Positions 1 to 64,000 of a DNA stretch of 64,000 bases are shown here, piece after piece. Below the pieces are notes generated by a model that worked only from the letters and a program-made list of their open reading frames with translations, did no database searches and was not told the origin of the DNA. Positions within the stretch are counted from its first letter, which is position 1. Every line of letters starts with the position of its first letter. The position numbers and the translations under genes are program-made. This DNA comes from Ruminococcus flavefaciens (GTDB lineage Bacteria > Bacillota > Clostridia > Oscillospirales > Ruminococcaceae): assembly GCA_023667045.1 (NCBI GenBank), contig JAMPAU010000010.1, positions 1 through 64,000 of the forward strand, read 5' to 3'.

Positions 1-2
1 AC

Positions 3-720
3 ATAGACTACATTCCAATCGGTCATTACAAGCGTGGAATGGATACGCAGAACGGTATCGCTCAGGCACTCAAGGAAATGGGATACGGCGAAGGAAAACA
101 GGCGATTGCACGGTGGAGGGTTGCGGAAATTGAAGTGTTGAATAAAATCTGTCATCAACACGGAATTGAACTGTTACCGCCTGAAAAAGCACGTGGTACT
201 TTGGAAGTCGCCGAGTACAAGGAGCAACGCCGAAAAGCTGAACAGCTTGCAGTTGAAAATGAACAGTCGCACTTTGAACTTGATGCACTCAACGGTGAAC
301 TGAAATCAGCTGCTGAAAAGAAAGTAAAAATCGTGGAAATTGACAGTATAGGCGAAAAAATCACGATTCAGTAAGAAAATTTCTATTTCCGAAGAAGATT
401 TTGAAAATCTCACGGATTTAGCGAAAAAACAGGTTGCAAGCGTAAAAAATACCAAAAAACTGAAATCTGAAAACGCTGAATTAATGCAGAAAATAACTGA
501 TTTGGAAGTACAAGTTAAATTTTTGACCGCTAAACTTGACAAGTACAGACAGCCTGCAACTTTTTCCCGTGATAAGCTGAAAACTGAATCACAAAAGATT
601 TCAGAACTGGAGCAATTAAGGTCAAAATATAAAAAGGCTATGGAGTTTATAAATTCCCGTGCCTTAACGACTGAATTTGAAGTTTATAAAGATAAAAGAA
701 AAAATAATGTGTTAGAATAA
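3..720 (+). pseudogene. Mob/Pre-type relaxase, C-terminal part, frameshifted
   Basis: The reading frame is open to the left window edge and begins inside IDYIPIGHYKRG, the conserved Mob/Pre (plasmid recombination/mobilisation) motif, followed by the N-G-I-A-Q-A-L-K-E-M-G segment. That frame stops at 372-374. The next frame continues straight away with a Lys/Glu-rich coiled-coil tail (KKISISEEDFENLTDLAKK...) ending at 720, the usual tail of this family. One frameshift near 370 therefore splits the gene. The relaxase would nick and transfer a mobilisable element, which fits the serine recombinase downstream. The catalytic N-terminus lies outside the window. The alternative is two separate short genes, but the tail has no ribosome site of its own. 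Confidence 0.7.
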
Positions 721-764
721 TTTACTATATTAGGGCAATAATTATAATATAGGAGTTGAACGTT

Positions 765-953
765 TTGGAGATAACAAGAAATAAAAATTTTATTGAGGTG
801 TGGCTGACCAACGAGGAGCAGGAAACAGTTGACCGCAAGGAACTGACAGATAAGTTACTTACTGACAATGAGAAAAGCAGGGTTATTTTCTTTCTGTCAG
901 GAAGTGCTGACCTGATTAACTGTACAAGTCAGCTGCTGATTCGCAATATATGA
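765..953 (+). CDS. Small conserved protein of mobilisable elements
   Basis: A protein of about 62 residues beginning LEITRNKNFIEVWLTNEE. Small proteins with this kind of N-terminus commonly accompany Mob/Pre relaxases in Firmicutes elements; the function is unknown. The only starts are TTG. The TTG at 765 has AGGAG (751-755) nine bases upstream and is preferred to the TTG at 756, which touches the Shine-Dalgarno. No signal peptide or membrane segment is visible. It lies between the relaxase remnant and the recombinase on the same strand, so it is probably part of the same element. Confidence 0.55.
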   Translation: MEITRNKNFIEVWLTNEEQETVDRKELTDKLLTDNEKSRVIFFLSGSADLINCTSQLLIRNI

Positions 954-1089
954 CATATAGCAGGTGCGGTTTAAATAACCGTGCCTGTTTTTTGTATAAT
1001 ATGCCAATTGATTTTTATTTCAATATGTGCTACAATGTTATTATAAAATATATCAAGTTTTTAAATAACATTGATAGTTAGGAGGAAAT

Positions 1090-3255
1090 ATGAGTAAAAC
1101 ATTAAAGATTGCGGGCTATTGCAGAATTTCAGTTGACGAGGAACTCGACAAGGATAACACGTCTATTGAAAATCAAAAGTCGATTATTGAGGATTATGTT
1201 TACAGAACTTTTCCCGATTCTCAGCTTGATTTTTATTCTGACCGTGACCGCTCAGGCTACACATTCGACCAGAGAGAAGAATATCAGGTATTACGCCGAA
1301 AGATGTTCAGGGGGGAGTATGATATTCTTATCGTCAAAGACTTTTCGAGATTTTCAAGGCGTACGAGCAGGGGACTTGTTGAACTGGAAGATTTGAGAGA
1401 TGCAGGAATGCGTATAATATCTATCGGAGACGGCATAGACTACCCTACATCTGATGAGTGGACGGCGATTCAGTTCAGATTTCTTGTGAACGAAATGCCT
1501 GTAACTGATACGTCCAAAAAAGTTAAATCTGTTATCAAACGTCGTCAAGAGGAGGGCAAGTGGATATGTGCCGTTCCGTATGGCTACATAATGACTAACA
1601 GCAAGACAATGCAGTTCAAGGTTGACGAGCCGTCAGCGGAAGTTGTAAGAAAGATTTTTCAGCTTTATTGCGACGGCTGGGGGTATAAAAAAATCGCAAA
1701 CTATCTCACGGACAGCCATATTCCCACGCCACGCAAGACCGAACAGCTCAGAAAAGAAGCAGAGGGCGAGGAATATAAAATCAGGTCAAGACCTGAATGG
1801 AGTATCATAACTATCAGCGAAATTCTGAAAAATGATTTTTATATTGGTACTCTCAGACAAAGGAAGTACCGCCGTAAGAAAATCAACGGAAGTGATGAGA
1901 AATTACAGGAAACAGACCACATTGTAATTGCGAACAATCATGAAGCAATCGTTGATTATAAAGTTTTCTCGGCAGTTCAGGAGCAGATGAAACTCCGTTC
2001 AACATCGAATTATCGTGGAGTTAAAAAATATGACAACGTTTATACTGGGCATCTGTTCTGTGGTGACTGTGGAAGCCCTATGTTTTCAATGAGCCGTGCA
2101 GATTTACCGCCTGCATACCGTTGCGGAACATATCACAGGCATGGCGTGAAAGCGTGTTCGTCACATCATACAAGGGTTGATATGCTTGATGAGTTACTTA
2201 AATCTTATGTGCGTAAAGTCCGTGACAACTCAGAATTTATGCTTGAACAGTTGCAAAAATCGATTGACAGCGAGCAGAAAGAAACGTCATCAAGTAAAAA
2301 CGTGGTTGAAATACTGTTGCAGAAGATTGAGGACATAAAAACAGAACTGAAATTCCTGAACCGTCAGCACGTCAAGGACATTGCAAAGCACCCTGAAAGA
2401 GAAGATATGCTTGAAGAAATCTATCAGGAGCAGGTTGACGAGTTAATGTTGCAGATAGAGGGTTTTAGGAATCAGATACAGCTTGCTACTGACAAGCACA
2501 ATGCGATTATTGCAATGAACCGCACTGCAAAAAGTGTTATGGAAGTTTTTGACACTATAATCAATAAAAATGCTCTTACAAAAGCAGACATTGATTTTAT
2601 AATAGATAGAATCGACGTTTTTACTGACCGTATCGAGATTAAATTGAAAGCGGATATTGACCAGCTTATCAGACTTGGCATTCCTGAAGAACTTAAACCC
2701 GAAAGCGAGACAGTCTCCGCAAATTTTAAGCAAGGCACTGGGAATATATCGTCACAGATTACCACAAGCAAGGGTAATTCTCTCAGTGTCAATGTTATCA
2801 TTGAAGGCGACCCTCTGGAAATATATACCAACAGCGACGGCGAGGTTATTTTTAAGAAGTACTCTGCTGTAAGCGAAATGAGCGAAAATGCGGGGTATGT
2901 TGCAGACATAATGTATAAAATAGCAGGCTGTCCGGTTGTGATATTTGATAAAGACCATGTTGTTGCGACTGCTGGCGTTTCAAAAAAGGAATTTGCAGAA
3001 CGCCGTGTTACAGGGCAGCTTGAAGAACTTATGGAAAATCGTGGACAATACTTCTGTCCGAAAGGCGAAAGCAATAATTTTTATGTAGCTGAGGGTATTG
3101 AACGCACTGCTATTGCTTCCGTCCCGATAATAACCGCCGGCGACGTTTCCGGAGCTGTGGCATTCCTCAGCACTGAACAGCATACAGAAGCTAACGATTT
3201 ACAGAAAAGTCTCATAAATGCTGCTGCACAGTTTCTTGCAAAGCAGATAGAATAG
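1090..3255 (+). CDS. Large serine recombinase with C-terminal SpoVT-like domain
   Basis: A 721-residue site-specific recombinase. The N-terminal resolvase domain (about 5-150) has the catalytic serine in YCRIS (Ser14) and the active-site segment with VKDFSRFSR. The recombinase domain follows (about 160-300), then a zinc-ribbon with FCGDCG and a later Cys/His pair (about 315-370), then a long coiled coil (about 385-500). Residues 573-721 are unusual: GDPLEIYTNSDGEVIFKKYS matches the second half of the SpoVT AbrB domain, and the rest (FDKDHVVATAGVSKKEF, VPIITAGDVSGAVAFLS) matches the SpoVT GAF-like domain. The start has GGAGG a few bases upstream. It probably integrates and excises the element carrying the Mob remnant. 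The fused sensor could tie activity to cell state, but that is inference. Confidence 0.9.
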   Translation: MSKTLKIAGYCRISVDEELDKDNTSIENQKSIIEDYVYRTFPDSQLDFYSDRDRSGYTFDQREEYQVLRRKMFRGEYDILIVKDFSRFSRRTSRGLVELEDLRDAGMRIISIGDGIDYPTSDEWTAIQFRFLVNEMPVTDTSKKVKSVIKRRQEEGKWICAVPYGYIMTNSKTMQFKVDEPSAEVVRKIFQLYCDGWGYKKIANYLTDSHIPTPRKTEQLRKEAEGEEYKIRSRPEWSIITISEILKNDFYIGTLRQRKYRRKKINGSDEKLQETDHIVIANNHEAIVDYKVFSAVQEQMKLRSTSNYRGVKKYDNVYTGHLFCGDCGSPMFSMSRADLPPAYRCGTYHRHGVKACSSHHTRVDMLDELLKSYVRKVRDNSEFMLEQLQKSIDSEQKETSSSKNVVEILLQKIEDIKTELKFLNRQHVKDIAKHPEREDMLEEIYQEQVDELMLQIEGFRNQIQLATDKHNAIIAMNRTAKSVMEVFDTIINKNALTKADIDFIIDRIDVFTDRIEIKLKADIDQLIRLGIPEELKPESETVSANFKQGTGNISSQITTSKGNSLSVNVIIEGDPLEIYTNSDGEVIFKKYSAVSEMSENAGYVADIMYKIAGCPVVIFDKDHVVATAGVSKKEFAERRVTGQLEELMENRGQYFCPKGESNNFYVAEGIERTAIASVPIITAGDVSGAVAFLSTEQHTEANDLQKSLINAAAQFLAKQIE

Positions 3256-3283
3256 TAAAACCGTTCTCTATCCGCAAAATAAT

Positions 3284-3345
3284 ATAATCCCCTTAGAGCA
3301 GACACACAAAAAAGTGTGAAAACTCAAAGGGGTTATTTTTATTGT
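3284..3345 (+). terminator. Terminator after the recombinase gene
   Basis: ATAATCCCCTTAGAG (3284-3298) pairs imperfectly with CTCAAAGGGGTTAT (3323-3336), with a nested ACACAC/GTGTG hairpin, and is followed by a T-rich tract. It lies 30 bases after the recombinase stop. Confidence 0.7.
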
Positions 3346-3349
3346 TTTG

Positions 3350-4604
3350 CTATTCAGATTTTTTCTTTAATGGAATATAAGTTATTTCCAAGCTGTCAAT
3401 ATCATTTATATCAATCGGGTCAATAGTATATTCATCAAGTCCATAGCCCTTTTCTTCATCTGTTTCTTTATCAACTAAAAGAGTTTTTCTGTATCTTCTT
3501 TAGAAATTGATACTCTTACAAGAGTACTTGTTTTCCAATTAACGCCCAGTTTTTTATTAATTATTGAAAGGTCTCCGTCGCTTTTTTCAAGCAATTCATT
3601 TATCTGAGCAGTAAGTGATATAAACTGCCCTTCCTCCCCTATTTTATAACCATAAGTATTTTCATAAGCTTCCAGTGTCATCAGTTTGCTCAGACTACAC
3701 TCTGGCAATTCTCTTGGCTTTCCCTAATATGTCGAATCCTTTAAAACAGCAATATTTTGGTCCATAGGATTCGGAACTTCAATATTCGGAAATTCAGCAA
3801 TAAATCTTTTCTGAACCTATGGCATATAGCTTGAACCGCCGACAATAAGAATTTTTGTTATCTTACCGCCCTTTTTTTCTGCTTGTTTCTTAACAGATTT
3901 TGTTTTTTCAATCGTTTCGTCAAGAAGGTCTAAATTTTTTTCTTCAAACTCTGCACGGCTTACCTCAAACGAATATTTTTCGCCCTCTATTTCAAGTCTT
4001 ACACTTGTGACTGCTCTCGGAGTAAGGGCTTTCTTTGCTTTTTCAGCAGCTTCCTAAATAGCTGATATTTATCCTCAACAAAAAAGCAGTTATAGCCATT
4101 TATTTCAACAGCGACTATGTCAAAAGTTCCTCTGCCAAGGTCGTATACAAAAAACGTTTAATTTTTATCTCCCTTATAGCCATAATATACGGCAGTTGCA
4201 GTAGGTTATTCCAACAGGAATACTTTTTTGAAACCAACATTTCCTCAGAGCCGAAATATGAAGGCACAGTGATTACCACCCACTCAACGCTTCAACCTGT
4301 TGTATCATAGGCATACTTTGCAAGATATTTAAATACATATGACGAAAGTTCAATGATAAATGGTGGCGTGATCTTGCCCCATATCTCTTTTAAAGAAATC
4401 AAGAACGCTGTGCGGACAAAATACCTTGTTCTCCTTTGCAGACAGAGCAACAACGAGATTAGAGTCTGAAAGTTCTACAACAGACGGAGTTATCATATCG
4501 CTGGCTTCATTGCTACAGTTTTGAATAAGCAGATTATCATCAAGGTACAAAATAACGCTGTAAGTCGTGCCTAAGTCAATACCAAAAATATACTTTGATT
4601 CCAT
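3350..4604 (-). pseudogene. Decayed Hsp70/DnaK-like ATPase gene
   Basis: The intact 5' part (4604-4350) encodes the Hsp70 phosphate-1 motif FGIDLGTTYSVILYLDD. Further down, the reverse strand encodes recognisable Hsp70 pieces: VYDLGRGTFDIVAVEING (normally DLGGGTFD), EAAEKAKKALTPRAV and KITKILIVGGSSYMP. The remaining 3' part includes MTLEAYENTYGYKIGEEG and ends at 3350. The pieces are separated by several in-frame stops (for example near 3726, 3823 and 4157) and at least one frame change near 4050, so no full-length product can form. It resembles the Hsp70-like proteins encoded beside small membrane proteins in Firmicutes rather than housekeeping DnaK. Confidence 0.8.
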
Positions 4605-4628
4605 TTTTCTTTCTCCTTTGTTTAAATT

Positions 4629-5090
4629 TTATTGCTCATCACTGACAGTCGATTCAACGGTTTCAGCAATCTGCTCTTTCACAGGCTCATGATACTGATA
4701 GACATTTACGGAAGCCCTTTCAACGACTTTGCCGTCAATTGAGTAAACAAGAGTTGCTCTTGTCCTTTCAATAGCCTTGTCCATGTAATATCATCGGTCG
4801 GCTTAACCTTGACAGGCTTGTATGAATCATATTTATCGCCTACAGATACCTTATATTCTACATTAGGATAAATCAAATTTGCATTTTCAAATGTATCATT
4901 ATTTTCAACTTCAGATTCAATATTTTTTAGTATGGTACAGTTCATAAAAGCAGTTGTTATATTTTCTTTTTCACCATTTATAAATGGTTTTACAAAGTCT
5001 TTTAAGACAATAAACGATACAATGCCAGTAACGACAAGTGCAGTAAAAGCAAGAGCAGATATTGCTGTTTTTTATACTGTTTTTAGTCAT
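4629..5090 (-). pseudogene. Decayed membrane-anchored protein beside the Hsp70 remnant
   Basis: An ATG at 5090 follows a GGAGG site, but the frame breaks at once. Another frame gives a transmembrane segment (ALAFTALVVTGIVSFIVL) and an extracytoplasmic region (MNCTILKNIESEVENN... VEYKVSVGDKYDSYKPVKV). A second shift near 4775 leads to RATLVYSIDGKVVERASVNV and the stop at 4629. The architecture is short cytoplasmic end, one membrane helix, then an outer domain. It lies directly upstream of the Hsp70-like remnant on the same strand, so the two were probably one operon. No family is recognised. Confidence 0.65.
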
Positions 5091-5285
5091 TATATTTCCC
5101 TCCTAAAAACAACCGAATGGCATTAAAATTTTTAAATTTTTCATAAACTCTTTCGCAAAATGTATCATTTTATGAAATACTTAAATTTACACATATATAT
5201 TTTTAAAAGACTATGATAAAATAATTTATACATTTCATATAAATTTAAGATACTATATCAGCATTTCATTTATGCATAATAACAT

Positions 5286-5314
5286 TTGACAAAAATAAAA
5301 AAAGATGATATAAT
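5286..5314 (+). promoter_or_regulatory. Consensus sigma-A promoter of the MATE gene
   Basis: TTGACA (5286-5291), 17-base spacer, TATAAT (5309-5314). Transcription should start near 5321, the first base of the folded leader. The 195 bases before it (5091-5285) are AT-rich and show nothing else. Confidence 0.8.
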
Positions 5315-5320
5315 AAAAAT

Positions 5321-5412
5321 GATGTGTAGCCTTTGGCGTAAGTCCAATCCGTGAGCTACACATTTTTTATAACTATAATTGCGTGTGGTTCACAAGACTG
5401 CACGCATTTTTT
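5321..5412 (+). ncRNA. Probable guanidine-IV (mepA) riboswitch
   Basis: The leader forms two hairpins. P1 pairs ATGTGTAGC (5322-5330) with GCTACACAT (5355-5363) and has an inner TTGG/CCAA helix, loop CGTAAGT and a 3' internal loop TCCGTGA. P2 pairs TGCGTG (5380-5385) with CACGCA (5401-5406) and runs into six T residues, making an intrinsic terminator. The P1 loop AGTC (5341-5344) is complementary to GACT in the P2 loop (5396-5399), allowing a kissing contact. Two stem-loops joined by a kissing interaction, ending in a terminator before a MATE (mepA-type) gene, is the known plan of guanidine-IV riboswitches. Recognition is by architecture and context, not by covariance search. Confidence 0.6.
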
Positions 5413-5430
5413 ATAAAGAGAGGTACTAAA

Positions 5431-6804
5431 ATGGAAAACACAAAGCAAAACAAAATGGAAAGTATGCCAGTAAAAAAACTTCTTCTTTCAATGGGCATAC
5501 CAATGATTATTTCAATGGTTCTGCAAGCGGTTTATAATATCGTTGACAGTGCCTTTGTGTCGAATATGTCCGACGGCGGAGAATCAGCCCTAAACGCACT
5601 TACTCTTGCATTTCCGCTTCAGATACTTATGGTTGCTGTAGGAATCGGCACGGATGTAGGTGCTAACGTTCTCGTGGCTAAAAATCTCGGTATGAAAAAC
5701 AAAGAACGTGCAGGAAAAGTAGCAGGAAATGCAGTATTCCTTGCATTTATAATATATCTGTTTTTTCTTATATTTGGATTGTTCGGAGCTGGTGCATATA
5801 TACGTTCACAGACTTCAAACGCCGAAATTGCAGATATGGGAACAGACTATCTGAAAATATGCTGTATTTTTTCGTTTGGTATGTCATTTTTTGCGGTGTA
5901 TGAAAAACTGCTACAGTCTACAGGACATTCGGGCTGTTCAACAATTGCTCAGATTTCAGGAGCGGTTACAAATATAATCCTCGACCCGATATTGATTTAT
6001 GGTTGGTTTGGTCTGCCGACAATGAGCGTAAAAGGTGCGGCATACGCAACAGTAATCGGACAGATTGTTTCATTTGCGGTTGCACTTATTTTCCACCTAA
6101 AAGTCAACACTGCTATCGAAAATAAACTTTGCTATTTCAAGCCGTCGCTGAATGTCATAAAAGGAATATATACAATAGGTCTTCCGGCGATTATTTCTCA
6201 GGCTCTTATTTCTGTCATGACATATGGACTTAACTTGATTTTTGGCGGTATAAGTGAAACTATGGTTACTGCATATGGTCTTTATTATAAAATTCAGCAG
6301 TTTCTGCTTTTTGCGGCGTTCGGTATGCGTGACGCTATTATGCCAGTGATAGCGTTCAGTTTCGGAATGAAAGACAAAAACAGAATACGTGACGGAGTAA
6401 AATACGGACACCTTTATACTGCTGTAATTATGCTTGCAGGACTGATTGCAATAGAAATTTTTGCCGTTCCGTTTTCAGATATTTTCGGACTGTCAGGTGA
6501 AACACAGAAATTTTTCATAAATGCCATGAGAATTATTTCAATAAGTTTTATTTTTGCAGGCGTAAATATTGCGTTTCAAGGAGTATTTCAGGCAATGGAC
6601 GGCGGTGCAGAATCGCTCATTATATCTGTATGCCGTCAGATAATTTTTGTATTTCCGTTTGCACTGATTTTTGCAAAAATCGCCAAGTTAAATTCCGAGA
6701 TGTCATGGCTTTCATGGATTACTTTTCCGATTGCAGAAATATTTACAGCGGTTATTTCAATACTGCTTTTCAAAAAAATGTGGAATAAAGTTAATTTCAA
6801 ATAA
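5431..6804 (+). CDS. MATE family multidrug/guanidinium efflux transporter
   Basis: A 457-residue membrane protein with about twelve hydrophobic helices in two homologous halves, typical of the MATE family of Na+- or H+-driven efflux pumps. The opening MPVKKLLLSMGIPMIISMVLQ and the YNIVDSAFVS segment are family hallmarks. The start at 5431 is chosen because AGAGAGG lies seven bases upstream; the longer frame from 5383 would begin inside the terminator hairpin. Its leader looks like a guanidine-IV riboswitch, so export of guanidinium or a related cation is the best guess. It is monocistronic, ending at a bidirectional terminator. Confidence 0.88.
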   Translation: MENTKQNKMESMPVKKLLLSMGIPMIISMVLQAVYNIVDSAFVSNMSDGGESALNALTLAFPLQILMVAVGIGTDVGANVLVAKNLGMKNKERAGKVAGNAVFLAFIIYLFFLIFGLFGAGAYIRSQTSNAEIADMGTDYLKICCIFSFGMSFFAVYEKLLQSTGHSGCSTIAQISGAVTNIILDPILIYGWFGLPTMSVKGAAYATVIGQIVSFAVALIFHLKVNTAIENKLCYFKPSLNVIKGIYTIGLPAIISQALISVMTYGLNLIFGGISETMVTAYGLYYKIQQFLLFAAFGMRDAIMPVIAFSFGMKDKNRIRDGVKYGHLYTAVIMLAGLIAIEIFAVPFSDIFGLSGETQKFFINAMRIISISFIFAGVNIAFQGVFQAMDGGAESLIISVCRQIIFVFPFALIFAKIAKLNSEMSWLSWITFPIAEIFTAVISILLFKKMWNKVNFK

Positions 6805-6836
6805 CTGATGTATTTTTCGCATATTTCTTATAATAA

Positions 6837-6880
6837 AAAAAGCTGAGTTTTTAATTTCAACTCAGCTTTTTATTTATTTT
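6837..6880. terminator. Bidirectional terminator, copy 1 of a 44-bp repeat
   Basis: AAAAAGCTGAG pairs with CTCAGCTTTTT around a TTTTAATTTCAA loop. It serves the convergent MATE and lysR genes. The 44 bases are identical to 22089-22132. Confidence 0.85.
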
Positions 6881-7796
6881 ATAAATCATTTTTATAATTT
6901 GAGATATAAGTTCTGAAATGTTCAAGATAACGCCTTGCAATCGGACTAAGCGGACGGTCAGAAATATGAATATAACCAACTTCCATTATCTCGTCGCTTT
7001 CAAGAGGAATGGAAACAATATCTGTACCGTTTAGGTCACTGCTCAGAATACCAGACGAAATAGTGTAGCCGTCAAGTCCTATCAGAAGATTGAAAAGCGT
7101 GGCACGGTCAGAAACAATAATACTTTTCGGGCTGTCGTCCGTGCTGTGCAGTTCTTCGGAGAAGTAAAAAGAATTATTAATACCTTGGTCATAAGTAAGC
7201 CTTGGATATAAAAGCAAATCCTCACGGCTTACTGTTTTTTTGTCTGCAAGCGGATTTTTACGGCTGACAAATACATGAGGTTTTGCAGTAAATTCCGGCA
7301 CAAACTGCAATTCTTTATTTTTCAGAATACGCATAATCACTTCACGGTTGAAGTTGCTCAGAAAGATTATACCAATTTCAGAACGCTGTGTATATACATC
7401 TTCAATAATATCATTTGTACGGAGTTCACGGAGCGAAAATTCATATTTATCCTTTCCGTATTCTTTTATGAGTGCAACAAAAGCGTTGACCGCAAAGGCA
7501 TAGTGTTGTGAAGATACAGCAAAAATTCTCTTTGCCGGTTCGCCGTATTTGTATGTCTGCTCCAGAAGTTCCGCCTGCTCAACAACCTGTCTTGCATAGG
7601 AAAGAAATTTAGTACCTTCTTCAGATAGAATCACGCCACGGTTACTTCTTGAAAAAATAGTAATTCCCATTTCCTGCTCCAGTTCCGAAACGGCTTTTGA
7701 AAGACTGGGCTGTGTGACATATAATTTCTGTGCTGCCATTGTAATTGAACCATACTGCACAATCTGTATGATATATTTTAACTGCTGTAAAGTCAT
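6879..7796 (-). CDS. LysR-type transcriptional regulator beside metF/metE
   Basis: About 305 residues. The N-terminal winged helix-turn-helix begins MTLQQLKYIIQIVQYGSI and continues with LYVTQPSLSKAVSELEQEMG; the rest is the periplasmic-binding-like effector domain. The ATG at 7796 is preferred to the one at 7802 because GGAG sits nine bases before it but only three before the other. It is the last gene of metE-metF-lysR on one strand, so it probably senses a sulfur-amino-acid signal and controls this operon, as MetR/CysB-type regulators do. The effector cannot be read from sequence. Confidence 0.85.
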   Translation of the reverse strand: MTLQQLKYIIQIVQYGSITMAAQKLYVTQPSLSKAVSELEQEMGITIFSRSNRGVILSEEGTKFLSYARQVVEQAELLEQTYKYGEPAKRIFAVSSQHYAFAVNAFVALIKEYGKDKYEFSLRELRTNDIIEDVYTQRSEIGIIFLSNFNREVIMRILKNKELQFVPEFTAKPHVFVSRKNPLADKKTVSREDLLLYPRLTYDQGINNSFYFSEELHSTDDSPKSIIVSDRATLFNLLIGLDGYTISSGILSSDLNGTDIVSIPLESDEIMEVGYIHISDRPLSPIARRYLEHFRTYISNYKNDL

Positions 7797-7840
7797 ATGC
7801 ATTCACTCCGTAACCATTATATCATAATTAAATGAAAAAA

Positions 7841-8710
7841 TCAACACTTTACTGCAAGCAGTCTGTAAACCGCTTCATAAATTTTTCTTGCGACATACGG
7901 ATTATTCATAGTATACAAATGAATGCCGTCCACATCATGTGAAATCAAGTCTACAATCTGGTCTATAGCGTAAGCAATTCCGGCATCACGCAAAGCTGTT
8001 GGATTGTTTTCATAGCGTTCAATCATTTTCATGAATTTTTTAGGCAGTTTTATACCGCAGAGTTTAACCATTCTTTCAATCTGAGCTTTGTTTGTAACCG
8101 GCATAATACCAGCTTCAATAGGTACGTCTATGCCGATAATTTCAGCACGTTCATGGAATTTATAAAAGTCGTCATTATCAAGAAAAAGCTGTGTGATAAG
8201 CTGTGAAACTCCACAGCCAACTTTATGTTTAAGAAAGTTCATATCCTCAATAATATTACTGCTTTCTGTATGCCCCTCCGGATAACAGGCGGAAATTATA
8301 TTAAAGTCATAACGTTCATTTATAAATTCAATCAGTTCGCTTGCATGATTGAATCTTCCGCACGGCTTGGTATCGGCGGAAATATCCCCACGCAATGCGA
8401 GGATATTTTCTATACCGTTTTCTTTAAGAGAATCAAGGATTTCAACTGTATCTCTTTCCGAAAGATTTATACAGGGAAGATGTGCCACACTCTCAATACC
8501 ATATTTTTTTCTGACATCAGAGGCAATTTTAATTGTTTTACTGCCGTTTGTTCCACCGCCTGCACCGTATGTCACACTGATAAAGTCGGGCTGTAAACCT
8601 GAAAGACCGTCCAGTGTCTTATAAATTATACTCTCGTCGGCATCGGGTTTGGGCGGAAAAACTTCAAATGACAGTACAGTTTTTTCCCGAAATAAATCAC
8701 AGGTTTTCAT
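7841..8710 (-). CDS. metF: 5,10-methylenetetrahydrofolate reductase
   Basis: A 289-residue TIM-barrel flavoenzyme that reduces 5,10-methylene-THF to 5-methyl-THF, the methyl donor for MetE. Family motifs are visible: LSFEVFPPK at the N-terminus, YGAGGG, NILALRGD, ACYPEGH and TQLFLDND. Length is normal. The start overlaps the end of metE by 14 bases, indicating translational coupling. The lysR gene follows 45 bases downstream. Confidence 0.95.
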   Translation of the reverse strand: MKTCDLFREKTVLSFEVFPPKPDADESIIYKTLDGLSGLQPDFISVTYGAGGGTNGSKTIKIASDVRKKYGIESVAHLPCINLSERDTVEILDSLKENGIENILALRGDISADTKPCGRFNHASELIEFINERYDFNIISACYPEGHTESSNIIEDMNFLKHKVGCGVSQLITQLFLDNDDFYKFHERAEIIGIDVPIEAGIMPVTNKAQIERMVKLCGIKLPKKFMKMIERYENNPTALRDAGIAYAIDQIVDLISHDVDGIHLYTMNNPYVARKIYEAVYRLLAVKC

Positions 8711-10970
8711 TGCGAATCTCCTTAGCTGAAATTACAAGGTTTTCAAGGCTCGGAACAGTTTCCTTGTTTCCTCTTGTTTTAAGTCCACAGTCGGGATTTA
8801 CCCAGAGTTTTTCTGCCGGAATCCTGTCAAGCATTTTGTGAAGTGCAACCTTGATTTCTTCAACAGACGGTATTCTCGGAGAATGAATATCATATACACC
8901 CGGACCTACTTCTGTACGAAAATTATTTTCTTTGAGAACGTCAAGAATCGTCAAATCAGAACGGCTTGCCTCAAAAGTAATCACATCAGCGTCCATGTCG
9001 TCAATTTCCTTGATAATATCAGAAAATTCGCTGTAGCACATATGCGTGTGAATCTGAGTCTCCGGTTTTACACCGCTGTGGACAAGTCGGAATGCAGGAA
9101 TTGCCCAGTCAAGATAATCGCTTTTCCAGTCTGACTTTCTGAGCGGAAGTTTTTCACGGAGTGCAGCCTCGTCAACCTGTATTATGCTGATACCGTTTGT
9201 CTCAAGGTCAAGGACTTCCTCACGTATTGCAAGTGCTATCTGATATGCACTTTCTTTCAGAGAAATATCTTCACGTGGGAACGACCAGTTAAGGATTGTA
9301 ACAGGACCTGTCAGCATCCCTTTCATGTGCTTGTCTGTAAGGCTCTGTGCATATGTCGACCACTTGACAGTCATAGGCTTTGCACGGGAAATATCACCCC
9401 ATACAACCGGCGGTTTTACACAGCGTGTACCGTAAGACTGCACCCATGCTTTTTCAGTAAATATATAACCGTCAAGGCATTCGCCGAAATATTCAACCAT
9501 GTCGTTGCGTTCAAACTCTCCGTGTACAAGAACATCAAGACCAATTTCTTCCTGTAACTTCACGCATTCTGCAATCTTTTCTTTCATGTAACCGTCATAC
9601 TGTTCTTCCAATATTTCACCCTTGCGGAACGATGAGCGGACACTTCTTATTTCTGCGGTCTGTGGGAAAGAGCCGATTGTTGTTGTGGGAAATATAGGAA
9701 GATTAAGTCTTTTTTTCTGAATTTCTTCACGTTCTTTAAATTCCGGAAGTCTTACAAAATCAGCGTCAGAAAGAGCCTGTACTTTCTTCTGAACGTCATA
9801 ATTTGCATGGTTTCTTGTCTCAGTGAAAATGCGTGCATTATTTTTATATTCTTCTGTTTCAACCGGAACGTCAGAAGAAATAATTTTTTTCAGTTCTGCA
9901 ATTTCCGAAAGTTTTTCCTCTGCATATGCAAAATGTTTTTTATAGACTTCTGAAAGCTTCGTTTCATTTTTCAATGTATACGGCACGTGCAAAAGCGAAC
10001 AGGAAGTATTTATTACAATTTCACTGCAATGTTTCTGAAGTTCAGAAATAATGTAGAGAGTATTTGCATAATTATTTTTCCATATATTTTTGCCGTTCAC
10101 GACACCTGCAAACAGAACCTTGTCAGCCGGAAAATCATTTTTCTGTACAAGTTCGAGACTATTTTTTCCCTCAACAAAGTCAAGTCCGATACCGTCAAAA
10201 TCAAGTCCGCATATCTCGCTGTAGCAGTCACGTACATCACCGAAATAAGTCTGAACAAGAACTTTGATTCCGTTCTTTCCGGACAGGATTTTTTTATAAA
10301 GACTTACAAAAAAATCTTTGTCTTCTGCGGTCATGTCCATAACAAGACACGGCTCGTCAAACTGTACCCATTCCGCACCTGCTCCGGAGAATTTTTTCAA
10401 AATATCAGCATATGCCTTAGCGACATCTTCCGCAAAGTCAACCGCTGTTTTATTGCCTGTATATTTTGCAAGTTTTAGAAATGTATATGCTCCGATAATG
10501 ACAGGCTTTGTTTTAACGCCGTTTTCCAGAGCCTCAGAAAACAACTCAAACGGTTTGTTTCCAGAAAGTTTTATTTCCGTGCTGTCGTCGATTTCGGCAA
10601 CCATATAGTGATAGTTTGTATTAAACCACTTCTTCATAGCCAACGCCTTTACGTCGCCGTTTTCGCCCTGATAACCTCTCGCCATTGCAAAGTACGTATC
10701 AAGCTCTGAGAGTTTCAGATTTCTGTATCTTTCGGGGACGGCATTCAGCAAAACTGCTGTATCAAGTAATCCGTCATAGAAAGAAAAATCGTTTGACGGA
10801 ATGAAATCAAGTCCGTTTTCACGCTGTACTTTAAGATTTGCAGAACGGAGATTTTTAGCTGTCTCCTGCAATTCTGATGCAGAAATTTCGCCCTTGAAGT
10901 ATTTTTCGCTTGCAAATTTAAGCTCCCTCAAAGAGCCGATTCGTGGATAACCTATAATTGATGTTTTCAT
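8697..10970 (-). CDS. metE: Cobalamin-independent methionine synthase
   Basis: 757 residues with the two-barrel MetE architecture. It transfers the methyl group of 5-methyltetrahydropteroyltriglutamate to homocysteine. The N-terminal domain opens with IIGYPRIGSLRELKFA; the C-terminal catalytic domain carries the zinc ligands in QIHTHMCYSEF (His, Cys) and WVNPDCGLKTR (Cys), plus GPVTILNWSF. The ATG at 10970 is chosen over the upstream in-frame start at 10988, which lies at the Shine-Dalgarno (GAAAGG). A TATAAT-like -10 lies at 11003-11008 on this strand with no good -35, as expected for an activator-dependent promoter. I see no SAM riboswitch or T-box upstream. Confidence 0.96.
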   Translation of the reverse strand: MKTSIIGYPRIGSLRELKFASEKYFKGEISASELQETAKNLRSANLKVQRENGLDFIPSNDFSFYDGLLDTAVLLNAVPERYRNLKLSELDTYFAMARGYQGENGDVKALAMKKWFNTNYHYMVAEIDDSTEIKLSGNKPFELFSEALENGVKTKPVIIGAYTFLKLAKYTGNKTAVDFAEDVAKAYADILKKFSGAGAEWVQFDEPCLVMDMTAEDKDFFVSLYKKILSGKNGIKVLVQTYFGDVRDCYSEICGLDFDGIGLDFVEGKNSLELVQKNDFPADKVLFAGVVNGKNIWKNNYANTLYIISELQKHCSEIVINTSCSLLHVPYTLKNETKLSEVYKKHFAYAEEKLSEIAELKKIISSDVPVETEEYKNNARIFTETRNHANYDVQKKVQALSDADFVRLPEFKEREEIQKKRLNLPIFPTTTIGSFPQTAEIRSVRSSFRKGEILEEQYDGYMKEKIAECVKLQEEIGLDVLVHGEFERNDMVEYFGECLDGYIFTEKAWVQSYGTRCVKPPVVWGDISRAKPMTVKWSTYAQSLTDKHMKGMLTGPVTILNWSFPREDISLKESAYQIALAIREEVLDLETNGISIIQVDEAALREKLPLRKSDWKSDYLDWAIPAFRLVHSGVKPETQIHTHMCYSEFSDIIKEIDDMDADVITFEASRSDLTILDVLKENNFRTEVGPGVYDIHSPRIPSVEEIKVALHKMLDRIPAEKLWVNPDCGLKTRGNKETVPSLENLVISAKEIRNENL

Positions 10971-11251
10971 AGCATTCTTACCTTTCAAGTTTTATTGCAT
11001 TTATTATATCATACTTTTTCTGCTATGTGGTAACACTTATTTTTTATCGTCGGTCATAACTTTTATCTATATCAAAAAGCCATATAAAAATATAGGCTTG
11101 TTCTACTTGTTTAATATAGTCAACAACAGCACTTATAGTAAATATTATATATATTTATAAAAAGTTATTGATAATTATATAAAAATAATATATAATAAAT
11201 ATAGAATATTATGCTAAAAATACTTTACATTAATAATTGAGTAGGTTTATT
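10971..11251. other. Divergent intergenic region
   Basis: 281 AT-rich bases between metE and the dockerin gene. Apart from the reverse-strand -10 at 11003-11008 I see no RNA fold, repeat or small gene. Confidence 0.5.
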
Positions 11252-12853
11252 ATGAAAAAATTAATTATTATATTATTGACTATGGTTATGTGTTATGGAT
11301 ATTCACCGATGTGTGTTAAGGCTTACCAAGAGCCAAAAATAGCCACTGTCGGTATTACTACTGAAAACAGTCCAGAGTTATGGAAAAAATTTCTTAAGTA
11401 TGATTTATGCATAACAGACTACAATTCATTGACAGATGATGAAAAAGAATTATGTAAATTTATTTTCGAGACTGAATTAAATTCAGAAGATACTATAATT
11501 TGTGAGCGTGCAAGACGTATTCTCAATGGCTATGATGTTGGAGAACGCATAACTTTAGATTCTTTTATGGAAATTTCATGCGTTCAAGATAAGATTTTTA
11601 TTTGTTATGATGGTATTAATGAGTATTATAATAGCTTGAATGTTGTACCTGATGTGAAACATATTGACGATAACCCTAAAACTTACTATGAATATTGGTT
11701 AGATAATCTTGGTACAGAAAAAATAATATACACTCATAAGGATACTAGTCATACATGTTATAGATATGAAGTATATGAGAGTAATAGATTAATTAGATAT
11801 ACTAATTTAAATACAAAAGTAGTTGAGCCGGAAGTTATTTCTGATGATGTGTTTAAATACTTTAAGTTTTCTAATAATACTTTATATGTTAATTACCCTA
11901 TAGATACTATGTCAGAGATTTATGAAGTACCTACTGAAGTAGATGGTATGAAGGTCATTGGTATAGTAACAAAAGCTTTTAATGATTGTAGAAATTGTAA
12001 GGAGATTATTCTTCCCGATACTATAGAATATATCGAATCCGAAGCATTTTCTGGTTGTCAGAATTTAGAGAAAATTGATATTCCTAATGGCGTAAAAGCA
12101 ATCGGACAAATGATATTTTATGGTTGTAAAAATTTAAAAGATGTAACTATTGATACTCCTAATGCAATGGTATCTTACCGAGCATTTGAGGGTTCTTATG
12201 TTGAAAATATACATCTTAATTTTAAAACTGTTGATAGTGAAGTATTAAAAACATTAAAATATTATATACGTAATGTAACTTTTGGGAATGATGTTGTAAA
12301 AATAGGTTCTAGCTTTATAGATACTGATATTACAGAAAAAATAAATATAGTTATACCAGATACAGTAGAAGTTATAGCTGATGATTGCTATGTAGGAACA
12401 TTATCTTATGAGCCTCCTCCAACAATCCCTATTAAGAATGTATCTGTACCACATAATATAAAAATATTCGGTGCTTATCGATTCCCAGCAGCTGGTACAG
12501 AGACTATAGATTTTCTTGGAGAATACAAAAATATACCTGCATATATTTCTTGTACTGAAGACTCTTCATGTGAGTACTATTATAAATTTAAAAAATTTAA
12601 TATTTCCGGTTACTATGGTACAGAGGCACATTCCTATGCAGTATCTAATAATCTTAAATTCACTCCTCTTGATGAATTGAATTATGGTGATACAAACGGC
12701 GATGAAAAAATTAATATCGCTGATGCTGTATCATTGCAGAAATATCTGTTTGGCAATGGTTCTGTAGGCTATGAGGCAGACGTAAACAAGGACGGCTATG
12801 TTGATATTTTCGATATGGTAGAAATGCGTAAAATGATATTAAACAACCAATAA
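11252..12853 (+). CDS. Secreted BspA-like LRR protein with C-terminal type I dockerin
   Basis: 533 residues. Lys-Lys followed by a hydrophobic stretch (LIIILLTMVMCYGYSPMCVKA) is a signal peptide. A unique N-terminal region follows, then LRR_5 (BspA-like) repeats of the type IEYIESEAFSGCQNLEKIDI. Residues about 480-533 form a type I dockerin with two EF-hand-like calcium loops: GDTNGDEKINIADAVSLQKY and ADVNKDGYVDIFDMVEMRKM. The dockerin would plug the protein into a cohesin-bearing scaffoldin on the cell surface. No catalytic domain is recognised, so a binding or adhesion role is likely. ATG 11252 is preferred to the TTG at 11237. The 3' end and terminator resemble those of the dockerin gene at 56-57 kb. 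Confidence 0.88.
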   Translation: MKKLIIILLTMVMCYGYSPMCVKAYQEPKIATVGITTENSPELWKKFLKYDLCITDYNSLTDDEKELCKFIFETELNSEDTIICERARRILNGYDVGERITLDSFMEISCVQDKIFICYDGINEYYNSLNVVPDVKHIDDNPKTYYEYWLDNLGTEKIIYTHKDTSHTCYRYEVYESNRLIRYTNLNTKVVEPEVISDDVFKYFKFSNNTLYVNYPIDTMSEIYEVPTEVDGMKVIGIVTKAFNDCRNCKEIILPDTIEYIESEAFSGCQNLEKIDIPNGVKAIGQMIFYGCKNLKDVTIDTPNAMVSYRAFEGSYVENIHLNFKTVDSEVLKTLKYYIRNVTFGNDVVKIGSSFIDTDITEKINIVIPDTVEVIADDCYVGTLSYEPPPTIPIKNVSVPHNIKIFGAYRFPAAGTETIDFLGEYKNIPAYISCTEDSSCEYYYKFKKFNISGYYGTEAHSYAVSNNLKFTPLDELNYGDTNGDEKINIADAVSLQKYLFGNGSVGYEADVNKDGYVDIFDMVEMRKMILNNQ

Positions 12854-12858
12854 ACAAC

Positions 12859-12890
12859 AAAAAGCTCTTGAATCAGTTTCAAGAGCTTTG
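12859..12890. terminator. Bidirectional terminator
   Basis: AAAGCTCTTGAA (12861-12872) pairs with TTCAAGAGCTTT (12878-12889). It separates the convergent dockerin and sortase genes. The 3' end of the dockerin gene at 57180 carries a near copy. Confidence 0.85.
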
Positions 12891-12894
12891 TCTA

Positions 12895-13416
12895 TTATTT
12901 ATCCAGTTTCCCAATAACACAAATGCGTTGTGAGCCATCGTCATTACACGTGATTACCGTGATTCTATTGTCACCATAGTCATCAAGAACATAAGTATCA
13001 CTGGGATTTATAATTTTTTTCTCTGTTATTATATATGGATAACATATTTTATCTTTGCTATAAAGATACATTTTCATTCCTGTTTCAGCATACTTTAAAT
13101 CGTCAAAAACACAAGCATATATGGTACTGCTGTGTCCGGTAATACAATAATTACCTTTACCTAAATCTCCGGTATTTAAGAAATGTCCTGCTGAGTATTT
13201 CAACGTTTCGTTATCTGTTCCTTCGAGAACCGGAGTTTTTATTTTTAATTCCGGTATTTCAAAGATAATGCTTGTTTCTAATAATTTTTTTTTATATATT
13301 TCCCTGCTGATTTTATTATATCCGAAATATCCCAAAAGTGCCAGTCCTGCTAATATTAAAGCAAGACCGGCACAAAACATCAGCTTATTACGTTTTTTTT
13401 TCAAACTACTTCTCAT
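12895..13416 (-). CDS. Sortase, probably class D-like
   Basis: 173 residues. One N-terminal transmembrane anchor (LMFCAGLALILAGLALLGYFGY) precedes an extracytoplasmic sortase barrel. The catalytic triad is visible: His in ITGHSSTIYA, Cys in VITCND, and Arg in SQRICVIGK. It is a transpeptidase that cleaves an LPxTG-like signal and attaches the protein to the cell wall. It starts inside the last codons of the upstream gene, which encodes a protein ending in an LPQAG sorting signal, so substrate and enzyme are a translationally coupled pair. Confidence 0.88.
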   Translation of the reverse strand: MRSSLKKKRNKLMFCAGLALILAGLALLGYFGYNKISREIYKKKLLETSIIFEIPELKIKTPVLEGTDNETLKYSAGHFLNTGDLGKGNYCITGHSSTIYACVFDDLKYAETGMKMYLYSKDKICYPYIITEKKIINPSDTYVLDDYGDNRITVITCNDDGSQRICVIGKLDK

Positions 13417-14773
13417 TTCGTTTAGATTTTACAACAAGCATTGTACCACCGATTACAAGCATTAGTGACATTGTTTCAATAAGCCTTGCAAACGGCATAC
13501 CGGCTTGTGGCAAATCTTCGGTATTATTTGCAGTTGTTGTGGTTGTTGTATCATTATCTGAAACTGTTGTAGTAGTTGTTGTATCGTATTCTGAAACTGT
13601 AGTAGTTGTAGTTGTGTCGTCTTCTGAAACTGCTGTGGTAGTTGTTGTATCGTCTTCTGAGACTGCTGTAGTTGTCGTTGTATCGTCTTCTGAGACTGCT
13701 GTAGTTGTTGTTGTATCGTCTTCTGAAACTGTTGTAGTTGTTGTTGTATCGTCCTCTGAAACTGTTGTAGTAGTTGTTGTATCGTCTTCTGAAATTGTTG
13801 TGGTCGTTGTTGCATTGTCACCTGCAACTGCTGTAGTAGTTGTTGTAGTATGTGGACGGGTTGTATTTTCTACAACAGCATTTTCTTCTCTTAAGTCAAC
13901 TACATAATTATGTACACCTCCAAACAATTCGGGGTCTCTAATTTCAAGTTGCAAATCCAATGTAGAATAAAAAAACACACTGTAGCCATTACAAGAAGCC
14001 TCTGTACTACCAGTATTGTTATATACATAGCCTTCGGGAAGATTTTTTATTTTCACGCCATAACATGACGATGAATTATCATTTTCAAAATAATATGGAA
14101 GTTCAATAGAATAAACAATATCTTCAGATGTATTCCACTCTGCAAGAACAGACTGTACATTATAATCCGAATCCATTGAAACAAGTTCAATATCAAGACC
14201 GCTAAAATATTCTTTGTCAACAATATCTCTAACTGAAAAAGTAGCATTCAAAGAACTTTCAACAGGAAAATCAAGTTCAACGAAAGGGTCTTTGTGTTCC
14301 GGATTAATATGATAGGGCATTGTGCCACTTAAAACTCCATTTCCATGATAGCCGGAATAATCAGATGAACGTCCGCCAACTGAATATCCGTCAGGAAACT
14401 GTTCAACTTCTGCACAATAGAAATGCCCCTTAACAAATTTGATATTTTCAATTGTATGTGGGTTGCTGTCAGAAGTATTCCAGCTGTCGAGTACCGCTAA
14501 TACTTCGGCATCCGGATTTAATGAAGTGTCTTCGCTGTACTCAACAAACTTTACATCTACACCCTCAAGTTTCTCTCCTGTCGGCCAAACTGATACATCT
14601 ATAACAGCATCAAAATAAGATGTATATTCGTCATCATTATCAGTTGTGGAAATGGTTTCTTCAACGTTGATATTAACGTTTTCTTCTGCAAAAGCAACTA
14701 AAGATGTAGTGCTTATGCTCTGGAATATCATTGCTAAACTCACTATTTTTGCGAGTAAACTTTTCTTTTTCAT
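13406..14773 (-). CDS. Sortase-anchored surface protein with Thr-rich repeat stalk
   Basis: 455 residues. It has a signal peptide (MKKKSLLAKIVSLAMIFQSI), then two similar prealbumin/SpaA-like domains with repeated A-V-L-D-S-W-N-T-S-D and S-V-L-A-E-W-N-T-S-E segments. A stalk of eight 11-residue repeats (VSEDD plus T5-6) follows, then LPQAG, a hydrophobic helix and a KSKRNEK tail. That is a cell-wall sorting signal. ATG 14773 is chosen because AAAGGAGG lies just upstream; the longer frame from 14824 runs into the preceding gene. It is probably displayed on the wall by the adjacent sortase. The ligand is unknown. Confidence 0.88.
   Translation of the reverse strand: MKKKSLLAKIVSLAMIFQSISTTSLVAFAEENVNINVEETISTTDNDDEYTSYFDAVIDVSVWPTGEKLEGVDVKFVEYSEDTSLNPDAEVLAVLDSWNTSDSNPHTIENIKFVKGHFYCAEVEQFPDGYSVGGRSSDYSGYHGNGVLSGTMPYHINPEHKDPFVELDFPVESSLNATFSVRDIVDKEYFSGLDIELVSMDSDYNVQSVLAEWNTSEDIVYSIELPYYFENDNSSSCYGVKIKNLPEGYVYNNTGSTEASCNGYSVFFYSTLDLQLEIRDPELFGGVHNYVVDLREENAVVENTTRPHTTTTTTAVAGDNATTTTTISEDDTTTTTTVSEDDTTTTTTVSEDDTTTTTAVSEDDTTTTTAVSEDDTTTTTAVSEDDTTTTTTVSEYDTTTTTTVSDNDTTTTTTANNTEDLPQAGMPFARLIETMSLMLVIGGTMLVVKSKRNEK
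13532..13795. repeat. Eight tandem 33-bp repeats in the surface-protein stalk
   Basis: Each unit encodes V-S-E-D-D followed by five or six Thr/Ala. Units 3 to 5 counted from the protein N-terminal side are almost identical at DNA level. The array is open on the opposite strand as a Val/Ser-rich frame, which is an artefact of the repeat. Confidence 0.9.
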
Positions 14774-14792
14774 AAAATACCTCCTTTTGATG

Positions 14793-15953
14793 TTACAGGA
14801 TATACCATTTAAACTGCTCTGCATGGGTATTATATGTCCAAATCTGAATTATAGCACCTTCGTCACCAGATGAACCTTCAATATCCATAGTCTTAGAGGG
14901 TACAGCTCTAGGTCTTATATATGATAACCCATTAACGTCTTCTTGAATTTTCCATTGTTGCTTGATATTTCCACTCTCAAAATCAGAGAAAGCTAAATCA
15001 GAACCGTCGTCCATAGTAGTAACAGTTAATGCTTGTTTGTTATCAGATGATTTTATGTATACATAACCACTGCCAGCATCAACAAAATTCCACCAGTATT
15101 TTTTCTCGCTTTGGACAACTTTAGACCCATTATGGCTTACAAACAAACCGCTGTATTTACTTTTTATACATTTAGGAAATTCCGGATATGATGTTGGGGA
15201 ATCGGGGGAATCAAGATTAAAATCAAAGGGAATTTTATTGCTAGAAGAATAATTTTCACCGCCTGATTCTATAAAAACATACTCTTCATCATTATCCGTA
15301 CCTTTTCCACAATTGCAATTTTTTTGTGTATTCCATTCCCCAGATGAATCTTCAGTTGGATAATAACAGCTTTTTACTGTTCCTGTATTCCAAGAAACCC
15401 ATTTATTTGTTTTAGAATTTCTTCCATATGAATGCTTAACTCTACATCTTCTTTTTTTGTCTTCATTGTTAGCAAAATCTTCTTGAAACACAGAACTTTT
15501 ATTCAATGTTAAATTTTCAACAGGGAAACTAATAATTCCAATCAACTGCCAATCATTATTAGGTTTCCGCAACCAGTGCATATAATATGTATTTCCACCA
15601 AAAGATTTTGTACCTACTGCCATTCCATACCATTTATTCATAGACCACTGAACATTAGTATATATATGTTTTCCAGTGCCTTCTCCGGAAAAGTCAAAAT
15701 TATTTTCATCAGCACCTTGTATGTAATATTCAATTTGTGGCTGAAGATTACCATTATCCCAAATAGAAAACATAGTAATATGTCTACTATTATCATTCTG
15801 AAAACCTGCGTATCCATTATTCCAGTTAAGAACCGCCCAATATGTACCAATAGCTTGAATATCACAATAGAAATCTACTAAAATCATATTAAAACTATTA
15901 CTAGAAATATTCCAGTCTACATACATATTTGTAGCTTGTTTTTTATCTCCCAT
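14793..15953 (-). CDS. DUF3472-like protein with C-terminal ricin-type lectin domain
   Basis: 386 residues. The N-terminal half (about 10-240) resembles DUF3472 proteins, found in polysaccharide-active secreted proteins. After a linker with a CNCGKG motif, residues about 255-386 form a ricin B-type beta-trefoil with QALTVTTMDDGSDLAFSDF and the QxW motifs QQWKI and EQFKWYIL. The function is probably carbohydrate binding. There is no signal peptide at the chosen start (ATG 15953, strong GGGGG upstream); the longer frame from 16064 adds no signal either, so the export route is unclear. It is first in a three-gene run with the surface protein and sortase. Confidence 0.75.
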   Translation of the reverse strand: MGDKKQATNMYVDWNISSNSFNMILVDFYCDIQAIGTYWAVLNWNNGYAGFQNDNSRHITMFSIWDNGNLQPQIEYYIQGADENNFDFSGEGTGKHIYTNVQWSMNKWYGMAVGTKSFGGNTYYMHWLRKPNNDWQLIGIISFPVENLTLNKSSVFQEDFANNEDKKRRCRVKHSYGRNSKTNKWVSWNTGTVKSCYYPTEDSSGEWNTQKNCNCGKGTDNDEEYVFIESGGENYSSSNKIPFDFNLDSPDSPTSYPEFPKCIKSKYSGLFVSHNGSKVVQSEKKYWWNFVDAGSGYVYIKSSDNKQALTVTTMDDGSDLAFSDFESGNIKQQWKIQEDVNGLSYIRPRAVPSKTMDIEGSSGDEGAIIQIWTYNTHAEQFKWYIL

Positions 15954-15987
15954 AATAATTCCCCCTTTCGTAGTTTTTATTTTGTTT

Positions 15988-16016
15988 AGTATATCATATT
16001 TTATTCTAAAAGTCCA
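15988..16016 (-). promoter_or_regulatory. Probable promoter of the lectin-surface protein-sortase operon
   Basis: On the reverse strand: TGGACT (16016-16011), 17-base spacer, TATACT (15993-15988), about 35 bases before the start codon. Confidence 0.5.
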
Positions 16017-16063
16017 TATATTTTTTACACAAATATAATTATTTTTTTTATGCATTACAAACA

Positions 16064-16092
16064 AAAAACTACCACATTTAATGGCAGTTTTT
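16064..16092 (-). terminator. Terminator of the ATP-grasp/AstE operon
   Basis: AAAACTACCA (16065-16074) pairs with TGGCAGTTTT (16082-16091) apart from one mismatch. It lies about 100 bases beyond the last gene of the upstream reverse-strand operon and ends in a T run on that strand. Confidence 0.6.
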
Positions 16093-16191
16093 TTTGATTT
16101 ATCAGATTTAATTTTGTCTCTATTATATCATGATATTAAATATCTTACAATAATTTCTGGCAATATAAAAGTTTTTATTTTAAAAATTATT

Positions 16192-17127
16192 TTAATATGT
16201 ATTTTTAATCAGCTTGAAAATAACCGTGCCTTCCACAATAAGCGGTGACGCAAAATGAAAAAATACTGTTGATTTTTCGGGGGCTTTAATTTCCGAAAGC
16301 ACTTCACAGGTCAGCGGATTAAGAATTTCTGCAATAAGCTGTCCACGCTCAACAGCGTCGCCGATTTTTGTCTTTATTTTGCAAATTCCGCCACATTTTG
16401 AATGCACCTGTATCATATCCGATTCACTTATAACAGAAGTTACATATCCGGCATGAATAGGATAATTTATGATTTTTTTGTTTTTCATGAAACGCAGAAC
16501 AGCATTTACTGCATTGTCGGCGGAGTCTTCTTTCATGTCGTCGGTGGAGTGCGTGAAAAGCGAATATGCCTTTGTATTCCACAACTGCCAGTTATAGTTA
16601 AGCGTTGTTGTATCATAGGGCTTAGGAGTGCGTTTCAGAGCATACGGAAGACCAAAATCTTTCAGACCGTCGTCGTCTGTAAATTCCGTTGTCATCTGCT
16701 TGACATGAGTTAAAAATCTTCCCGGCTGATAGAAACTTGCAAGCTGTATGCCGTACTCAAACCCCTGTATTTCCGCAAAAATACCGTCTGCAATACGCTG
16801 TGTAGTTTCGCCGAGATTATAGCCTGGAAACATTCTGTTTATGTCGGTATTGTCCATTGCCCAAAAACGCTTGCCTATATTCATTGAATGATAATTCGCA
16901 CACGGAATAACCATAATCCCCGTATTTTTAGCGATTTGTCCGTTGATTTCGAGCTTTTTCAGTTCCTGCACAAGTCTTGCACAGACGTACATCTGCTGTA
17001 CTTCGTTTCCACGCATCGCACCCATAATACAGATAGTTTTCTGTGAAATATCGCCGAAACAAAAAGCCTTTACTTCAAGCGGTTCACGGTAGACGGATTC
17101 AAGAGCGAAAATTGTTTTTTCAGTCAT
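16192..17127 (-). CDS. AstE/AspA-like protein lacking zinc ligands
   Basis: 311 residues of the succinylglutamate desuccinylase/aspartoacylase (M14-related) fold, with the typical C-terminal beta domain (VHSKCGGICKIKTKIGDAVERG). Normal members bind zinc through GxHGxE plus a later His. Here the first site reads GAMRGNEVQQ, with Arg replacing His, and the later His segment (CIDIHAS in the neighbour) is replaced by GIQLASF. It is therefore probably a non-zinc or regulatory paralogue of the gene upstream. ATG 17127 has GGAGG upstream and overlaps the neighbour's stop. Confidence 0.75.
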   Translation of the reverse strand: MTEKTIFALESVYREPLEVKAFCFGDISQKTICIMGAMRGNEVQQMYVCARLVQELKKLEINGQIAKNTGIMVIPCANYHSMNIGKRFWAMDNTDINRMFPGYNLGETTQRIADGIFAEIQGFEYGIQLASFYQPGRFLTHVKQMTTEFTDDDGLKDFGLPYALKRTPKPYDTTTLNYNWQLWNTKAYSLFTHSTDDMKEDSADNAVNAVLRFMKNKKIINYPIHAGYVTSVISESDMIQVHSKCGGICKIKTKIGDAVERGQLIAEILNPLTCEVLSEIKAPEKSTVFFHFASPLIVEGTVIFKLIKNTY

Positions 17128-18055
17128 TATTTTTATCCTCCTGTAAAATTCTTGCAATCAGCGAACCGCCGTAAACAACCGGATATTCACGTAAAGTGAA
17201 AAGCAGTCCAGAACATACAGCCGTTACATTTTCAGAAACATTCGTAAGAGGATTAACAACTTTTCCAATAACATCACCTTGTTGTACATAGCTTCCGAAA
17301 GAAATTTCAGGGACGAAAATTCCGGCTGACGAGGAATTTATAAAACCTACAGCACCGTCCATTGAAACAATCGGTTCATGGACTTCAGGCGGTTCAATTC
17401 CTTTCAGCATTTCAAGATTTACAAGCATATTTAAAATTCCGTCCATAAGCTGTTTACAATATTCTTTTGTAATCCTCATGCCTACGCCCATTTCCACAAC
17501 AAGCGTTTTCGTACCTGCTGAATTAAGCGAGTGTGCAAGCGTGGACTCAAGAACCGTTGCCGACGCATGAACCCATACGAAATCAACATTAAGCATTTTT
17601 GCATACGGCAGAAGTTTTTCTGAAGTCGGAACACTCATGCGTATCTGCGGAATTTCACGGAGAAAAATATTACTTGCATGAATATCAATGCATACTTCAG
17701 CACCTTTCATATCTTCAAGGATTTCATGGGCTATCATTTCGGGCATTGTGCCGGATTCAGTACCCGGAAAAGTTCTGTTCATATCGAGGTCATAACCCGG
17801 AATACCACGCATTATGCTGTCAATTCCAAGCGGATTGAGTGCGGGATAAATATCAATAGTTCCGTTGAGTTTGTCAATATTTTCTTTCAGATATTCGCCC
17901 AGTGCATAACAAATATACTGCCCTTCGAGTTCGTCGCCGTGCGTGCCGGTAACTATGCATACACGCTTTTCTGATGTGCCGTTTGATATGCTGTTTTTCT
18001 GAATTTTCAGCTTTTCATTCACTGCAAGTCCAGCCTGTGATACTGTCTTTATCAT
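17120..18055 (-). CDS. AstE/AspA family deacylase or peptidase
   Basis: 311 residues. This is the zinc-competent member of the pair: TGTHGDELEGQY supplies the H-x-x-E ligands and VCIDIHAS the third ligand. The carboxylate-binding arginines lie in DLDMNRTFPG. The C-terminal beta domain (VQQGDVIGKVVNPLTN) matches the family. Such enzymes hydrolyse N-acyl amino acids or small amide bonds. In this operon with ATP-grasp, alpha-E and transglutaminase partners it probably trims the peptide-like product the others make or modify. The exact substrate is unknown. Confidence 0.82.
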   Translation of the reverse strand: MIKTVSQAGLAVNEKLKIQKNSISNGTSEKRVCIVTGTHGDELEGQYICYALGEYLKENIDKLNGTIDIYPALNPLGIDSIMRGIPGYDLDMNRTFPGTESGTMPEMIAHEILEDMKGAEVCIDIHASNIFLREIPQIRMSVPTSEKLLPYAKMLNVDFVWVHASATVLESTLAHSLNSAGTKTLVVEMGVGMRITKEYCKQLMDGILNMLVNLEMLKGIEPPEVHEPIVSMDGAVGFINSSSAGIFVPEISFGSYVQQGDVIGKVVNPLTNVSENVTAVCSGLLFTLREYPVVYGGSLIARILQEDKNND

Positions 18056-18068
18056 TGGTAAAACCTCC

Positions 18069-18851
18069 TTAATACGCCGTTTTCAGACTTGACGTGATAA
18101 GCTGTAACTGCTTTGTATATGCCCCAAACATAACGCCCCTGTCGATTGAGCAGTCACCAAAATCACGTCCCTGCGACAAAACAAGATAATCCTCATTTAC
18201 AGGACAGTTATTTGCAGGGTCAAAACCGCACCACTTTTCGCCGTCCCATATTTCAATCCAGCTGTGAGTTTCTCCGTCGCATGAAGCAAGTCCGGCAACA
18301 TAACGGCACGGGATTTTATCCATTCTGAGCAGTGAAATCATAATATGTGAAAAATCCTGACATACGCCTTTTTTCAGTTCAAAAACCTGATTTGCGGTTG
18401 TTTTTGTACTGGTAATGCCTTTTTCATATTTTATTAGGTCGGATAAAATTTCCGAAAAAAATTCAGTTCTTTCAAAAGGCTTTTCAAATGTGCATTTTGC
18501 GGAAATTTCATTGTAAAAATCAATTAAATTTCTGTCGGGTTTTGTGTACTCGGACTGATACAGATAACACGGCATAAAGTCTGTTTTTGGCTTGGATACG
18601 TCAATCATTGCACAACCGTTTATCTCGAAATCAAGAAATCTATGCTCCTTTGAAATGTAACCGGTTGTTACATTGTTTCCGAATGCGTCAACGGTATTTT
18701 TTGTAGGCACGAAAGGCGAAATATTCATTTCGCAACTCATAATATGCTGTACGGGACTTTCAACTGGAAGACAGCGGAGTGCAAAAGAATGATTATGTAC
18801 GTAATTGTCAAACGTTAATTTTGTTGCAAAAGAAAAATTTAAAATCTTCAT
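18069..18851 (-). CDS. Transglutaminase-like cysteine protease
   Basis: 260 residues. An N-terminal beta region precedes a transglutaminase-like core with the catalytic triad Cys in KKGVCQDFSH, His in GETHSWIEIW and Asp in GFDPANNCPV. There is no signal peptide, so it is cytoplasmic. It is nearly always encoded with circularly permuted ATP-grasp and alpha-E proteins, a set predicted (Iyer, Aravind and co-workers) to make or process a peptide. It overlaps the alpha-E gene by 4 bases. Confidence 0.88.
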   Translation of the reverse strand: MKILNFSFATKLTFDNYVHNHSFALRCLPVESPVQHIMSCEMNISPFVPTKNTVDAFGNNVTTGYISKEHRFLDFEINGCAMIDVSKPKTDFMPCYLYQSEYTKPDRNLIDFYNEISAKCTFEKPFERTEFFSEILSDLIKYEKGITSTKTTANQVFELKKGVCQDFSHIMISLLRMDKIPCRYVAGLASCDGETHSWIEIWDGEKWCGFDPANNCPVNEDYLVLSQGRDFGDCSIDRGVMFGAYTKQLQLITSSLKTAY

Positions 18852-19573
18852 GATTCACCTCCGTCAAAAAGTCTGCTGATAAGTGATATTGCGGAAAACT
18901 CCTGACCTTTGAAATTTTCAGAATAAACAATCTGTTTCAGATTTTCAAGGATATTTTTATTGTACCTGTACGGCGAATTTTCCGGTATTCTCTCCAAAAA
19001 TTCACACATTCTTTCAAATTCCGGAATGACTTTTTCCAGACGGTATTTAAGCCTTATGTAAAGCTCCACACGCTCAACATATTTTGCACAGAGAAAAATA
19101 TCACGCACTTCTTCATTATAAACGTGGTCTGTAAAACAGCCATAAAAACCATACAGAATATCTTCCAGTGGCATCATCGCAACAACAAGCCCCTGTGAAA
19201 CATTTTCAGCAGATTTCAACTTGTCCTTTGCAAGCTGTAAGTAAGCGAGTGCGTCTGTGGAAATTTCTTCACGGAGTTCAATGCCGTTATCGTAGGCACG
19301 TTCAAGACTGTAAGCCGTCGAACAACTGTTACCCTTATCAAAAATAAAGCTGTGGAAAAATTTTTTATAATCGCCGTAAGTATCATTTAGACCGAAACAT
19401 TCAAGATATTTCTTGTAGTGTTCGGGGTCACGGTCAATGACTTTATCGTAAAGCCTTTCAAGAGCTTTCAGTGTTGTGAACGCCCTTTCTGTATATCGTC
19501 CAAGCCAGTAAATACGACTGCTGTGTTCAGTGGAAATACTGCTTGCACAGCTCTGAATCATAACATTACCCAT
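18848..19573 (-). CDS. Alpha-E domain protein (DUF403)
   Basis: 241 mostly helical residues. The N-terminal segment SSRIYWLGRYTERAFTTLKAL is the alpha-E signature. The biochemical role is undefined, but it always travels with circularly permuted ATP-grasp proteins and is thought to work with them in peptide ligation. It starts inside the 3' end of the ATP-grasp gene (16-base overlap) and overlaps the transglutaminase gene. Confidence 0.88.
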   Translation of the reverse strand: MGNVMIQSCASSISTEHSSRIYWLGRYTERAFTTLKALERLYDKVIDRDPEHYKKYLECFGLNDTYGDYKKFFHSFIFDKGNSCSTAYSLERAYDNGIELREEISTDALAYLQLAKDKLKSAENVSQGLVVAMMPLEDILYGFYGCFTDHVYNEEVRDIFLCAKYVERVELYIRLKYRLEKVIPEFERMCEFLERIPENSPYRYNKNILENLKQIVYSENFKGQEFSAISLISRLFDGGES

Positions 19574-20883
19574 GTATCTTTAAAGCCTCCTCCTTGTGAT
19601 GAGTTTACAACGAACGAATCGGGATTGCGTGAAAATCTTGTCAGTCCCGATGCCCATACCCTTGTGGTTTCGCCGGACAGCACAAAAGCTCTTAAATCGG
19701 CTTTCCTCATAACCTGCTCGCCGTTTTCAAGAATGGGCAAATCCTTAAAATCTATAACTTCCTGTGCAATAAAACGGCGTGGTTCGTTTATTATGGTCTG
19801 ACGGAAACTTTCAAGTTTTTCTTCTGATAAATCACTTCCGAAAACAACCCCGTAACCGCCGGCTTCTGCAACGTCCTTGATAACAAGTTTTTCAAGATTT
19901 TTGAGAACGTAATTTTTATCTTCCTCATAAAACGGCAGATAAGTAGGAGCGTTTTTCAGAATTGCCTTTTCACCTAAATAGTACTCAATCATTTTCGGGA
20001 CAAAATAATAAATTCCCTTGTCGTCCGCAACGCCGTTGCCAAGTGAGTTTATAATTGCGACATTTCCGCTCCTATAGGCTTCCATTAAATTCGGAATGCC
20101 TATCAGAGATTCAGAATTGAACGTCAACGGGTCAAGGTATTCGTCGGAAATACGGCGATATAACGCACCGATTCTAGTTTTTCCGCCGGAATATGTTTTC
20201 TGCCACAGCATATTATCCTCAACAAAAAGCTCATCATTCTGCACAAGTGCCGAGCCTGTCATTTCAGCTAAATATGAGTGTTCAAAATATGCTGCATTGT
20301 AACGTCCGGGAGTAAGTATTGCATTGATACCGCCACGATTTACGAAATCCATAGTATCTTTAAGGAGTTTCGCATAATTTCTGTTGTCAACAATGCCGTT
20401 CTGAGTAAAAACTTCCGGAGAAACGGCTCTTGTTAGTTCACGTGCGATAAGAGGATAAGACGCACCCGACGGTATGCGGAGATTGTCTTCAAGTATGTAC
20501 CATTCGCCGTCCTTGCCTTCAACGAGGTCGATTCCCGAAATATGACTATAGATGTTTTCGGGCGGAGTAATTCCCTCGCACTGTGGCAGATAACCGCTTG
20601 AAATGTACACAAAGTCTTCCGGAACAATGCCGTCACGGATAATATTTTTTTCGTGATAAATGTCAAAAAGGAACTTATTCAGTGCGTCCGCCCGCTGAAC
20701 AAGTCCCTTTTCAATGACCTTGAATTTTTCCGCCTCGATTATTCTTGGTATCGGGTCGAACGGAAAAAACTGCTCTTTGAACTGTCCGTTTTTGTACACA
20801 CCGAATTTAACTCCGTATCTGCGGAGAAGCTGGTTTATTTCGTCTGCATTTGTAACCGGTAGTATCTGCTTTGCGTTCTTCAT
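19558..20883 (-). CDS. Circularly permuted ATP-grasp protein (DUF404/DUF407)
   Basis: 441 residues. Family landmarks include IPRIIEAEKF near the N-terminus, GIDLVEGKDGEWYILEDNLR, TPGRYNAAYFEHSYLA, NSLGNGVADDKGIYYFVPKM and FRQTIINEPRRFIAQE. These proteins are amidoligases: ATP-dependent formation of peptide-like bonds by acyl-phosphate chemistry. It is first in the five-gene operon and is preceded by a perfect promoter and a terminator-like leader hairpin. The substrate is unknown. Confidence 0.9.
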   Translation of the reverse strand: MKNAKQILPVTNADEINQLLRRYGVKFGVYKNGQFKEQFFPFDPIPRIIEAEKFKVIEKGLVQRADALNKFLFDIYHEKNIIRDGIVPEDFVYISSGYLPQCEGITPPENIYSHISGIDLVEGKDGEWYILEDNLRIPSGASYPLIARELTRAVSPEVFTQNGIVDNRNYAKLLKDTMDFVNRGGINAILTPGRYNAAYFEHSYLAEMTGSALVQNDELFVEDNMLWQKTYSGGKTRIGALYRRISDEYLDPLTFNSESLIGIPNLMEAYRSGNVAIINSLGNGVADDKGIYYFVPKMIEYYLGEKAILKNAPTYLPFYEEDKNYVLKNLEKLVIKDVAEAGGYGVVFGSDLSEEKLESFRQTIINEPRRFIAQEVIDFKDLPILENGEQVMRKADLRAFVLSGETTRVWASGLTRFSRNPDSFVVNSSQGGGFKDTWVML

Positions 20884-20918
20884 TTTATCACACCTTTTCT
20901 GAATAGTAATATAAACAA

Positions 20919-20953
20919 AAAAGGTGCTTACGGACTAAGCCCGAAGCACCTTT
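20919..20953 (-). promoter_or_regulatory. Leader terminator-like hairpin of the ATP-grasp operon
   Basis: On the reverse strand GGTGCTT (20951-20945) pairs with AAGCACC (20928-20922), with an inner CGG/CCG helix and a GCTTAGT loop, followed by a run of T. It lies between the promoter and the first gene in the operon's own direction, so it may act as an attenuator. It could also be a terminator for plus-strand transcription, but no gene there needs one. Confidence 0.55.
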
Positions 20954-20975
20954 GCTTTTGTTTTATTCTGTTTAC

Positions 20976-21004
20976 ATTATAAAACTATTAATCGGAAATG
21001 TCAA
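20976..21004 (-). promoter_or_regulatory. Consensus promoter of the ATP-grasp operon
   Basis: On the reverse strand TTGACA (21004-20999), 17-base spacer, TATAAT (20981-20976). Start expected near 20969, giving a leader of about 85 bases. Confidence 0.8.
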
Positions 21005-21137
21005 TAGCTTTGCGAAAACTTTCACATAAAAAAGCAAAAATCAGTCATATATCACAAAATCTATTTCCAATAAGTTTAAAGTATTGTTGCATTTTAAAGT
21101 CGTTACGGTTTGAATATCTCTGCTGTTTATTTTTAAG

Positions 21138-21166
21138 TTGCTTATTTTTTTGAAATATGCTATAAT
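21138..21166 (+). promoter_or_regulatory. Promoter of the GIY-YIG gene
   Basis: TTGCTT (21138-21143), 17-base spacer, TATAAT (21161-21166), 34 bases before the start codon, with AAGGAG in between. Confidence 0.65.
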
Positions 21167-21199
21167 TAAAACAGTATATTTAATGAAAAGGAGAAAATT

Positions 21200-22069
21200 A
21201 TGGCATACGGAAAATCAATTGAATTATTTCTTGTGAACGGTACTGCTGACAGCATCATTACTGCGGAACTTTCTAACTGGAACGGCAAGGCAATAAAAAT
21301 CCCTCGTATTGAGGTCGCTGACTGTAAAAGAGATGATATTACTCAGGCAGGTGTATATTTTCTGTTCTGCAAAGAAGACGACGGTTCAGATTCTGTTTAT
21401 ATTGGTGAGGCAGAAAATGTAAAAGAACGTCTCGTACAGCATATGCGTGATTTCACTTCAGAGAAAGAAAAGTATTACTGGAATACAGCGGTTATTTTTA
21501 TAGGCAGAGACCTAAATAAAGCCTTGATTCGCTATCTTGAAAACCGTTTTGTAGAAACCGCCCGAAACTCAAAAAGGTATGTTGTTCTGACAAAAAATAC
21601 ATACCGCAATACTGTAATGAAAGAATCACAGATTTCAGCAATGGAAGAGTTTATAGAAAATGTCAAGATTCTGATTAATGCGTTGGGGTATAAAGTTCTT
21701 GAGCCTCTGGACAAGCAGGATAAAGTTGAAAATAATATATCTGACAAGGTTAAGTCAGAAGAAATCGCACTTCATCTGGAGCGTACTATCAAAGATGTCG
21801 GAAAAATAAAAGCCAACGGAATGCGTACAGCAGAGGGATTTGTGGTTTTGAAAGACAGCATTGTATCACCGGTTGATGATGACACAATTCCAATGTCTCT
21901 TAAAGAAAAACGTAAAAAAGCAAATATTGAATCCGGAGTTTTAAAGGAAGATATGCTGTTTTCCAGTCCGTCCTATGCAGCTATGTTTGTTATCGGTAAA
22001 AGCGCCAACGGTCTGGTAAGCTGGAAAACAAGTGACGGACGTTTGCTGAAAGACATTGAAAATATTTAA
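21200..22069 (+). CDS. GIY-YIG nuclease-fold protein with DUF4357
   Basis: 289 residues. The GIY-YIG pair is seen as GVYFLF and VYIGEAENVKERL, followed by the helical ALIRYLENRFVE segment carrying the conserved Glu. The C-terminal part (about 195-285) matches DUF4357 (ANGMRTAEGFVVLKDS). Single-gene GIY-YIG/DUF4357 proteins are widespread in Firmicutes, sometimes near restriction or defence genes. DNA nicking is assumed; the true role is unknown. It is monocistronic with its own promoter. Confidence 0.85.
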   Translation: MAYGKSIELFLVNGTADSIITAELSNWNGKAIKIPRIEVADCKRDDITQAGVYFLFCKEDDGSDSVYIGEAENVKERLVQHMRDFTSEKEKYYWNTAVIFIGRDLNKALIRYLENRFVETARNSKRYVVLTKNTYRNTVMKESQISAMEEFIENVKILINALGYKVLEPLDKQDKVENNISDKVKSEEIALHLERTIKDVGKIKANGMRTAEGFVVLKDSIVSPVDDDTIPMSLKEKRKKANIESGVLKEDMLFSSPSYAAMFVIGKSANGLVSWKTSDGRLLKDIENI

Positions 22070-22088
22070 AACAAAACTTATTATAAAC

Positions 22089-22132
22089 AAAAAGCTGAGT
22101 TTTTAATTTCAACTCAGCTTTTTATTTATTTT
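22089..22132. terminator. Bidirectional terminator, copy 2 of a 44-bp repeat
   Basis: Same 44 bases as 6837-6880 (AAAAAGCTGAG / CTCAGCTTTTT). It ends both the GIY-YIG gene and the NRPS/PKS operon. Confidence 0.85.
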
Positions 22133-22159
22133 GTAAGTTTGTCAGAAATATAACTGATT

Positions 22160-23410
22160 TTAAAATTTATAAAAAAACCCGATAAGCACTGTCATCATTG
22201 CAACCAACAATATTTGTATTCCAAGACCGTATCTCACATAATCCTTGAATTTATAGCCGATACGCATTGTCATGCCTATAAATCCGCATGAAAGAGGTGT
22301 AAGTATTGCCAGTCCGGAAGCAAATGCAACAGCAATTATAAAAGGTCTTTCATTAAATCCAAACTGCTGTGCAAACTGTATTGCAAAAGGCAGTATAAGT
22401 ATTACTGTTGTTGTATTAGAAATAACATTGCTTACTGCAACCGTAATCAATATAACTGCAAACAGAAGAACCATAGGCGGTATATCAGCCGGAAAAACTT
22501 TGAATATCATTTCACATAATTTCTGTACACAACCGCTCGCATTAAGACCGTTTGCCATGCCTATACTGCAACCAAGCCATATCAATATATTCCAGTCCAC
22601 TTTCGCAAAAGATTCTCTTTGCTTTACCGCAGAACCGACTATACATATGACTGCACCTATCAATGAGGCAATTCCTACCGAAACGGCTTCCGTTATGAAA
22701 AGTATAAGCATAACTATTCCTGCAAAACAAGTAACAATGCATTTTTTCCGGTCGGGCTGAAAAGACAGGCTGTCATTCTGTAATTCTGAACTGTCAATTT
22801 TTTCGTTTTTCCAAATATTTTTTCCTTTCCTGTAGGAAAAAATCAGCAGAAACGGCAGTGACACCAAAAGCATGATAATTCCGACCGGAAGCAATTCAAA
22901 CATGGCTATTCCCTCTCCTGTTATCTCCTCTGCTATTGAAGACGATATGAGAGTGGCAGGAGCTCCGATAAGGGTACATTGTCCGCCTAATATAGCAAGA
23001 TATATCACAGGGAGAGTAATATTCTTTACATTTACATTTTTTATCTCCTGTGCAATACTGATACATATTACAAGCATCAAAGCACAAACCACTTGATTAT
23101 TCAGAAAAGCCGAAAGAAAAGCTGAAATAAGTCCGGCAAAAAATATTATTCTTTTTTCTTTTCCTTTTGATAATTCTGCAATCTTTCTGGCTGTCAGATT
23201 AGACAGTCCGCTTTCTTGATATGCAATTCCAAAGATTTCTGTTCCAAAGACAATAAGTATTATATCATTTGCGAATCCGGAAAAAGCGTCCTGAAGTGTG
23301 CATACTCCGCAAACTACATAAGCCACGCACCCTGCCAACGTTATTGTAGCAGGAGGTACAATATCAATAATAAACAGTATAAGACACAACAAAAAAATTA
23401 TACCAGCCAT
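22160..23410 (-). CDS. SLC13/ArsB-superfamily membrane transporter
   Basis: 416 residues with about ten to eleven transmembrane helices of the ion-transporter (SLC13/CitMHS/ArsB) type. The repeated signature appears as GGQCTLIGAPATLISSS and near the C-terminus as NVISNTTTVILILPFA. Such proteins move sulfate, di- or tricarboxylates or oxyanions, coupled to cations. It lies 56 bases after the last NRPS gene and shares the final terminator, so it is probably the last gene of the biosynthetic operon. It could import a precursor (for example sulfate for cysteine) or metal-citrate, or it may be unrelated. Confidence 0.75.
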   Translation of the reverse strand: MAGIIFLLCLILFIIDIVPPATITLAGCVAYVVCGVCTLQDAFSGFANDIILIVFGTEIFGIAYQESGLSNLTARKIAELSKGKEKRIIFFAGLISAFLSAFLNNQVVCALMLVICISIAQEIKNVNVKNITLPVIYLAILGGQCTLIGAPATLISSSIAEEITGEGIAMFELLPVGIIMLLVSLPFLLIFSYRKGKNIWKNEKIDSSELQNDSLSFQPDRKKCIVTCFAGIVMLILFITEAVSVGIASLIGAVICIVGSAVKQRESFAKVDWNILIWLGCSIGMANGLNASGCVQKLCEMIFKVFPADIPPMVLLFAVILITVAVSNVISNTTTVILILPFAIQFAQQFGFNERPFIIAVAFASGLAILTPLSCGFIGMTMRIGYKFKDYVRYGLGIQILLVAMMTVLIGFFYKF

Positions 23411-23466
23411 AATCCCTCCAAGAAATAATTATTTGCAAAAAACTTGTATTTTCCGCTTTTCACTAG

Positions 23467-26400
23467 TTATATAAGTTCGTTTATAATATTCTGCCACTGT
23501 TCAGTTATATAAGCCATTTCATCTTCATAGAAAAATGTTTCGTCATAATAAAAGTGATATGTACATATTTCACAGTTCATATCTATCATAAGCTGTAGCT
23601 TAGTGGCATTGCTTTCATTTTTTTCCTTGATATATTCAAGTGTTCCGTGTCCCGTGCTGTTTCCCGATTCCATAAGATTAAGCATAATATCGGAATATAC
23701 GGAATTAAGTTTCTGTGTAAGACGGTTCTTTCGTACGTACTGCCTAAATGAACCGCTAAGCTGTGAAGAAGCCTCTATAACTGCTGTCTGAGTATTCTGA
23801 AGCTGTTCCGCAAAACTTTTTTCGGGATTCCAATGTACACAGGCAATTACTTTTTTAACAAACATTCCTATTGTGTCTTCGTACTGTCCGTCAGAGCGGT
23901 CTGACATCGGCATAGCTATCCACATTTCCTGCCGTTTGGAAATATTGTATATAAGCTGTGCATACATTGTCAGCATTCCGGAAAATAAAGAAACGTTCTC
24001 TCTGTGGCATATTTCCCTAAGATTTTTCAGAGCTTCAGAAGAAAATTCAATTTCATTGTGAATCATTGAAATATCTGGACTAACCTGCTCCGGAATTTCA
24101 AACTCCTCAATCGGTTCTGCTTTTTTAAGATTTTCCCATGTCTCATTATACGACTGACTTTCATTCAGTCGGCTACGAACATATTGAAAATATGAATCAC
24201 TCTTTGTATCATTACAAGATATACCGTAATATCTATCAAGGATTTTTCTGTAAACAGTACAGAAAGACTGTTCGTCAGAAATTATATGATGCAATGAAAT
24301 ATATAAAATACTCTTTTCTTCGGGACAATCAATAAGAATAAAACGATAAAGAGGTCCTGCACTCAAATCCATAGGCATATCCGCCAGCATTTTTATCATT
24401 TCTGAAACTGTCCGCCTGTCGCTGAGGTGCATTATCTGAAGACAATGTTCTGGAATATTCTGATTAATGTTCTGTCTAACTCGTCCGTCTTTCTGTATTG
24501 CAAAAGATGTACGTAATATAGGTTCTTCATTAAGAAGCTCCTTTATTGCAGATTCCAGTCTTTCTTCATTCGGACGCTCGGCAAGTTCAAGTTTTGCCGC
24601 AAGAACATATCTTGTATTTTCATTCATGCTTGAATATACCCACATATCTTCCTGCTCCGGTGAAAGCGGGTATTCGTCGGTCGTATTGACAGTATTTTCT
24701 GCCGGCTTGTCTGCTGATAATTTATCAATCAGCTTTATCCAGTCTTTGTAATATGGTTCTCTAAGGAAATCCGACAACGGTATCTTTACATCAAATTCGG
24801 AACGTATTTTACTGATAATCTTTATTGCGTCAAGCGAGTTTCCGCCGTTCTGATAAATACTGCGATGAAGTATAATGTCTTCGCCGAGTACATCACGGTA
24901 TATTCTTTCAAGCTTTTTTTCATTCTCTGTCACTGCAATGATTTCAGTTTCTTCTTCAAAACTGAATTTCTGAAGTTTTCGTATATCAGTTTTGCCGTTT
25001 GCAGTAAGAGGAAACTCCTCAATGTACTGATACTTTGCCGGACACATATAACGAGGCATATTTTCACGTGCAAACTTGTCAAGTTCTTCTGAAGATAAAG
25101 GCGACTCCGCTGTATAAAAAGCTGTCAGCAGTCCGGCATTTCCGGCTGTCGTCACAACACATCTTATTATTTTTTCATTTGAGTTCAGAATACTTGCGAC
25201 ACCCTCAAGCTCTACACGTTTTCCGTTAATCTCAACCTGAAAATCCTTTCTTCCCCCAAATGCAACCTCGCCGTTTGGAAGATACCAACCGCAGTCTCCA
25301 GTGTTGTACCACCTTTCACCGTCTATTTCAATAAAACGCTTTGCAGTTTCTTCCGGATTGTTGTTATAGCCCTTAGCCATTCCAATGCCTCTTGCATACA
25401 TTATTCCCTCAACTCCAAAGGGACAAATTCTGTGCAACTGATTCATTACCCTGTACTGCAATCCGTCAAGAGCGTGTCCGTATGGTATTAAATCGCTCTC
25501 CATGTCTTCAGCGGTTACTCTGTGCCAACTGCTCCATATTGTCGTCTCGGCAGGACCGCCAACATTATACAGCAGTTTAGGATTAATAATATCATTTATC
25601 TGAACTGCCAAACGTGGTGTAAATACTTCACCGCCAAGCACTACTACTTTGAACTGTCCTTTAATCTGATGAAGTTTTTCGCCCTCTGTCAAAAGCATTT
25701 CGATAACCGACGGGCTACTGTTCCATACGGTTACTTTGTGCTTACAAATAAGCTCAAACCATATTTCAGGATTTTTTGAAAACTCTGAACCTTCCGGAAT
25801 AACAACCGTACCACCTGCCGTAAGTATTCCTACAGTATCATAAACTGACATATCATGGCAGAAATTTGTCACTGCAATACAACTATCAGAACTATTTATA
25901 CCAAATTCACGGTTAGTCTGAATAACACAGTTTACAAGACCTGCCTCGTTAAGCATTATTGCTTTTGGAAGTCCAGTAGTGCCGGAGCTGTGAATACAGA
26001 AACATTCAGCGTCACGGTTTTTCCTTACGAATATTTCATAGCCATACTCTCTGTCAAATTTAATGCTGTTCACGTCAATAACAGGAATATCAGTGATATT
26101 TTTCCAACGCTCAATATAAGGGCTTTCGGTAGCAAGACAAGACACTCCAAGATTATTCAGCATTTTAAGTAAAGTCTGTTCATTCTGTTCAATTTCAAGC
26201 GGAACAAATGTCATGTTTCCGATAAGACAAGATATTTCAGTGGCGGGGTGTTTCCAACCTTTTTCAAGCAGAATACCTACACGCATATGTGCTGAATTAC
26301 TGCATTTTTTCTTTACTTCATCAATAAAAGCACCGGCAAAGTTTCGCAGTTCCCTGTAAGTAAGTTTAGTTGTATTGCTTATTATTGCATACTTATTCTC

Positions 26401-27792
26401 GTCAGCGGAAAAACTTTCATAAAGCAGATTTCCGAAATTATCGTCTGATACAGGAGGAGTTATTTCTTTCAATAATAATTTCTCCTCGTCGCAAGTAAGC
26501 GGTACGCTTTTAATATCCTCCCAGTTGAAAGGAGATTCAGCAAATTCATTTATGAGAGATATAAAAGCGTCAGCTATTTTATTAACAGTAGCCGTATCGA
26601 CTTTTTCCTCTATATAATCCATAGTCATGAGGATAGAATCCTGAGTATGCATAAGAATAGAATCCAGCCAGACCTGACTTGTACGAGTTTTTGCATAGAC
26701 TTTTTTCAGTTCCTTGCCCTCACAGAAAGGCACATCGAGCGTACTTGTAAGTACAACCGGAGCTATCAGCGTACCCTCACGCTGTCTCTGAAGTTCTTGT
26801 ACAACCTCTATGCCGGAAAAACTGCGGTGTTCAAAAAGTTCAAAGAAACGCTCCTGTACAGTATATGCCGATTCAAGTATATTTTCATTGCACTTTTCAT
26901 TCCAGTCAAAAATCAGAAAATCCGAATATTCTCCTCCTGCCCTCAGCGAATCCGGTTCTTCCGGCAGTCTGGCAGATATTGGTATATTGATAAGAAACGG
27001 ATATTCACTGCTGTACTTTGAAATAGCCTTTCCGTATGCTGTAAGGAAAACAATAAACGGAGATATATGCAGTTTATTGGCATTTTTACGGATTGAAGAA
27101 TATGTCTCTGTAGTGATTTCTCTAAGGAGCTGACGGCTTGTTTCTGTATTTTTTTCCGGAATATTGCGTGACCTAAGGTCAGGAGCATTCGGAAAATCCT
27201 TTATCTGTTCAAGCCAGTATTCTTTATCCAGTCTGTATTTTTCCTGTTTTTTCATAGCGGTTCTGTTTTCTGCATACTTCTGAAATGTATAGCTGTTGTG
27301 GAGCGGTTCGGTTATATCTCCGCAATAAAATTTATCCAAATCGCCAAGCAACATTTCATGACTCCAACCGTCCAGTATAAGACCGTCATGATAAATATGT
27401 ATTCTTGCTCCGCCGTCTTTAAACCTTGTAACTTCAAAGTACACAAGATGAGGACTGTCAAAACTGAACTCCACAGAAAATATCTCTTTACGGCGATTTT
27501 CTATATACTCTGCCGATTCTTCTTCAGATGTTTCAAGAAAATTTACAGGAATATTGATTTTTGTATTATCTGTTATTTCCTGTGTGCCGTCGCTGTATAT
27601 CTTACATCTGAGCATTTCGTAACTCTGCATAAGAAGCTCAACAGCCTTTACAAAACGCTCATGGTCATATTTTTTACATTTAAGCTCAGAATAAGCACGT
27701 ACAGAATTACCGCTTTCGTCAGAGTGCGACCGTCCTATAAAGTACGCCATTTGCATATCTGTAAGCTTAAACCGTTTATTTTCAGTATTCAA
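23467..27792 (-). CDS. NRPS, Cy-A-PCP-C
   Basis: 1,441 residues. The N-terminal domain (about 1-440) is a heterocyclization domain: the motif is D136-x4-D141-xx-S144 (HDGLILDGWS) instead of HHxxxD. The adenylation domain (about 450-935) has HSSGTTGLPKA and pocket residues read as D-M-Y-N-V-G-V-I-W, related to but different from the cysteine code, so Cys, Ser or Thr is possible. The carrier domain has the phosphopantetheine serine in QNGGNSLDAI. The C-terminal domain (about 1040-1441) is an ordinary condensation domain with HHIISDEQS. There is no thioesterase, so this C domain probably passes the chain to a nucleophile on another carrier or a free amine. Confidence 0.93.
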   Translation of the reverse strand: MNTENKRFKLTDMQMAYFIGRSHSDESGNSVRAYSELKCKKYDHERFVKAVELLMQSYEMLRCKIYSDGTQEITDNTKINIPVNFLETSEEESAEYIENRRKEIFSVEFSFDSPHLVYFEVTRFKDGGARIHIYHDGLILDGWSHEMLLGDLDKFYCGDITEPLHNSYTFQKYAENRTAMKKQEKYRLDKEYWLEQIKDFPNAPDLRSRNIPEKNTETSRQLLREITTETYSSIRKNANKLHISPFIVFLTAYGKAISKYSSEYPFLINIPISARLPEEPDSLRAGGEYSDFLIFDWNEKCNENILESAYTVQERFFELFEHRSFSGIEVVQELQRQREGTLIAPVVLTSTLDVPFCEGKELKKVYAKTRTSQVWLDSILMHTQDSILMTMDYIEEKVDTATVNKIADAFISLINEFAESPFNWEDIKSVPLTCDEEKLLLKEITPPVSDDNFGNLLYESFSADENKYAIISNTTKLTYRELRNFAGAFIDEVKKKCSNSAHMRVGILLEKGWKHPATEISCLIGNMTFVPLEIEQNEQTLLKMLNNLGVSCLATESPYIERWKNITDIPVIDVNSIKFDREYGYEIFVRKNRDAECFCIHSSGTTGLPKAIMLNEAGLVNCVIQTNREFGINSSDSCIAVTNFCHDMSVYDTVGILTAGGTVVIPEGSEFSKNPEIWFELICKHKVTVWNSSPSVIEMLLTEGEKLHQIKGQFKVVVLGGEVFTPRLAVQINDIINPKLLYNVGGPAETTIWSSWHRVTAEDMESDLIPYGHALDGLQYRVMNQLHRICPFGVEGIMYARGIGMAKGYNNNPEETAKRFIEIDGERWYNTGDCGWYLPNGEVAFGGRKDFQVEINGKRVELEGVASILNSNEKIIRCVVTTAGNAGLLTAFYTAESPLSSEELDKFARENMPRYMCPAKYQYIEEFPLTANGKTDIRKLQKFSFEEETEIIAVTENEKKLERIYRDVLGEDIILHRSIYQNGGNSLDAIKIISKIRSEFDVKIPLSDFLREPYYKDWIKLIDKLSADKPAENTVNTTDEYPLSPEQEDMWVYSSMNENTRYVLAAKLELAERPNEERLESAIKELLNEEPILRTSFAIQKDGRVRQNINQNIPEHCLQIMHLSDRRTVSEMIKMLADMPMDLSAGPLYRFILIDCPEEKSILYISLHHIISDEQSFCTVYRKILDRYYGISCNDTKSDSYFQYVRSRLNESQSYNETWENLKKAEPIEEFEIPEQVSPDISMIHNEIEFSSEALKNLREICHRENVSLFSGMLTMYAQLIYNISKRQEMWIAMPMSDRSDGQYEDTIGMFVKKVIACVHWNPEKSFAEQLQNTQTAVIEASSQLSGSFRQYVRKNRLTQKLNSVYSDIMLNLMESGNSTGHGTLEYIKEKNESNATKLQLMIDMNCEICTYHFYYDETFFYEDEMAYITEQWQNIINELI

Positions 27793-27798
27793 ATTATA

Positions 27799-28545
27799 TC
27801 ATCTCCTGTCAAGTATCAGATTAATTATATCAGCAGTATGGTTCTGAGGGAAAAAATGTCCGCCGGAATACTTTTCAAGTGAAAACTGTGCAGATGTATA
27901 TTTTTCCCAAAGCTGACAGTCTTTTTCTGTTACGCTGTCATCTTCAGTACCTATCATACATATTATGGGACAATCAAGCTTTATTTTGGGTTTACGTGTG
28001 TACATTTCACACAAATGGAAATCCTTTCTGACAATAGGAAAAAAATAACTGCAAAATTCCGGTGAAGAAAGAAGTTCAGAATCCATTTGCTCATATCCGT
28101 TAAGTATCTCTGTAAGTTCTTCGTCTGAAGCACTGACAGCACTTCTTCCGGTTATCTGAATCTCCGGAATAACAGGTGCAGAAGCTCCCGAAACCACAAG
28201 CAATTTAGGAGTTATGCCGTATTTTGTTTTAAGCTGATATGCAGTTTCATATGCAATAAAAGCCCCCATACTGTGACCGAAAATAATAACAGGTTTGTCA
28301 AATATGCCCCTGCATTCCCTTATAAAGCACTCAACAAGTTTTTCAATATTTTCAGGTAGTTCCTCGTCGATTCTGCTTGACCTCATTGGCAATTCAACCG
28401 CACAGAGTTCTACATTGTCACCGCATAATTCTGCCCAAGGAAGATACCATGAGGCATTCCCTCCGGCATGGTGAAAACAGATTAATCTGTATTCAGCGTC
28501 AGCATTTTCCTTTCGCCTAAAAAACCATTTATCTGACGTTTTCAT
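27799..28545 (-). CDS. Type II thioesterase of the NRPS/PKS system
   Basis: 248 residues of alpha/beta hydrolase fold, matching GrsT/RifR-type editing thioesterases. The N-terminus reads RLICFHHAGGNASWYLPW, the nucleophile is Ser in FGHSMGAFIAYE, and the catalytic His is in SGGHFFPQN. It removes misprimed acyl groups from carrier domains and could also release product, since no integrated thioesterase is present. It lies between the two NRPS genes with gaps of under ten bases. Confidence 0.93.
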   Translation of the reverse strand: MKTSDKWFFRRKENADAEYRLICFHHAGGNASWYLPWAELCGDNVELCAVELPMRSSRIDEELPENIEKLVECFIRECRGIFDKPVIIFGHSMGAFIAYETAYQLKTKYGITPKLLVVSGASAPVIPEIQITGRSAVSASDEELTEILNGYEQMDSELLSSPEFCSYFFPIVRKDFHLCEMYTRKPKIKLDCPIICMIGTEDDSVTEKDCQLWEKYTSAQFSLEKYSGGHFFPQNHTADIINLILDRR

Positions 28546-28549
28546 TTTA

Positions 28550-31500
28550 TCACCTCTCAGATTCTGATTTCAGCTTTTCAATGTACTCAGCCATTTTCTC
28601 AAAAACAGCATATCTGAAAATCATGCCTATTCTTAACTCCACATTAAATTTCTTATTCACTGCATAAATCAGACTGGTTGCTTTCAATGAATTTCCGCCC
28701 AGTTCAAAATAATCAGAGTTACGGCTTATTGTTTTAACGGACAGATTTTCTTTCCAAATATCAGCAAGGATTTTTTCAGTTTTGCCTACAAATTCTACTG
28801 ATTCTGTCTCAGTCTCTATATTATCCGGTACTTTAAGAGCCTTGCGGTCAAGTTTGCCGTTTTTTGTAACAGGCATACTTTCCAGTCTGATTATTATTTT
28901 AGGGAGCATATAACTTGGTATACGTTCTTTAAGAAAACTGAGTATTTCATTTTCACTAATATCAGTTTCCTTATCGGCAGTATAAAAAAGAGCTATTGAC
29001 CTTGAGCCATTTTTTTCATAAACTACTGCTGATGTTTTTAAAATACCTCTGCACTGTTCTGTCTCCGATTCAATCTCTCCGAGTTCGATACGATGACCCT
29101 TAATTTTTACCTGAAAATCAGTTCTGCCTAAAAATTCAATCATGCCGTCCGACCAGAAACGACCGCTGTCGCCTGTCCTGTACCATTTCATGCCGTTTTC
29201 ATAGACAAATTTCTTAGCAGTAAGTTCTTCCGAGTTGAAATATCCCACAGCAGTACCTGCTCCGCCTATCCAAAGTTCGCCGGCTACCCAGTCGGGACAA
29301 TCACGACCCCAGCTATCAACAACACGGTATATCTGTGCTTTTAGTGCGTTTCCGTAAGGAATGCTTTTCCATTCTGCCGGAACTTTATCCGGAACTACAA
29401 GAAGATTAGACCATATTGACGCTTCTGTAGCTCCGCCCATAGCATATATTTTACATTGAGGAATTATTTTTCTGCATCTCTCAACAAGCGGTATACCTAT
29501 CCAGTCACCAGAGAGCATTATTGTTCTCAAAGGAAGTGAAACGGCACGCTGTTCAGCAGAAGTGATAAGCATATCAAAAAGAATCGGTACGCTGTTCCAA
29601 ATGCTTATGTTATTGTCAGTTATTATATTTGTCCATTTGTCAGCGTCTTTTACTATCTGTCCGGACAATATATAAAGAGTTCCCCCTACCGACGACATAC
29701 CGAAAATATCATAAACTGAAAGGTCAAAATCTGTAGCCGAAACTCCAAGCACAGAATCGTTTTCAGTTGCGACAATACGCATATTTATGTCATTTATAGT
29801 ATTCATTGCACTTTGATGAGATATTTCAACGCCTTTAGGCTCACCTGTAGAACCCGAAGTCATTATTATATATGCACTGTCATCTGCACTGATTCTGGGA
29901 GCAATATACTGTATAGTGTCTTCTGTCGATTTATAAGGAGATACGGAAATGACACCTTCCGGAATCTGTTCTTTGTCTGTAACCACAAATTTTATATCAA
30001 GTGAGACAAAAATCTTATTAAGACGCTGTTCGGGCTGGTCGTAACTTACTGGAACATAACATCCTCCTGCAAGAATAACGCCATAAATGGCAATAATCTG
30101 CTCTGCACCACGTGAAAGCATTATAGCGGTTGTCTGACCCTTTTTCAGTCCGGCTTTCTGAAGTCTTCCGGCAACATCACGGCTTTTTTCAAAAAGTTCC
30201 GCATATGTTATCTTTTCGCCTGTCTCACATATGTAAAGTGCGGTTTTATCCGGCATTTCCTTTGAATTGCGAATAAGTCCGTCTGTAAGCAGTCCGGTAT
30301 GCTCCGGATATTCTTCAAACGTTTCCTCAATTGTCTTGCGGATATAATTATCAGAAATTTCGGGATATATAACCGTATTCCAATCAGTTGAATCATCTGC
30401 AAGACGGTGAAGATATTTAATAAACGTTTTAAACATATCATCGGTCATTCCGTTTGGGAAAAGTTCGTCTGCCGTATCCCATACAAGCGAAAGCTCGCCG
30501 TTACGCTCGAAAACCTGACAGTCAATCCATACCTGAGGAGTCTGTGAAATCATATAATTTATTTCACCGATATTCTGTGCAAAATCATCATTAATAAAAT
30601 CCATTCCGATATTGCAGGCAAAAACTACTGGTGCAAAGTCTCTCTGACCCGAATATTTTTTCTGAAGAACTCGCTGAATCTGTACTCCGCTGTATGACGC
30701 ATACCTCATATCACGGATAAAGTCGGAACTTACTTTCTTTATGTTGTCACCAAAAGTCTTTTTTTCAGTGAAATCCTGTTCTGAAAGCAGAAGCGTTGTA
30801 AAGTCTGCTACTGCATTCTGTACATTGCCAAACTCCTCACTTCTGTCAAAAAGAGGCATATTAATAAGAAACTTGTCATTCCTGCTCCAACGGTGGATAG
30901 TCTGAGAATAAGCAGTAAGAAGTACCATCGCCGGAGTAACTCCGAAATCAGCAGAACGTTTTTTCAGCTTATCCCATTCAGCAGAAGAAACTGTATCTAT
31001 GTGGTGGCTTACTTTCATTTCTGTTATCTGTTCCGGAGATTTTGCAAGAGGAATATCCGGTCTCAAAGAAAGAGTTTCTATGCGTTCCTGCCAGTATTTT
31101 TCAGATTTTTCATATTCTTCACGACGTTCTTTTCTGGCAGTTTCAATATAATCCGCAAAACTCCATTTCGGGTCGGTCTCCGGAAGTTTTTCATAACAGT
31201 AATACTGTGCAATATCACGCAGAACAATCTTGATACTCTGAACGTCGCAGACAATAAGTGCAAAGTCAATTATTGTCATGCTTTTTCCATTGCTAAGTAT
31301 ACAATGTTGCATACCTGCCGTTTCGCCGTCTTCAAGACGGAAAAGACGATGAGAGAGTTTGTTTCTGAGTTCTGAAAGGCGTATCTCCTGTTCTTCTTCA
31401 CTCATACCGCTGAAATCATAAATATGAAAAGAATCGGGATAAGGCTCAGACATAGTAACCTGTTTGCCGTCTTTAGTAAATTTCGTATGGAGCATTGAAT

Positions 31501-31945
31501 GGGCAGAAAGTATTTTCTTCCATGATTCTTCAAGACGAGAAACATTTACATCATGTCCTGCAAACTCATAATATGCATGACAGTCCACATTACCCATAGG
31601 CTGTTCACTTCCACGCCCTACCCAGTAAGAATACTGAACATCTGTCATATTATAGGGAGTATTTATATTTTCTGTACTTGATTTTTCCTTTATGTCGGAC
31701 TTCTTTATGTTTTTGTTTAAGCCTTTTTTTTCAATCAGTTCAGCCCATGCAGAAAGTGTCTGATTTTCCATGAGGTCAGCAAAACTTACCTTAACGCCGT
31801 TCTTACGGAAAAATCCGGCTATTTTCATTATCTGCAAAGAATTAACACCCAGCTGTATAAGGCTTGTATTTTTATCAAAGTTTTTTGTTTCACCAAAAAC
31901 CTTTTCGATTGCCTTTGAAATCAGTTCATCTGTCTGACTAATCAT
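28550..31945 (-). CDS. NRPS, ArCP-Cy-A(Cys)-PCP
   Basis: 1,131 residues. An N-terminal carrier (about 1-75, Ser36 in LGVNSLQIM) should receive the aryl acid from the adjacent AMP ligase. The heterocyclization domain (about 95-510) keeps Asp234 and Ser237 of DxxxxDxxS, but the first Asp position is Ala229, with an Asp two residues earlier. The A domain (about 560-1035; TSGSTGEPKG) has pocket residues read as D-L-Y-N-M-S-M-I-W, close to the cysteine code of pyochelin and yersiniabactin synthetases. The C-terminal PCP has Ser1086 in FELGGNSLKAT. The expected product is an aryl-thiazoline thioester. There is no epimerase insert like that of PchE. The start overlaps the ligase stop by one base. 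Confidence 0.94.
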   Translation of the reverse strand: MISQTDELISKAIEKVFGETKNFDKNTSLIQLGVNSLQIMKIAGFFRKNGVKVSFADLMENQTLSAWAELIEKKGLNKNIKKSDIKEKSSTENINTPYNMTDVQYSYWVGRGSEQPMGNVDCHAYYEFAGHDVNVSRLEESWKKILSAHSMLHTKFTKDGKQVTMSEPYPDSFHIYDFSGMSEEEQEIRLSELRNKLSHRLFRLEDGETAGMQHCILSNGKSMTIIDFALIVCDVQSIKIVLRDIAQYYCYEKLPETDPKWSFADYIETARKERREEYEKSEKYWQERIETLSLRPDIPLAKSPEQITEMKVSHHIDTVSSAEWDKLKKRSADFGVTPAMVLLTAYSQTIHRWSRNDKFLINMPLFDRSEEFGNVQNAVADFTTLLLSEQDFTEKKTFGDNIKKVSSDFIRDMRYASYSGVQIQRVLQKKYSGQRDFAPVVFACNIGMDFINDDFAQNIGEINYMISQTPQVWIDCQVFERNGELSLVWDTADELFPNGMTDDMFKTFIKYLHRLADDSTDWNTVIYPEISDNYIRKTIEETFEEYPEHTGLLTDGLIRNSKEMPDKTALYICETGEKITYAELFEKSRDVAGRLQKAGLKKGQTTAIMLSRGAEQIIAIYGVILAGGCYVPVSYDQPEQRLNKIFVSLDIKFVVTDKEQIPEGVISVSPYKSTEDTIQYIAPRISADDSAYIIMTSGSTGEPKGVEISHQSAMNTINDINMRIVATENDSVLGVSATDFDLSVYDIFGMSSVGGTLYILSGQIVKDADKWTNIITDNNISIWNSVPILFDMLITSAEQRAVSLPLRTIMLSGDWIGIPLVERCRKIIPQCKIYAMGGATEASIWSNLLVVPDKVPAEWKSIPYGNALKAQIYRVVDSWGRDCPDWVAGELWIGGAGTAVGYFNSEELTAKKFVYENGMKWYRTGDSGRFWSDGMIEFLGRTDFQVKIKGHRIELGEIESETEQCRGILKTSAVVYEKNGSRSIALFYTADKETDISENEILSFLKERIPSYMLPKIIIRLESMPVTKNGKLDRKALKVPDNIETETESVEFVGKTEKILADIWKENLSVKTISRNSDYFELGGNSLKATSLIYAVNKKFNVELRIGMIFRYAVFEKMAEYIEKLKSESER

Positions 31946-33537
31946 TATATCATCTCCTGTTCATTATTCTGTACCATACGGACAAGTTCCTTTTTATCCG
32001 GCTTACCGATAGCTGTAAGAGGTATCATATCAATTTTCACTGCCGAATCCGGAAGCTTATACGAGGCAACGCCACACTCGTTGAGATATGTTCTTATCCA
32101 TGAAAGCGAAATATCATCTTTATCAGTAACTACAAACGCACATATCCTGTTGCCGAGCATTTCGTCCGGAATACCCACAACTACCGCCTGTTCTATGTCA
32201 CTGCTCTCCACAAGTATTCTCTCCAGCTCTGACGGCATTATTTTTTCGCCTGCACGGTTTATCTGTTCCTTTACACGACCGGTAATATGAAGATTGCCGT
32301 CTTCATCAATAAAGGCACAGTCACCTGTACGGTAGAATCCGTCCTCACGGAAAGAAACCATATCTGCTTCCGGATTGTTATAATAATTCTGTATAGTATA
32401 AGGTCCTCGTAAAAGAAGTTCTCCTTCAGTGTTTGCCGGTGCAAAATCGCCGTTTACAGATTCAATGCACATTTCATCTCCGGAAGATATAGGCTTTCCT
32501 TGACAGCAGGCAGTCTGTTCTGCCGTCATATTCTCATCTGTAATACAGTTAAGACCCTCTGCTGTGCCATATACCTGCCTTACTTTACAATTGAAAGCAC
32601 TTTCGGCACTCATAAGAACCGGCTCTGTCAGAAGTGAACCGCCTACAAGTATAGTCTTCAAGGAATCAAGCTCTGTTTCTTCCCACTCTGCCATTTCACT
32701 GCACAAGGCAAGGAGAGACGGAACAATAGCGGTTATTGTAACCTTATGTTCTTCAATAAGTTCAAGTATCTCGTCCGGACTGCCTGTTCTTGACATGACT
32801 GTTTTTCCGCCGTTAAGCATTGTTCCGATAATTCCCGGATTTGCAAAAGTAAAATTATGCGAGGCAGAAATTGAAGCAAGAAAAACAGTATTTTCGCTCA
32901 TACCGCAAACTTCAGCGAAAACACCTGCATCGTATAAATAATCAGCATGAGTACGGGGAATAAGTTTCGGGATAGCTGTTGTACCGCCCGATACCTGCAA
33001 TACGGCTATATCTCTGAATGCAGAATCCGGCTCATCATCTGGAATTGAAATATTCATGCCTTTAGAAAAATCAAGCTCATCTGCAAAAAAAAGCCTGCAA
33101 TCAGTTCCGCTTACGCACTCCTCTGCCATATCTCCATAACTGAATCCAAGATGAGACTTAGGCACAATATATCCGGTTGGCTGTGCAACCTTAATAAAAG
33201 ACGATATTTCGCTTTTACGATGTGCCGGAAGTGCAAAAATCGGAATAGCACCAAGACGGAAAACCGCAAAAACAATTACCGCAAACTTAACTGAATTAGG
33301 TAACTGCACTATAACTCTGTCCCCACGCCGAATACCTGCACTGTACAGAAACTCAGCTCCATTATCAGCCATTTTTTGCCATTCTTTATATGTGATAGAT
33401 GTTTCGGAATCACAAACTGCCGTCCTGTTGGGGTATTTATCCGCAATGCGTGCAAGTGCCTTATAGAAAGTTTCTTCTTTCCAGAAACCCTCTCTGATGT
33501 ATTTTTCCTGAAGTTCATTTTTCAAATTCTCAGTCAT
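31945..33537 (-). CDS. Aryl-acid AMP ligase (EntE/DhbE/YbtE-like)
   Basis: 530 residues. It aligns end to end with 2,3-dihydroxybenzoate or salicylate AMP ligases: VSGGTTAIPKLIPRTH, TRGP-like LLRGPYTIQNYYNNPEA, FYRTGD and the C-terminal LPLTAIGKPDKKEL with the adenylation lysine. The aryl-acid hallmark Asn (EntE Asn235) is present as Asn228 in SASHNFTFANPG. The position that chooses dihydroxybenzoate (Ser) or salicylate (Cys), EntE residue 240, is Asn233 here, so the substrate may be a different aryl acid. It loads the ArCP of the next gene. No aryl-acid synthesis genes are nearby. Confidence 0.92.
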   Translation of the reverse strand: MTENLKNELQEKYIREGFWKEETFYKALARIADKYPNRTAVCDSETSITYKEWQKMADNGAEFLYSAGIRRGDRVIVQLPNSVKFAVIVFAVFRLGAIPIFALPAHRKSEISSFIKVAQPTGYIVPKSHLGFSYGDMAEECVSGTDCRLFFADELDFSKGMNISIPDDEPDSAFRDIAVLQVSGGTTAIPKLIPRTHADYLYDAGVFAEVCGMSENTVFLASISASHNFTFANPGIIGTMLNGGKTVMSRTGSPDEILELIEEHKVTITAIVPSLLALCSEMAEWEETELDSLKTILVGGSLLTEPVLMSAESAFNCKVRQVYGTAEGLNCITDENMTAEQTACCQGKPISSGDEMCIESVNGDFAPANTEGELLLRGPYTIQNYYNNPEADMVSFREDGFYRTGDCAFIDEDGNLHITGRVKEQINRAGEKIMPSELERILVESSDIEQAVVVGIPDEMLGNRICAFVVTDKDDISLSWIRTYLNECGVASYKLPDSAVKIDMIPLTAIGKPDKKELVRMVQNNEQEMI

Positions 33538-33542
33538 ATCAA

Positions 33543-34202
33543 TTATCCTTTCTTTGATAAGTATTCTATTACCTCTTTCATTTCAAGGAATATGATTTCA
33601 AGAGGATTGTCGGCAAATACCGAAAATGCATAGTCTTTCATTGCTGACGAAAAGACAGAAACATCATTGAATTTCTGCCAGCCGTCACTATTTTTTATTC
33701 CTAAAAATGCAGTCTGTTTAATATCATAAACAATACCGTCTCCGTTCTTTTTTCCAAACGCCTCTTTTAAAGTCCATAAACGGATAATTTCTTCATCACG
33801 TTTCTGAATGTCAGACAAATACGTTTTTTCTTCCTCAGATAAAAACATTTCCGTCACATCTTCAGATATATTTTCATAATTCTGAATATCAACGCCTATT
33901 TCAGAACTGTCAACACCGCACATCACTGCATTTCTGCAATGTGAAATATTAAAATGCACATCAGACAAGCCGGAAATGTACGGTTTTTGTGATTTTCCAA
34001 AACTAAATACCGGAATATCTTCAAAGGAAAATTCCTTGATTAATGCATATCTTAACAGCATGAAAGCAGATGCGGAATTATATTTATCTCTCTCTTTGAT
34101 ATATCTAGATAACTTTTTTATCCTCTGTAAACTAAGAAACGGCAGAAAATCCTCAAATTTACTTGTTTCATTTAATGAATCTGTCGGAAGAATATATATC
34201 AC
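33543..34202 (-). CDS. Sfp-type 4'-phosphopantetheinyl transferase
   Basis: 219 residues. It carries the Sfp family motifs FNISHCRNAVMCGV, IGVDIQNYE (metal-binding Asp) and LWTLKEAFGKKNG (Glu and Lys). It transfers phosphopantetheine from CoA to the serines of the carrier domains encoded around it. It lies directly before the AMP ligase gene and one base after the Fe-S protein gene, so the operon carries its own activator. Confidence 0.93.
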   Translation of the reverse strand: MIYILPTDSLNETSKFEDFLPFLSLQRIKKLSRYIKERDKYNSASAFMLLRYALIKEFSFEDIPVFSFGKSQKPYISGLSDVHFNISHCRNAVMCGVDSSEIGVDIQNYENISEDVTEMFLSEEEKTYLSDIQKRDEEIIRLWTLKEAFGKKNGDGIVYDIKQTAFLGIKNSDGWQKFNDVSVFSSAMKDYAFSVFADNPLEIIFLEMKEVIEYLSKKG

Positions 34203-34203
34203 T

Positions 34204-36222
34204 TCAACTGCACCATGCCTTTCTTATCCATTCTGCAACTACAGAAAGGAGTTTTTCACGGTCTTCTGCAATTTTCACTGCAACGTCTTTTACGTCCTGA
34301 TTATATTCAGAAAAATTTATACCACCGTCAGTACATATTCTGTTTTCAAGTCCGTATATTCTAAGAATCCGTCTGATTTTGTCATTGTCATCAGTAATAC
34401 AGAAACTCTTTCCGGACATCATACACAAAAGCATAACAGCATATGAGTCAGTAATGATCTTGTCTGAATTTTCAAGAATATACAGAGTTTCGCATGGGTT
34501 TTCTTTCAGTTGCACGTCATTTAGAATCACAGCATAATTTTCCGTCAAACTGCATTTTCTGCCATACGAAAAATATAATTCGGGAGGCTGAATAAGTATC
34601 AGTTCCGGAACAAACATTACATCTGTATCAAGAATTTCACTAAGTTCTGCTGACTGTTCAGATGATGACAGTGATAAAAAGTCAAACTCGTAAAACCTGT
34701 CATAAAACAGCTCTCTCAGTTCGTCGTCACATCTTTCAAGACGGTCGCCGAGTTCAAGCCCCAAAGCAAGACGTGGAATATCAGCATTTACAAAATCAAA
34801 TAAATAACAGGTATCAGATTCAGTATTATCCCATACCGGCGAACCGACAAGAATAAACATTTTAGTAATATAATTAAGTCCTGTCATCATCTGCCTGTCG
34901 CTTACCGGAGAAAGAACCGAAACGTCTCTATATAATAACTTCTGGATATTATTTTTCTTGAAATGATATTCACTGCATTCCGGCAATATAAAATCCGGAA
35001 CGTCCATAAATGCACAGTTCATGCCAAGACTGCCGAAAAGACTGTTTATCGCTATCGAACGCAATACCGATTCCGGCGTGCCGTCTGAGTGACCGGAAAA
35101 AACAAGTGCGTCATATTTTTTCCTCAGAGATTCTGAAACTGCATTTTTAAGTGTAGATTTTTCAACGGCACTGAAAAAATGTTTTCTTCCGGCATGAGAG
35201 ACTGACGGCTTATACATACTGAAATTATGAGATACAGCATTTCTTATATCAGTACAGTGAATATGAATATCTCCGGCACTGCTGACAGATTCTTCAAAAA
35301 GCCACTGACCCTTTGTGCTGTTTATAACCGCAAGTGAGTTTCCCTTTGGATTCAGACCTTTTCGCTCTTTCGGGTCGGCAGGTATATAGTCGCCTATTGT
35401 TATATCGCCGAGCCTTTCTGTCTGTGCAAAAGGACATCTGTGACAATTAATACCTATGCTAAGACCCGAAAAATACGCTTTATAGTAGGAGCATTTATCT
35501 GCACGTTCTTCATAAACTTTACCGTATCTGTCAACAATTTTCAGACAATAGCCTTCTTCAGCAGACATCTGTTTATCCTTGCTCCTAAAGCAAACTGAAC
35601 TGAAACGAGTATCTGCAAATTCCTCACTGATAAATTTATTCCAGAGACCATAAGAAGATACTCCGTGACAGACAATATCAACAGTAAAAAGCCTTTCGGG
35701 ATTATTGCCGATAAAATTATACAAGCCTGCTATCTGACATGGCGTACCGGAAAAAAGCACATATTTTCCGCTGTCAAGTTCATGCTTTATTCTTTTCAGA
35801 ACATCAGCAGAAATATAACTCTGAACATACTTGCTCCCATAAATTTTATGAACATCTGAAATACCGGCGACTATATGATTTACAGTATTATCTTCAAGGT
35901 CGTATACTGCTCCGCATATCACTCCGCCCCTGCTCAAAACAAATTCGGAAAGAATCTGAAAAAGTCCGCCCGACGCACTTTTCATGCACCTTTTGTCATC
36001 TGCATACACGCTGTAATACTGCTGTACAAAATCCTCTTTTTTTCTTGTTTCGGGCTGATAATCCATAGGACAGACATTTATGCATTTTCTGCATTTAATA
36101 CATTTATCCATGCTTACCTGCGGAATGTAAAAGCCTTGTTTATCAAGTCCAAATGATACTGCATTCACCGGACAGACTGCCGAACAAGCTCCGCAACCAT
36201 AGCAATTAACTTTTTCTGTCAT
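34204..36222 (-). CDS. Fe-S FrhB-like protein fused to a pyruvyl-transferase-like domain
   Basis: 672 residues. Two [4Fe-4S] clusters are predicted from YGCGACSAVCPVNAV and CIKCRKCINVCPMDY. Next comes the F420 hydrogenase/dehydrogenase beta-subunit domain (about 70-370), with GGLFQILSEFVLSRGGVICG and FSGTPCQIAGLYNF. The C-terminal half (about 375-672) looks like a degenerate polysaccharide pyruvyl transferase (FILVGSPVWDN, KIITDSYAVMLLCMMSGK). Such fusions usually occur in polysaccharide loci; here it sits in an NRPS operon and may carry out a flavin or Fe-S dependent redox step or a ketal-like modification. The role is unproven. It overlaps the upstream gene by four bases. Confidence 0.8.
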   Translation of the reverse strand: MTEKVNCYGCGACSAVCPVNAVSFGLDKQGFYIPQVSMDKCIKCRKCINVCPMDYQPETRKKEDFVQQYYSVYADDKRCMKSASGGLFQILSEFVLSRGGVICGAVYDLEDNTVNHIVAGISDVHKIYGSKYVQSYISADVLKRIKHELDSGKYVLFSGTPCQIAGLYNFIGNNPERLFTVDIVCHGVSSYGLWNKFISEEFADTRFSSVCFRSKDKQMSAEEGYCLKIVDRYGKVYEERADKCSYYKAYFSGLSIGINCHRCPFAQTERLGDITIGDYIPADPKERKGLNPKGNSLAVINSTKGQWLFEESVSSAGDIHIHCTDIRNAVSHNFSMYKPSVSHAGRKHFFSAVEKSTLKNAVSESLRKKYDALVFSGHSDGTPESVLRSIAINSLFGSLGMNCAFMDVPDFILPECSEYHFKKNNIQKLLYRDVSVLSPVSDRQMMTGLNYITKMFILVGSPVWDNTESDTCYLFDFVNADIPRLALGLELGDRLERCDDELRELFYDRFYEFDFLSLSSSEQSAELSEILDTDVMFVPELILIQPPELYFSYGRKCSLTENYAVILNDVQLKENPCETLYILENSDKIITDSYAVMLLCMMSGKSFCITDDNDKIRRILRIYGLENRICTDGGINFSEYNQDVKDVAVKIAEDREKLLSVVAEWIRKAWCS

Positions 36223-37223
36223 TTCTTTCGCCTCAATCTGAGACAGGCAAGTTTTTCAATTATATATGCAATAACAACAAGTATTCCGGTAAGCAACAAA
36301 AGAACGGCAAATACATTCTTCTTTTCAGATTTTATACTTGTGTGCTTTACATACAGTTTCAGAACGCCCGAATCTTCTATTTTTCCTTTGAATTTGTTTT
36401 TTAATGCCGTGTCTGTATAGGCTGTCTCTCCATATATATTAACAGAAGAATTAGGAGCGACTTCCCATGTTTTTATCGGAGATGAAGTGTCATTTATTTC
36501 ATAAAGCTCAACTGTAACTTTTTCTGTAGGCTCTGTATATTTTTCATAGCCGAGAGTTTCAGGCACAGGGTTTTCTTCTACATTAAACGCCGAAATCCAA
36601 CGGCTGATTATTTTTCCGTCTTCGTCGTAATATGTAAACTCACGGCATGACAGTGTTTCGGGGTCAAGGATATATTCATCGTAACCGTCAAGCCAGTCTA
36701 CTCCGGAGTAGTCTATTCCCCATATATAATTGCCGTCCTTATAATCAATAATGATATTCTGCTGTTCCTCAAAGAAATTATTGTATGTATCGACATCAAC
36801 CTTTGAAATATATGAACTTAACATGACACGGGGACGAGGTTCGGGAGCAATTGAAATTCTGTACATAAGCTCATCACTCGACTTGCAAAAAAGGTAATAT
36901 TCCGGCTGGTCAAGCTTGCTGTCGTAACTCAATGCATAATCTTCAGTGACAATCTCATATGAAGAATCATCTGTATATTTTATATAAAAAGATTTGTCGT
37001 CTTCCTCAGTATAAAAAGCCTTGCACGGATTTTTTTCTGAGATATAGTCCATATACATATTATCATATTTTTCACAATAAACGATAAAGTTATTTGCTTC
37101 AACTACGTCTTTCAGTGTAGGCAGTTCTGCTTTACTCTCTGCCATAGCAGGCATTTCAGAAAACATCAATCCAAATACAACCGCTCCGGCTGATATTAAC
37201 GTTTTAATTCCTGTAAATTTCAT
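36219..37223 (-). CDS. Secreted, membrane-anchored protein of unknown function
   Basis: 334 residues. An N-terminal signal peptide (LISAGAVVFGLMFSEMPAMA) is followed by an acidic, Tyr-rich extracytoplasmic domain (about 30-295). A single transmembrane helix near the C-terminus (VFAVLLLLTGILVVIAYIIE) ends in a basic LRLRRKK tail. It is a type I membrane protein facing outward. It follows the ABC permease gene by about 40 bases and could be an accessory lipoprotein-like subunit, receptor or immunity factor for the exported product. No family is recognised. Confidence 0.7.
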   Translation of the reverse strand: MKFTGIKTLISAGAVVFGLMFSEMPAMAESKAELPTLKDVVEANNFIVYCEKYDNMYMDYISEKNPCKAFYTEEDDKSFYIKYTDDSSYEIVTEDYALSYDSKLDQPEYYLFCKSSDELMYRISIAPEPRPRVMLSSYISKVDVDTYNNFFEEQQNIIIDYKDGNYIWGIDYSGVDWLDGYDEYILDPETLSCREFTYYDEDGKIISRWISAFNVEENPVPETLGYEKYTEPTEKVTVELYEINDTSSPIKTWEVAPNSSVNIYGETAYTDTALKNKFKGKIEDSGVLKLYVKHTSIKSEKKNVFAVLLLLTGILVVIAYIIEKLACLRLRRKK

Positions 37224-37266
37224 GGTAAACCTCTTTTCTTTCAGTCAGTTCACAATATCCGTATCA

Positions 37267-39606
37267 TCAAGCTGACATACTTCTTGGTGCAATATACTTA
37301 ATACGGTCTGTAATTATCATTGCAAGAATAAGCGATACAACTGTCATAAGAATTACAAGTCCTGTCATCATTCCGTATGGCATGGCGAAATCAGCACGCA
37401 TAATTCCCATTGTTCCGAATAATGCATTTGAAAGGCTCTCAGAGCAAAGAATAGTTATAGCAAGTCCAAGCAGTTCGCCGATTATCATAATCGGCAGGAA
37501 AGACAGGAATATTTCAAGACGTATCTGTGAAGAAGTAAACCCGATTGCTTTCTGAACCCCGAAAGTTGACATATTTTTCTGTATTCTCATTCTGATAAGC
37601 AGATAAAGAAGTATCCAGATTATAATAACTGAAATTATCGAAAATCCAAAAAGAAGTCCATCAACAAGCGATACATAAGTACCCATAGACTGATTAATCG
37701 TTTCAATAGTATTTGACGCACCGCTCATAAAGCTCTGATACTCTTGAATAATATAATCAAGAAATTCATCAAGAACAACGCCGTCTTTCATATAAAGAAA
37801 AACTGTATTCGGACGGAAATTTTCATTTATACGCTTATAGCCTTCTGTGACAAGTTCACAGTCAAATCCGCTGTTCATTGAAGTCTGAATCAGTCCGGTA
37901 ATTGTGTAATCAAAACTGATTCCAGACTTATCAAGAGTTATGACATCGCCTATTTTTTTGTTATAGTATTCAGAGGCTTTTCCTCCTATTGCTATTTCAT
38001 CGGAAGTCTGAGGGTGACGACCCTCGTATACAATGCTGTCATTCTTTGTGCGTGAATAGTCTTCAGTAACATAAGCATAAAGGTTTACGTCTTCGGACTG
38101 CACCTGAATAGTCTCAAAGAAAATAGCGTCTTCAACCTGTTCTTCAGAGGCGAGTATCTCGTCCAGATTCTCTTCATAATTTGTGGGATTAACCGAAACA
38201 GTAATATCACTGTATTCATACATTAGAACATCTACAAACTTTTTAGTATCTCCCGAAATATTATAATTTAATATCATTATATAGCAAAGTGCAAATGAAA
38301 GAACCGCAAGTATAACAGTCATAAGAACGCTCTGGCGGAAATTCTGAAGCAGAAGTTTAAGTGCCATTCCGGAATGAAGCGACAATCGACTTTTGTAAAG
38401 GGGCATAAACTTCTTTCCGAAATATTGCGACTGGCTGTTTTCCGAATCAAAAGCCTTGCGTGGAGAGATATTTTTAAGTTTTCCCGCTGATATATAGGAA
38501 ACAGCGAAAAAAAGCAGAAGTATTCCGAAAGATACAACAACAGGTACTGCCGGATTTATACTGCTCTCCATTGAAATCCATGTAAGAGACTGCATAACAT
38601 CAGATACATATGAATAAAACGTTACAGAGATAATACTTCCAAGCAGAGAACCAATAAAAACAAGCAGAACATACTGCAATGCAAAAGACAAAGTAATCTC
38701 ACGGCTTGTATAGCCTACCGATTTAAGTATACTGATGTTTTTCACCTCACGTGAAAGACTGCCTCTGATAAAGTAAACTATTACCGATAAGCTTATCAAA
38801 AGCAGAATTACTGCAAATACAAGCATTATAATAGCCATCATGGAAGGTTGCATAGTAGCATAGTTTTTGCATACATCATATGTCATTTCACAATATTTGG
38901 CAGTACCAGTATCAGCCTTATTCAGAAAACTGCTTGATACTGCCTGTGCGTCGTCTGGTTCATTTATATATATGTTGGCGATTTTACCGCTTTCTTCAGA
39001 GGAAAAATGCTCTGAAAACGTTTCATAAACGTCTTCCGGAAAAAGCACGCCCGACTGAGCGCCCGAATGTACACAGCCAAGAAAACAATCCTCAAAAAAT
39101 CCCGCTACAGTAAAATGATAGTATATCTTGTCATAGCCAATATCAAAACGGTCGCCTATTTCATAACCACCGGAATCACGATAATATTTTGATATATATA
39201 TTCCGTTTTCAAATTCCGTATCAGATTTTTCAGTTATCTCCCAGCTTGTATAGTCATGACCGCTTACTGACATTGCAAGAACCGGAATGGCTTTTCTTGA
39301 ACCGGATAAGGTTATTACTGCATTGTCAAAATAAAGAATATTATTATATACAACATTGCTGACTCTGCTGTCTTCTTCAAGAATCTCCATATTGTCAGAA
39401 CGAAAAACCATATCCTGACCTGCAATAAAAATATCGGGAATATTCTTTTCTTCTGCCGTCCGGTTAAAACTTGTCATAAAGCCGGTAAGTAGTGTTGAAC
39501 TGAGTACGCAGAACATGGAAATAATAAGAATAAGCATAATGAGAAGGACATTCTGACCTCTGCTTTTGCGAAGATTTGCCTTTACAAGCATGAATACACG
39601 CTGCAT
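37267..39606 (-). CDS. MacB/FtsX-type ABC transporter permease
   Basis: About 779 residues. One N-terminal helix (NVLLIMLILIISMFCVLSS), a large extracytoplasmic domain, three helices, then a second FtsX-like unit with a further outer domain and three C-terminal helices. This duplicated FtsX layout is common for Gram-positive peptide exporters and resistance transporters. ATG 39606 (MQRVFMLVK) has AGAGG upstream and overlaps the ATPase stop; the longer frame from 39627 is unlikely. It pairs with the ATPase gene just upstream. Export of the operon's product, or protection against it, is likely. Confidence 0.88.
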   Translation of the reverse strand: MQRVFMLVKANLRKSRGQNVLLIMLILIISMFCVLSSTLLTGFMTSFNRTAEEKNIPDIFIAGQDMVFRSDNMEILEEDSRVSNVVYNNILYFDNAVITLSGSRKAIPVLAMSVSGHDYTSWEITEKSDTEFENGIYISKYYRDSGGYEIGDRFDIGYDKIYYHFTVAGFFEDCFLGCVHSGAQSGVLFPEDVYETFSEHFSSEESGKIANIYINEPDDAQAVSSSFLNKADTGTAKYCEMTYDVCKNYATMQPSMMAIIMLVFAVILLLISLSVIVYFIRGSLSREVKNISILKSVGYTSREITLSFALQYVLLVFIGSLLGSIISVTFYSYVSDVMQSLTWISMESSINPAVPVVVSFGILLLFFAVSYISAGKLKNISPRKAFDSENSQSQYFGKKFMPLYKSRLSLHSGMALKLLLQNFRQSVLMTVILAVLSFALCYIMILNYNISGDTKKFVDVLMYEYSDITVSVNPTNYEENLDEILASEEQVEDAIFFETIQVQSEDVNLYAYVTEDYSRTKNDSIVYEGRHPQTSDEIAIGGKASEYYNKKIGDVITLDKSGISFDYTITGLIQTSMNSGFDCELVTEGYKRINENFRPNTVFLYMKDGVVLDEFLDYIIQEYQSFMSGASNTIETINQSMGTYVSLVDGLLFGFSIISVIIIWILLYLLIRMRIQKNMSTFGVQKAIGFTSSQIRLEIFLSFLPIMIIGELLGLAITILCSESLSNALFGTMGIMRADFAMPYGMMTGLVILMTVVSLILAMIITDRIKYIAPRSMSA

Positions 39607-39607
39607 A

Positions 39608-40369
39608 TCACCAACCTCTTTCTTCAAGGAATGTTTTCAGCTTATCACGCCGTCCGGCATTATTTTCCTCATATCTGCCGATGTCGCAGATTCCTCCGCA
39701 AACTCCGTCCTTGACGTAAATAATTTTGTTTCCTCTAAGAGCAGAACGGAAATCATGAGTAACCATGATTATGCTCTGCCCTCCGTTATTTATCTCAGTC
39801 AGAAGCTCAAGAACCATTTCACCGTTTGAAGAATCAAGAGAGCCTGTCGGTTCATCAGCAAATACTATATCCGGATTATTTATCAAGGCTCTGACAATTC
39901 CGGCACGCTGGGCTTCTCCGCCCGATATTTGCGACGGGAATTTATTCTGTATATCCTCAGAAAGATTCACCTGTGAAAAAAGTCTCTGAGCTTTTTCAAC
40001 TACTGTCTTTTTGGATTTTGTACAGAGCAGTCCCACAGATACAACATTATCCATAAGATTCATGCTGTCAAGCAGATTATGATGCTGAAAAACAAATCCG
40101 CAGTGTTTTCTTCTGAAAACTGACATTTTATCCGTACTGTAATTTTCGATTTCCTCACCATTGAAAATAATTTTTCCAGAGTCGGCATAGTCCATACCGG
40201 AAAGAACATACAGCAGTGTTGACTTTCCTGCACCGGAAGCTCCCATTATTATAGTAAAATCTCCCTGTTCAATTTCCACATTGATGCCGTTCAATACGTT
40301 CTGGCTGTTTTTGCCGGTTGCATATGCTTTCCGGATATTATCAGCTTTTAATATCGTACTCATAATCAT
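39608..40369 (-). CDS. ABC transporter ATPase (LolD/MacB type)
   Basis: 253 residues. Walker A is GASGAGKST, the Q-loop lies in FVFQHHNLLD, the signature is SGGEAQRAGIVRAL, and Walker B is IVFADEPTGSLDS followed by the H-loop VTHD. This is the usual nucleotide-binding partner of an FtsX-type permease, whose gene overlaps its stop. ATG 40363 is an alternative start. It is the second exporter ATPase in the operon. Confidence 0.92.
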   Translation of the reverse strand: MIMSTILKADNIRKAYATGKNSQNVLNGINVEIEQGDFTIIMGASGAGKSTLLYVLSGMDYADSGKIIFNGEEIENYSTDKMSVFRRKHCGFVFQHHNLLDSMNLMDNVVSVGLLCTKSKKTVVEKAQRLFSQVNLSEDIQNKFPSQISGGEAQRAGIVRALINNPDIVFADEPTGSLDSSNGEMVLELLTEINNGGQSIIMVTHDFRSALRGNKIIYVKDGVCGGICDIGRYEENNAGRRDKLKTFLEERGW

Positions 40370-40416
40370 TCATTCCACTTTCTGTAAATTTGCAGTGCAT
40401 ACAATATCAGATACTA

Positions 40417-41604
40417 TCAAACCAAGCCGTAAACAGTACGGAAGATGTTTATTTTATTGTCGCCCATACAATACTTGTCAAAAAGATAGTCTACAGCACT
40501 TCTCACGCACTTATGTGCCAAAGGCTTATTGAAAAGCTCGTCATTTAGGCGATGACTGCGGAAAAACCATTCAAGGCGGGAAGTCATCGCTCCGCCGAAA
40601 GTAAGAAGCTGTCCGGGAACAATCTTCACATCTTTGGTTTTCAGTATGTCATCTATCTTACTAAGAGATTCTTCATTAACAGAAATAACCTCATTGTGTG
40701 CAAGAAGAAATACCGTATCGTCTTTTATAGCAGAAAGTTCAGAGTTAAGAAATTCTCCGCCGACTGTGACAGCAATGAAAAGTCCGCCCCTGCCGAAACA
40801 CTCGCTTGTAAACTTTCCATATTCTGCCGGAAGTATCTTTACTCCTAAGGATTTAAGCCTTTCTACTTCTTCACTGCGTTCCGGCTTTCCGTATGAAATA
40901 TCACAAACCGCAATATCAGTGAATTTTTCGTTTATAAGGTAGTCAAGAACAGCACAAGCCACCGCACCGTCTGAACCGACAAGAGTAACCGGAATATCTT
41001 TCTTTTCAGTATATCCCATATGTTCGATAGCCTCAATAATGCCGGTAGATGTATATGAAGCCTTACCGCCACAGCCACCGTCATCACAATGCACGCCCAG
41101 AACATTTTCGGTATACTTGTGGAGCATATCAGCAAGTCCGACGAATCTTCCAAAATCCGGTGTAAGCTTAATCTTTCCGCCCTGCTCATTCAGAAACTCG
41201 CCAAGCTCCACAAACATTGAATCAACGATTTCCTTGTGTCTGTCATGTTCAGTATCCATGATAATATCATAAAGTTCCTGTGTTTTAGGACGGATTATAC
41301 ATCTTCCTCCTCCTACTCTGCTTTTTTCGATACCTTCCGGAAGCTCCTGCTCAAATTTGCTGAGAACTCCCGAATGAATAACATCATTTATAAAAAGATT
41401 TTTAAGCCCGCTCTCATAATCCTTGAGATATGAAATCTTATTGTAGCACTCCTCGTCAGTGCTGTTAAAAGGCACTGTTCTTGTTCCGCCGTAGTAGTAG
41501 TCAGCGTCAGAAATTTGACCGTTTTTTGCCACCCATATCTCAGCGTATTTTGTGTCGATAACGAATGTGCTTTCATTATAGTTTCTTACAGATATTTTAC
41601 TCAT
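40417..41604 (-). CDS. Divergent Glu/Leu/Phe/Val dehydrogenase-like protein
   Basis: 395 residues. The C-terminal part has a Rossmann-like region (PVTLVGSDGAVACAVLDYL, then AVCDIS) and ends with FGGAMTSRLEWFF, resembling the GGVTVSYFEW signature of amino-acid dehydrogenases. The N-terminal part keeps TPDFG, but the catalytic-lysine motif GGxKGG is replaced by VGGGRCIIRP (Arg101), and a Cys-containing DDGGCGGKAS segment precedes the nucleotide domain. It may form or reduce an unusual amino or imino acid for the assembly line, or have lost dehydrogenase activity. It lies directly downstream of the A-PCP gene, suggesting it supplies or modifies that protein's substrate. Confidence 0.65.
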   Translation of the reverse strand: MSKISVRNYNESTFVIDTKYAEIWVAKNGQISDADYYYGGTRTVPFNSTDEECYNKISYLKDYESGLKNLFINDVIHSGVLSKFEQELPEGIEKSRVGGGRCIIRPKTQELYDIIMDTEHDRHKEIVDSMFVELGEFLNEQGGKIKLTPDFGRFVGLADMLHKYTENVLGVHCDDGGCGGKASYTSTGIIEAIEHMGYTEKKDIPVTLVGSDGAVACAVLDYLINEKFTDIAVCDISYGKPERSEEVERLKSLGVKILPAEYGKFTSECFGRGGLFIAVTVGGEFLNSELSAIKDDTVFLLAHNEVISVNEESLSKIDDILKTKDVKIVPGQLLTFGGAMTSRLEWFFRSHRLNDELFNKPLAHKCVRSAVDYLFDKYCMGDNKINIFRTVYGLV

Positions 41605-41671
41605 AACTAAATTCTCCTATCTGAATACCGGTTACTGCTCTGCAACAGATATTTCCGTATTTTTCTATGCA

Positions 41672-43549
41672 TTATTGTATACGTCTTCTTCTTACTCTCC
41701 TTGCACCCGAAGAAGAAACCGACGTATCGGTTATTTCGCCTTTTAGGAAAGAAAGCATTTTAGCCGGTGTTGGATATTCAAGTATTTTTGCAATAGTAAT
41801 ATCCTTTCCTGCCTGCTCCTTGATTTCGCTTTGCAGTTTATAAAAAAGCATAGAGTAACCTCCCAGCTCAAAAAAACTGCTTTCAAGGGGGATTTCGTCA
41901 ATTTCAAGAGTATTTTTCCATGCCTGTATAATCTTACTGGTCAGTTCATCTGAATTTCCGGTTTGCTGTGTGATTTCCGGACTGTTTTCTGATTTAATTT
42001 TTTCAGCGAGTGCTATTCTGTCAAGTTTTCCGTTATTAGTAAGTGGCATATCGTCAATGCGGATAAATCTGTTTGGTATAACTCCGGCAGAAAGATATTT
42101 TCCCATAAAGTCTGAAAGTTCGGAATAACTCAAATCCGTACCGTCTGCACTCTTGTAAAACATAACCGACCTTGTCTGCTCGCCGTTTCCAGTTATACAA
42201 AGTCCGGCAGATTCTATTTTATCATTTCTGAGAAGAACCTGTTCTATTTCCTCAATTTCAATTCTTTGTCCGCTTATCTTTATCTGATTATCCTTTCTAC
42301 CAAGATAAATGATTTCGCCGTTTTCAAGACGCATTCCCCTGTCACCACTGTTATACATCAGTTCAGAGGATTCTATAATATCTTCCGAAAGACCGGACTG
42401 CTCCGGAGACATACCTATATATCCGCCGAATGTTCCGAATCCTGCTATCCAGATATTTCCCTCCTCACCGACTGCACAGGGCTGTTTATCATCATTAAGA
42501 ATATACATTCTTTTGTTATAGATAGGATTTCCTATTGGAATAATATCTTTCTCCAAATCAGATTCTGTTACTGTATGGAATGAAACACAGCAACTGCATT
42601 CAGCCGGACCATACAGATTAGTTGATACAGCATGACAGTTTTCTGATTTGCTCCACAGAAGAACATCATGGGAACGGAACTTCTCACCTGCACTGATAAA
42701 ATACTTAACAGAAACAAGCGGTTTATAGTCGCTCTTTGCACAGCTTATCAGTATACCCTGCATGAGACTTGGAACACAAGCAAGATGTGTAACCTCGTAC
42801 TTTTCTATCAGCCGTATATCTTCCTGAATGTCAAAAAGTTTATCCGGTCCTGCGACAATTGAAGCACCATAAAGGAGAGGTGTAAAAATTGTTTTAAGAG
42901 AGCCGTCAAAACCAAAGTTATTCAGAAGAATCAAACGTGAATCGGGAACTATATTGAAGTTTTCGCCGTACCACTCACACATATTCAGAAGATAAGCCTG
43001 TTTTATGCATACTCCTTTCGGTACACCTGTTGTACCGGAAGTAAACATACAATACGCAAACTGCTCAGTCTCCAAACACGGCTCGATATTTTCGCCGTTT
43101 TCAGTCATCTCGTCAACATCAAGGTAGCACACGCTAACATTAAAAGGCATTTTGCCACTGCCTGCAACGTATTTCATATTACTGCATTCAATAATATGAC
43201 ATATCTTTTCTTCGGGATAGTCAGAACTAAGCGGAACATATACAGCTCCCAGATAAAGAACTGCATAGATAAGCGAAATCGTCTTATAATTCTGACGGCA
43301 GTAAACCCCGACAAGTTCGCCCGATGTAATCCCTGCTTTTTTCAGCTTTGAAGCTGTTTTTTTCACATCATCAAGCAATTCGCCGTAACTGACTGTTCCA
43401 TGTTCGCTTATAAAAGCACAGCGTCCGGCATTTCTTTTAGCCGACATAAGAAAATTCTGTATCATATTCTTAGAGCGGTCAAGCGTTCCGCCTGTTGTGA
43501 CAGCACCTTGATACTTCATTTCATTTTCAAGAATAATTGAAGAATCCAT
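41672..43549 (-). CDS. Stand-alone NRPS adenylation-PCP protein
   Basis: 625 residues. The A domain (about 20-535) has the P-loop FTSGTTGVPKG, NLYGPAECS, YNSGDRG and the C-terminal LTNNGKLDRIAL lysine. The PCP (about 545-610) has its serine in FELGGYSMLFY. The tail is basic (SGARRVRRRRIQ). Pocket residues read roughly D-G-K-A-I-A-L-C-C, unlike any code I know. With no condensation domain it must act in trans, loading an amino or other acid for the free-standing C domain of the Cy-A-PCP-C protein or for the PKS. Confidence 0.9.
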   Translation of the reverse strand: MDSSIILENEMKYQGAVTTGGTLDRSKNMIQNFLMSAKRNAGRCAFISEHGTVSYGELLDDVKKTASKLKKAGITSGELVGVYCRQNYKTISLIYAVLYLGAVYVPLSSDYPEEKICHIIECSNMKYVAGSGKMPFNVSVCYLDVDEMTENGENIEPCLETEQFAYCMFTSGTTGVPKGVCIKQAYLLNMCEWYGENFNIVPDSRLILLNNFGFDGSLKTIFTPLLYGASIVAGPDKLFDIQEDIRLIEKYEVTHLACVPSLMQGILISCAKSDYKPLVSVKYFISAGEKFRSHDVLLWSKSENCHAVSTNLYGPAECSCCVSFHTVTESDLEKDIIPIGNPIYNKRMYILNDDKQPCAVGEEGNIWIAGFGTFGGYIGMSPEQSGLSEDIIESSELMYNSGDRGMRLENGEIIYLGRKDNQIKISGQRIEIEEIEQVLLRNDKIESAGLCITGNGEQTRSVMFYKSADGTDLSYSELSDFMGKYLSAGVIPNRFIRIDDMPLTNNGKLDRIALAEKIKSENSPEITQQTGNSDELTSKIIQAWKNTLEIDEIPLESSFFELGGYSMLFYKLQSEIKEQAGKDITIAKILEYPTPAKMLSFLKGEITDTSVSSSGARRVRRRRIQ

Positions 43550-43584
43550 ATAATATTCCTTTCATTTTTTATGCATAGGATAAT

Positions 43585-44484
43585 TTATAAAAACGTTGTA
43601 CCTATCCATACGTTTTTACCATATTGAATACCTTCCGGAAGTTCCGGCAGTGACATAAGATTTTCACAACCATAAAAAGCCCTGTCGCCTACTTTCCTTA
43701 CACTTTCCGGAAAAACAGCACTTTCGAGATTTTCACAGTCTGAAAAAGCATCTGACGAGATTTCTTCAAGTCCGGATTGTACAACAATCTGCTCAAGCGA
43801 GGTACATTTATGAAACATAGCCTCGCTTATGCATTTTGTTTCCGGAATAACTATATTTACAATTCCTGTCTCCGCAAAAACTCCGTTGCCGAAATCTATT
43901 TCATGTTTCGGAAAAGAAATTTTCCTTAATGAAGAACAGCCACAGAAAGCACGTGTGCCTATACGTTCAAGATTGGCAGGAAGTGTAATACATTCCAGAG
44001 AAGTACAGTTTTCAAAGGCGATAAAATCAATGACAGCCACATTTTCGGGAATCACAATTTTTTTCAGTTTTTCACATCTCCTAAAAAGGCTCTTATTTAT
44101 AATTGTCATTCCCGACGGAAGACTGATATTTTCAAGCATAGTACACATTGCAAAAGCAGAGCTTCCGATTTCCTTTACAGAATCCGGCACAGTTATATCT
44201 TTAAGAGCATCACAGCCGTAAAAAGCACAGTAACTTATGTGTTTAAGCGTTTCCGGCAATACCACTGAAACCGGTGAAATACGGTCTGACTTTGCAACCC
44301 TTGCCTTTACTCTGTCCATATCAGTTTCCTCAGTATCCATGAAAACATATGAACCTACGGAGACAACCGGCATACCTCCGAGACTATCGGGAATCACAAT
44401 CTCAGAAGACGTGCCAGTATACTTTAATATCTGAATGCCTCCATGTTCGTCGTCTCTTGTGAACTGAAAATCATGCTCTGTCAT
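43585..44484 (-). CDS. Cytoplasmic BspA-like leucine-rich repeat protein
   Basis: 299 residues, almost entirely LRR_5 repeats of the type IDFIAFENCTSLECITLPAN and GTRAFCGCSSLRKISFPK. There is no signal peptide, membrane segment or dockerin, unlike the secreted LRR protein at 11-13 kb. It lies between the ACP and the A-PCP genes, four bases from the ACP gene, in a tightly packed operon. LRR proteins of this type normally act outside the cell in adhesion. Here a docking or scaffolding role for the free carrier proteins is possible, but that is speculation. Confidence 0.8.
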   Translation of the reverse strand: MTEHDFQFTRDDEHGGIQILKYTGTSSEIVIPDSLGGMPVVSVGSYVFMDTEETDMDRVKARVAKSDRISPVSVVLPETLKHISYCAFYGCDALKDITVPDSVKEIGSSAFAMCTMLENISLPSGMTIINKSLFRRCEKLKKIVIPENVAVIDFIAFENCTSLECITLPANLERIGTRAFCGCSSLRKISFPKHEIDFGNGVFAETGIVNIVIPETKCISEAMFHKCTSLEQIVVQSGLEEISSDAFSDCENLESAVFPESVRKVGDRAFYGCENLMSLPELPEGIQYGKNVWIGTTFL

Positions 44485-44487
44485 GTT

Positions 44488-44733
44488 TCAGTCCTTCTGA
44501 GCCAAAAGCTTTTCAACAGCAGACTTTATGTCATTCACTGTTACAAGATTAGAATAATCCATTTCATCGTTAATGTCATACTCGTCCTCAAGGGCTGAGA
44601 TAAGGCTGATTGTGTCGAGAGAGTCAAGTTCAAGGTCTTTACGCAGACAGGTCTCTCCGGTAATTTCAACATCGTCATCGATACACAGTTCTTCTCTGAT
44701 TATCTCGATAATTTTTTCCATTTCAACTTTCAT
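44488..44733 (-). CDS. Free-standing acyl carrier protein
   Basis: 81 residues, acidic and helical. The phosphopantetheine serine is in LRKDLELDSLDTISLI. It lies four bases after the PKS gene (on this strand) and is closer in sequence to fatty-acid/polyketide ACPs than to PCPs. It may carry the extender unit, the starter, or the product of the trans-acting A-PCP protein. Confidence 0.93.
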   Translation of the reverse strand: MKVEMEKIIEIIREELCIDDDVEITGETCLRKDLELDSLDTISLISALEDEYDINDEMDYSNLVTVNDIKSAVEKLLAQKD

Positions 44734-44736
44734 GAT

Positions 44737-47700
44737 TTACTTCCTTTCTTCAATTAAATCTGATATTTCCCGTATATTTGTACAGCCAAGCATATCCTTT
44801 ACGGAAAAATCTACTCTGAATTTATTTTTTATCTGAGAGCATATCATAAGCCCACAGAGAGAGTCAATATCATATGAATAAATAGACGTTTCAAGATTAT
44901 CTATTTCAATTCCGGTGATATTCCTTATGATTTCGCACAGCTCAGAATCAATAGAGTTACGGCATATGCTGTTTACAGAAGTCTTAGTCTCCACATCAAG
45001 ACAGCGTTTTTTCCAGTTCTCCGGAACTGTAAACCTTACTCCCTGCGACTTTGATTCCTCTGCAAATTCAGATACATATTTCTTTTCATATCCTGCTATC
45101 GCCAAAGCCGGAGCTTTTTCATTCTGATAAAGAACTCTATCATTTTTCTTTCGTCCAAAAAGAAGTGCAGTATCAGTAAGCAGATTTTCGCTTCCGTCGA
45201 AATGAACTGTATCAACAAATCCGCTCTCTGAAAGAACTTTGCAGAACTGCTCCGAATCAAGAACAGGACTATATTTTCTAAGAGAATCCTGCTGATAATT
45301 CCACCATTCCGGACACAGACCGTACAGCATTTCACTTGTATGGTGTCCGTCAACCGTCTGTATAAGTGCAATCATACCACCAGAACGGAGTGCTTTACGG
45401 CATTGTTCAAGTGCATTTATCATATCGTTTGTCGCCTGAATAACATTACATGAAACAATAACATCAAAATAATCTTCGGGAACTCCTTGACTATAAAAAT
45501 CTTTTGTAACATCTATATAGCAGAACTCCATACATTTATAATTATTTTCAGAAGACCTTTTCCGTGCCTTTTTGATAAAAGACGTTCCGATGTCGCTGAA
45601 CCAGTATGAACCGCCCGACTTTTCAATGACGGGCACTGCATTCCATGTCACAAGCCCTGTACCTGCTCCTATCTCCAGAACTTTCAGAGGACGACGGCTA
45701 TTTTCAGTAAGTTTTTCAAGCATTTTGGAAAAAATCTCAGAATAAAGCGTTACTTTATTCATAGCAGGAATATTTTTATAAACATCAAACAATTGCTGAT
45801 AAGAACCCTCTGGATAAAGTATTTCCTTACCTAGTATCATACCCTCAAAAACATCACCATAACGGCTTGCACATTTTGCAAAAAACTCTGTAAATGCAGA
45901 ATACTCACTATGAGATAATTTGACTTTTTCTTTTACCTCGTTCATTGTCTCACAGCCGGAAATACTCTTTTCGCATACAATAATATCTTGATATTCAAGA
46001 TTCTGAGGTATTTTTTCAAAATTTACATATCCGAACTTTCTGAGATAATCAAGCATAAGCATTACAAACGGACGATATTCTGAAATAACTTTTATTTTTT
46101 CACAAAGACCGCCCCATGTAACTGTAGATTTTTCTTTTATGAAACAGCTATAACTCTTAAAGTAGTCGGCAGACGCTGTGAAACATAACAGGTCAAAAGC
46201 TTCACTAAGACCGGATACTTCCTTTATACAGCGAAAATCTGAACTTTCAAGTATACTGAGTTCAATATTTCTGAAATCATTGTACAGTGCTGTATTGTCG
46301 TTATCAAAAGCCTGCTCCGGCAAATACTGTACCGCCTTGACTTCTCCCTGCTCTTTAAGATATGCCATGAGTTCCGACATTTTTTCATTATTTCCGTCAA
46401 GCACCCATGACTTTGAAGACGACACTGTAAACTTGCTTTCACGTTCTTCAGTTTCGTTATATACCTTTTCGACAAATGCAGCCGGAGGCAAGTATATTTT
46501 GTGTCCGCTATATGATAGACTAACAGCGTCAAGCGTGTCAAGCATAGCAAGTCCAGTAAAAAAGGCACTTCCCTTATCTGATATATCTTCTGGAATAATA
46601 CTTACAAACTCTTTATTTTTACGTGATTTTACAGTCTTCTTGACAAAATATGAAAGCTGTTCGCCAAATCCAATCTCAATACAAAGCACGTTTTCCATTT
46701 TGTCTATCACTGATACAGAATCTGCAAACCGCACCGGACTGCGAAGTTGTTTAATCCAGTAATCTTTAGAAGTAATTTCACTGCACGCTTCTTTTCCGAG
46801 TGCTGAGGATATAAACCGTATCTTTGGCTCTGTGAAACTTATATCATTGAGAAGACAATCAAATTCCGGCAGTATTCCGTCAACCAAACAACAATGTCCG
46901 GCACGTTTAAGAGGAAGTTCAGTACAGAATACCTGTTCTTTTTCGAGTTCTGCAAGATAAGCCGATACTTTGTCAGATTCTCCGGCAATCATAAATCTGC
47001 TCGGAGTATTTACCGCTGACACTGAAACACCGTCCGGAAATTCAAAATCATCTGGTCTGCCATAAACAGAAGCCATTTTGCCCTCCGGCAGTTTTTCAAA
47101 GAGCCTGTTACGTCTTGAATACAGCTTGATAAGAGTTTGTTTAGAAATCGCTCCGGCAAAGTATGCTGACAGATATTCTCCGGCACTATGTCCGAGAACA
47201 GCGTCGCATTTCACGCCTAAATCACGGAGATATTCGCCCAATGCACACTGAACACATACCGACAAAAGAGATATTGAATATTCGTCGGTCTCCTCAGTAC
47301 CGGATATGCATTTTTTGAGGTCAACACCGCATTCATTCAGTACGATTCTGAAAACGTCGTCTAACAATTCCCGAAGTTTATTATCTGCCTTGTAAAGTTC
47401 AGCTATGTCAGCCGTACTGAATACATTGCTACCCGGAAACAGCCAAACAATAGTTTTATCTTTTACAGAATCAGCGTCGACCGCTCTGAATGGTGCTTTC
47501 ATAGTCTTTGCAAGTTTAACCGAATCGTCAGAACCAAAGCCTACTCTGAATCTTTCTTTTTTTCTGAATCTGTTAAGCGTGAATCCTATATCAGACAAAT
47601 CAATATCCGGATTTTTTTCAATAAATTCAGCAATACTGTTGCAGTTTTTTCTGAGAGCTTCTTTGCTTCTTCCGGTAACAACTATGCTTGAAAATTCTTT

Positions 47701-48981
47701 TTTCTTATAGTTATCTTTTACTAACTTAGGGGCAGAAGAAAGCACAATATGACAGTTGTTGCCACCTACTCCGAATCCACTCACTCCGGCATACCGTATA
47801 CCGCTGTTCCATACGATATTCTTAGACGGAACTATGTAGCCATATTCATTCATATGCAGTTCATCGTTAAGTGCGTCGCAATGAAGTGACGGCGGAATAA
47901 TACCTTTTTCAAGCATTAAAACAGTCTTTATAAAGCCCGACACTCCGGCAGAATAGTTCAGATGACCAACATTTGATTTTACTGAACCAATATAAAGCGG
48001 ATTGTCATTTTCCCGATTGCCGTATACTTTCTGTATCGCTGATATTTCAATAGTATCTCCGAGAGCGGTGGCTGTTCCGTGAGCCTCGATATATCCTATA
48101 TCGTCTGGTTCAATACCAGCAACAGAAAGTGCGTCGCTCAGAGCGTCCGTCTCGCCTTTTACGCTTGGTGCAGTGTAGCTTATCTTATCAAAGCCATCAT
48201 TATTGATTGCTGAACCCTTGATAACCGCATGAACCACATCGCCGTCACGCAGACAGTCGGAAAGACGTTTAAGAAGAACCGCACCACCGCCATTACCGGG
48301 AACAAATCCGTCCGCATCTTTTGCAAAAGGTCTTGTTACTCCGCTGACAGACAGAGTATTCTCGGCATTTGAATACCAGTCTTGTTCTTCAATCAGATTT
48401 ACTCCTCCGGCAACCGCCATATCACACTCGTCATTAAGTATCGACAGCACAGCTTCATGTATGGCATAAAGCGAACTGGCACAGGAGGCTTTTACAGGCA
48501 TACACGGACCAGTAAAGTTCATGTGATAGCCTATCCTTGAGGCAAAAGAACCGTCAAGGTAGGTTTTTCTTAACATCAGTTCTTCGGCTGATTCGGCTGG
48601 AATTAAAAAATAACCTTTCCATACATACATAAAGTCAAAACTACTACAAAAAAGCCCTATCCTTTCGGATTCTCTCTTGCCGGAATATCCTGCTGTTTCA
48701 AGAGTTTCTGCACACAGCTTAAACATAAGTCTCTGATGAGGGTCCATAATCTTTGCAGAAGACTCAGTAAGCCCGAAAAACTCCGGTTCAAAGGAATACA
48801 TATCATCAATCTTTCCAAAAGCGAAAGTTTTTCCGTCTTCGTGCTTGTCCTGACGTGTTATACAGTCTTTGCCGTCTTTAAGGTTTTCCCAAAAATGCTC
48901 AACAGAATCAGCCTCCGGAAATCTGCATGAATAACCTATAACTGCAATATCGGTATCTTTCACATCATATATTTCTTTCAT
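44737..48981 (-). CDS. Type I polyketide synthase, KS-AT-MT-ACP
   Basis: 1,414 residues. The KS (about 8-430) has Cys167 in KASCASSLYA, His301 in EAHGTATALGD and His340 in NVGHLNYSAG. The AT (about 510-800) has Ser599 in GHSAGEY; its substrate motif is RAGH (693-696), not HAFH (malonyl) or YASH (methylmalonyl). xAGH motifs are associated with ethylmalonyl-type extenders. A carbon methyltransferase (about 1060-1270) has VLEIGAGTG (1101-1109) and the LCPEWW motif. The ACP has Ser1374 in DIDSLCGL. No ketoreductase or dehydratase is visible, so the beta-keto group should persist unless processed in trans. The CCR-like gene lies immediately upstream. Confidence 0.94.
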   Translation of the reverse strand: MKEIYDVKDTDIAVIGYSCRFPEADSVEHFWENLKDGKDCITRQDKHEDGKTFAFGKIDDMYSFEPEFFGLTESSAKIMDPHQRLMFKLCAETLETAGYSGKRESERIGLFCSSFDFMYVWKGYFLIPAESAEELMLRKTYLDGSFASRIGYHMNFTGPCMPVKASCASSLYAIHEAVLSILNDECDMAVAGGVNLIEEQDWYSNAENTLSVSGVTRPFAKDADGFVPGNGGGAVLLKRLSDCLRDGDVVHAVIKGSAINNDGFDKISYTAPSVKGETDALSDALSVAGIEPDDIGYIEAHGTATALGDTIEISAIQKVYGNRENDNPLYIGSVKSNVGHLNYSAGVSGFIKTVLMLEKGIIPPSLHCDALNDELHMNEYGYIVPSKNIVWNSGIRYAGVSGFGVGGNNCHIVLSSAPKLVKDNYKKKEFSSIVVTGRSKEALRKNCNSIAEFIEKNPDIDLSDIGFTLNRFRKKERFRVGFGSDDSVKLAKTMKAPFRAVDADSVKDKTIVWLFPGSNVFSTADIAELYKADNKLRELLDDVFRIVLNECGVDLKKCISGTEETDEYSISLLSVCVQCALGEYLRDLGVKCDAVLGHSAGEYLSAYFAGAISKQTLIKLYSRRNRLFEKLPEGKMASVYGRPDDFEFPDGVSVSAVNTPSRFMIAGESDKVSAYLAELEKEQVFCTELPLKRAGHCCLVDGILPEFDCLLNDISFTEPKIRFISSALGKEACSEITSKDYWIKQLRSPVRFADSVSVIDKMENVLCIEIGFGEQLSYFVKKTVKSRKNKEFVSIIPEDISDKGSAFFTGLAMLDTLDAVSLSYSGHKIYLPPAAFVEKVYNETEERESKFTVSSSKSWVLDGNNEKMSELMAYLKEQGEVKAVQYLPEQAFDNDNTALYNDFRNIELSILESSDFRCIKEVSGLSEAFDLLCFTASADYFKSYSCFIKEKSTVTWGGLCEKIKVISEYRPFVMLMLDYLRKFGYVNFEKIPQNLEYQDIIVCEKSISGCETMNEVKEKVKLSHSEYSAFTEFFAKCASRYGDVFEGMILGKEILYPEGSYQQLFDVYKNIPAMNKVTLYSEIFSKMLEKLTENSRRPLKVLEIGAGTGLVTWNAVPVIEKSGGSYWFSDIGTSFIKKARKRSSENNYKCMEFCYIDVTKDFYSQGVPEDYFDVIVSCNVIQATNDMINALEQCRKALRSGGMIALIQTVDGHHTSEMLYGLCPEWWNYQQDSLRKYSPVLDSEQFCKVLSESGFVDTVHFDGSENLLTDTALLFGRKKNDRVLYQNEKAPALAIAGYEKKYVSEFAEESKSQGVRFTVPENWKKRCLDVETKTSVNSICRNSIDSELCEIIRNITGIEIDNLETSIYSYDIDSLCGLMICSQIKNKFRVDFSVKDMLGCTNIREISDLIEERK

Positions 48982-48988
48982 ATCCTGT

Positions 48989-50212
48989 TTATTTCCCTCC
49001 TATTCTGACAACAAGCTTACCATTATATTTGTTGTTTTCCAAATCCATATGTGCCTGTGGAAGTTCAGACCATGAATATATTTTGCCTATCTGAGGGTGA
49101 ATGTCATTCTCTTCGACTATCTTTATATATTCAAGTGCTTCTTTTATAGTTCCTGCATGAGAACCTTGAATCCTGCATTGATTAAGCCAAAGAAAGCGGA
49201 GGTCAATATCAGCAATATAGGAACTTGTCGCTCCGCAGAGAACTACCATTCCTCCGCTGTCGCATACAAAAAGCGATGTCGGGAGTGTATCTCTGCCGGG
49301 GTGTTCAAGTACTATTGCCGGAGACTTTTTTTCACCTACTATTTTCCATATGCTCCTTTTAAACTTTGTTGCCTGAGCTATCCATTTCATATATTCACTT
49401 TCATTCAGACCGCTTACATTGCCCCAATGCTTGAATTTTTTCCGGTTAATATAGCCGACAGCACCTATACTCTTACAAAACTCTCCTTTTTCATCGCTTG
49501 ACACTACCGCTACCGGCAATGCCCCTTGAGCTTTGGCGAGCTTTATGGCAGACGAACCAAGTCCGCCTGCTCCGCCCCATATCAGTACAACGTCGCCTTT
49601 TTTCAGCTTGTTGCCGTCCCAGCGGTTAAACATACGGTAAACAGTCACTCCTGTTGCATATGCTGCTGCCGCCTCGTCCCAGTCAAGATTATTTGCTATA
49701 GGAACACACTGACACTCCTGCACTCTTGAAAACTGTGCAAAAGCACCATAGTTTCCCTCATAGCCCCATATATGATATGACGGACTGAAACACGGGTCCA
49801 TTCCGGCAGAAATATCGGGGTCAGAAATATCATATTTAGAACCGCCTGCACACAGTCTGTCACCGACCTTATACCTTGTTACGTTTTTTCCGACAGCATA
49901 AACAATGCCCGACGATTCTGAACCGCATATATGAAAATCCTGTTTTTCATCTGTATAATCGCCGTTTCCGTCGATTACGTTCTTAGGACTTCCCTTTGCT
50001 GCCCATATACCATTGTAATTTATTCCTGCACTCATATTATATATCAGAAGTTCATCATCACGTATTTCGGGTACTGGTACTATTTCCTCACGGTATGCCG
50101 TTTCCGGAGAACCAAGACGCTCATTTCTTATCGTCCATGCTCTCATCATGTAAGGCACTACTCCAATCGGAGGAGCTTCGCCGATTTCAAATATTTTGTC
50201 TGTACGCTCCAT
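48989..50212 (-). CDS. Crotonyl-CoA carboxylase/reductase homologue
   Basis: 407 residues of the medium-chain reductase family with the CCR signature pattern: INYNGIW, HIWGYEGNYGAFAQF, LIWGGAGGLGSSAI (nucleotide loop), VLEHPGRDTL and GSHAGTIKEA. CCR enzymes reductively carboxylate 2-enoyl-CoAs with NADPH and CO2 to give ethylmalonyl-CoA and longer alkylmalonyl-CoAs. The CO2-pocket residues (Asn, Phe, Glu and His in the Kitasatospora enzyme) appear here as Asn of NYN, Tyr151 for Phe, Glu152 and His352. It is shorter than the usual 445 residues at the N-terminus. ATG 50212 is chosen because AAAGGTGG precedes it. It probably makes the extender for the PKS encoded next. Confidence 0.88.
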   Translation of the reverse strand: MERTDKIFEIGEAPPIGVVPYMMRAWTIRNERLGSPETAYREEIVPVPEIRDDELLIYNMSAGINYNGIWAAKGSPKNVIDGNGDYTDEKQDFHICGSESSGIVYAVGKNVTRYKVGDRLCAGGSKYDISDPDISAGMDPCFSPSYHIWGYEGNYGAFAQFSRVQECQCVPIANNLDWDEAAAAYATGVTVYRMFNRWDGNKLKKGDVVLIWGGAGGLGSSAIKLAKAQGALPVAVVSSDEKGEFCKSIGAVGYINRKKFKHWGNVSGLNESEYMKWIAQATKFKRSIWKIVGEKKSPAIVLEHPGRDTLPTSLFVCDSGGMVVLCGATSSYIADIDLRFLWLNQCRIQGSHAGTIKEALEYIKIVEENDIHPQIGKIYSWSELPQAHMDLENNKYNGKLVVRIGGK

Positions 50213-50227
50213 ACTATCCACCTTTCA

Positions 50228-52474
50228 TCATTCAAGATTTGATTTCAGGCTCTCGCCTATATCTGCCTTGTCAACCTTTCTTCTAAGCAAAAGAAGCGAT
50301 ACAAAGTAACTTGCAAATATACAAGCAAAGTAAATCAAAATACTCGACCAACTGATATATGCCTTGATATAGCAATTGAAACTTTCAACGTTGGCTTTGA
50401 AATAGAAATCAGAAAACAGATAGCCAAGCCCAAGTCCAAGAAGTGACGAAATAATCAGCACTATGTAATATACATTGAGAACCATACCGTTGATTTCCTT
50501 GTTTTTCAGACCAAGTATTTTGAGCATTGAAATCATTGATGAATTTTCCTGAATAAGCATATTTACCATAAGATAAACAACTATCACACAGATAATACAG
50601 CCGATTACAACAGTTGTAGTCATTGAAGGAATTATGCCGTCAATAACTGCTTGTATCTGGTCACGCATTGATTTCTTTGAAACTGTAGATGAAAGTACAC
50701 TGTCTGAATAATCAAGCTTTTCACTGCTCATTACAACATTGTATACATCTTCCGGAAGTTCAAAGAGTTCACATATATTCTCTCTTGAAGAATAAAGCAC
50801 GCACTGAACGTCATTGGTAACTATATCGTCGATTTTTACCTTATAGAATTTCATAGATGAAGACTGGAAAAACTCAATAGTATCGCCTGCCTCAACTCCG
50901 TACTGTTTTGAAGCCATTGAAGTGAGATAGAATTTTCCGTCGTCAAGGTCGGCACTGTTTCCCGATTCCGTATCGAAATTCAGATAAGGATTATCTTCAA
51001 CGCCAAGCACACTGAGTGAACCGTCAGAATCCTTTACTTCAAAATTCATTCCTACAGCTACTGCCGTATCGGATTTCACTTCATCGTCAGAAAAGTTTTT
51101 AAGAAAATATTCATACGTGAAATCTCCGGCAATCTTTATTGCTTCGTCTCTGTAATTTATACATGAGTCAATGACAAACAGTGCATACACCATAACTATA
51201 CCGCTGATTATCACTCCGGCAACAAATGAAAGTGTACGTGATTTATGCTTTGTAAGAGTACGTATCATATAGGCGGTACGTATCTTCATTTTATCAGTAC
51301 CCTTAAATACAGACTTTTTTGTTTTTTCTGTGCTTTGTCCTCTGAGAAGTCCTGTAACATTTCTGCCGGAAATGCGTACTATCTGAACAAGCGAGAATAT
51401 ACCATAAAGTACTGACGGCAGAATCAATGCCATAATGAAATTCAACGGTGTAATATTATATTCCGCCGGAAGATTTTCAATCTTGAAAAAACATATAGAT
51501 ACTATTGAACTCTTAGCGGAAATCGAAAGTATTATTCCTAAAATACTTCCCAGAATCGCCGGAATAAGCGGAAATACAACATAATGCCGGATAATCTGAG
51601 ATTTTTTTATGCCGAGAGCAAGTAGTACGCCTATCTGCCGGCTGTCACGTTTCAGATGACGACCAAGTACTACTGCCGACAGAATAATAACTATCAGCAT
51701 GATAACAGGAAGTATCATATTCGCATACATTCCAAGCTGTTCAGTAAGACCATTTGGTTTGGTAATACGTTGGTTCATTTCAGCCGGAGTATACTGCAAA
51801 GTATTATACTCGTCATATAGTGCCTGACGGAAAGTAATCTTGTCATCTTCCGTTGCATTGTCAGCATAAGCGACAGAATAATACTCACTGCCACCGTCTG
51901 ACGAAATCTTTTGATAACCTTCATCAGAAAGAACACAGATACCAAATTCTTCATCATTATGGTAACTGTCTGAAATTTCTTCAAGCATAAAAAGATAGTC
52001 AGGTCTTTCTACAATACCTGTAACGCTGAATGTATTGCCTTTTAATTCAATAGTATCTCCGATAGCAATTGAATTAGCGTCGGCAAAATTACGGCTTATC
52101 ACTGCCTCAGAATCAGAGGAAGCGTCATTGCCGTCAATAACTGCATATTTATTTACCTTGTAAGTCCTGCTGAAAGCCCTTACATTATAATTTTCTTCTT
52201 CACAGTTAACATAATGGTTAGCCTCTATTTTCACATCATATTTATTTTCAAGGTCTGCTATCTGTTCATCGTCAAGAGAAACCGGAAGTATAAACTGTCC
52301 ATCTTCAACAACATTATCAGCATAAAAATTTTCCAGATAAGCCTTCTCACCGTTTATACCTGCCTGAAAACAGAGATAAAGTGCTATTGCGATTGCGGTA
52401 AGAATGGCAGACAGAATATAAAAGGAAAGATTTTTCTTGAAATTCCGTTTATATCTTTTATTCAAAGTAAGCAT
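50228..52474 (-). CDS. FtsX-type ABC transporter permease
   Basis: 748 residues. The layout is an N-terminal helix (LSFYILSAILTAIAIALYLC), an outer domain, three helices, a second helix and outer domain, and three C-terminal helices. The cytoplasmic loop LALGIKKSQIIRHYVVFPL and its C-terminal counterpart LKILGLKNKEINGMVLNVY are FtsX landmarks. It lies 20 bases after its ATPase gene. It is probably the first of two exporters for the product or for self-protection. Confidence 0.88.
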   Translation of the reverse strand: MLTLNKRYKRNFKKNLSFYILSAILTAIAIALYLCFQAGINGEKAYLENFYADNVVEDGQFILPVSLDDEQIADLENKYDVKIEANHYVNCEEENYNVRAFSRTYKVNKYAVIDGNDASSDSEAVISRNFADANSIAIGDTIELKGNTFSVTGIVERPDYLFMLEEISDSYHNDEEFGICVLSDEGYQKISSDGGSEYYSVAYADNATEDDKITFRQALYDEYNTLQYTPAEMNQRITKPNGLTEQLGMYANMILPVIMLIVIILSAVVLGRHLKRDSRQIGVLLALGIKKSQIIRHYVVFPLIPAILGSILGIILSISAKSSIVSICFFKIENLPAEYNITPLNFIMALILPSVLYGIFSLVQIVRISGRNVTGLLRGQSTEKTKKSVFKGTDKMKIRTAYMIRTLTKHKSRTLSFVAGVIISGIVMVYALFVIDSCINYRDEAIKIAGDFTYEYFLKNFSDDEVKSDTAVAVGMNFEVKDSDGSLSVLGVEDNPYLNFDTESGNSADLDDGKFYLTSMASKQYGVEAGDTIEFFQSSSMKFYKVKIDDIVTNDVQCVLYSSRENICELFELPEDVYNVVMSSEKLDYSDSVLSSTVSKKSMRDQIQAVIDGIIPSMTTTVVIGCIICVIVVYLMVNMLIQENSSMISMLKILGLKNKEINGMVLNVYYIVLIISSLLGLGLGYLFSDFYFKANVESFNCYIKAYISWSSILIYFACIFASYFVSLLLLRRKVDKADIGESLKSNLE

Positions 52475-52494
52475 ATCAACACTCCTGTTCCGTC

Positions 52495-53196
52495 TCAGAG
52501 TTCAAGCTGTTCTGCACTAAGCTTATTCTGATTTTTTTCATTATATATTACTTTGCCGTCTTTTATTCTGATAATCCTATCTCCCATTTTGCTGATTTCT
52601 TCGTTATGAGTAATAATAACTATAGTCGTGTTGTATTCCCTGTTGATTTTTTCGATAAACTGAAGAACATCAGCCGAACTTTTAGAATCCAAAGCTCCTG
52701 TAAGTTCATCGCAGAGGAGAAGTCTGGGATTTTTTATAACAGCTCTTGCAATCGCCACACGCTGCTGCTGACCTCCCGAAAGCTGACTGGGGAAACGGTC
52801 GGCAAGTGCGGATATACCGAGCGTCTCCATTACCTCGTCGATATTAAGAGGATTTTCACAGTATTCAGCAACTACACGTATATTTTCCTTAACCGTAAGG
52901 TCGCCGATAAGATTATAGAACTGAAAAACAAATCCTATATCTTTTCTTCTGTAAAGAAGAAGTTCTTTATCGTTCTTTCCGCTTATCTTTTCGTCCATAA
53001 AAGTAAACTCACCCTCTGAAAGAGTATCTATTCCGCCCAAGATATTAAGCATAGTACTTTTTCCAGAGCCGGAAGCTCCGAGAATAATGGCGACTTCTCC
53101 TGATTCCAAAGTCAAATCAGCACCATTGAGAGCGTTGACAACATTCTCACCTTTTCCGTATTTTTTAAAAGCGTTTTTTAGATTCAGTAATGGCAT
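52495..53196 (-). CDS. ABC transporter ATPase (LolD/MacB type)
   Basis: 233 residues. Walker A is GASGSGKST, Q-loop FVFQFYNLI, signature LSGGQQQRVAIARAV, Walker B LLLCDELTGALDS and H-loop ITHNEE. It is the first gene of the biosynthetic operon, with GGAGG about ten bases before the ATG. The second operator-like palindrome lies only 19 bases upstream of the start codon. Confidence 0.93.
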   Translation of the reverse strand: MPLLNLKNAFKKYGKGENVVNALNGADLTLESGEVAIILGASGSGKSTMLNILGGIDTLSEGEFTFMDEKISGKNDKELLLYRRKDIGFVFQFYNLIGDLTVKENIRVVAEYCENPLNIDEVMETLGISALADRFPSQLSGGQQQRVAIARAVIKNPRLLLCDELTGALDSKSSADVLQFIEKINREYNTTIVIITHNEEISKMGDRIIRIKDGKVIYNEKNQNKLSAEQLEL

Positions 53197-53214
53197 AATA
53201 TTCCTCCAATTTTA

Positions 53215-53228
53215 TTAGCAAAAGCTAA
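53215..53228. promoter_or_regulatory. Operator-like palindrome 2
   Basis: TTAGCAAAAGCTAA, a perfect 5-bp inverted repeat around AAAA, identical to 53279-53292 and followed by the same C. It lies in the 5' untranslated region of the operon. Confidence 0.65.
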
Positions 53229-53274
53229 CCTTATATTATTATAAAAACCCATACGGGTATTTATTATCTATATT

Positions 53275-53303
53275 TATATTAGCAAAAGCTAACATATTGT
53301 CAA
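53275..53303 (-). promoter_or_regulatory. Promoter of the NRPS/PKS operon
   Basis: On the reverse strand TTGACA (53303-53298) is followed after 17 bases by AATATA (53280-53275), or after 19 by TATAAA. The spacer is almost exactly filled by a palindromic operator, so repressor binding would block polymerase. Confidence 0.65.
53279..53292. promoter_or_regulatory. Operator-like palindrome 1, inside the promoter spacer
   Basis: TTAGCAAAAGCTAA. Its centre is 64 bp from the second copy, about six helical turns, so a dimer could bind both on one DNA face. The TTAG...CTAA ends resemble DtxR/IdeR-type metal boxes, but the regulator is not in the window. Confidence 0.65.
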
Positions 53304-53635
53304 AAAATAATACCGTTGCTACTTAAAACCAATTGCAAAAAATCGTGCAAAAACTCAGCTTTTAAGATTACCGGTCAGTTTACTCTATATTTAAATCATG
53401 TTTACGTTTGTTATTGTAGCATTACTGGAATTTATTGTCAATACCTCAGACTGTATTTCGTTTTTATCAACAGTTACTTTCAACTTTATATAAAAAAATT
53501 ATAGATAACAGATATATTTTTTATATTTTCAGTTAATATAAACTAACTAGTCTCAGATTTGATTTTGGTATGGAATAAAATATAATACGGTTTGTCAAGC
53601 TATAATTATGTAAGATAAAAAATCTTTTATTATTC
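53304..53635. other. Intergenic region upstream of the biosynthetic operon
   Basis: 332 AT-rich bases between two divergent promoters. I see no gene, repeat or further copy of the palindrome. Confidence 0.5.
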
Positions 53636-53664
53636 TTGACAATATTATATAATTATGATATAAT
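53636..53664 (+). promoter_or_regulatory. Perfect promoter of a small RNA
   Basis: TTGACA (53636-53641), 17-base spacer, TATAAT (53659-53664). Start expected near 53670, just before a large hairpin and with no plus-strand gene following. Confidence 0.75.
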
Positions 53665-53669
53665 TAAAA

Positions 53670-53753
53670 AACACTTATTGAAATATCTTCGGTAACGTTT
53701 AAGTTATCGACTGCCGGACCGAAAATCCCGTTAATTTCAATAAGTATTTTTTT
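53670..53753 (+). ncRNA. Unclassified structured small RNA
   Basis: A perfect 12-bp stem pairs ACTTATTGAAAT (53673-53684) with ATTTCAATAAGT (53734-53745), followed by a T run (53747-53753). It encloses about 50 GC-richer bases that can form TTCGGT/ACCGAA (53687-53692 with 53718-53723) or the competing GGTAAC/GTTATC hairpin. The whole would be an RNA of about 84 bases ending at its own terminator. It does not match a riboswitch class I know. Only a decayed gene on the other strand follows. Confidence 0.6.
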
Positions 53754-53784
53754 ATATAATATTAATGTATACATAATATATTAA

Positions 53785-54405
53785 TTATTAATATTCTTAC
53801 TTATATTATTGTCATCGTTTTTTGCAACTTCCCTTGCGGATTCATAAGCTTGATTTGTATACACTTTATACCAGTCATCATATACTTTTCTGTCAAGATT
53901 TGCCGGAATAAAACGCTTCTCTACTTTTTCAAACGGATGAACTCCTGTTATTTCTTCTTATTCTGAACGTTCTTCACTCTGAAAATAATCCTCTGTCGGC
54001 TGAATGCCCACATTCTGCACATCTGAGTTTACAGGATTTCTTATCTAGTCTGCAAACGATATATTTTCCTCACCGCTTACAGCTCTTTCAAGAACCTTTA
54101 TACACTCTATAAAATCAGCACTGTACTTTTCCATACTTTCGACAATTTCCGGCACTTAAGTAAGTTTTACGGTTTCACCGCCGAAAGCGTGAATAACTTG
54201 AAATCTTTCCTTGCTTACCTGGTCTTGTATGTAAACACGGAATTTATAGCCCTTAGCGGCTGTGATTACGGCAAGTCATATGCCTGTGTTTCAGCTTGTA
54301 AGTTCAATGATTGTGTCGCCCTTTTTAAGTTTTCCGGAGTGTTCAGCGTCCTCAATCATAGCGAGGGCGATTCTGTCCTTTACAGAACCTGCCGGATATA
54401 TTTAA
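53785..54405 (-). pseudogene. Decayed cysteine synthase (CysK-like)
   Basis: The reverse strand encodes [19 protein letters not shown] and [16 protein letters not shown], then a TGA where the PLP-site glycine of TSGNTG should be, then NTGI and LAVITAAKGYKFRVY. These are unmistakable CysK segments. Further stops and an altered middle follow. A C-terminal stretch (FIPANLDRKVYDDWYKVYTN) still resembles the end of the family. No product can be made. Confidence 0.7.
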
Positions 54406-54409
54406 TGCG

Positions 54410-54728
54410 TCACGGATTCTGTCCATACACGACCCACAGGGTTATACAGATTGCACAGGAAAAACAGCTTTATTTTTTCGTAAATTATTTTATTTTCAAA
54501 GTCAATATTACAGCAGTTATTGTTGCCGATTTCAGTATATGCTTTTACTGCCATTTCCAGTGCAAATACAACATCCGGAGTTTTCACAAGCCATTTTTTC
54601 TGAACGTCCCAGCCGTGATGACTTTTCAGCCATTTGTGAACGGTATTGAAATATTTCGTCTGACCTCACTGTAGCCGAATATTCCATGTTTTTCACATTC
54701 AATATATGATGACGTTTCAAAGTCCATA
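54410..54728 (-). pseudogene. Decayed MalY/PatB-like cystathionine beta-lyase fragment
   Basis: Pieces in changing frames read MDFETSSYIE, KHGIFGYSEV, HKWLKSHHGWDVQKKWLVKT, PDVVFALEMAVKAYTEIG and FLCNLYNPVGRVWTES, matching the N-terminal and middle parts of MalY/PatB PLP enzymes. There are several frameshifts and the ends are lost. It lies between remnants of cystathionine synthase and cysteine synthase genes. Confidence 0.65.
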
Positions 54729-55001
54729 TCCGCAAACTACAATGACAGTATATCTTCCGGCATTGAGTTCACGCTCCGTTTCCTTGAAAACTTTTTCGAG
54801 TTCGTCAATCAAATAGTCCGCATATGTCTGAGTTGTCGGGTATATGATAAGTGTTTCTACTCCACCGAGACTTTCCGCAAACTTTATCATACGGACTTTT
54901 TCAAGAATCAACAATGCAAACTCTTTACTTTCAAGCTGAAAAGTAAGCATACCGGCGAAAAGTGGCGAGGCTGTATTCTGTGACAAAACTATTAAAAACA
55001 C
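54717..55001 (-). pseudogene. Cystathionine gamma-synthase/lyase C-terminal fragment
   Basis: 94 codons containing FAGMLTFQLESKE and FAESLGGVETLIIYPTTQTY, the C-terminal signature of trans-sulfuration PLP enzymes. The N-terminal two thirds, including the PLP lysine, are absent. It runs into the MalY-like fragment. Confidence 0.7.
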
Positions 55002-55030
55002 TTGATATTTTTTGATTTTTAGTGTATAAT
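55002..55030 (+). promoter_or_regulatory. Promoter before the truncated protease gene
   Basis: TTGATA (55002-55007), 17-base spacer, TATAAT (55025-55030). An AAGGA site follows, but it serves a seven-codon frame (55064-55087) whose stop overlaps the protease ATG (55087). Confidence 0.6.
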
Positions 55031-55083
55031 AATACCAATATAAAAATTAAAAAGGATAAATTTATGATTCTTTTGATATTGTA

Positions 55084-56064
55084 TTGATGAGACAGTTTTT
55101 AACTGGCGTTACAAATGTTTCAAACTTAACACCACTTGATTATAATCAAAATGGTATTATTTCATCTGTAGACATACAAAAATTTAATGATGATTTTCAT
55201 AAAGGACAAATAAATACTACTTCACCAAAAGGCGATAGCACTGTAACACCAGATTATGTAACTAATGAAACAACAAGAAACTACGTTGTTAGCAATGCTT
55301 CAACAGGTCATATAATATTAAACAAAGGGTATTCTATTGATTGTTGTGAAGAATATGATAATGATATTTCTCCAAATAGTATTATAGGTGATACTGATGA
55401 AAGAGTAATAGATTTCTCAAAGTCAAGCGTTATAAAAATTATCACATCAAATGGATATGGTACTGGTTTTATAGTTGCTCCTCATGTTATAGCAACAGCA
55501 GCTCATGTAGTAGATGATTCTGCTTATATGAAAAAAGCAAAAATTAATAAAGTTCTTACTTTTAATAACGATGGGTCACAAAAGGAGTCACTTACTCCTT
55601 TGGAAGTACATCACTGTTCTAATTTTAGCAGCAGTCATAGTGAATACTATGATTATGCTTTAATAACGATAGAAGAAGATTTAAGTGATTATCCTATTTT
55701 TGAACTGGGTGTATATGATTATATGTTAGATAAAGATGTTACTGCATCAATAACAGGTTTTCCAGATAAAGTATATAATGACAGTAATATCTTTCAAAAT
55801 GATATGGTAGATTTACATACAATGTATAGTGGAAATGGTATCGTTTTATCTTCAAATGGTCTTCAGATAAATTACAATATTGATACAACGCCTGGTAACA
55901 GCGGAAGTCCTCTATATATTACAGAATACTATAATGATACAATAAGATACGTTGCTTTTGACATTCATAATTTAGGCGACCAATATAATAACAATCAAAA
56001 CCATGCTGTTCAGATTGATAGTAATTTAATAAGATTCTATAAAAATAATCCGTATATTCCATAA
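55084..56064 (+). CDS. V8-like serine protease with partial N-terminal dockerin, 5'-truncated
   Basis: About 326 residues. The protease domain (about 115-326) is of the glutamyl-endopeptidase/trypsin type with His in TAAHVVDD, Asp in YYDYALITIE and Ser in TPGNSGSPLY. The N-terminus is odd: translated upstream of the start the frame reads IYDSFDIVLMRQFL, then LDYNQNGIISSVDIQKFNDD, the last part of a type I dockerin. A stop at 55057 removes the first calcium loop and any signal peptide. The gene therefore seems to have lost its 5' end inside the dockerin. Starts available are TTG 55084 or ATG 55087. The protein would stay in the cytoplasm unless rescued. Confidence 0.75.
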   Translation: MMRQFLTGVTNVSNLTPLDYNQNGIISSVDIQKFNDDFHKGQINTTSPKGDSTVTPDYVTNETTRNYVVSNASTGHIILNKGYSIDCCEEYDNDISPNSIIGDTDERVIDFSKSSVIKIITSNGYGTGFIVAPHVIATAAHVVDDSAYMKKAKINKVLTFNNDGSQKESLTPLEVHHCSNFSSSHSEYYDYALITIEEDLSDYPIFELGVYDYMLDKDVTASITGFPDKVYNDSNIFQNDMVDLHTMYSGNGIVLSSNGLQINYNIDTTPGNSGSPLYITEYYNDTIRYVAFDIHNLGDQYNNNQNHAVQIDSNLIRFYKNNPYIP

Positions 56065-56084
56065 TCGAAAAGAGCTGTTTACTA

Positions 56085-57180
56085 ATGAAAAAATCAATTG
56101 TTGCTGTAGCTTCATTGCTTTTAATATCTGCAAATTCAACTTTCACAATAACTTCGTATGCAAATAACTATGAATATCATTCTTTTGAATATTCTAATAA
56201 AGATACATATTATTCCCATGATGAATATAAAATCGGAACAATTTCAGATGAAAAAAGTAAATTTTCAGATTGTGATTTATATTCTTATGAAACTACCGTT
56301 AGAAACAAAATATGAATATATTGTAGCCCCAGATACTGTTATTGGAAATTGGTTTGAAAATATAAAAAAAAGTGACTATCGCTTTAATGAAAAATATGGT
56401 GTAATGCTTCCGCTCCATACAGGTTATAATTTTAATTATTCTACTTTTGAATCAGAAGACAGTCACTGTTATGATATTTGTGTGTTATGGTCAAAAAATT
56501 CATATATAAAAGTCGTGACTGATACAGATACCTCGTTAGGACTTGATATGAAAAATGAAAAACAAAATGATATTTTTACACAGCTTAAAATACAGAAAGT
56601 AGGAGCAGACGAAAATGGACATATTGTTTATCATCTGTCAAGTGACACAGAAAATATTTTAACTGAAGAAACTGCACAAAAACTTGTTGAATTAAGAAAT
56701 GAACACCTTATAAATTTAAATTATTGTGAGGAATATCAACTACAGAACATACCTTTTAGCGAATATCCAATTTATAAAGATAATGATATAGAAAAAGTTT
56801 CTGAATACTTAAATAAACATGGGATTAACTTTTCTATTGTGGAAAATTTATACAATGAGAATATGATTGTTCTCGATGAACAAATATCTGCTGTTGAATT
56901 TTATGAATTAATATCAAAAATACAAGAAGATATTGAAATAATGCCAAAAATTCAAATAAATGAAGTATACTCAACAAAGCTTATATCTACAGAAATATAT
57001 AATAGCGTACAAGGCGACGCTAATTCAGACGGTCGATTCAATATAGCAGATATTGTAAATTTAAACAACTTTATTATTGGAAGAGGTACTATAGGTATCA
57101 ATGCAGATGTGAATTTTGATAATATCATTGATTCTTTTGATATGATATTAATGCGTAAAATGATATTAAACAATAAATAA
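56085..57180 (+). pseudogene. Secreted dockerin protein gene with frameshift
   Basis: The first frame (56085-56315) gives a clear signal peptide (MKKSIVAVASLLLISANSTF) and some 50 further residues, then stops. Another frame takes over near 56290 (KLPLETKYEYIVAPDTVIGN) and continues to 57180, ending in a type I dockerin with GDANSDGRFNIADIVNLNNF and ADVNFDNIIDSFDMILMRKM. The central domain (about 260 residues) is not recognised. A single frameshift in an otherwise intact gene could be a recent mutation, programmed shifting or a sequence error. It follows the protease gene by 20 bases. Confidence 0.75.
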
Positions 57181-57186
57181 ACAACC

Positions 57187-57214
57187 AAAAGCTCTTGAAA
57201 CTAATTCAAGAGCT
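57187..57214 (+). terminator. Terminator of the dockerin gene
   Basis: AAGCTCTTGAA (57189-57199) pairs with TTCAAGAGCTT (57205-57215). It closely resembles the terminator at 12859-12890 behind the other dockerin gene. Confidence 0.75.
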
Positions 57215-57220
57215 TATTTA

Positions 57221-58240
57221 TTATTTTTCTTCTGTGAGTTTTTTGTATATTTTCATTAATTCCGCCACGCATTCAGATTCAGTTATTTTTATCAAAACCG
57301 TATGCCGACATTACAGCAAAGTCATTAGCCTAATGTGCCTTGCTGAGTTCCGGAGACATTGTCAGTTTGTCATATAAGTCAGCAAGAGAGCAGTCGGGAT
57401 ATTTAGCACGTGCGTCGAGGGTAGCCTGTGCAGTTGATTCTATTTTCTTTTTCTGTTTGAGTGTGGGATTAGGAAACGAAAAATTATTATATATAGCTGG
57501 TAGAATATCTGCAAGCTACATATCCCAATCTTCCGCATACTAATTTTGCCCATGCCATATTGTACATTTGAAGTTAAAATACCAAATATGAAAACAGGAG
57601 TATCAGCTAAAATATAACAGATATTACCAACAATAATATTTTCATTCATATAACCTATCGGAATATATTTTCTATTACTTGATGTATTCTGTGGAAAAAT
57701 AAGATATTCAGAATATAGCTGTCGTATCTGACAGAATAAATATGGATAATCAGCCATATTTTTTATTCTGATTGCTGTACTTTTACGCCTTGCTTGTTGT
57801 TTATATAATCATCTCTGCAAATAAATTGTAGGTTCACTGCCTTTAGTCATTTTTCTAATTTCTTTAGGATGAATATTTTTTCTGCTTTTTGTTTTCTTTC
57901 ATTATCATAAATAATTTTCTGTCTGTTATAATTTTCGTTCACAAAACTAATTATAACATATGAAACTGTTGCATTATTTGTTAATTCGCTTTTCCCTTTA
58001 AAAGATTTATATGCAAAACATATTTCTATGCCACTATCAGACATTCTTTTCCAAAATGCAGAACTGATTCGCCTTAACATATAGAATTAGTTGAAACAAA
58101 AGCAGACATAATATTACTTTTTTCACTGTATTTATTAAATTTAATGCTTTTTTATACCAACATAATCCAACTTAGTCTTAGTTATTCTCTCACCAAAAAT
58201 CATTGTCATATCTGCTGACTGATTAACTGAACGTAATGAC
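57221..58240 (-). pseudogene. Decayed YeeA/MmeI-like DNA methyltransferase, middle to C-terminus
   Basis: Reverse-strand pieces in several frames match class I adenine methyltransferases of this group: DMTMIFGERITKTKLDYVG, MSAFVSTNSIC (then TAA for the usual Gln), GIEICFAYKSFKGKSE, PYLFCQIRQLYSEYLIFPQN, YIPIGYMNENIIVGN, FGILTSNVQY, DILPAIYNNFSFPNP and SPELSKAH. Several frameshifts and stops are present, and the N-terminal catalytic half is missing. A second C-terminal copy lies next to it in inverted orientation. Confidence 0.7.
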
Positions 58241-58586
58241 TGTCTCACAAATGGCATGGATAAAAACAGTGTGCAAATATTTCGAACCAAGTTATAGATA
58301 TTCAAGTGACATTGTTTATAATAATTTCCCTTGGTGTAACCCAACGCCTGAGCAACGAGAACACATAGAGCATACCGCACAAGCTATCCTGAATGCAAGG
58401 GCTTTGTATTCTGATTGTACGCTTGCTGACTTATATGACGAGTTGACAATGCCTCCTGAACTCCGCAAGGCACATCAAGCCAATGACAGAGCCGTGATGA
58501 ATGCTTATGGTTTTGATAAAAAAATCACTGAATCTGAATGCGTATCGGAATTAATGAAAATGTATCAAAAATTAATAGATAACTAA
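58236..58586 (+). pseudogene. Inverted C-terminal fragment of the same type of DNA methyltransferase
   Basis: 116 codons: MAWIKTVCKYFEPSYRYSSD, IVYNNFPWCNPTPEQ, LADLYDELTMPPELRKAH and NAYGFDKKITESECV. This is the C-terminal end of a YeeA/MmeI-like methyltransferase in one open frame, without a catalytic domain. The reverse-strand remnant at 57.2-57.5 kb encodes a homologous end. The two remnants meet head to head at about 58240, suggesting an inversion or recombination between alternative specificity ends. Confidence 0.7.
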
Positions 58587-58588
58587 AA

Positions 58589-58627
58589 TTTTTTCCCTTC
58601 GGTTTACAATAAATCGAGGGGATTTTT
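58589..58627 (+). terminator. Terminator after the methyltransferase fragment
   Basis: TTCCCTTCG and CGAGGGGAT can pair around an AT-rich loop, followed by TTTTT. Confidence 0.45.
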
Positions 58628-58636
58628 GCGAAAAAA

Positions 58637-58658
58637 TAAGCGGGCTTTCACCCGCTTA
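58637..58658 (-). terminator. Terminator of the SUKH-3 gene
   Basis: TAAGCGGG/CCCGCTTA hairpin with a CTTTCA loop; on the reverse strand it is followed by six T. It lies 25 bases past the immunity gene stop. Confidence 0.8.
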
Positions 58659-58682
58659 AAATCAAAATATATAATATAATTA

Positions 58683-59519
58683 TCAGTCACCAAGCAGAAC
58701 ATTAAAACCTTCCATTATATCTAAACCCAATTGAAGTCCCATTTGGTTAACTAATCTTCCGTCTGTTGTAAGATATAATCCTATCATTCCGTCTGCACAA
58801 TCTCCTATACATACCAGATTCGTTCCATATGTCGTAGTTATGGGATCACCGGATTTTGTTACCGAATCATAAGGAAAAAGTTTTTCGTAAAACAGCCATT
58901 CTTTTTTATCCTTTATTCTGAATTCACGATTTCTTTTATCTTTTCCCTTTATTCCTCCGAATTCCATTATAATCTTTTTCTGCTTCTCAGAAAGAAATAT
59001 ATCATCATTTTCACATTCTGAAACAAGTTCGCTAATATCTATACATCTTCCCTCGTACCAGCCCGCTTCTTTAAGCATATGATAAGTTTTATCAGAAGTT
59101 GGTTTATGATAATCGCACTTTACATTCAGAAGATATTTCAAATAATCGTCTGTATTGTAAGCAATCACATTTCTTTCCTGATTATAAAATACTCCTTCTT
59201 CGGACATATAAAAGTAATTTTCATCTAATGAAGTATTCCACATTGAAGTAACTCCAACAACAGAAACATTAATATCCTCCCAATAGTGTATTGCTCCTGT
59301 GGATATCCGTATATTTTTATAGTCATTATTTCTGGAAGCTTTTATAACAATATGAATCAAAGCAAATTCTTTTAAAAACTCAAGTATCTGTGTGCCGTCT
59401 TTTATAACATCACTTTTATTAATTTTTCTTATACAATCATCATAATCTACATATCGCACACCATCAATAACTTTTTCTGAAACAAGTATTGCTTTTTTTA
59501 AAAGTTCTTCTCTAGTCAT
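58683..59519 (-). CDS. SUKH-3-like immunity protein
   Basis: 278 residues. The C-terminal part (about 145-275) matches SUKH-3 immunity domains: MLKEAGWYEGRCIDISELV, LSEKQKKIIMEFGGIKGK, then a region ending in GLDIMEGFNVLLGD. The N-terminal 140 residues are a separate unrecognised domain. SUKH proteins neutralise nuclease-type polymorphic toxins. The toxin would be encoded just upstream, where only a short fragment (59611-59800) remains. RBS GGAG precedes the ATG. It is intact, unlike its neighbours. Confidence 0.75.
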   Translation of the reverse strand: MTREELLKKAILVSEKVIDGVRYVDYDDCIRKINKSDVIKDGTQILEFLKEFALIHIVIKASRNNDYKNIRISTGAIHYWEDINVSVVGVTSMWNTSLDENYFYMSEEGVFYNQERNVIAYNTDDYLKYLLNVKCDYHKPTSDKTYHMLKEAGWYEGRCIDISELVSECENDDIFLSEKQKKIIMEFGGIKGKDKRNREFRIKDKKEWLFYEKLFPYDSVTKSGDPITTTYGTNLVCIGDCADGMIGLYLTTDGRLVNQMGLQLGLDIMEGFNVLLGD

Positions 59520-59534
59520 AAATATACTCCTATT

Positions 59535-59590
59535 AAAATTTTCCCCTTCAATATAAATTATTAAACATAAATAAATGAAGGGGAAATTTT
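59535..59590. terminator. Strong hairpin between toxin fragment and immunity gene
   Basis: AAAATTTTCCCCTTCA (59535-59550) pairs with TGAAGGGGAAATTTT (59575-59589). T-rich on both sides; it may be a terminator or attenuator 16 bases before the immunity gene start. Confidence 0.7.
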
Positions 59591-59610
59591 CTCAAATAAA
59601 TAATTATTTG

Positions 59611-59800
59611 TCACTGAATTTCAAATACCTTTCCAGTAAATGTCCACTGACAATTAGCACACATAGGTTTGATATCCCCACTGTCTCCTTGAACAGTATA
59701 AAACTTTAAATCATCAAATTTAACTACATTAAGTATTGCTTCTCTGGAAGCCCATACTTCCTCATAGCTGTTTCTCTCATTTTCTGTGTTCCAGTTCTGC
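59611..59800 (-). pseudogene. C-terminal fragment of a polymorphic toxin
   Basis: An open stretch of about 63 codons without a start: NSYEEVWASREAILNVVKFD, then GDIKPMCANCQWTFTGKVFE and stop. The KPMCANCQ segment resembles the Cys-x-x-Cys zinc motif at the end of YwqJ-type deaminase toxins. It lies directly upstream of the SUKH-3 gene, the usual toxin-immunity order. The rest of the toxin is gone. Confidence 0.5.
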
Positions 59801-60026
59801 TTCTACCTCTCTGATTGTTGGCATAAATATTGTACTCTTAACTCATTTTATAAAATTCCCATTAAACTATTTTAGCCTACTTTTAATTGTGTGACAACAT
59901 TATAGATTAATGAAGTGGCTTTAATTTTTCTAACTCGATGGGTTAAAACCACAGGTCATAAAAAGTTTGAATCCGTGTGGGTTTCTGCCTATTACCGACT
60001 TTAACCTCACGGATTCAGGTTTAACT

Positions 60027-60473
60027 TTAGATAGGCTCTATTATAGTCTTACCATTTTCTATTAAAAAAGCAATATTTCCCTCTTCATCATATCTGATTG
60101 AATTGATATATCGTCGTTTTTCATCAACCTCGGAAAAAGACTTCAATTTTCCATCTTTATACCAACAGTATGATTTAGAACGATGAGAAAATTTTTGCAT
60201 GGTACAATATGAAGCAATGTCACCGTTTTCATAAAATCTAACACATTCCCCGTCACCATAACCATCTTTATAATACTGGTAATAAATGAGTTTACCATTG
60301 TAAAGTTCATACAAAAGCCCTGTAAATGGTTTTCCTCCAAGTTCAGGTGCTTTATCATATAGAGCTTCTATTTGATAATCATCTTGATAAAAAACATCTT
60401 CATCATAAAGAACACCATATTCTTCTACATATTCTTTAGATAAAATCTTAGGTTTGAAATTCAATCCTTTCAT
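60027..60473 (-). CDS. YwqK-like MORN-repeat antitoxin/immunity protein
   Basis: 148 residues with MORN-like repeats: LYNGKLIYYQYYKDGYGDGE, VRFYENGDIASY, YKDGKLKSF and IRYDEEGNIAFLIENGKTI. These are usual in YwqK-type antitoxins found beside polymorphic toxins. It starts three bases after the end of the broken gene upstream, with AAGGA nearby. It is probably the immunity partner of a toxin that has decayed. Confidence 0.75.
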   Translation of the reverse strand: MKGLNFKPKILSKEYVEEYGVLYDEDVFYQDDYQIEALYDKAPELGGKPFTGLLYELYNGKLIYYQYYKDGYGDGECVRFYENGDIASYCTMQKFSHRSKSYCWYKDGKLKSFSEVDEKRRYINSIRYDEEGNIAFLIENGKTIIEPI

Positions 60474-60476
60474 ATA

Positions 60477-61280
60477 TTAAAATCCTTCTACATTTGAAAG
60501 AATATTAAAGTCTTTCAATATTTTACGACAATGAGGACAAGTAAAGAATGAATGACCGGCTGCCACACTTGAAAACTTTGACTTATAAATATCAGTCCAC
60601 TGCACTAAACCGTTGAAACCCGATATAGTTATCTGATAATTTTTCAGTTCTTCTGTACCTATCGTTTCATTAAGCTCAATATATTTTACTTTTTCATATG
60701 CATTGACAAACTGTTTAATTGACGTTCCCAGAACAGCTTGTTTTTTGCTTTCTAACTCTTGAATGAACATTTTTGCTTTCAGCCAGTGTATAAGAACTTT
60801 TATTTCTTTCATACTCAGATTTAGCATTATCGGCAATAAGTTTTGCTTTGTCATTTTTTTCTTCTGCATTTAAATGTACAGCACCGCCTAATAAAAGCCA
60901 TAGCAACGGCATAAATATCACTTCTTTTAAAAATACATCTACTTCATCACTTGCAAGAAAATTTTTAAACTCATCAAAGTTTTCATAATATATGTTACCA
61001 CTGAGATTTTTTGTAATCTGATTAGTACTTGATATTACGCCGTCAACGTCGCCTCTTGCAAAGGCTGAATCTATATCAGATAATGCAGTAGAAAAATAAT
61101 ACTGGTATTCCTTGAAATACTGTTCCAGATATTTTTCAAGTTCAGCACGGTATCTCCGTTCTTCTTCTGCAAACATGATGTCATTGATTTATATATTCCG
61201 CTTGTAAGAGATACACCGACCAACGCACCTATAGCAACACCAACGACATAAATAGGAATTACAGCTTGTTCAATCATCAT
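60477..61280 (-). pseudogene. Decayed membrane protein with C-terminal zinc motif
   Basis: Three frames in sequence read as one protein. The start gives VIPIYVVGVAIGALVGVSLT (membrane helix). A shift near 61180 leads to MFAEEERRYRAELEKYLEQY with a long helical region and a second hydrophobic segment (IFMPLLWLLLGGAVHL). A shift near 60770 leads to ELESKKQAVLGTSIKQFVNA and a C-terminal CPHCRKIL. The family is not recognised; it lies within the toxin locus, perhaps as an accessory or carrier protein. Confidence 0.65.
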
Positions 61281-61308
61281 AAAGTGGCAAGTATGCTACC
61301 CTTTTCGC

Positions 61309-62034
61309 CTAATCCAACACACATTGATTAGTGGTTATTTCCCCTTTTACATACTTTTCAACAGTATCGTATGTTGTAATGACTGTAGTAATAATTTTTC
61401 TCGAAACATTTGCATTTGTCAGCATTTTCACCAATTCATTTGACGATTTTGAAAAAGCCTGTGCTATAGTTGTAGTCGAGCCTGACATCAGATAACCTGT
61501 AGCGACAGATTTTGCACCGTCTTTTGCTATATCGCAAACAGCTTCATCAGCAGTCTTTTCTCCGTTAATTACAGCAACCATATTTGTTATACCTGACATT
61601 GTAACTTTCATCTGTCCAGCCGTAATAGCACCATTTACGCCTGCATCATGAAATATTTCTGACGCATTTTCAACAGAACGTTTTGCATGAGCCGAAAGTA
61701 TTTGAAAATTATCTGAGCTATTTGCTATTTCCTTAATATCTGAATCACTTAACAAACCATTATGTTTAGCGTGTTCATGCTGTGTTTTCAATGGAATTAT
61801 ATGGTCTACATCAGATGTATGCTCTGTATCTTTATATTTACTTTTTTCTGTCTGTGAATAATATAGATTTCTGACATATTTTTCAGACACTCCATATTCT
61901 TCATTTGCTTTTTATGCAGAAGAAACAGCCGATTCTGTAATTTTATTTCCTGTCGCCGCCTTTGTTGCAGTATCTGATACTGTATTATTGTTTCTTTTAA
62001 ACATTCCAAACAGTTGTTTAAAGATACCAGGCAT
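61309..62034 (-). pseudogene. HNH-type toxin-like gene with in-frame stop
   Basis: The ATG at 62034 has GGAG upstream and opens MPGIFKQLFGMFKRNNNTVS. A single TAA at 61914-61912 interrupts the frame, which then continues to 61309. Downstream of the stop, DVDHIIPLKTQHEHAKHNG and SDNFQILSAHAKRS form an HNH-like nuclease centre (D-x-D-H-I-I-P-L). The C-terminal region is helical. It resembles the nuclease effectors of polymorphic toxin systems. A re-start at ATG 61890 could produce a shortened protein that keeps the HNH region. Confidence 0.65.
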
Positions 62035-62038
62035 TGCT

Positions 62039-62256
62039 CTACTCCTTTACGTTTTTCAATTTTTCACGGATTTTATCTTTAAAAAACATCAGATAAGCCT
62101 CATCAATATTACATAATAAAGGTCTGTTGCTATATATATTATATAATCTAGTTTTTGTGTTAAAATATTTACAGACACCGTCGCCCCTGTCAAGATATTT
62201 GTATAATATATTAAGTTTTAACTTAGTACAGCATATACCGTATCACAATTAAACAT
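62039..62256 (-). pseudogene. Frameshifted YkgJ-like cysteine-cluster protein
   Basis: ATG 62256 opens MFNCD. A shifted frame continues YGICCTKLKLNILYKYLDRG, DGVCKYFNTKTRLYNIYSNR and PLLCNIDEAYLMFFKDK, the pattern of YkgJ-family zinc/iron-chelating proteins (C-x2-CC, C-x-Y, R-P-x-x-C). One frameshift near 62240 separates the parts, and one family cysteine (R-L-C to R-L-Y) is lost. It lies five bases upstream of the HNH gene. Confidence 0.65.
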
Positions 62257-62631
62257 AAATTCTCTTTTCTAATTAATAAAATACTAAATCAAACATTATT
62301 TTGCTAATATTAACATTTTTTCTATTTTATTTTAACATTTAAAATTTATTTTGTCAAGACATTCAGAAAATATTTTTACAACATCAGAATGAGATTTTTT
62401 TCTGTTGTAAAGTTTAAGATAGTATCAATCTTATGGGATAGTTCTATCTTTTTTAACTGAAATATAGCTGAGTTTCCGAATATCAGAATATTTATGGAAG
62501 ACCTAATATTTTGTCTCTAATCGCTGTTCTTAATTTAATTTTGGAATATTTTATTCTGTTTGAACAGATGAATTAATGTTTTTAAAAAGTTATTTCCGCT
62601 GTGAAATATAAAGATACTCACAAAATAAATA
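62257..62631. other. Intergenic region
   Basis: 375 very AT-rich bases. I find no supported gene, RNA or repeat here. Confidence 0.5.
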
Positions 62632-62667
62632 AAAAGCTGAGTTTAACATAAAACCCCAGCTTTTTTA
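62632..62667 (-). terminator. Terminator of the hydrolase gene
   Basis: AAAAAGCTG (62632-62640) pairs with CAGCTTTTT (62658-62666). It is a diverged relative of the 44-bp terminator repeat at 6.8 and 22.1 kb. Confidence 0.75.
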
Positions 62668-62682
62668 TAATAAAATATTTTT

Positions 62683-63459
62683 TTATATTCCGCAGACTCT
62701 TAATACCTCTTGATACCATTTTTCAGGATAACAGAAAAGCAGTTCCTCATGCTGATAATCATGATAGCATATATCCGGATTTTTGAAATGCTTTTTATAT
62801 CTTTCTTCGTACTGTTTTCCCATTCTTACGGCATAGAATACGTGAACAGTTGTTCCCTGCACAGAAATATTATCTTCCACAGGTGTGATTAAATCCGAAT
62901 AAAACTGATTTCTGATACTTTCTTTTCTGACAAACGGCAGACCTTTTCCGTTTGCCGTAAAAGTTTCAAATAATTTTTCTGAATACGCTCTGTCTTCCGG
63001 ACTTTGCTTTTCCATGCGTTTTTTCATGAAATCCGGCATTCTTCCCTCAATAATAATCGGTGCAAACAGCGGACCGACAAGTAAAGATTTCAGCTTTGCC
63101 GTAAATTTTCCGCTCTGGTCGAGGTCAGAACTTCCGAGTATTCCGTGTGTAATATGTATTTTCTTCCGCTGTATCAGAAGTCCGACAAACGAACCTCCGA
63201 GCGAGCAGCCGTATGCTGAAAAAATTTTACCGCCATAATTTTTCAAGATAAATTTCTCAATTTTTTTCGTTTCTGAAATCATGTCTTTAAAAACAGTATT
63301 TTCATTTTCGTCAAAACCGTCATAGCTTACGGCGAGTACACAGAATTTTTCTTTTAACAAAGCAATCTGTTTTTCAAAGTTCACTTTCCAGTGACAAGCC
63401 GTACCCGGAAGAAGCAGTATCACGGGATTTTTATCATTTCCGAATTTATATATTCTCAT
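62683..63459 (-). CDS. Alpha/beta hydrolase
   Basis: 258 residues. The N-terminal strand ILLLPGTACHWKVNFEKQI carries the oxyanion region, the nucleophile is Ser in YGCSLGGSFVGLL, and a late HDYQHEELLF holds the His. The fold and size fit small esterases/lipases; the substrate is unknown. It starts ten bases after the methyltransferase gene on the same strand, so they are probably cotranscribed. Confidence 0.82.
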   Translation of the reverse strand: MRIYKFGNDKNPVILLLPGTACHWKVNFEKQIALLKEKFCVLAVSYDGFDENENTVFKDMISETKKIEKFILKNYGGKIFSAYGCSLGGSFVGLLIQRKKIHITHGILGSSDLDQSGKFTAKLKSLLVGPLFAPIIIEGRMPDFMKKRMEKQSPEDRAYSEKLFETFTANGKGLPFVRKESIRNQFYSDLITPVEDNISVQGTTVHVFYAVRMGKQYEERYKKHFKNPDICYHDYQHEELLFCYPEKWYQEVLRVCGI

Positions 63460-63469
63460 ACTTCACCAT

Positions 63470-64000
63470 TTACTTTCTGAGGACACAGTGCATTCTCATG
63501 CCTTTTCGTCTCTCAAATAATTCAACATTAAGATGTGCTTTTCTCGCCATTTTTCTAATATCTTTTTCACTGACCATGGCGACATCTCCGTGTCCTATAA
63601 GATTTACAATCGGCATTTCAATATGATTAAAAAACCACAGCACCAGAGCATTAGCTGTATAATCACGCAATATCAGTCTTCCGCCTTTTTTCAGACACTT
63701 GTAAACGCTGTTGAAAAATTTCTGCGGATTCGGATAATGATGAAAACTGTTTGAACAGATAATTACATCAAATGTATTTGCTTTAAACGGCAGATTCTCA
63801 CAGTCGCCGACAATAAATTCAGTATTCGGGATTTTCTTTTTCTTTGCAGTTTCTATCATTTTCGGAGTAAGGTCAAGCCCTGTATAATGCCTGTCGGGGT
63901 ATTTTTTCGACAACAGCGTTATCATGGGAGCTGGTCCACAGCCTGCGTCAAGAAGCGTATCCCATTTTTCTTTTTTAAGCTCGGCGAGAATATCAGGGTA
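63470..64000 (-). CDS. Class I SAM-dependent methyltransferase, partial
   Basis: The frame is open to the right window edge and lacks its start. SAM-binding motif I is LLDAGCGPAPMITLLSKKYP, followed by YTGLDLTPKMIETAKKK, EFIVGDCENLPFK and DVIICSNSFHHYPNPQKFF, typical of UbiE/COQ5-like methyltransferases. The C-terminus is complete at 63470. The substrate is unknown. Confidence 0.85.
   Translation of the reverse strand, partial: YPDILAELKKEKWDTLLDAGCGPAPMITLLSKKYPDRHYTGLDLTPKMIETAKKKKIPNTEFIVGDCENLPFKANTFDVIICSNSFHHYPNPQKFFNSVYKCLKKGGRLILRDYTANALVLWFFNHIEMPIVNLIGHGDVAMVSEKDIRKMARKAHLNVELFERRKGMRMHCVLRK

Follow-up and report, generated by a model that had tools for sequence, protein, structure and literature searches.

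Gene Content of the Operon

The window (the whole 64,000-nucleotide stretch of Ruminococcus flavefaciens DNA that was analyzed) contains a run of 18 open reading frames (ORFs), all on the minus strand and each open from start to stop, that spans positions 53196 to 22160 with -20 to +67 nt between neighbors (Table 1). Comparison of all 18 ORFs with Pfam and NCBIfam gave an aryl/Cys/Cys/X NRPS and a single KS-AT-MT-ACP module, accompanied by a CCR homolog, a free ACP, a thioesterase (TE), a PPTase and two MacB-type exporters (ABC ATPase and FtsX permease). The intact NRPS/PKS operon of about 31 kb reported in the initial annotation is thus confirmed, and the profiles agree with its list of domains (ligase, ArCP-Cy-A-PCP, Cy-A-PCP-C, A-PCP, KS-AT-MT-ACP, ACP, CCR, TE, PPTase, and two exporters), its end coordinate of 53303 falling on the -35 of the promoter-like site. 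That list lacked the LRR_5 protein, the 395-aa dehydrogenase-like protein, the 334-aa membrane protein (no confident Pfam or NCBIfam match), the 672-aa Fer4-FrhB protein and the identity of the transporter encoded by the last gene. The motifs present are the KS Cys/His/His, AT GHSAG, the MT SAM motif, HHxxxD in the C domain, a Ser in every carrier domain, TE GHSMG, and PPTase WxxKEA. Flanking dockerin genes are consistent with a cellulosomal member of the Ruminococcaceae as host, in line with the earlier guess of a gut or rumen Ruminococcus.

Table 1. Genes and regulatory sites of the operon, listed from the promoter end (identities are to the two congeners discussed below).
Feature	Position	Strand	Basis or remark
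Promoter-like site TTGACA-16-TAATAT	53276..53303	-	Proximal to operon
Operator copy 1, RTTAGN6CTAAY	53278-53293	-	Overlaps the -10
Operator copy 2	53214..53229	-	Between promoter and ribosome-binding site
ABC1, MacB/LolD-type ABC ATPase	52495..53196	-	Profile match; 70-76% identity in congeners
FtsX1, FtsX/MacB-type permease partner	50228..52474	-	Profile match; 61-63% identity in congeners
CCR, crotonyl-CoA carboxylase/reductase homolog, AntE-like	48989..50221	-	TIGR01751; pocket residues
PKS module KS-AT-MT-ACP	44737..48981	-	Profiles, motifs
Free acyl carrier protein	44488..44733	-	Profile, motif
LRR_5 (BspA-type) protein, 299 aa, conserved	43585..44484	-	51% identity in both congeners
A-PCP in trans, Arg-rich C-terminal tail	41672..43549	-	Profiles, motifs
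395-aa remote leucine-dehydrogenase relative	40417..41604	-	74% identity in both congeners
ABC2, LolD-type ABC ATPase	39608..40369	-	Profile match
FtsX2, FtsX-type permease	37267..39627	-	Profile match
334-aa protein, signal-like N-terminus, C-terminal TM stretch	36219..37223	-	Sequence reading; 53% identity in congeners
Fer4-FrhB_FdhB protein, 672 aa, divergent C-half	34204..36222	-	Profile match
4'-phosphopantetheinyl transferase (PPTase)	33543..34202	-	Profiles; 35% identity in G1259
Aryl-acid AMP ligase, PchD/DhbE family, altered pocket	31945..33537	-	TIGR02275; PDB match
NRPS ArCP-Cy-A(Cys-like)-PCP	28550..31945	-	PchE best PDB match; motifs
Free thioesterase	27799..28545	-	Profile match
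NRPS Cy-A(Cys-like)-PCP-C	23467..27792	-	Profiles, motifs
DASS/CitMHS transporter, last gene	22160..23410	-	Profile match

Conservation in Related Genomes

A 17-gene block is found in the same order in one congener (G1259), and another (G1318) has all but one of these genes (16), likewise in order; because this nearly identical order recurs in two other species, chance is excluded. The orthologs are 35-78% identical to those of the window, with a pN/pS of 0.14-0.60 in every gene pair compared. Catalytic motifs are retained in all three species, the differences lying in the AT (GHSAG/GYSAG) and in the second A domain (IW/LW in G1259). The PPTase is missing from its place in G1318, and the DASS/CitMHS transporter is linked to the cluster in both congeners at another position, with its own operator in G1259. 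A tandem ABC pair beside the cluster in each congener was considered as a siderophore importer and dropped, as it is not conserved across the species: the G1259 pair scores best with CydD/CydC models and the G1318 pair with MsbA (all below cut-off), the two pairs are just 26-30% identical to each other, and neither pair gives a hit in the window at 1e-20.

Looser relatives occur at NRPS/PKS loci elsewhere in the genus and family (G1342, G1275, and G117), which share a CCR (48-56% identity), PKS and thioesterase genes, an ABC/FtsX pair and the same operator upstream, but differ in NRPS layout and in having KS and SDR as stand-alone genes; the 395-aa protein and FrhB had no match in the stretches of these loci examined. 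The literature searched gave no description of the present gene order, which may be new.

The NRPS Front End and Candidate Redox Proteins

The pyochelin-like logic proposed in the initial annotation is supported, with PchE as the closest solved structure to the first NRPS (ArCP-Cy-A; 3.8e-196, PDB) and Cys-like pockets in both Cy-linked A domains. For the aryl-acid AMP ligase the PDB gave PchD as best match; the ligase scores 478 bits against TIGR02275, under the cut-off of 723.55. The DxxxxDxxS motif of the first Cy domain is missing its first Asp in each of the three species, and the pocket motifs of the free A-PCP are conserved (FDGSLK, ACVPS, ISAGE, LYGPAECSCC). The operon resembles pyochelin biosynthesis in its aryl-AMP ligase and its ArCP-Cy-A architecture with a Cys-type A domain, but differs in the altered ligase pocket, in having its two Cys modules split between separate proteins, and in carrying a further A-PCP together with the PKS/CCR part. 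The Cy domains of both NRPS proteins match those of Irp2/HMWP2 (PDB); the yersiniabactin assembly line (Irp2/Irp1) likewise has an aryl cap, Cy modules acting on Cys and one KS-AT-MT PKS module, whereas here there is no KR or third Cy but a separate A-PCP, a CCR, and a free TE. An assignment to either pathway itself is not supported: a genome-wide PF00425 search for a salicylate/DHB synthase gave one match, a TrpE-like protein with an Anth_synt_I_N domain that lies outside the cluster, and no PchG-type (Gfo/Idh) thiazolinyl imine reductase matched among the 18 cluster genes (E up to 0.001).

As the cluster gave no match to a PchG-type reductase, the FrhB protein and the 395-aa protein are candidate redox tailors of the product. 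The 395-aa protein falls short of a leucine/phenylalanine dehydrogenase (ELFV) in both family score, which is below the cut-off (E 0.0019, 18.4 bits versus 23.4), and catalytic lysines, with GGGR, in three of three orthologs, instead of the GGGK of LeuDH. The divergent C-half of the Fer4-FrhB protein is similar to the one found when FrhB is fused in other Clostridia, and from its sequence this protein is a candidate anaerobic reductase. It has the Fer4 and FrhB domains of BciB-like reductases, here fused to the divergent C-half; BciB-type enzymes are described, in the excerpt of PMC4836224, as FAD/Fe-S vinyl reductases that take electrons from reduced ferredoxin.

The CCR and the Polyketide Module

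The CCR exceeds the curated cut-off of TIGR01751 (460.5 versus 378.55 bits), and its nearest relative is AntE, which supports the branched polyketide unit put forward earlier. Neither KR, DH nor ER was matched in the PKS module, and no KR matched anywhere in the cluster (Pfam/NCBIfam). The AT carries RAGH at the malonyl HAFH position. AT signature motifs are HAFH/YASH, with HAFH in malonyl ATs (PMC6164871, in excerpt). Three of four CO2-pocket residues (N70, Y154, E155, H355) are identical to those of KsCcr (N81, F170, E171, H365); the F to Y change is as in AntE, the pocket is the same in all three orthologs, and A356 stands at the position of AntE V350 (comparison drawn from excerpts of PMC10966969 and PMC6117356).

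With the antimycin-type systems (AntD/AntE, SmlC) the operon shares an upstream aryl-capped NRPS and a single KS-AT-(MT)-ACP module that a CCR of the AntE kind supplies, but it has Cy domains, an MT and an unfused TE, and is without the KR module of the depsipeptide NRPS; nothing among the families of the 18 genes suggests 3-formamidosalicylate synthesis. A CCR is carried, own genome included, by 7 of 115 genus genomes, 2 of 297 in the family, and 1 of 341 in the class. A pattern scan of the genome collection for the PKS protein matched 28 stretches, only three of which encode a relative (28-31% identity over the best segment; Desulfobacteraceae, Actinobacteria, and an uncultured bacterium).

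An Operator Shared With Iron Genes

The operator RTTAG-N6-CTAAY occurs at eight sites in 1.2 Mb of contig C24 of the same genome (around a third of the genome), each just upstream of a gene. By script, seven of the eight lie outside ORFs, against a non-ORF share of 11.1% and, when the gap length is varied, 4 of 10 sites; the eighth is immediately 5' of a ribosome-binding site and GTG start. In 800 kb, five sites compare with a Markov-model mean of 3.75 (range 1-8), which is not above chance, nor does the number exceed the 1 to 9 matches of other arrangements of the same arm letters. The placement of the operator is therefore non-random, its number is not. Its targets include feoA-feoA-feoB and a Shr-like haem-protein gene; three others, two MacB-type pairs and DUF3793, are not established iron genes. 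The box is absent from two of three feoB loci in the stretches examined.

Six of the seven CCR loci examined carry the operator upstream of cluster genes, the exception being a 3.2 kb contig (G1338) with the match inside a partial ORF; a CCR fragment at a contig end (G1238) was left out of this count. Further sites lie ahead of another gene in G1318 (58228) and at three places in G1275, where two precede genes for a Trep_Strep and an FMN_bind protein and the third is located between enolase and ABC genes. One match in G103 is inside an NRPS ORF; its other examined parts have no site, and neither do those of G035 and G028. A stricter palindrome, TTAGCN4GCTAA, has three genomic places, one inside an ORF (four for the pattern read backwards), and had led to the box being taken as cluster-specific rather than as an iron box, a view overturned by the wider motif in the sister operons. 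Rfam returned zero matches both for the whole window (gathering threshold) and for 53000-54300 (E up to 1), therefore no known riboswitch or T-box is present. The suggestion "perhaps a metallophore," originally offered without evidence, is now supported by an operator common to the operon and iron genes.

Proposed Pathway and Nature of the Product

In the proposed pathway, the ligase would load an aryl acid onto the ArCP, two Cy modules would add and then cyclize two Cys, and the terminal C domain would couple the chain to an amino acid held on the free A-PCP. The CCR may make an extender by reductive carboxylation of an enoyl thioester, with KS-AT-MT-ACP adding one such unit, before release by the free TE and export by the MacB-type pairs. 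The gene set probably serves to make a small molecule of unfamiliar composition that scavenges metal. On balance we lean toward an operon, co-controlled with iron-acquisition genes and presumably responsive to iron, for the synthesis and export of an aryl-(thiazoline)2-aminoacyl peptide that carries one branched unreduced polyketide unit as an alkylmalonyl tail; its most likely function is to scavenge iron, or else a related metal. The domains and motifs, conserved gene order, PchE match, AntE-like CCR with its CO2 pocket, and operator placement argue for this; against it stand the missing uptake genes (no siderophore uptake match in the cluster, and a single Peripla_BP_2 protein genome-wide, adjoining what look like cobalamin genes) and salicylate synthase, the boxless feoB loci, the lost Cy1 Asp, and the unremarkable motif number.

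An iron-controlled weapon appears unlikely; the product would then be an antimicrobial or an inhibitor of enzymes, produced when iron is short, with the MacB-type exporters doubling as self-protection. Two dedicated MacB/FtsX exporters without matched uptake genes would suit it, as would the MacB-type pairs among the other operator targets, but the box is common to ferrous iron and haem genes and an aryl-thiazoline front is typical of metallophores. Such a weapon would also accord with the resemblance of the CCR/PKS part to that of the antimycins, bioactive depsipeptides (PMC6117356, in excerpt). Service to another metal (Zn, Mn, Cu, or Ni), through a regulator answering to that metal, is a good deal less probable: thiazoline metallophores can serve zinc, with yersiniabactin as a zincophore (PMC8636617, in excerpt), but the box stands at feoA-feoA-feoB and the Shr-like gene. 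That the cluster is silent or decaying is highly improbable; the PPTase is missing from its place in G1318, and PPTase and FrhB show low identity, but all frames are open, the pN/pS range holds for every pair and the operator is conserved.

Compatible with any of these products, the CCR may be a plain enoyl reductase, with malonyl-CoA as the extender and the MT giving the branch(es), which we consider distinctly unlikely. The MT motif is found in all three species, and the related SmlC PKS, in which an MT is present, has a native product that is gem-dimethyl at that carbon (PMC6117356, in excerpt), but all three species retain three CO2-pocket residues of the CCR (Asn, Glu, and His) and the AT departs from the malonyl motif (HAFH from the excerpt of PMC6164871).

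Implications for Anaerobic Ruminococci

Building on the metal-scavenging reading, a bolder and rather doubtful proposal is a new chemical class of metallophore from cellulolytic ruminococci that are obligate anaerobes. The compound would be an aryl-bis(thiazoline)-aminoacyl molecule whose alkylmalonyl-derived tail is long or bulky, and it would be produced solely when iron is limiting. The step that an NADPH thiazoline reductase carries out for pyochelin and yersiniabactin would fall to FrhB supplied by ferredoxin, to a leucine-dehydrogenase fold put to new use, or to both. The operon supplies two candidate anaerobic substitutes for such reductases. Alkylmalonyl-type CCRs are best known from actinomycetes, and this cluster puts one into a Bacillota NRPS-PKS line. 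As a testable regulatory box, RTTAG-N6-CTAAY connects iron genes of ruminococci with an operon for a natural product. Should this product chelate iron, the fiber-degrading gut community would include an obligate anaerobe with a metallophore of its own making.

Organization and Conservation of the Operon

The operon runs from 53196 to 22160 on the minus strand as 18 ORFs spaced -20 to +67 nt apart. Family searches give the order ABC ATPase, FtsX permease, crotonyl-CoA carboxylase/reductase (CCR) homologue, KS-AT-MT-ACP, ACP, LRR_5 protein, A-PCP, 395-aa protein, ABC ATPase, FtsX permease, 334-aa protein, Fer4-FrhB protein, PPTase, aryl-AMP ligase, ArCP-Cy-A-PCP, thioesterase, Cy-A-PCP-C and DASS/CitMHS transporter; across all 18 ORFs, these searches yielded no family assignment for the 395-aa and 334-aa proteins. 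The initial annotation held the operon to be intact, and this is borne out by the 18 ORFs and by the audited catalytic motifs, all of which were found, except that the first Cy motif lacks its first Asp. With a G+C content of 0.33-0.43 across 22-54 kb (2-kb steps) vs. a mean of 0.396 over 800 kb of contig C24 of the same genome, its composition is not marked as foreign.

Two congeners carry the cluster at 35-78% identity to the window, G1259 with 17/17 genes in the same order and G1318 with 16/17, the PPTase being absent from its usual place. All three species have a linked DASS gene, although its position and orientation vary. Over all pairs of the three, pN/pS is 0.14-0.60, values to be read as proportions and not rates because synonymous change is close to saturation (pS 0.65-0.92); constraint is strongest on the CCR, ACP, 395-aa protein and ABC ATPases and weakest on FrhB and PPTase. 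The operon is intact and conserved, and it is probably active. In G1318, the first NRPS gene and the thioesterase are separated by a nitroreductase-family gene (C11:15948-16676), which could oxidize or reduce a thiazoline.

The CCR was detected in 7 of 115 genus genomes (E up to 1e-20, own included), in 2/297 family genomes (1e-40; own and G117), and in the own genome alone among 341 class genomes (1e-60; a draw without G117). The 395-aa protein was found in one of the 297 family genomes, the own, and in 30/398 phylum genomes, own counted (E up to 0.01), the other 29 matches being weak (2e-6 to 7e-3). The family, class and phylum draws are overlapping samples of larger groups.

Dockerin genes flank the cluster on both sides, which suggests a cellulosomal host. 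The fusion of a serine recombinase to SpoVT_C is unusual, and the SUKH-3 gene hints that the operon adjoins a polymorphic-toxin immunity island.

Features flanking the operon
Feature	Coordinates	Strand	Remark
Serine recombinase (Resolvase, Recombinase, zinc ribbon)	1090-3255	+	C-terminus matches SpoVT_C
Dockerin-bearing proteins	11237-12853, 56158-57180	+, +	One with LRR_5 repeats
SUKH-3 immunity protein	58683-59519	-	

Assembly Line and Aryl Cap

Among solved structures, the first NRPS best matches PchE (E 3.8e-196). Pocket residues of both Cy-linked A domains (D(L/M)..Y, N, IW; LW for IW in the second domain of G1259) resemble those of the aligned PchE and BmdB domains, and from known codes we take both to select Cys. 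The DxxxxDxxS motif is complete in the second cyclization domain. In the first, all three species have Ala in place of the first Asp, yet the second Asp, the Ser and a TPQVWID motif are retained, so cyclization there is probable but not certain. The pocket of the trans-acting A domain is conserved across species and was matched to no substrate; an Arg-rich tail at the C-terminus of this A-PCP protein (41672-43549), retained in the three species, is a possible docking tail.

The aryl-AMP ligase belongs to the PchD/DhbE family and falls short of the DHB cut-off. Its pocket retains, across all three species, the Asn of HN(F/Y), with Ala at the place of DhbE Ser/PchD Cys and Asn at that of DhbE Val/PchD Ile. 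Considering the single PF00425 match in the whole genome, which is TrpE-like, the cap may be anthranilate or a plant-derived aryl acid taken up, rather than home-made salicylate. Elsewhere in the genome (C79:31766-35012, L026), a stand-alone condensation-like protein is followed by an AMP ligase.

Polyketide Branch and Redox Candidates

The closest relative of the CCR is AntE of antimycin synthesis. The residue following H355 is Ala (AntE V350 by hand count), a site occupied by Phe in the crotonyl-CoA enzymes 4gi2 and 6na3, Val in AntE and Gly in the putative enzyme 9kva. AntE V350G is reported to supply longer, bulkier alkylmalonyl-CoAs (PMC6117356). Counted by hand on the alignment (PDB chain offset of 2), N70, Y154, E155 and H355 correspond to KsCcr N81, F170, E171 and H365, described as binding CO2 (PMC10966969). 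At the YASH/HAFH site the AT reads RAGH in each of the three species; for its Ser motif the window has GHSAG and both congeners GYSAG. As the MT of the SmlC system is reported to be inactive once long alkyl chains are incorporated (PMC6117356), methyl and alkyl branches may, by analogy, be mutually exclusive.

Family searches of the 18 genes returned no Gfo/Idh-type reductase. A pair of CxxCxxCxxxC motifs occurs in the FrhB protein. Its C-terminal half aligns with the C-terminal region of FrhB fusions from other members of the order (hhalign probability 96.5, 13% identity), a region that we read from sequence, with no family-search match, as a polysaccharide pyruvyl transferase. Relatives of FrhB are common, occurring in 56 of the 245 order genomes (own counted; E up to 1e-40), and the family member BciB is described as able to reduce a C=C with ferredoxin (PMC4836224). 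The 395-aa protein is only remotely similar to leucine dehydrogenase (phmmer E 0.012; ELFV E 0.0019), and any role for it or for the FrhB protein is a guess. Other Cy/A clusters (G035:C48, G103:C12; L018-L021) encode proteins of 351 and 375 aa that, judged by their N-termini, look similar to reductases of the PchG/Irp3 type.

An Operator Shared With Iron Genes

At the operon promoter a single palindrome occurs twice, and one of these copies covers the -10 of the proximal promoter-like site. The consensus that emerges when the sister operons are compared is RTTAG-N6-CTAAY. G1259 has three copies before ABC1, the first operon gene, and one before DASS, G1318 has one before ABC1, and in both a -10-like hexamer, read by eye, precedes the first copy. 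Copies also precede cluster genes at the CCR loci of G1342, G1275 and G117; G1338 has no promoter copy, making 6/7 CCR loci examined, window counted. The G1275 locus (C26:33364-78544) is a very large CCR-bearing NRPS/PKS cluster of several NRPS and PKS proteins with the operator at its start. That of G117, from another genus of the family (C1:77495-98360; L022, L024), is divergent: its ligase is fused to an ArCP, it has Cy-A-PCP, its KS and AT stand alone, and the shared promoter carries three operators.

The scan of the own genome covered about one third of it (C24:1-1200000). The five matches in C24:1-800000 do not exceed chance expectation (Markov mean 3.75, range 1-8, 12 runs; other arm-letter arrangements 1-9 matches), and three more lie in C24:800001-1200000. 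By script 7/8 sites fall outside ORFs, the non-ORF share being 11.1% and the figure for other gap lengths 4/10; the eighth directly precedes an RBS and GTG start, so all eight were counted as upstream of genes. With tandem copies counted once, 4/5 promoters lie outside ORFs by script (p 7e-4) and 5/5 after reading the eighth site (p 1.7e-5). It is the placement of the motif that stands out, and not its number.

One target is feoA-feoA-feoB (first FeoA by Pfam, second by eye; FeoB matched), where the box lies over the -10, read by eye, as at the operon; no box was found in the fetched stretches of the other two feoB loci. Two tandem boxes precede a DUF3793 gene (C24:766301-766373). Three precede the gene (boxes at C24:1075380-1075463) for a secreted protein with an SPKTG-like end, a portion of the protein matching a Shr-like haem-protein domain (4e-8). 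Both genes are candidate members of an iron regulon. Among the targets, it is the Feo and haem genes that point to iron; the two feoB loci without a box count against this. Two further ABC/FtsX (MacB-type) pairs are also targets (C24:495926 and 759419) and may export related compounds.

An Operon Linked to Iron by Sequence

The weakest step is to move from iron regulation to the putative chelation of metal by the product. According to a gut-iron review, siderophores are made by pathogenic enterobacteria, and Bacteroides, not known to produce any, pirate those made by other organisms (PMC12150765); a survey of 8,160 rumen genomes reports 5,346 NRPS vs. 75 PKS clusters (PMC8241843). Judged by sequence, this Ruminococcus flavefaciens operon is linked to iron, and the class of its product is new as far as our searches reach.
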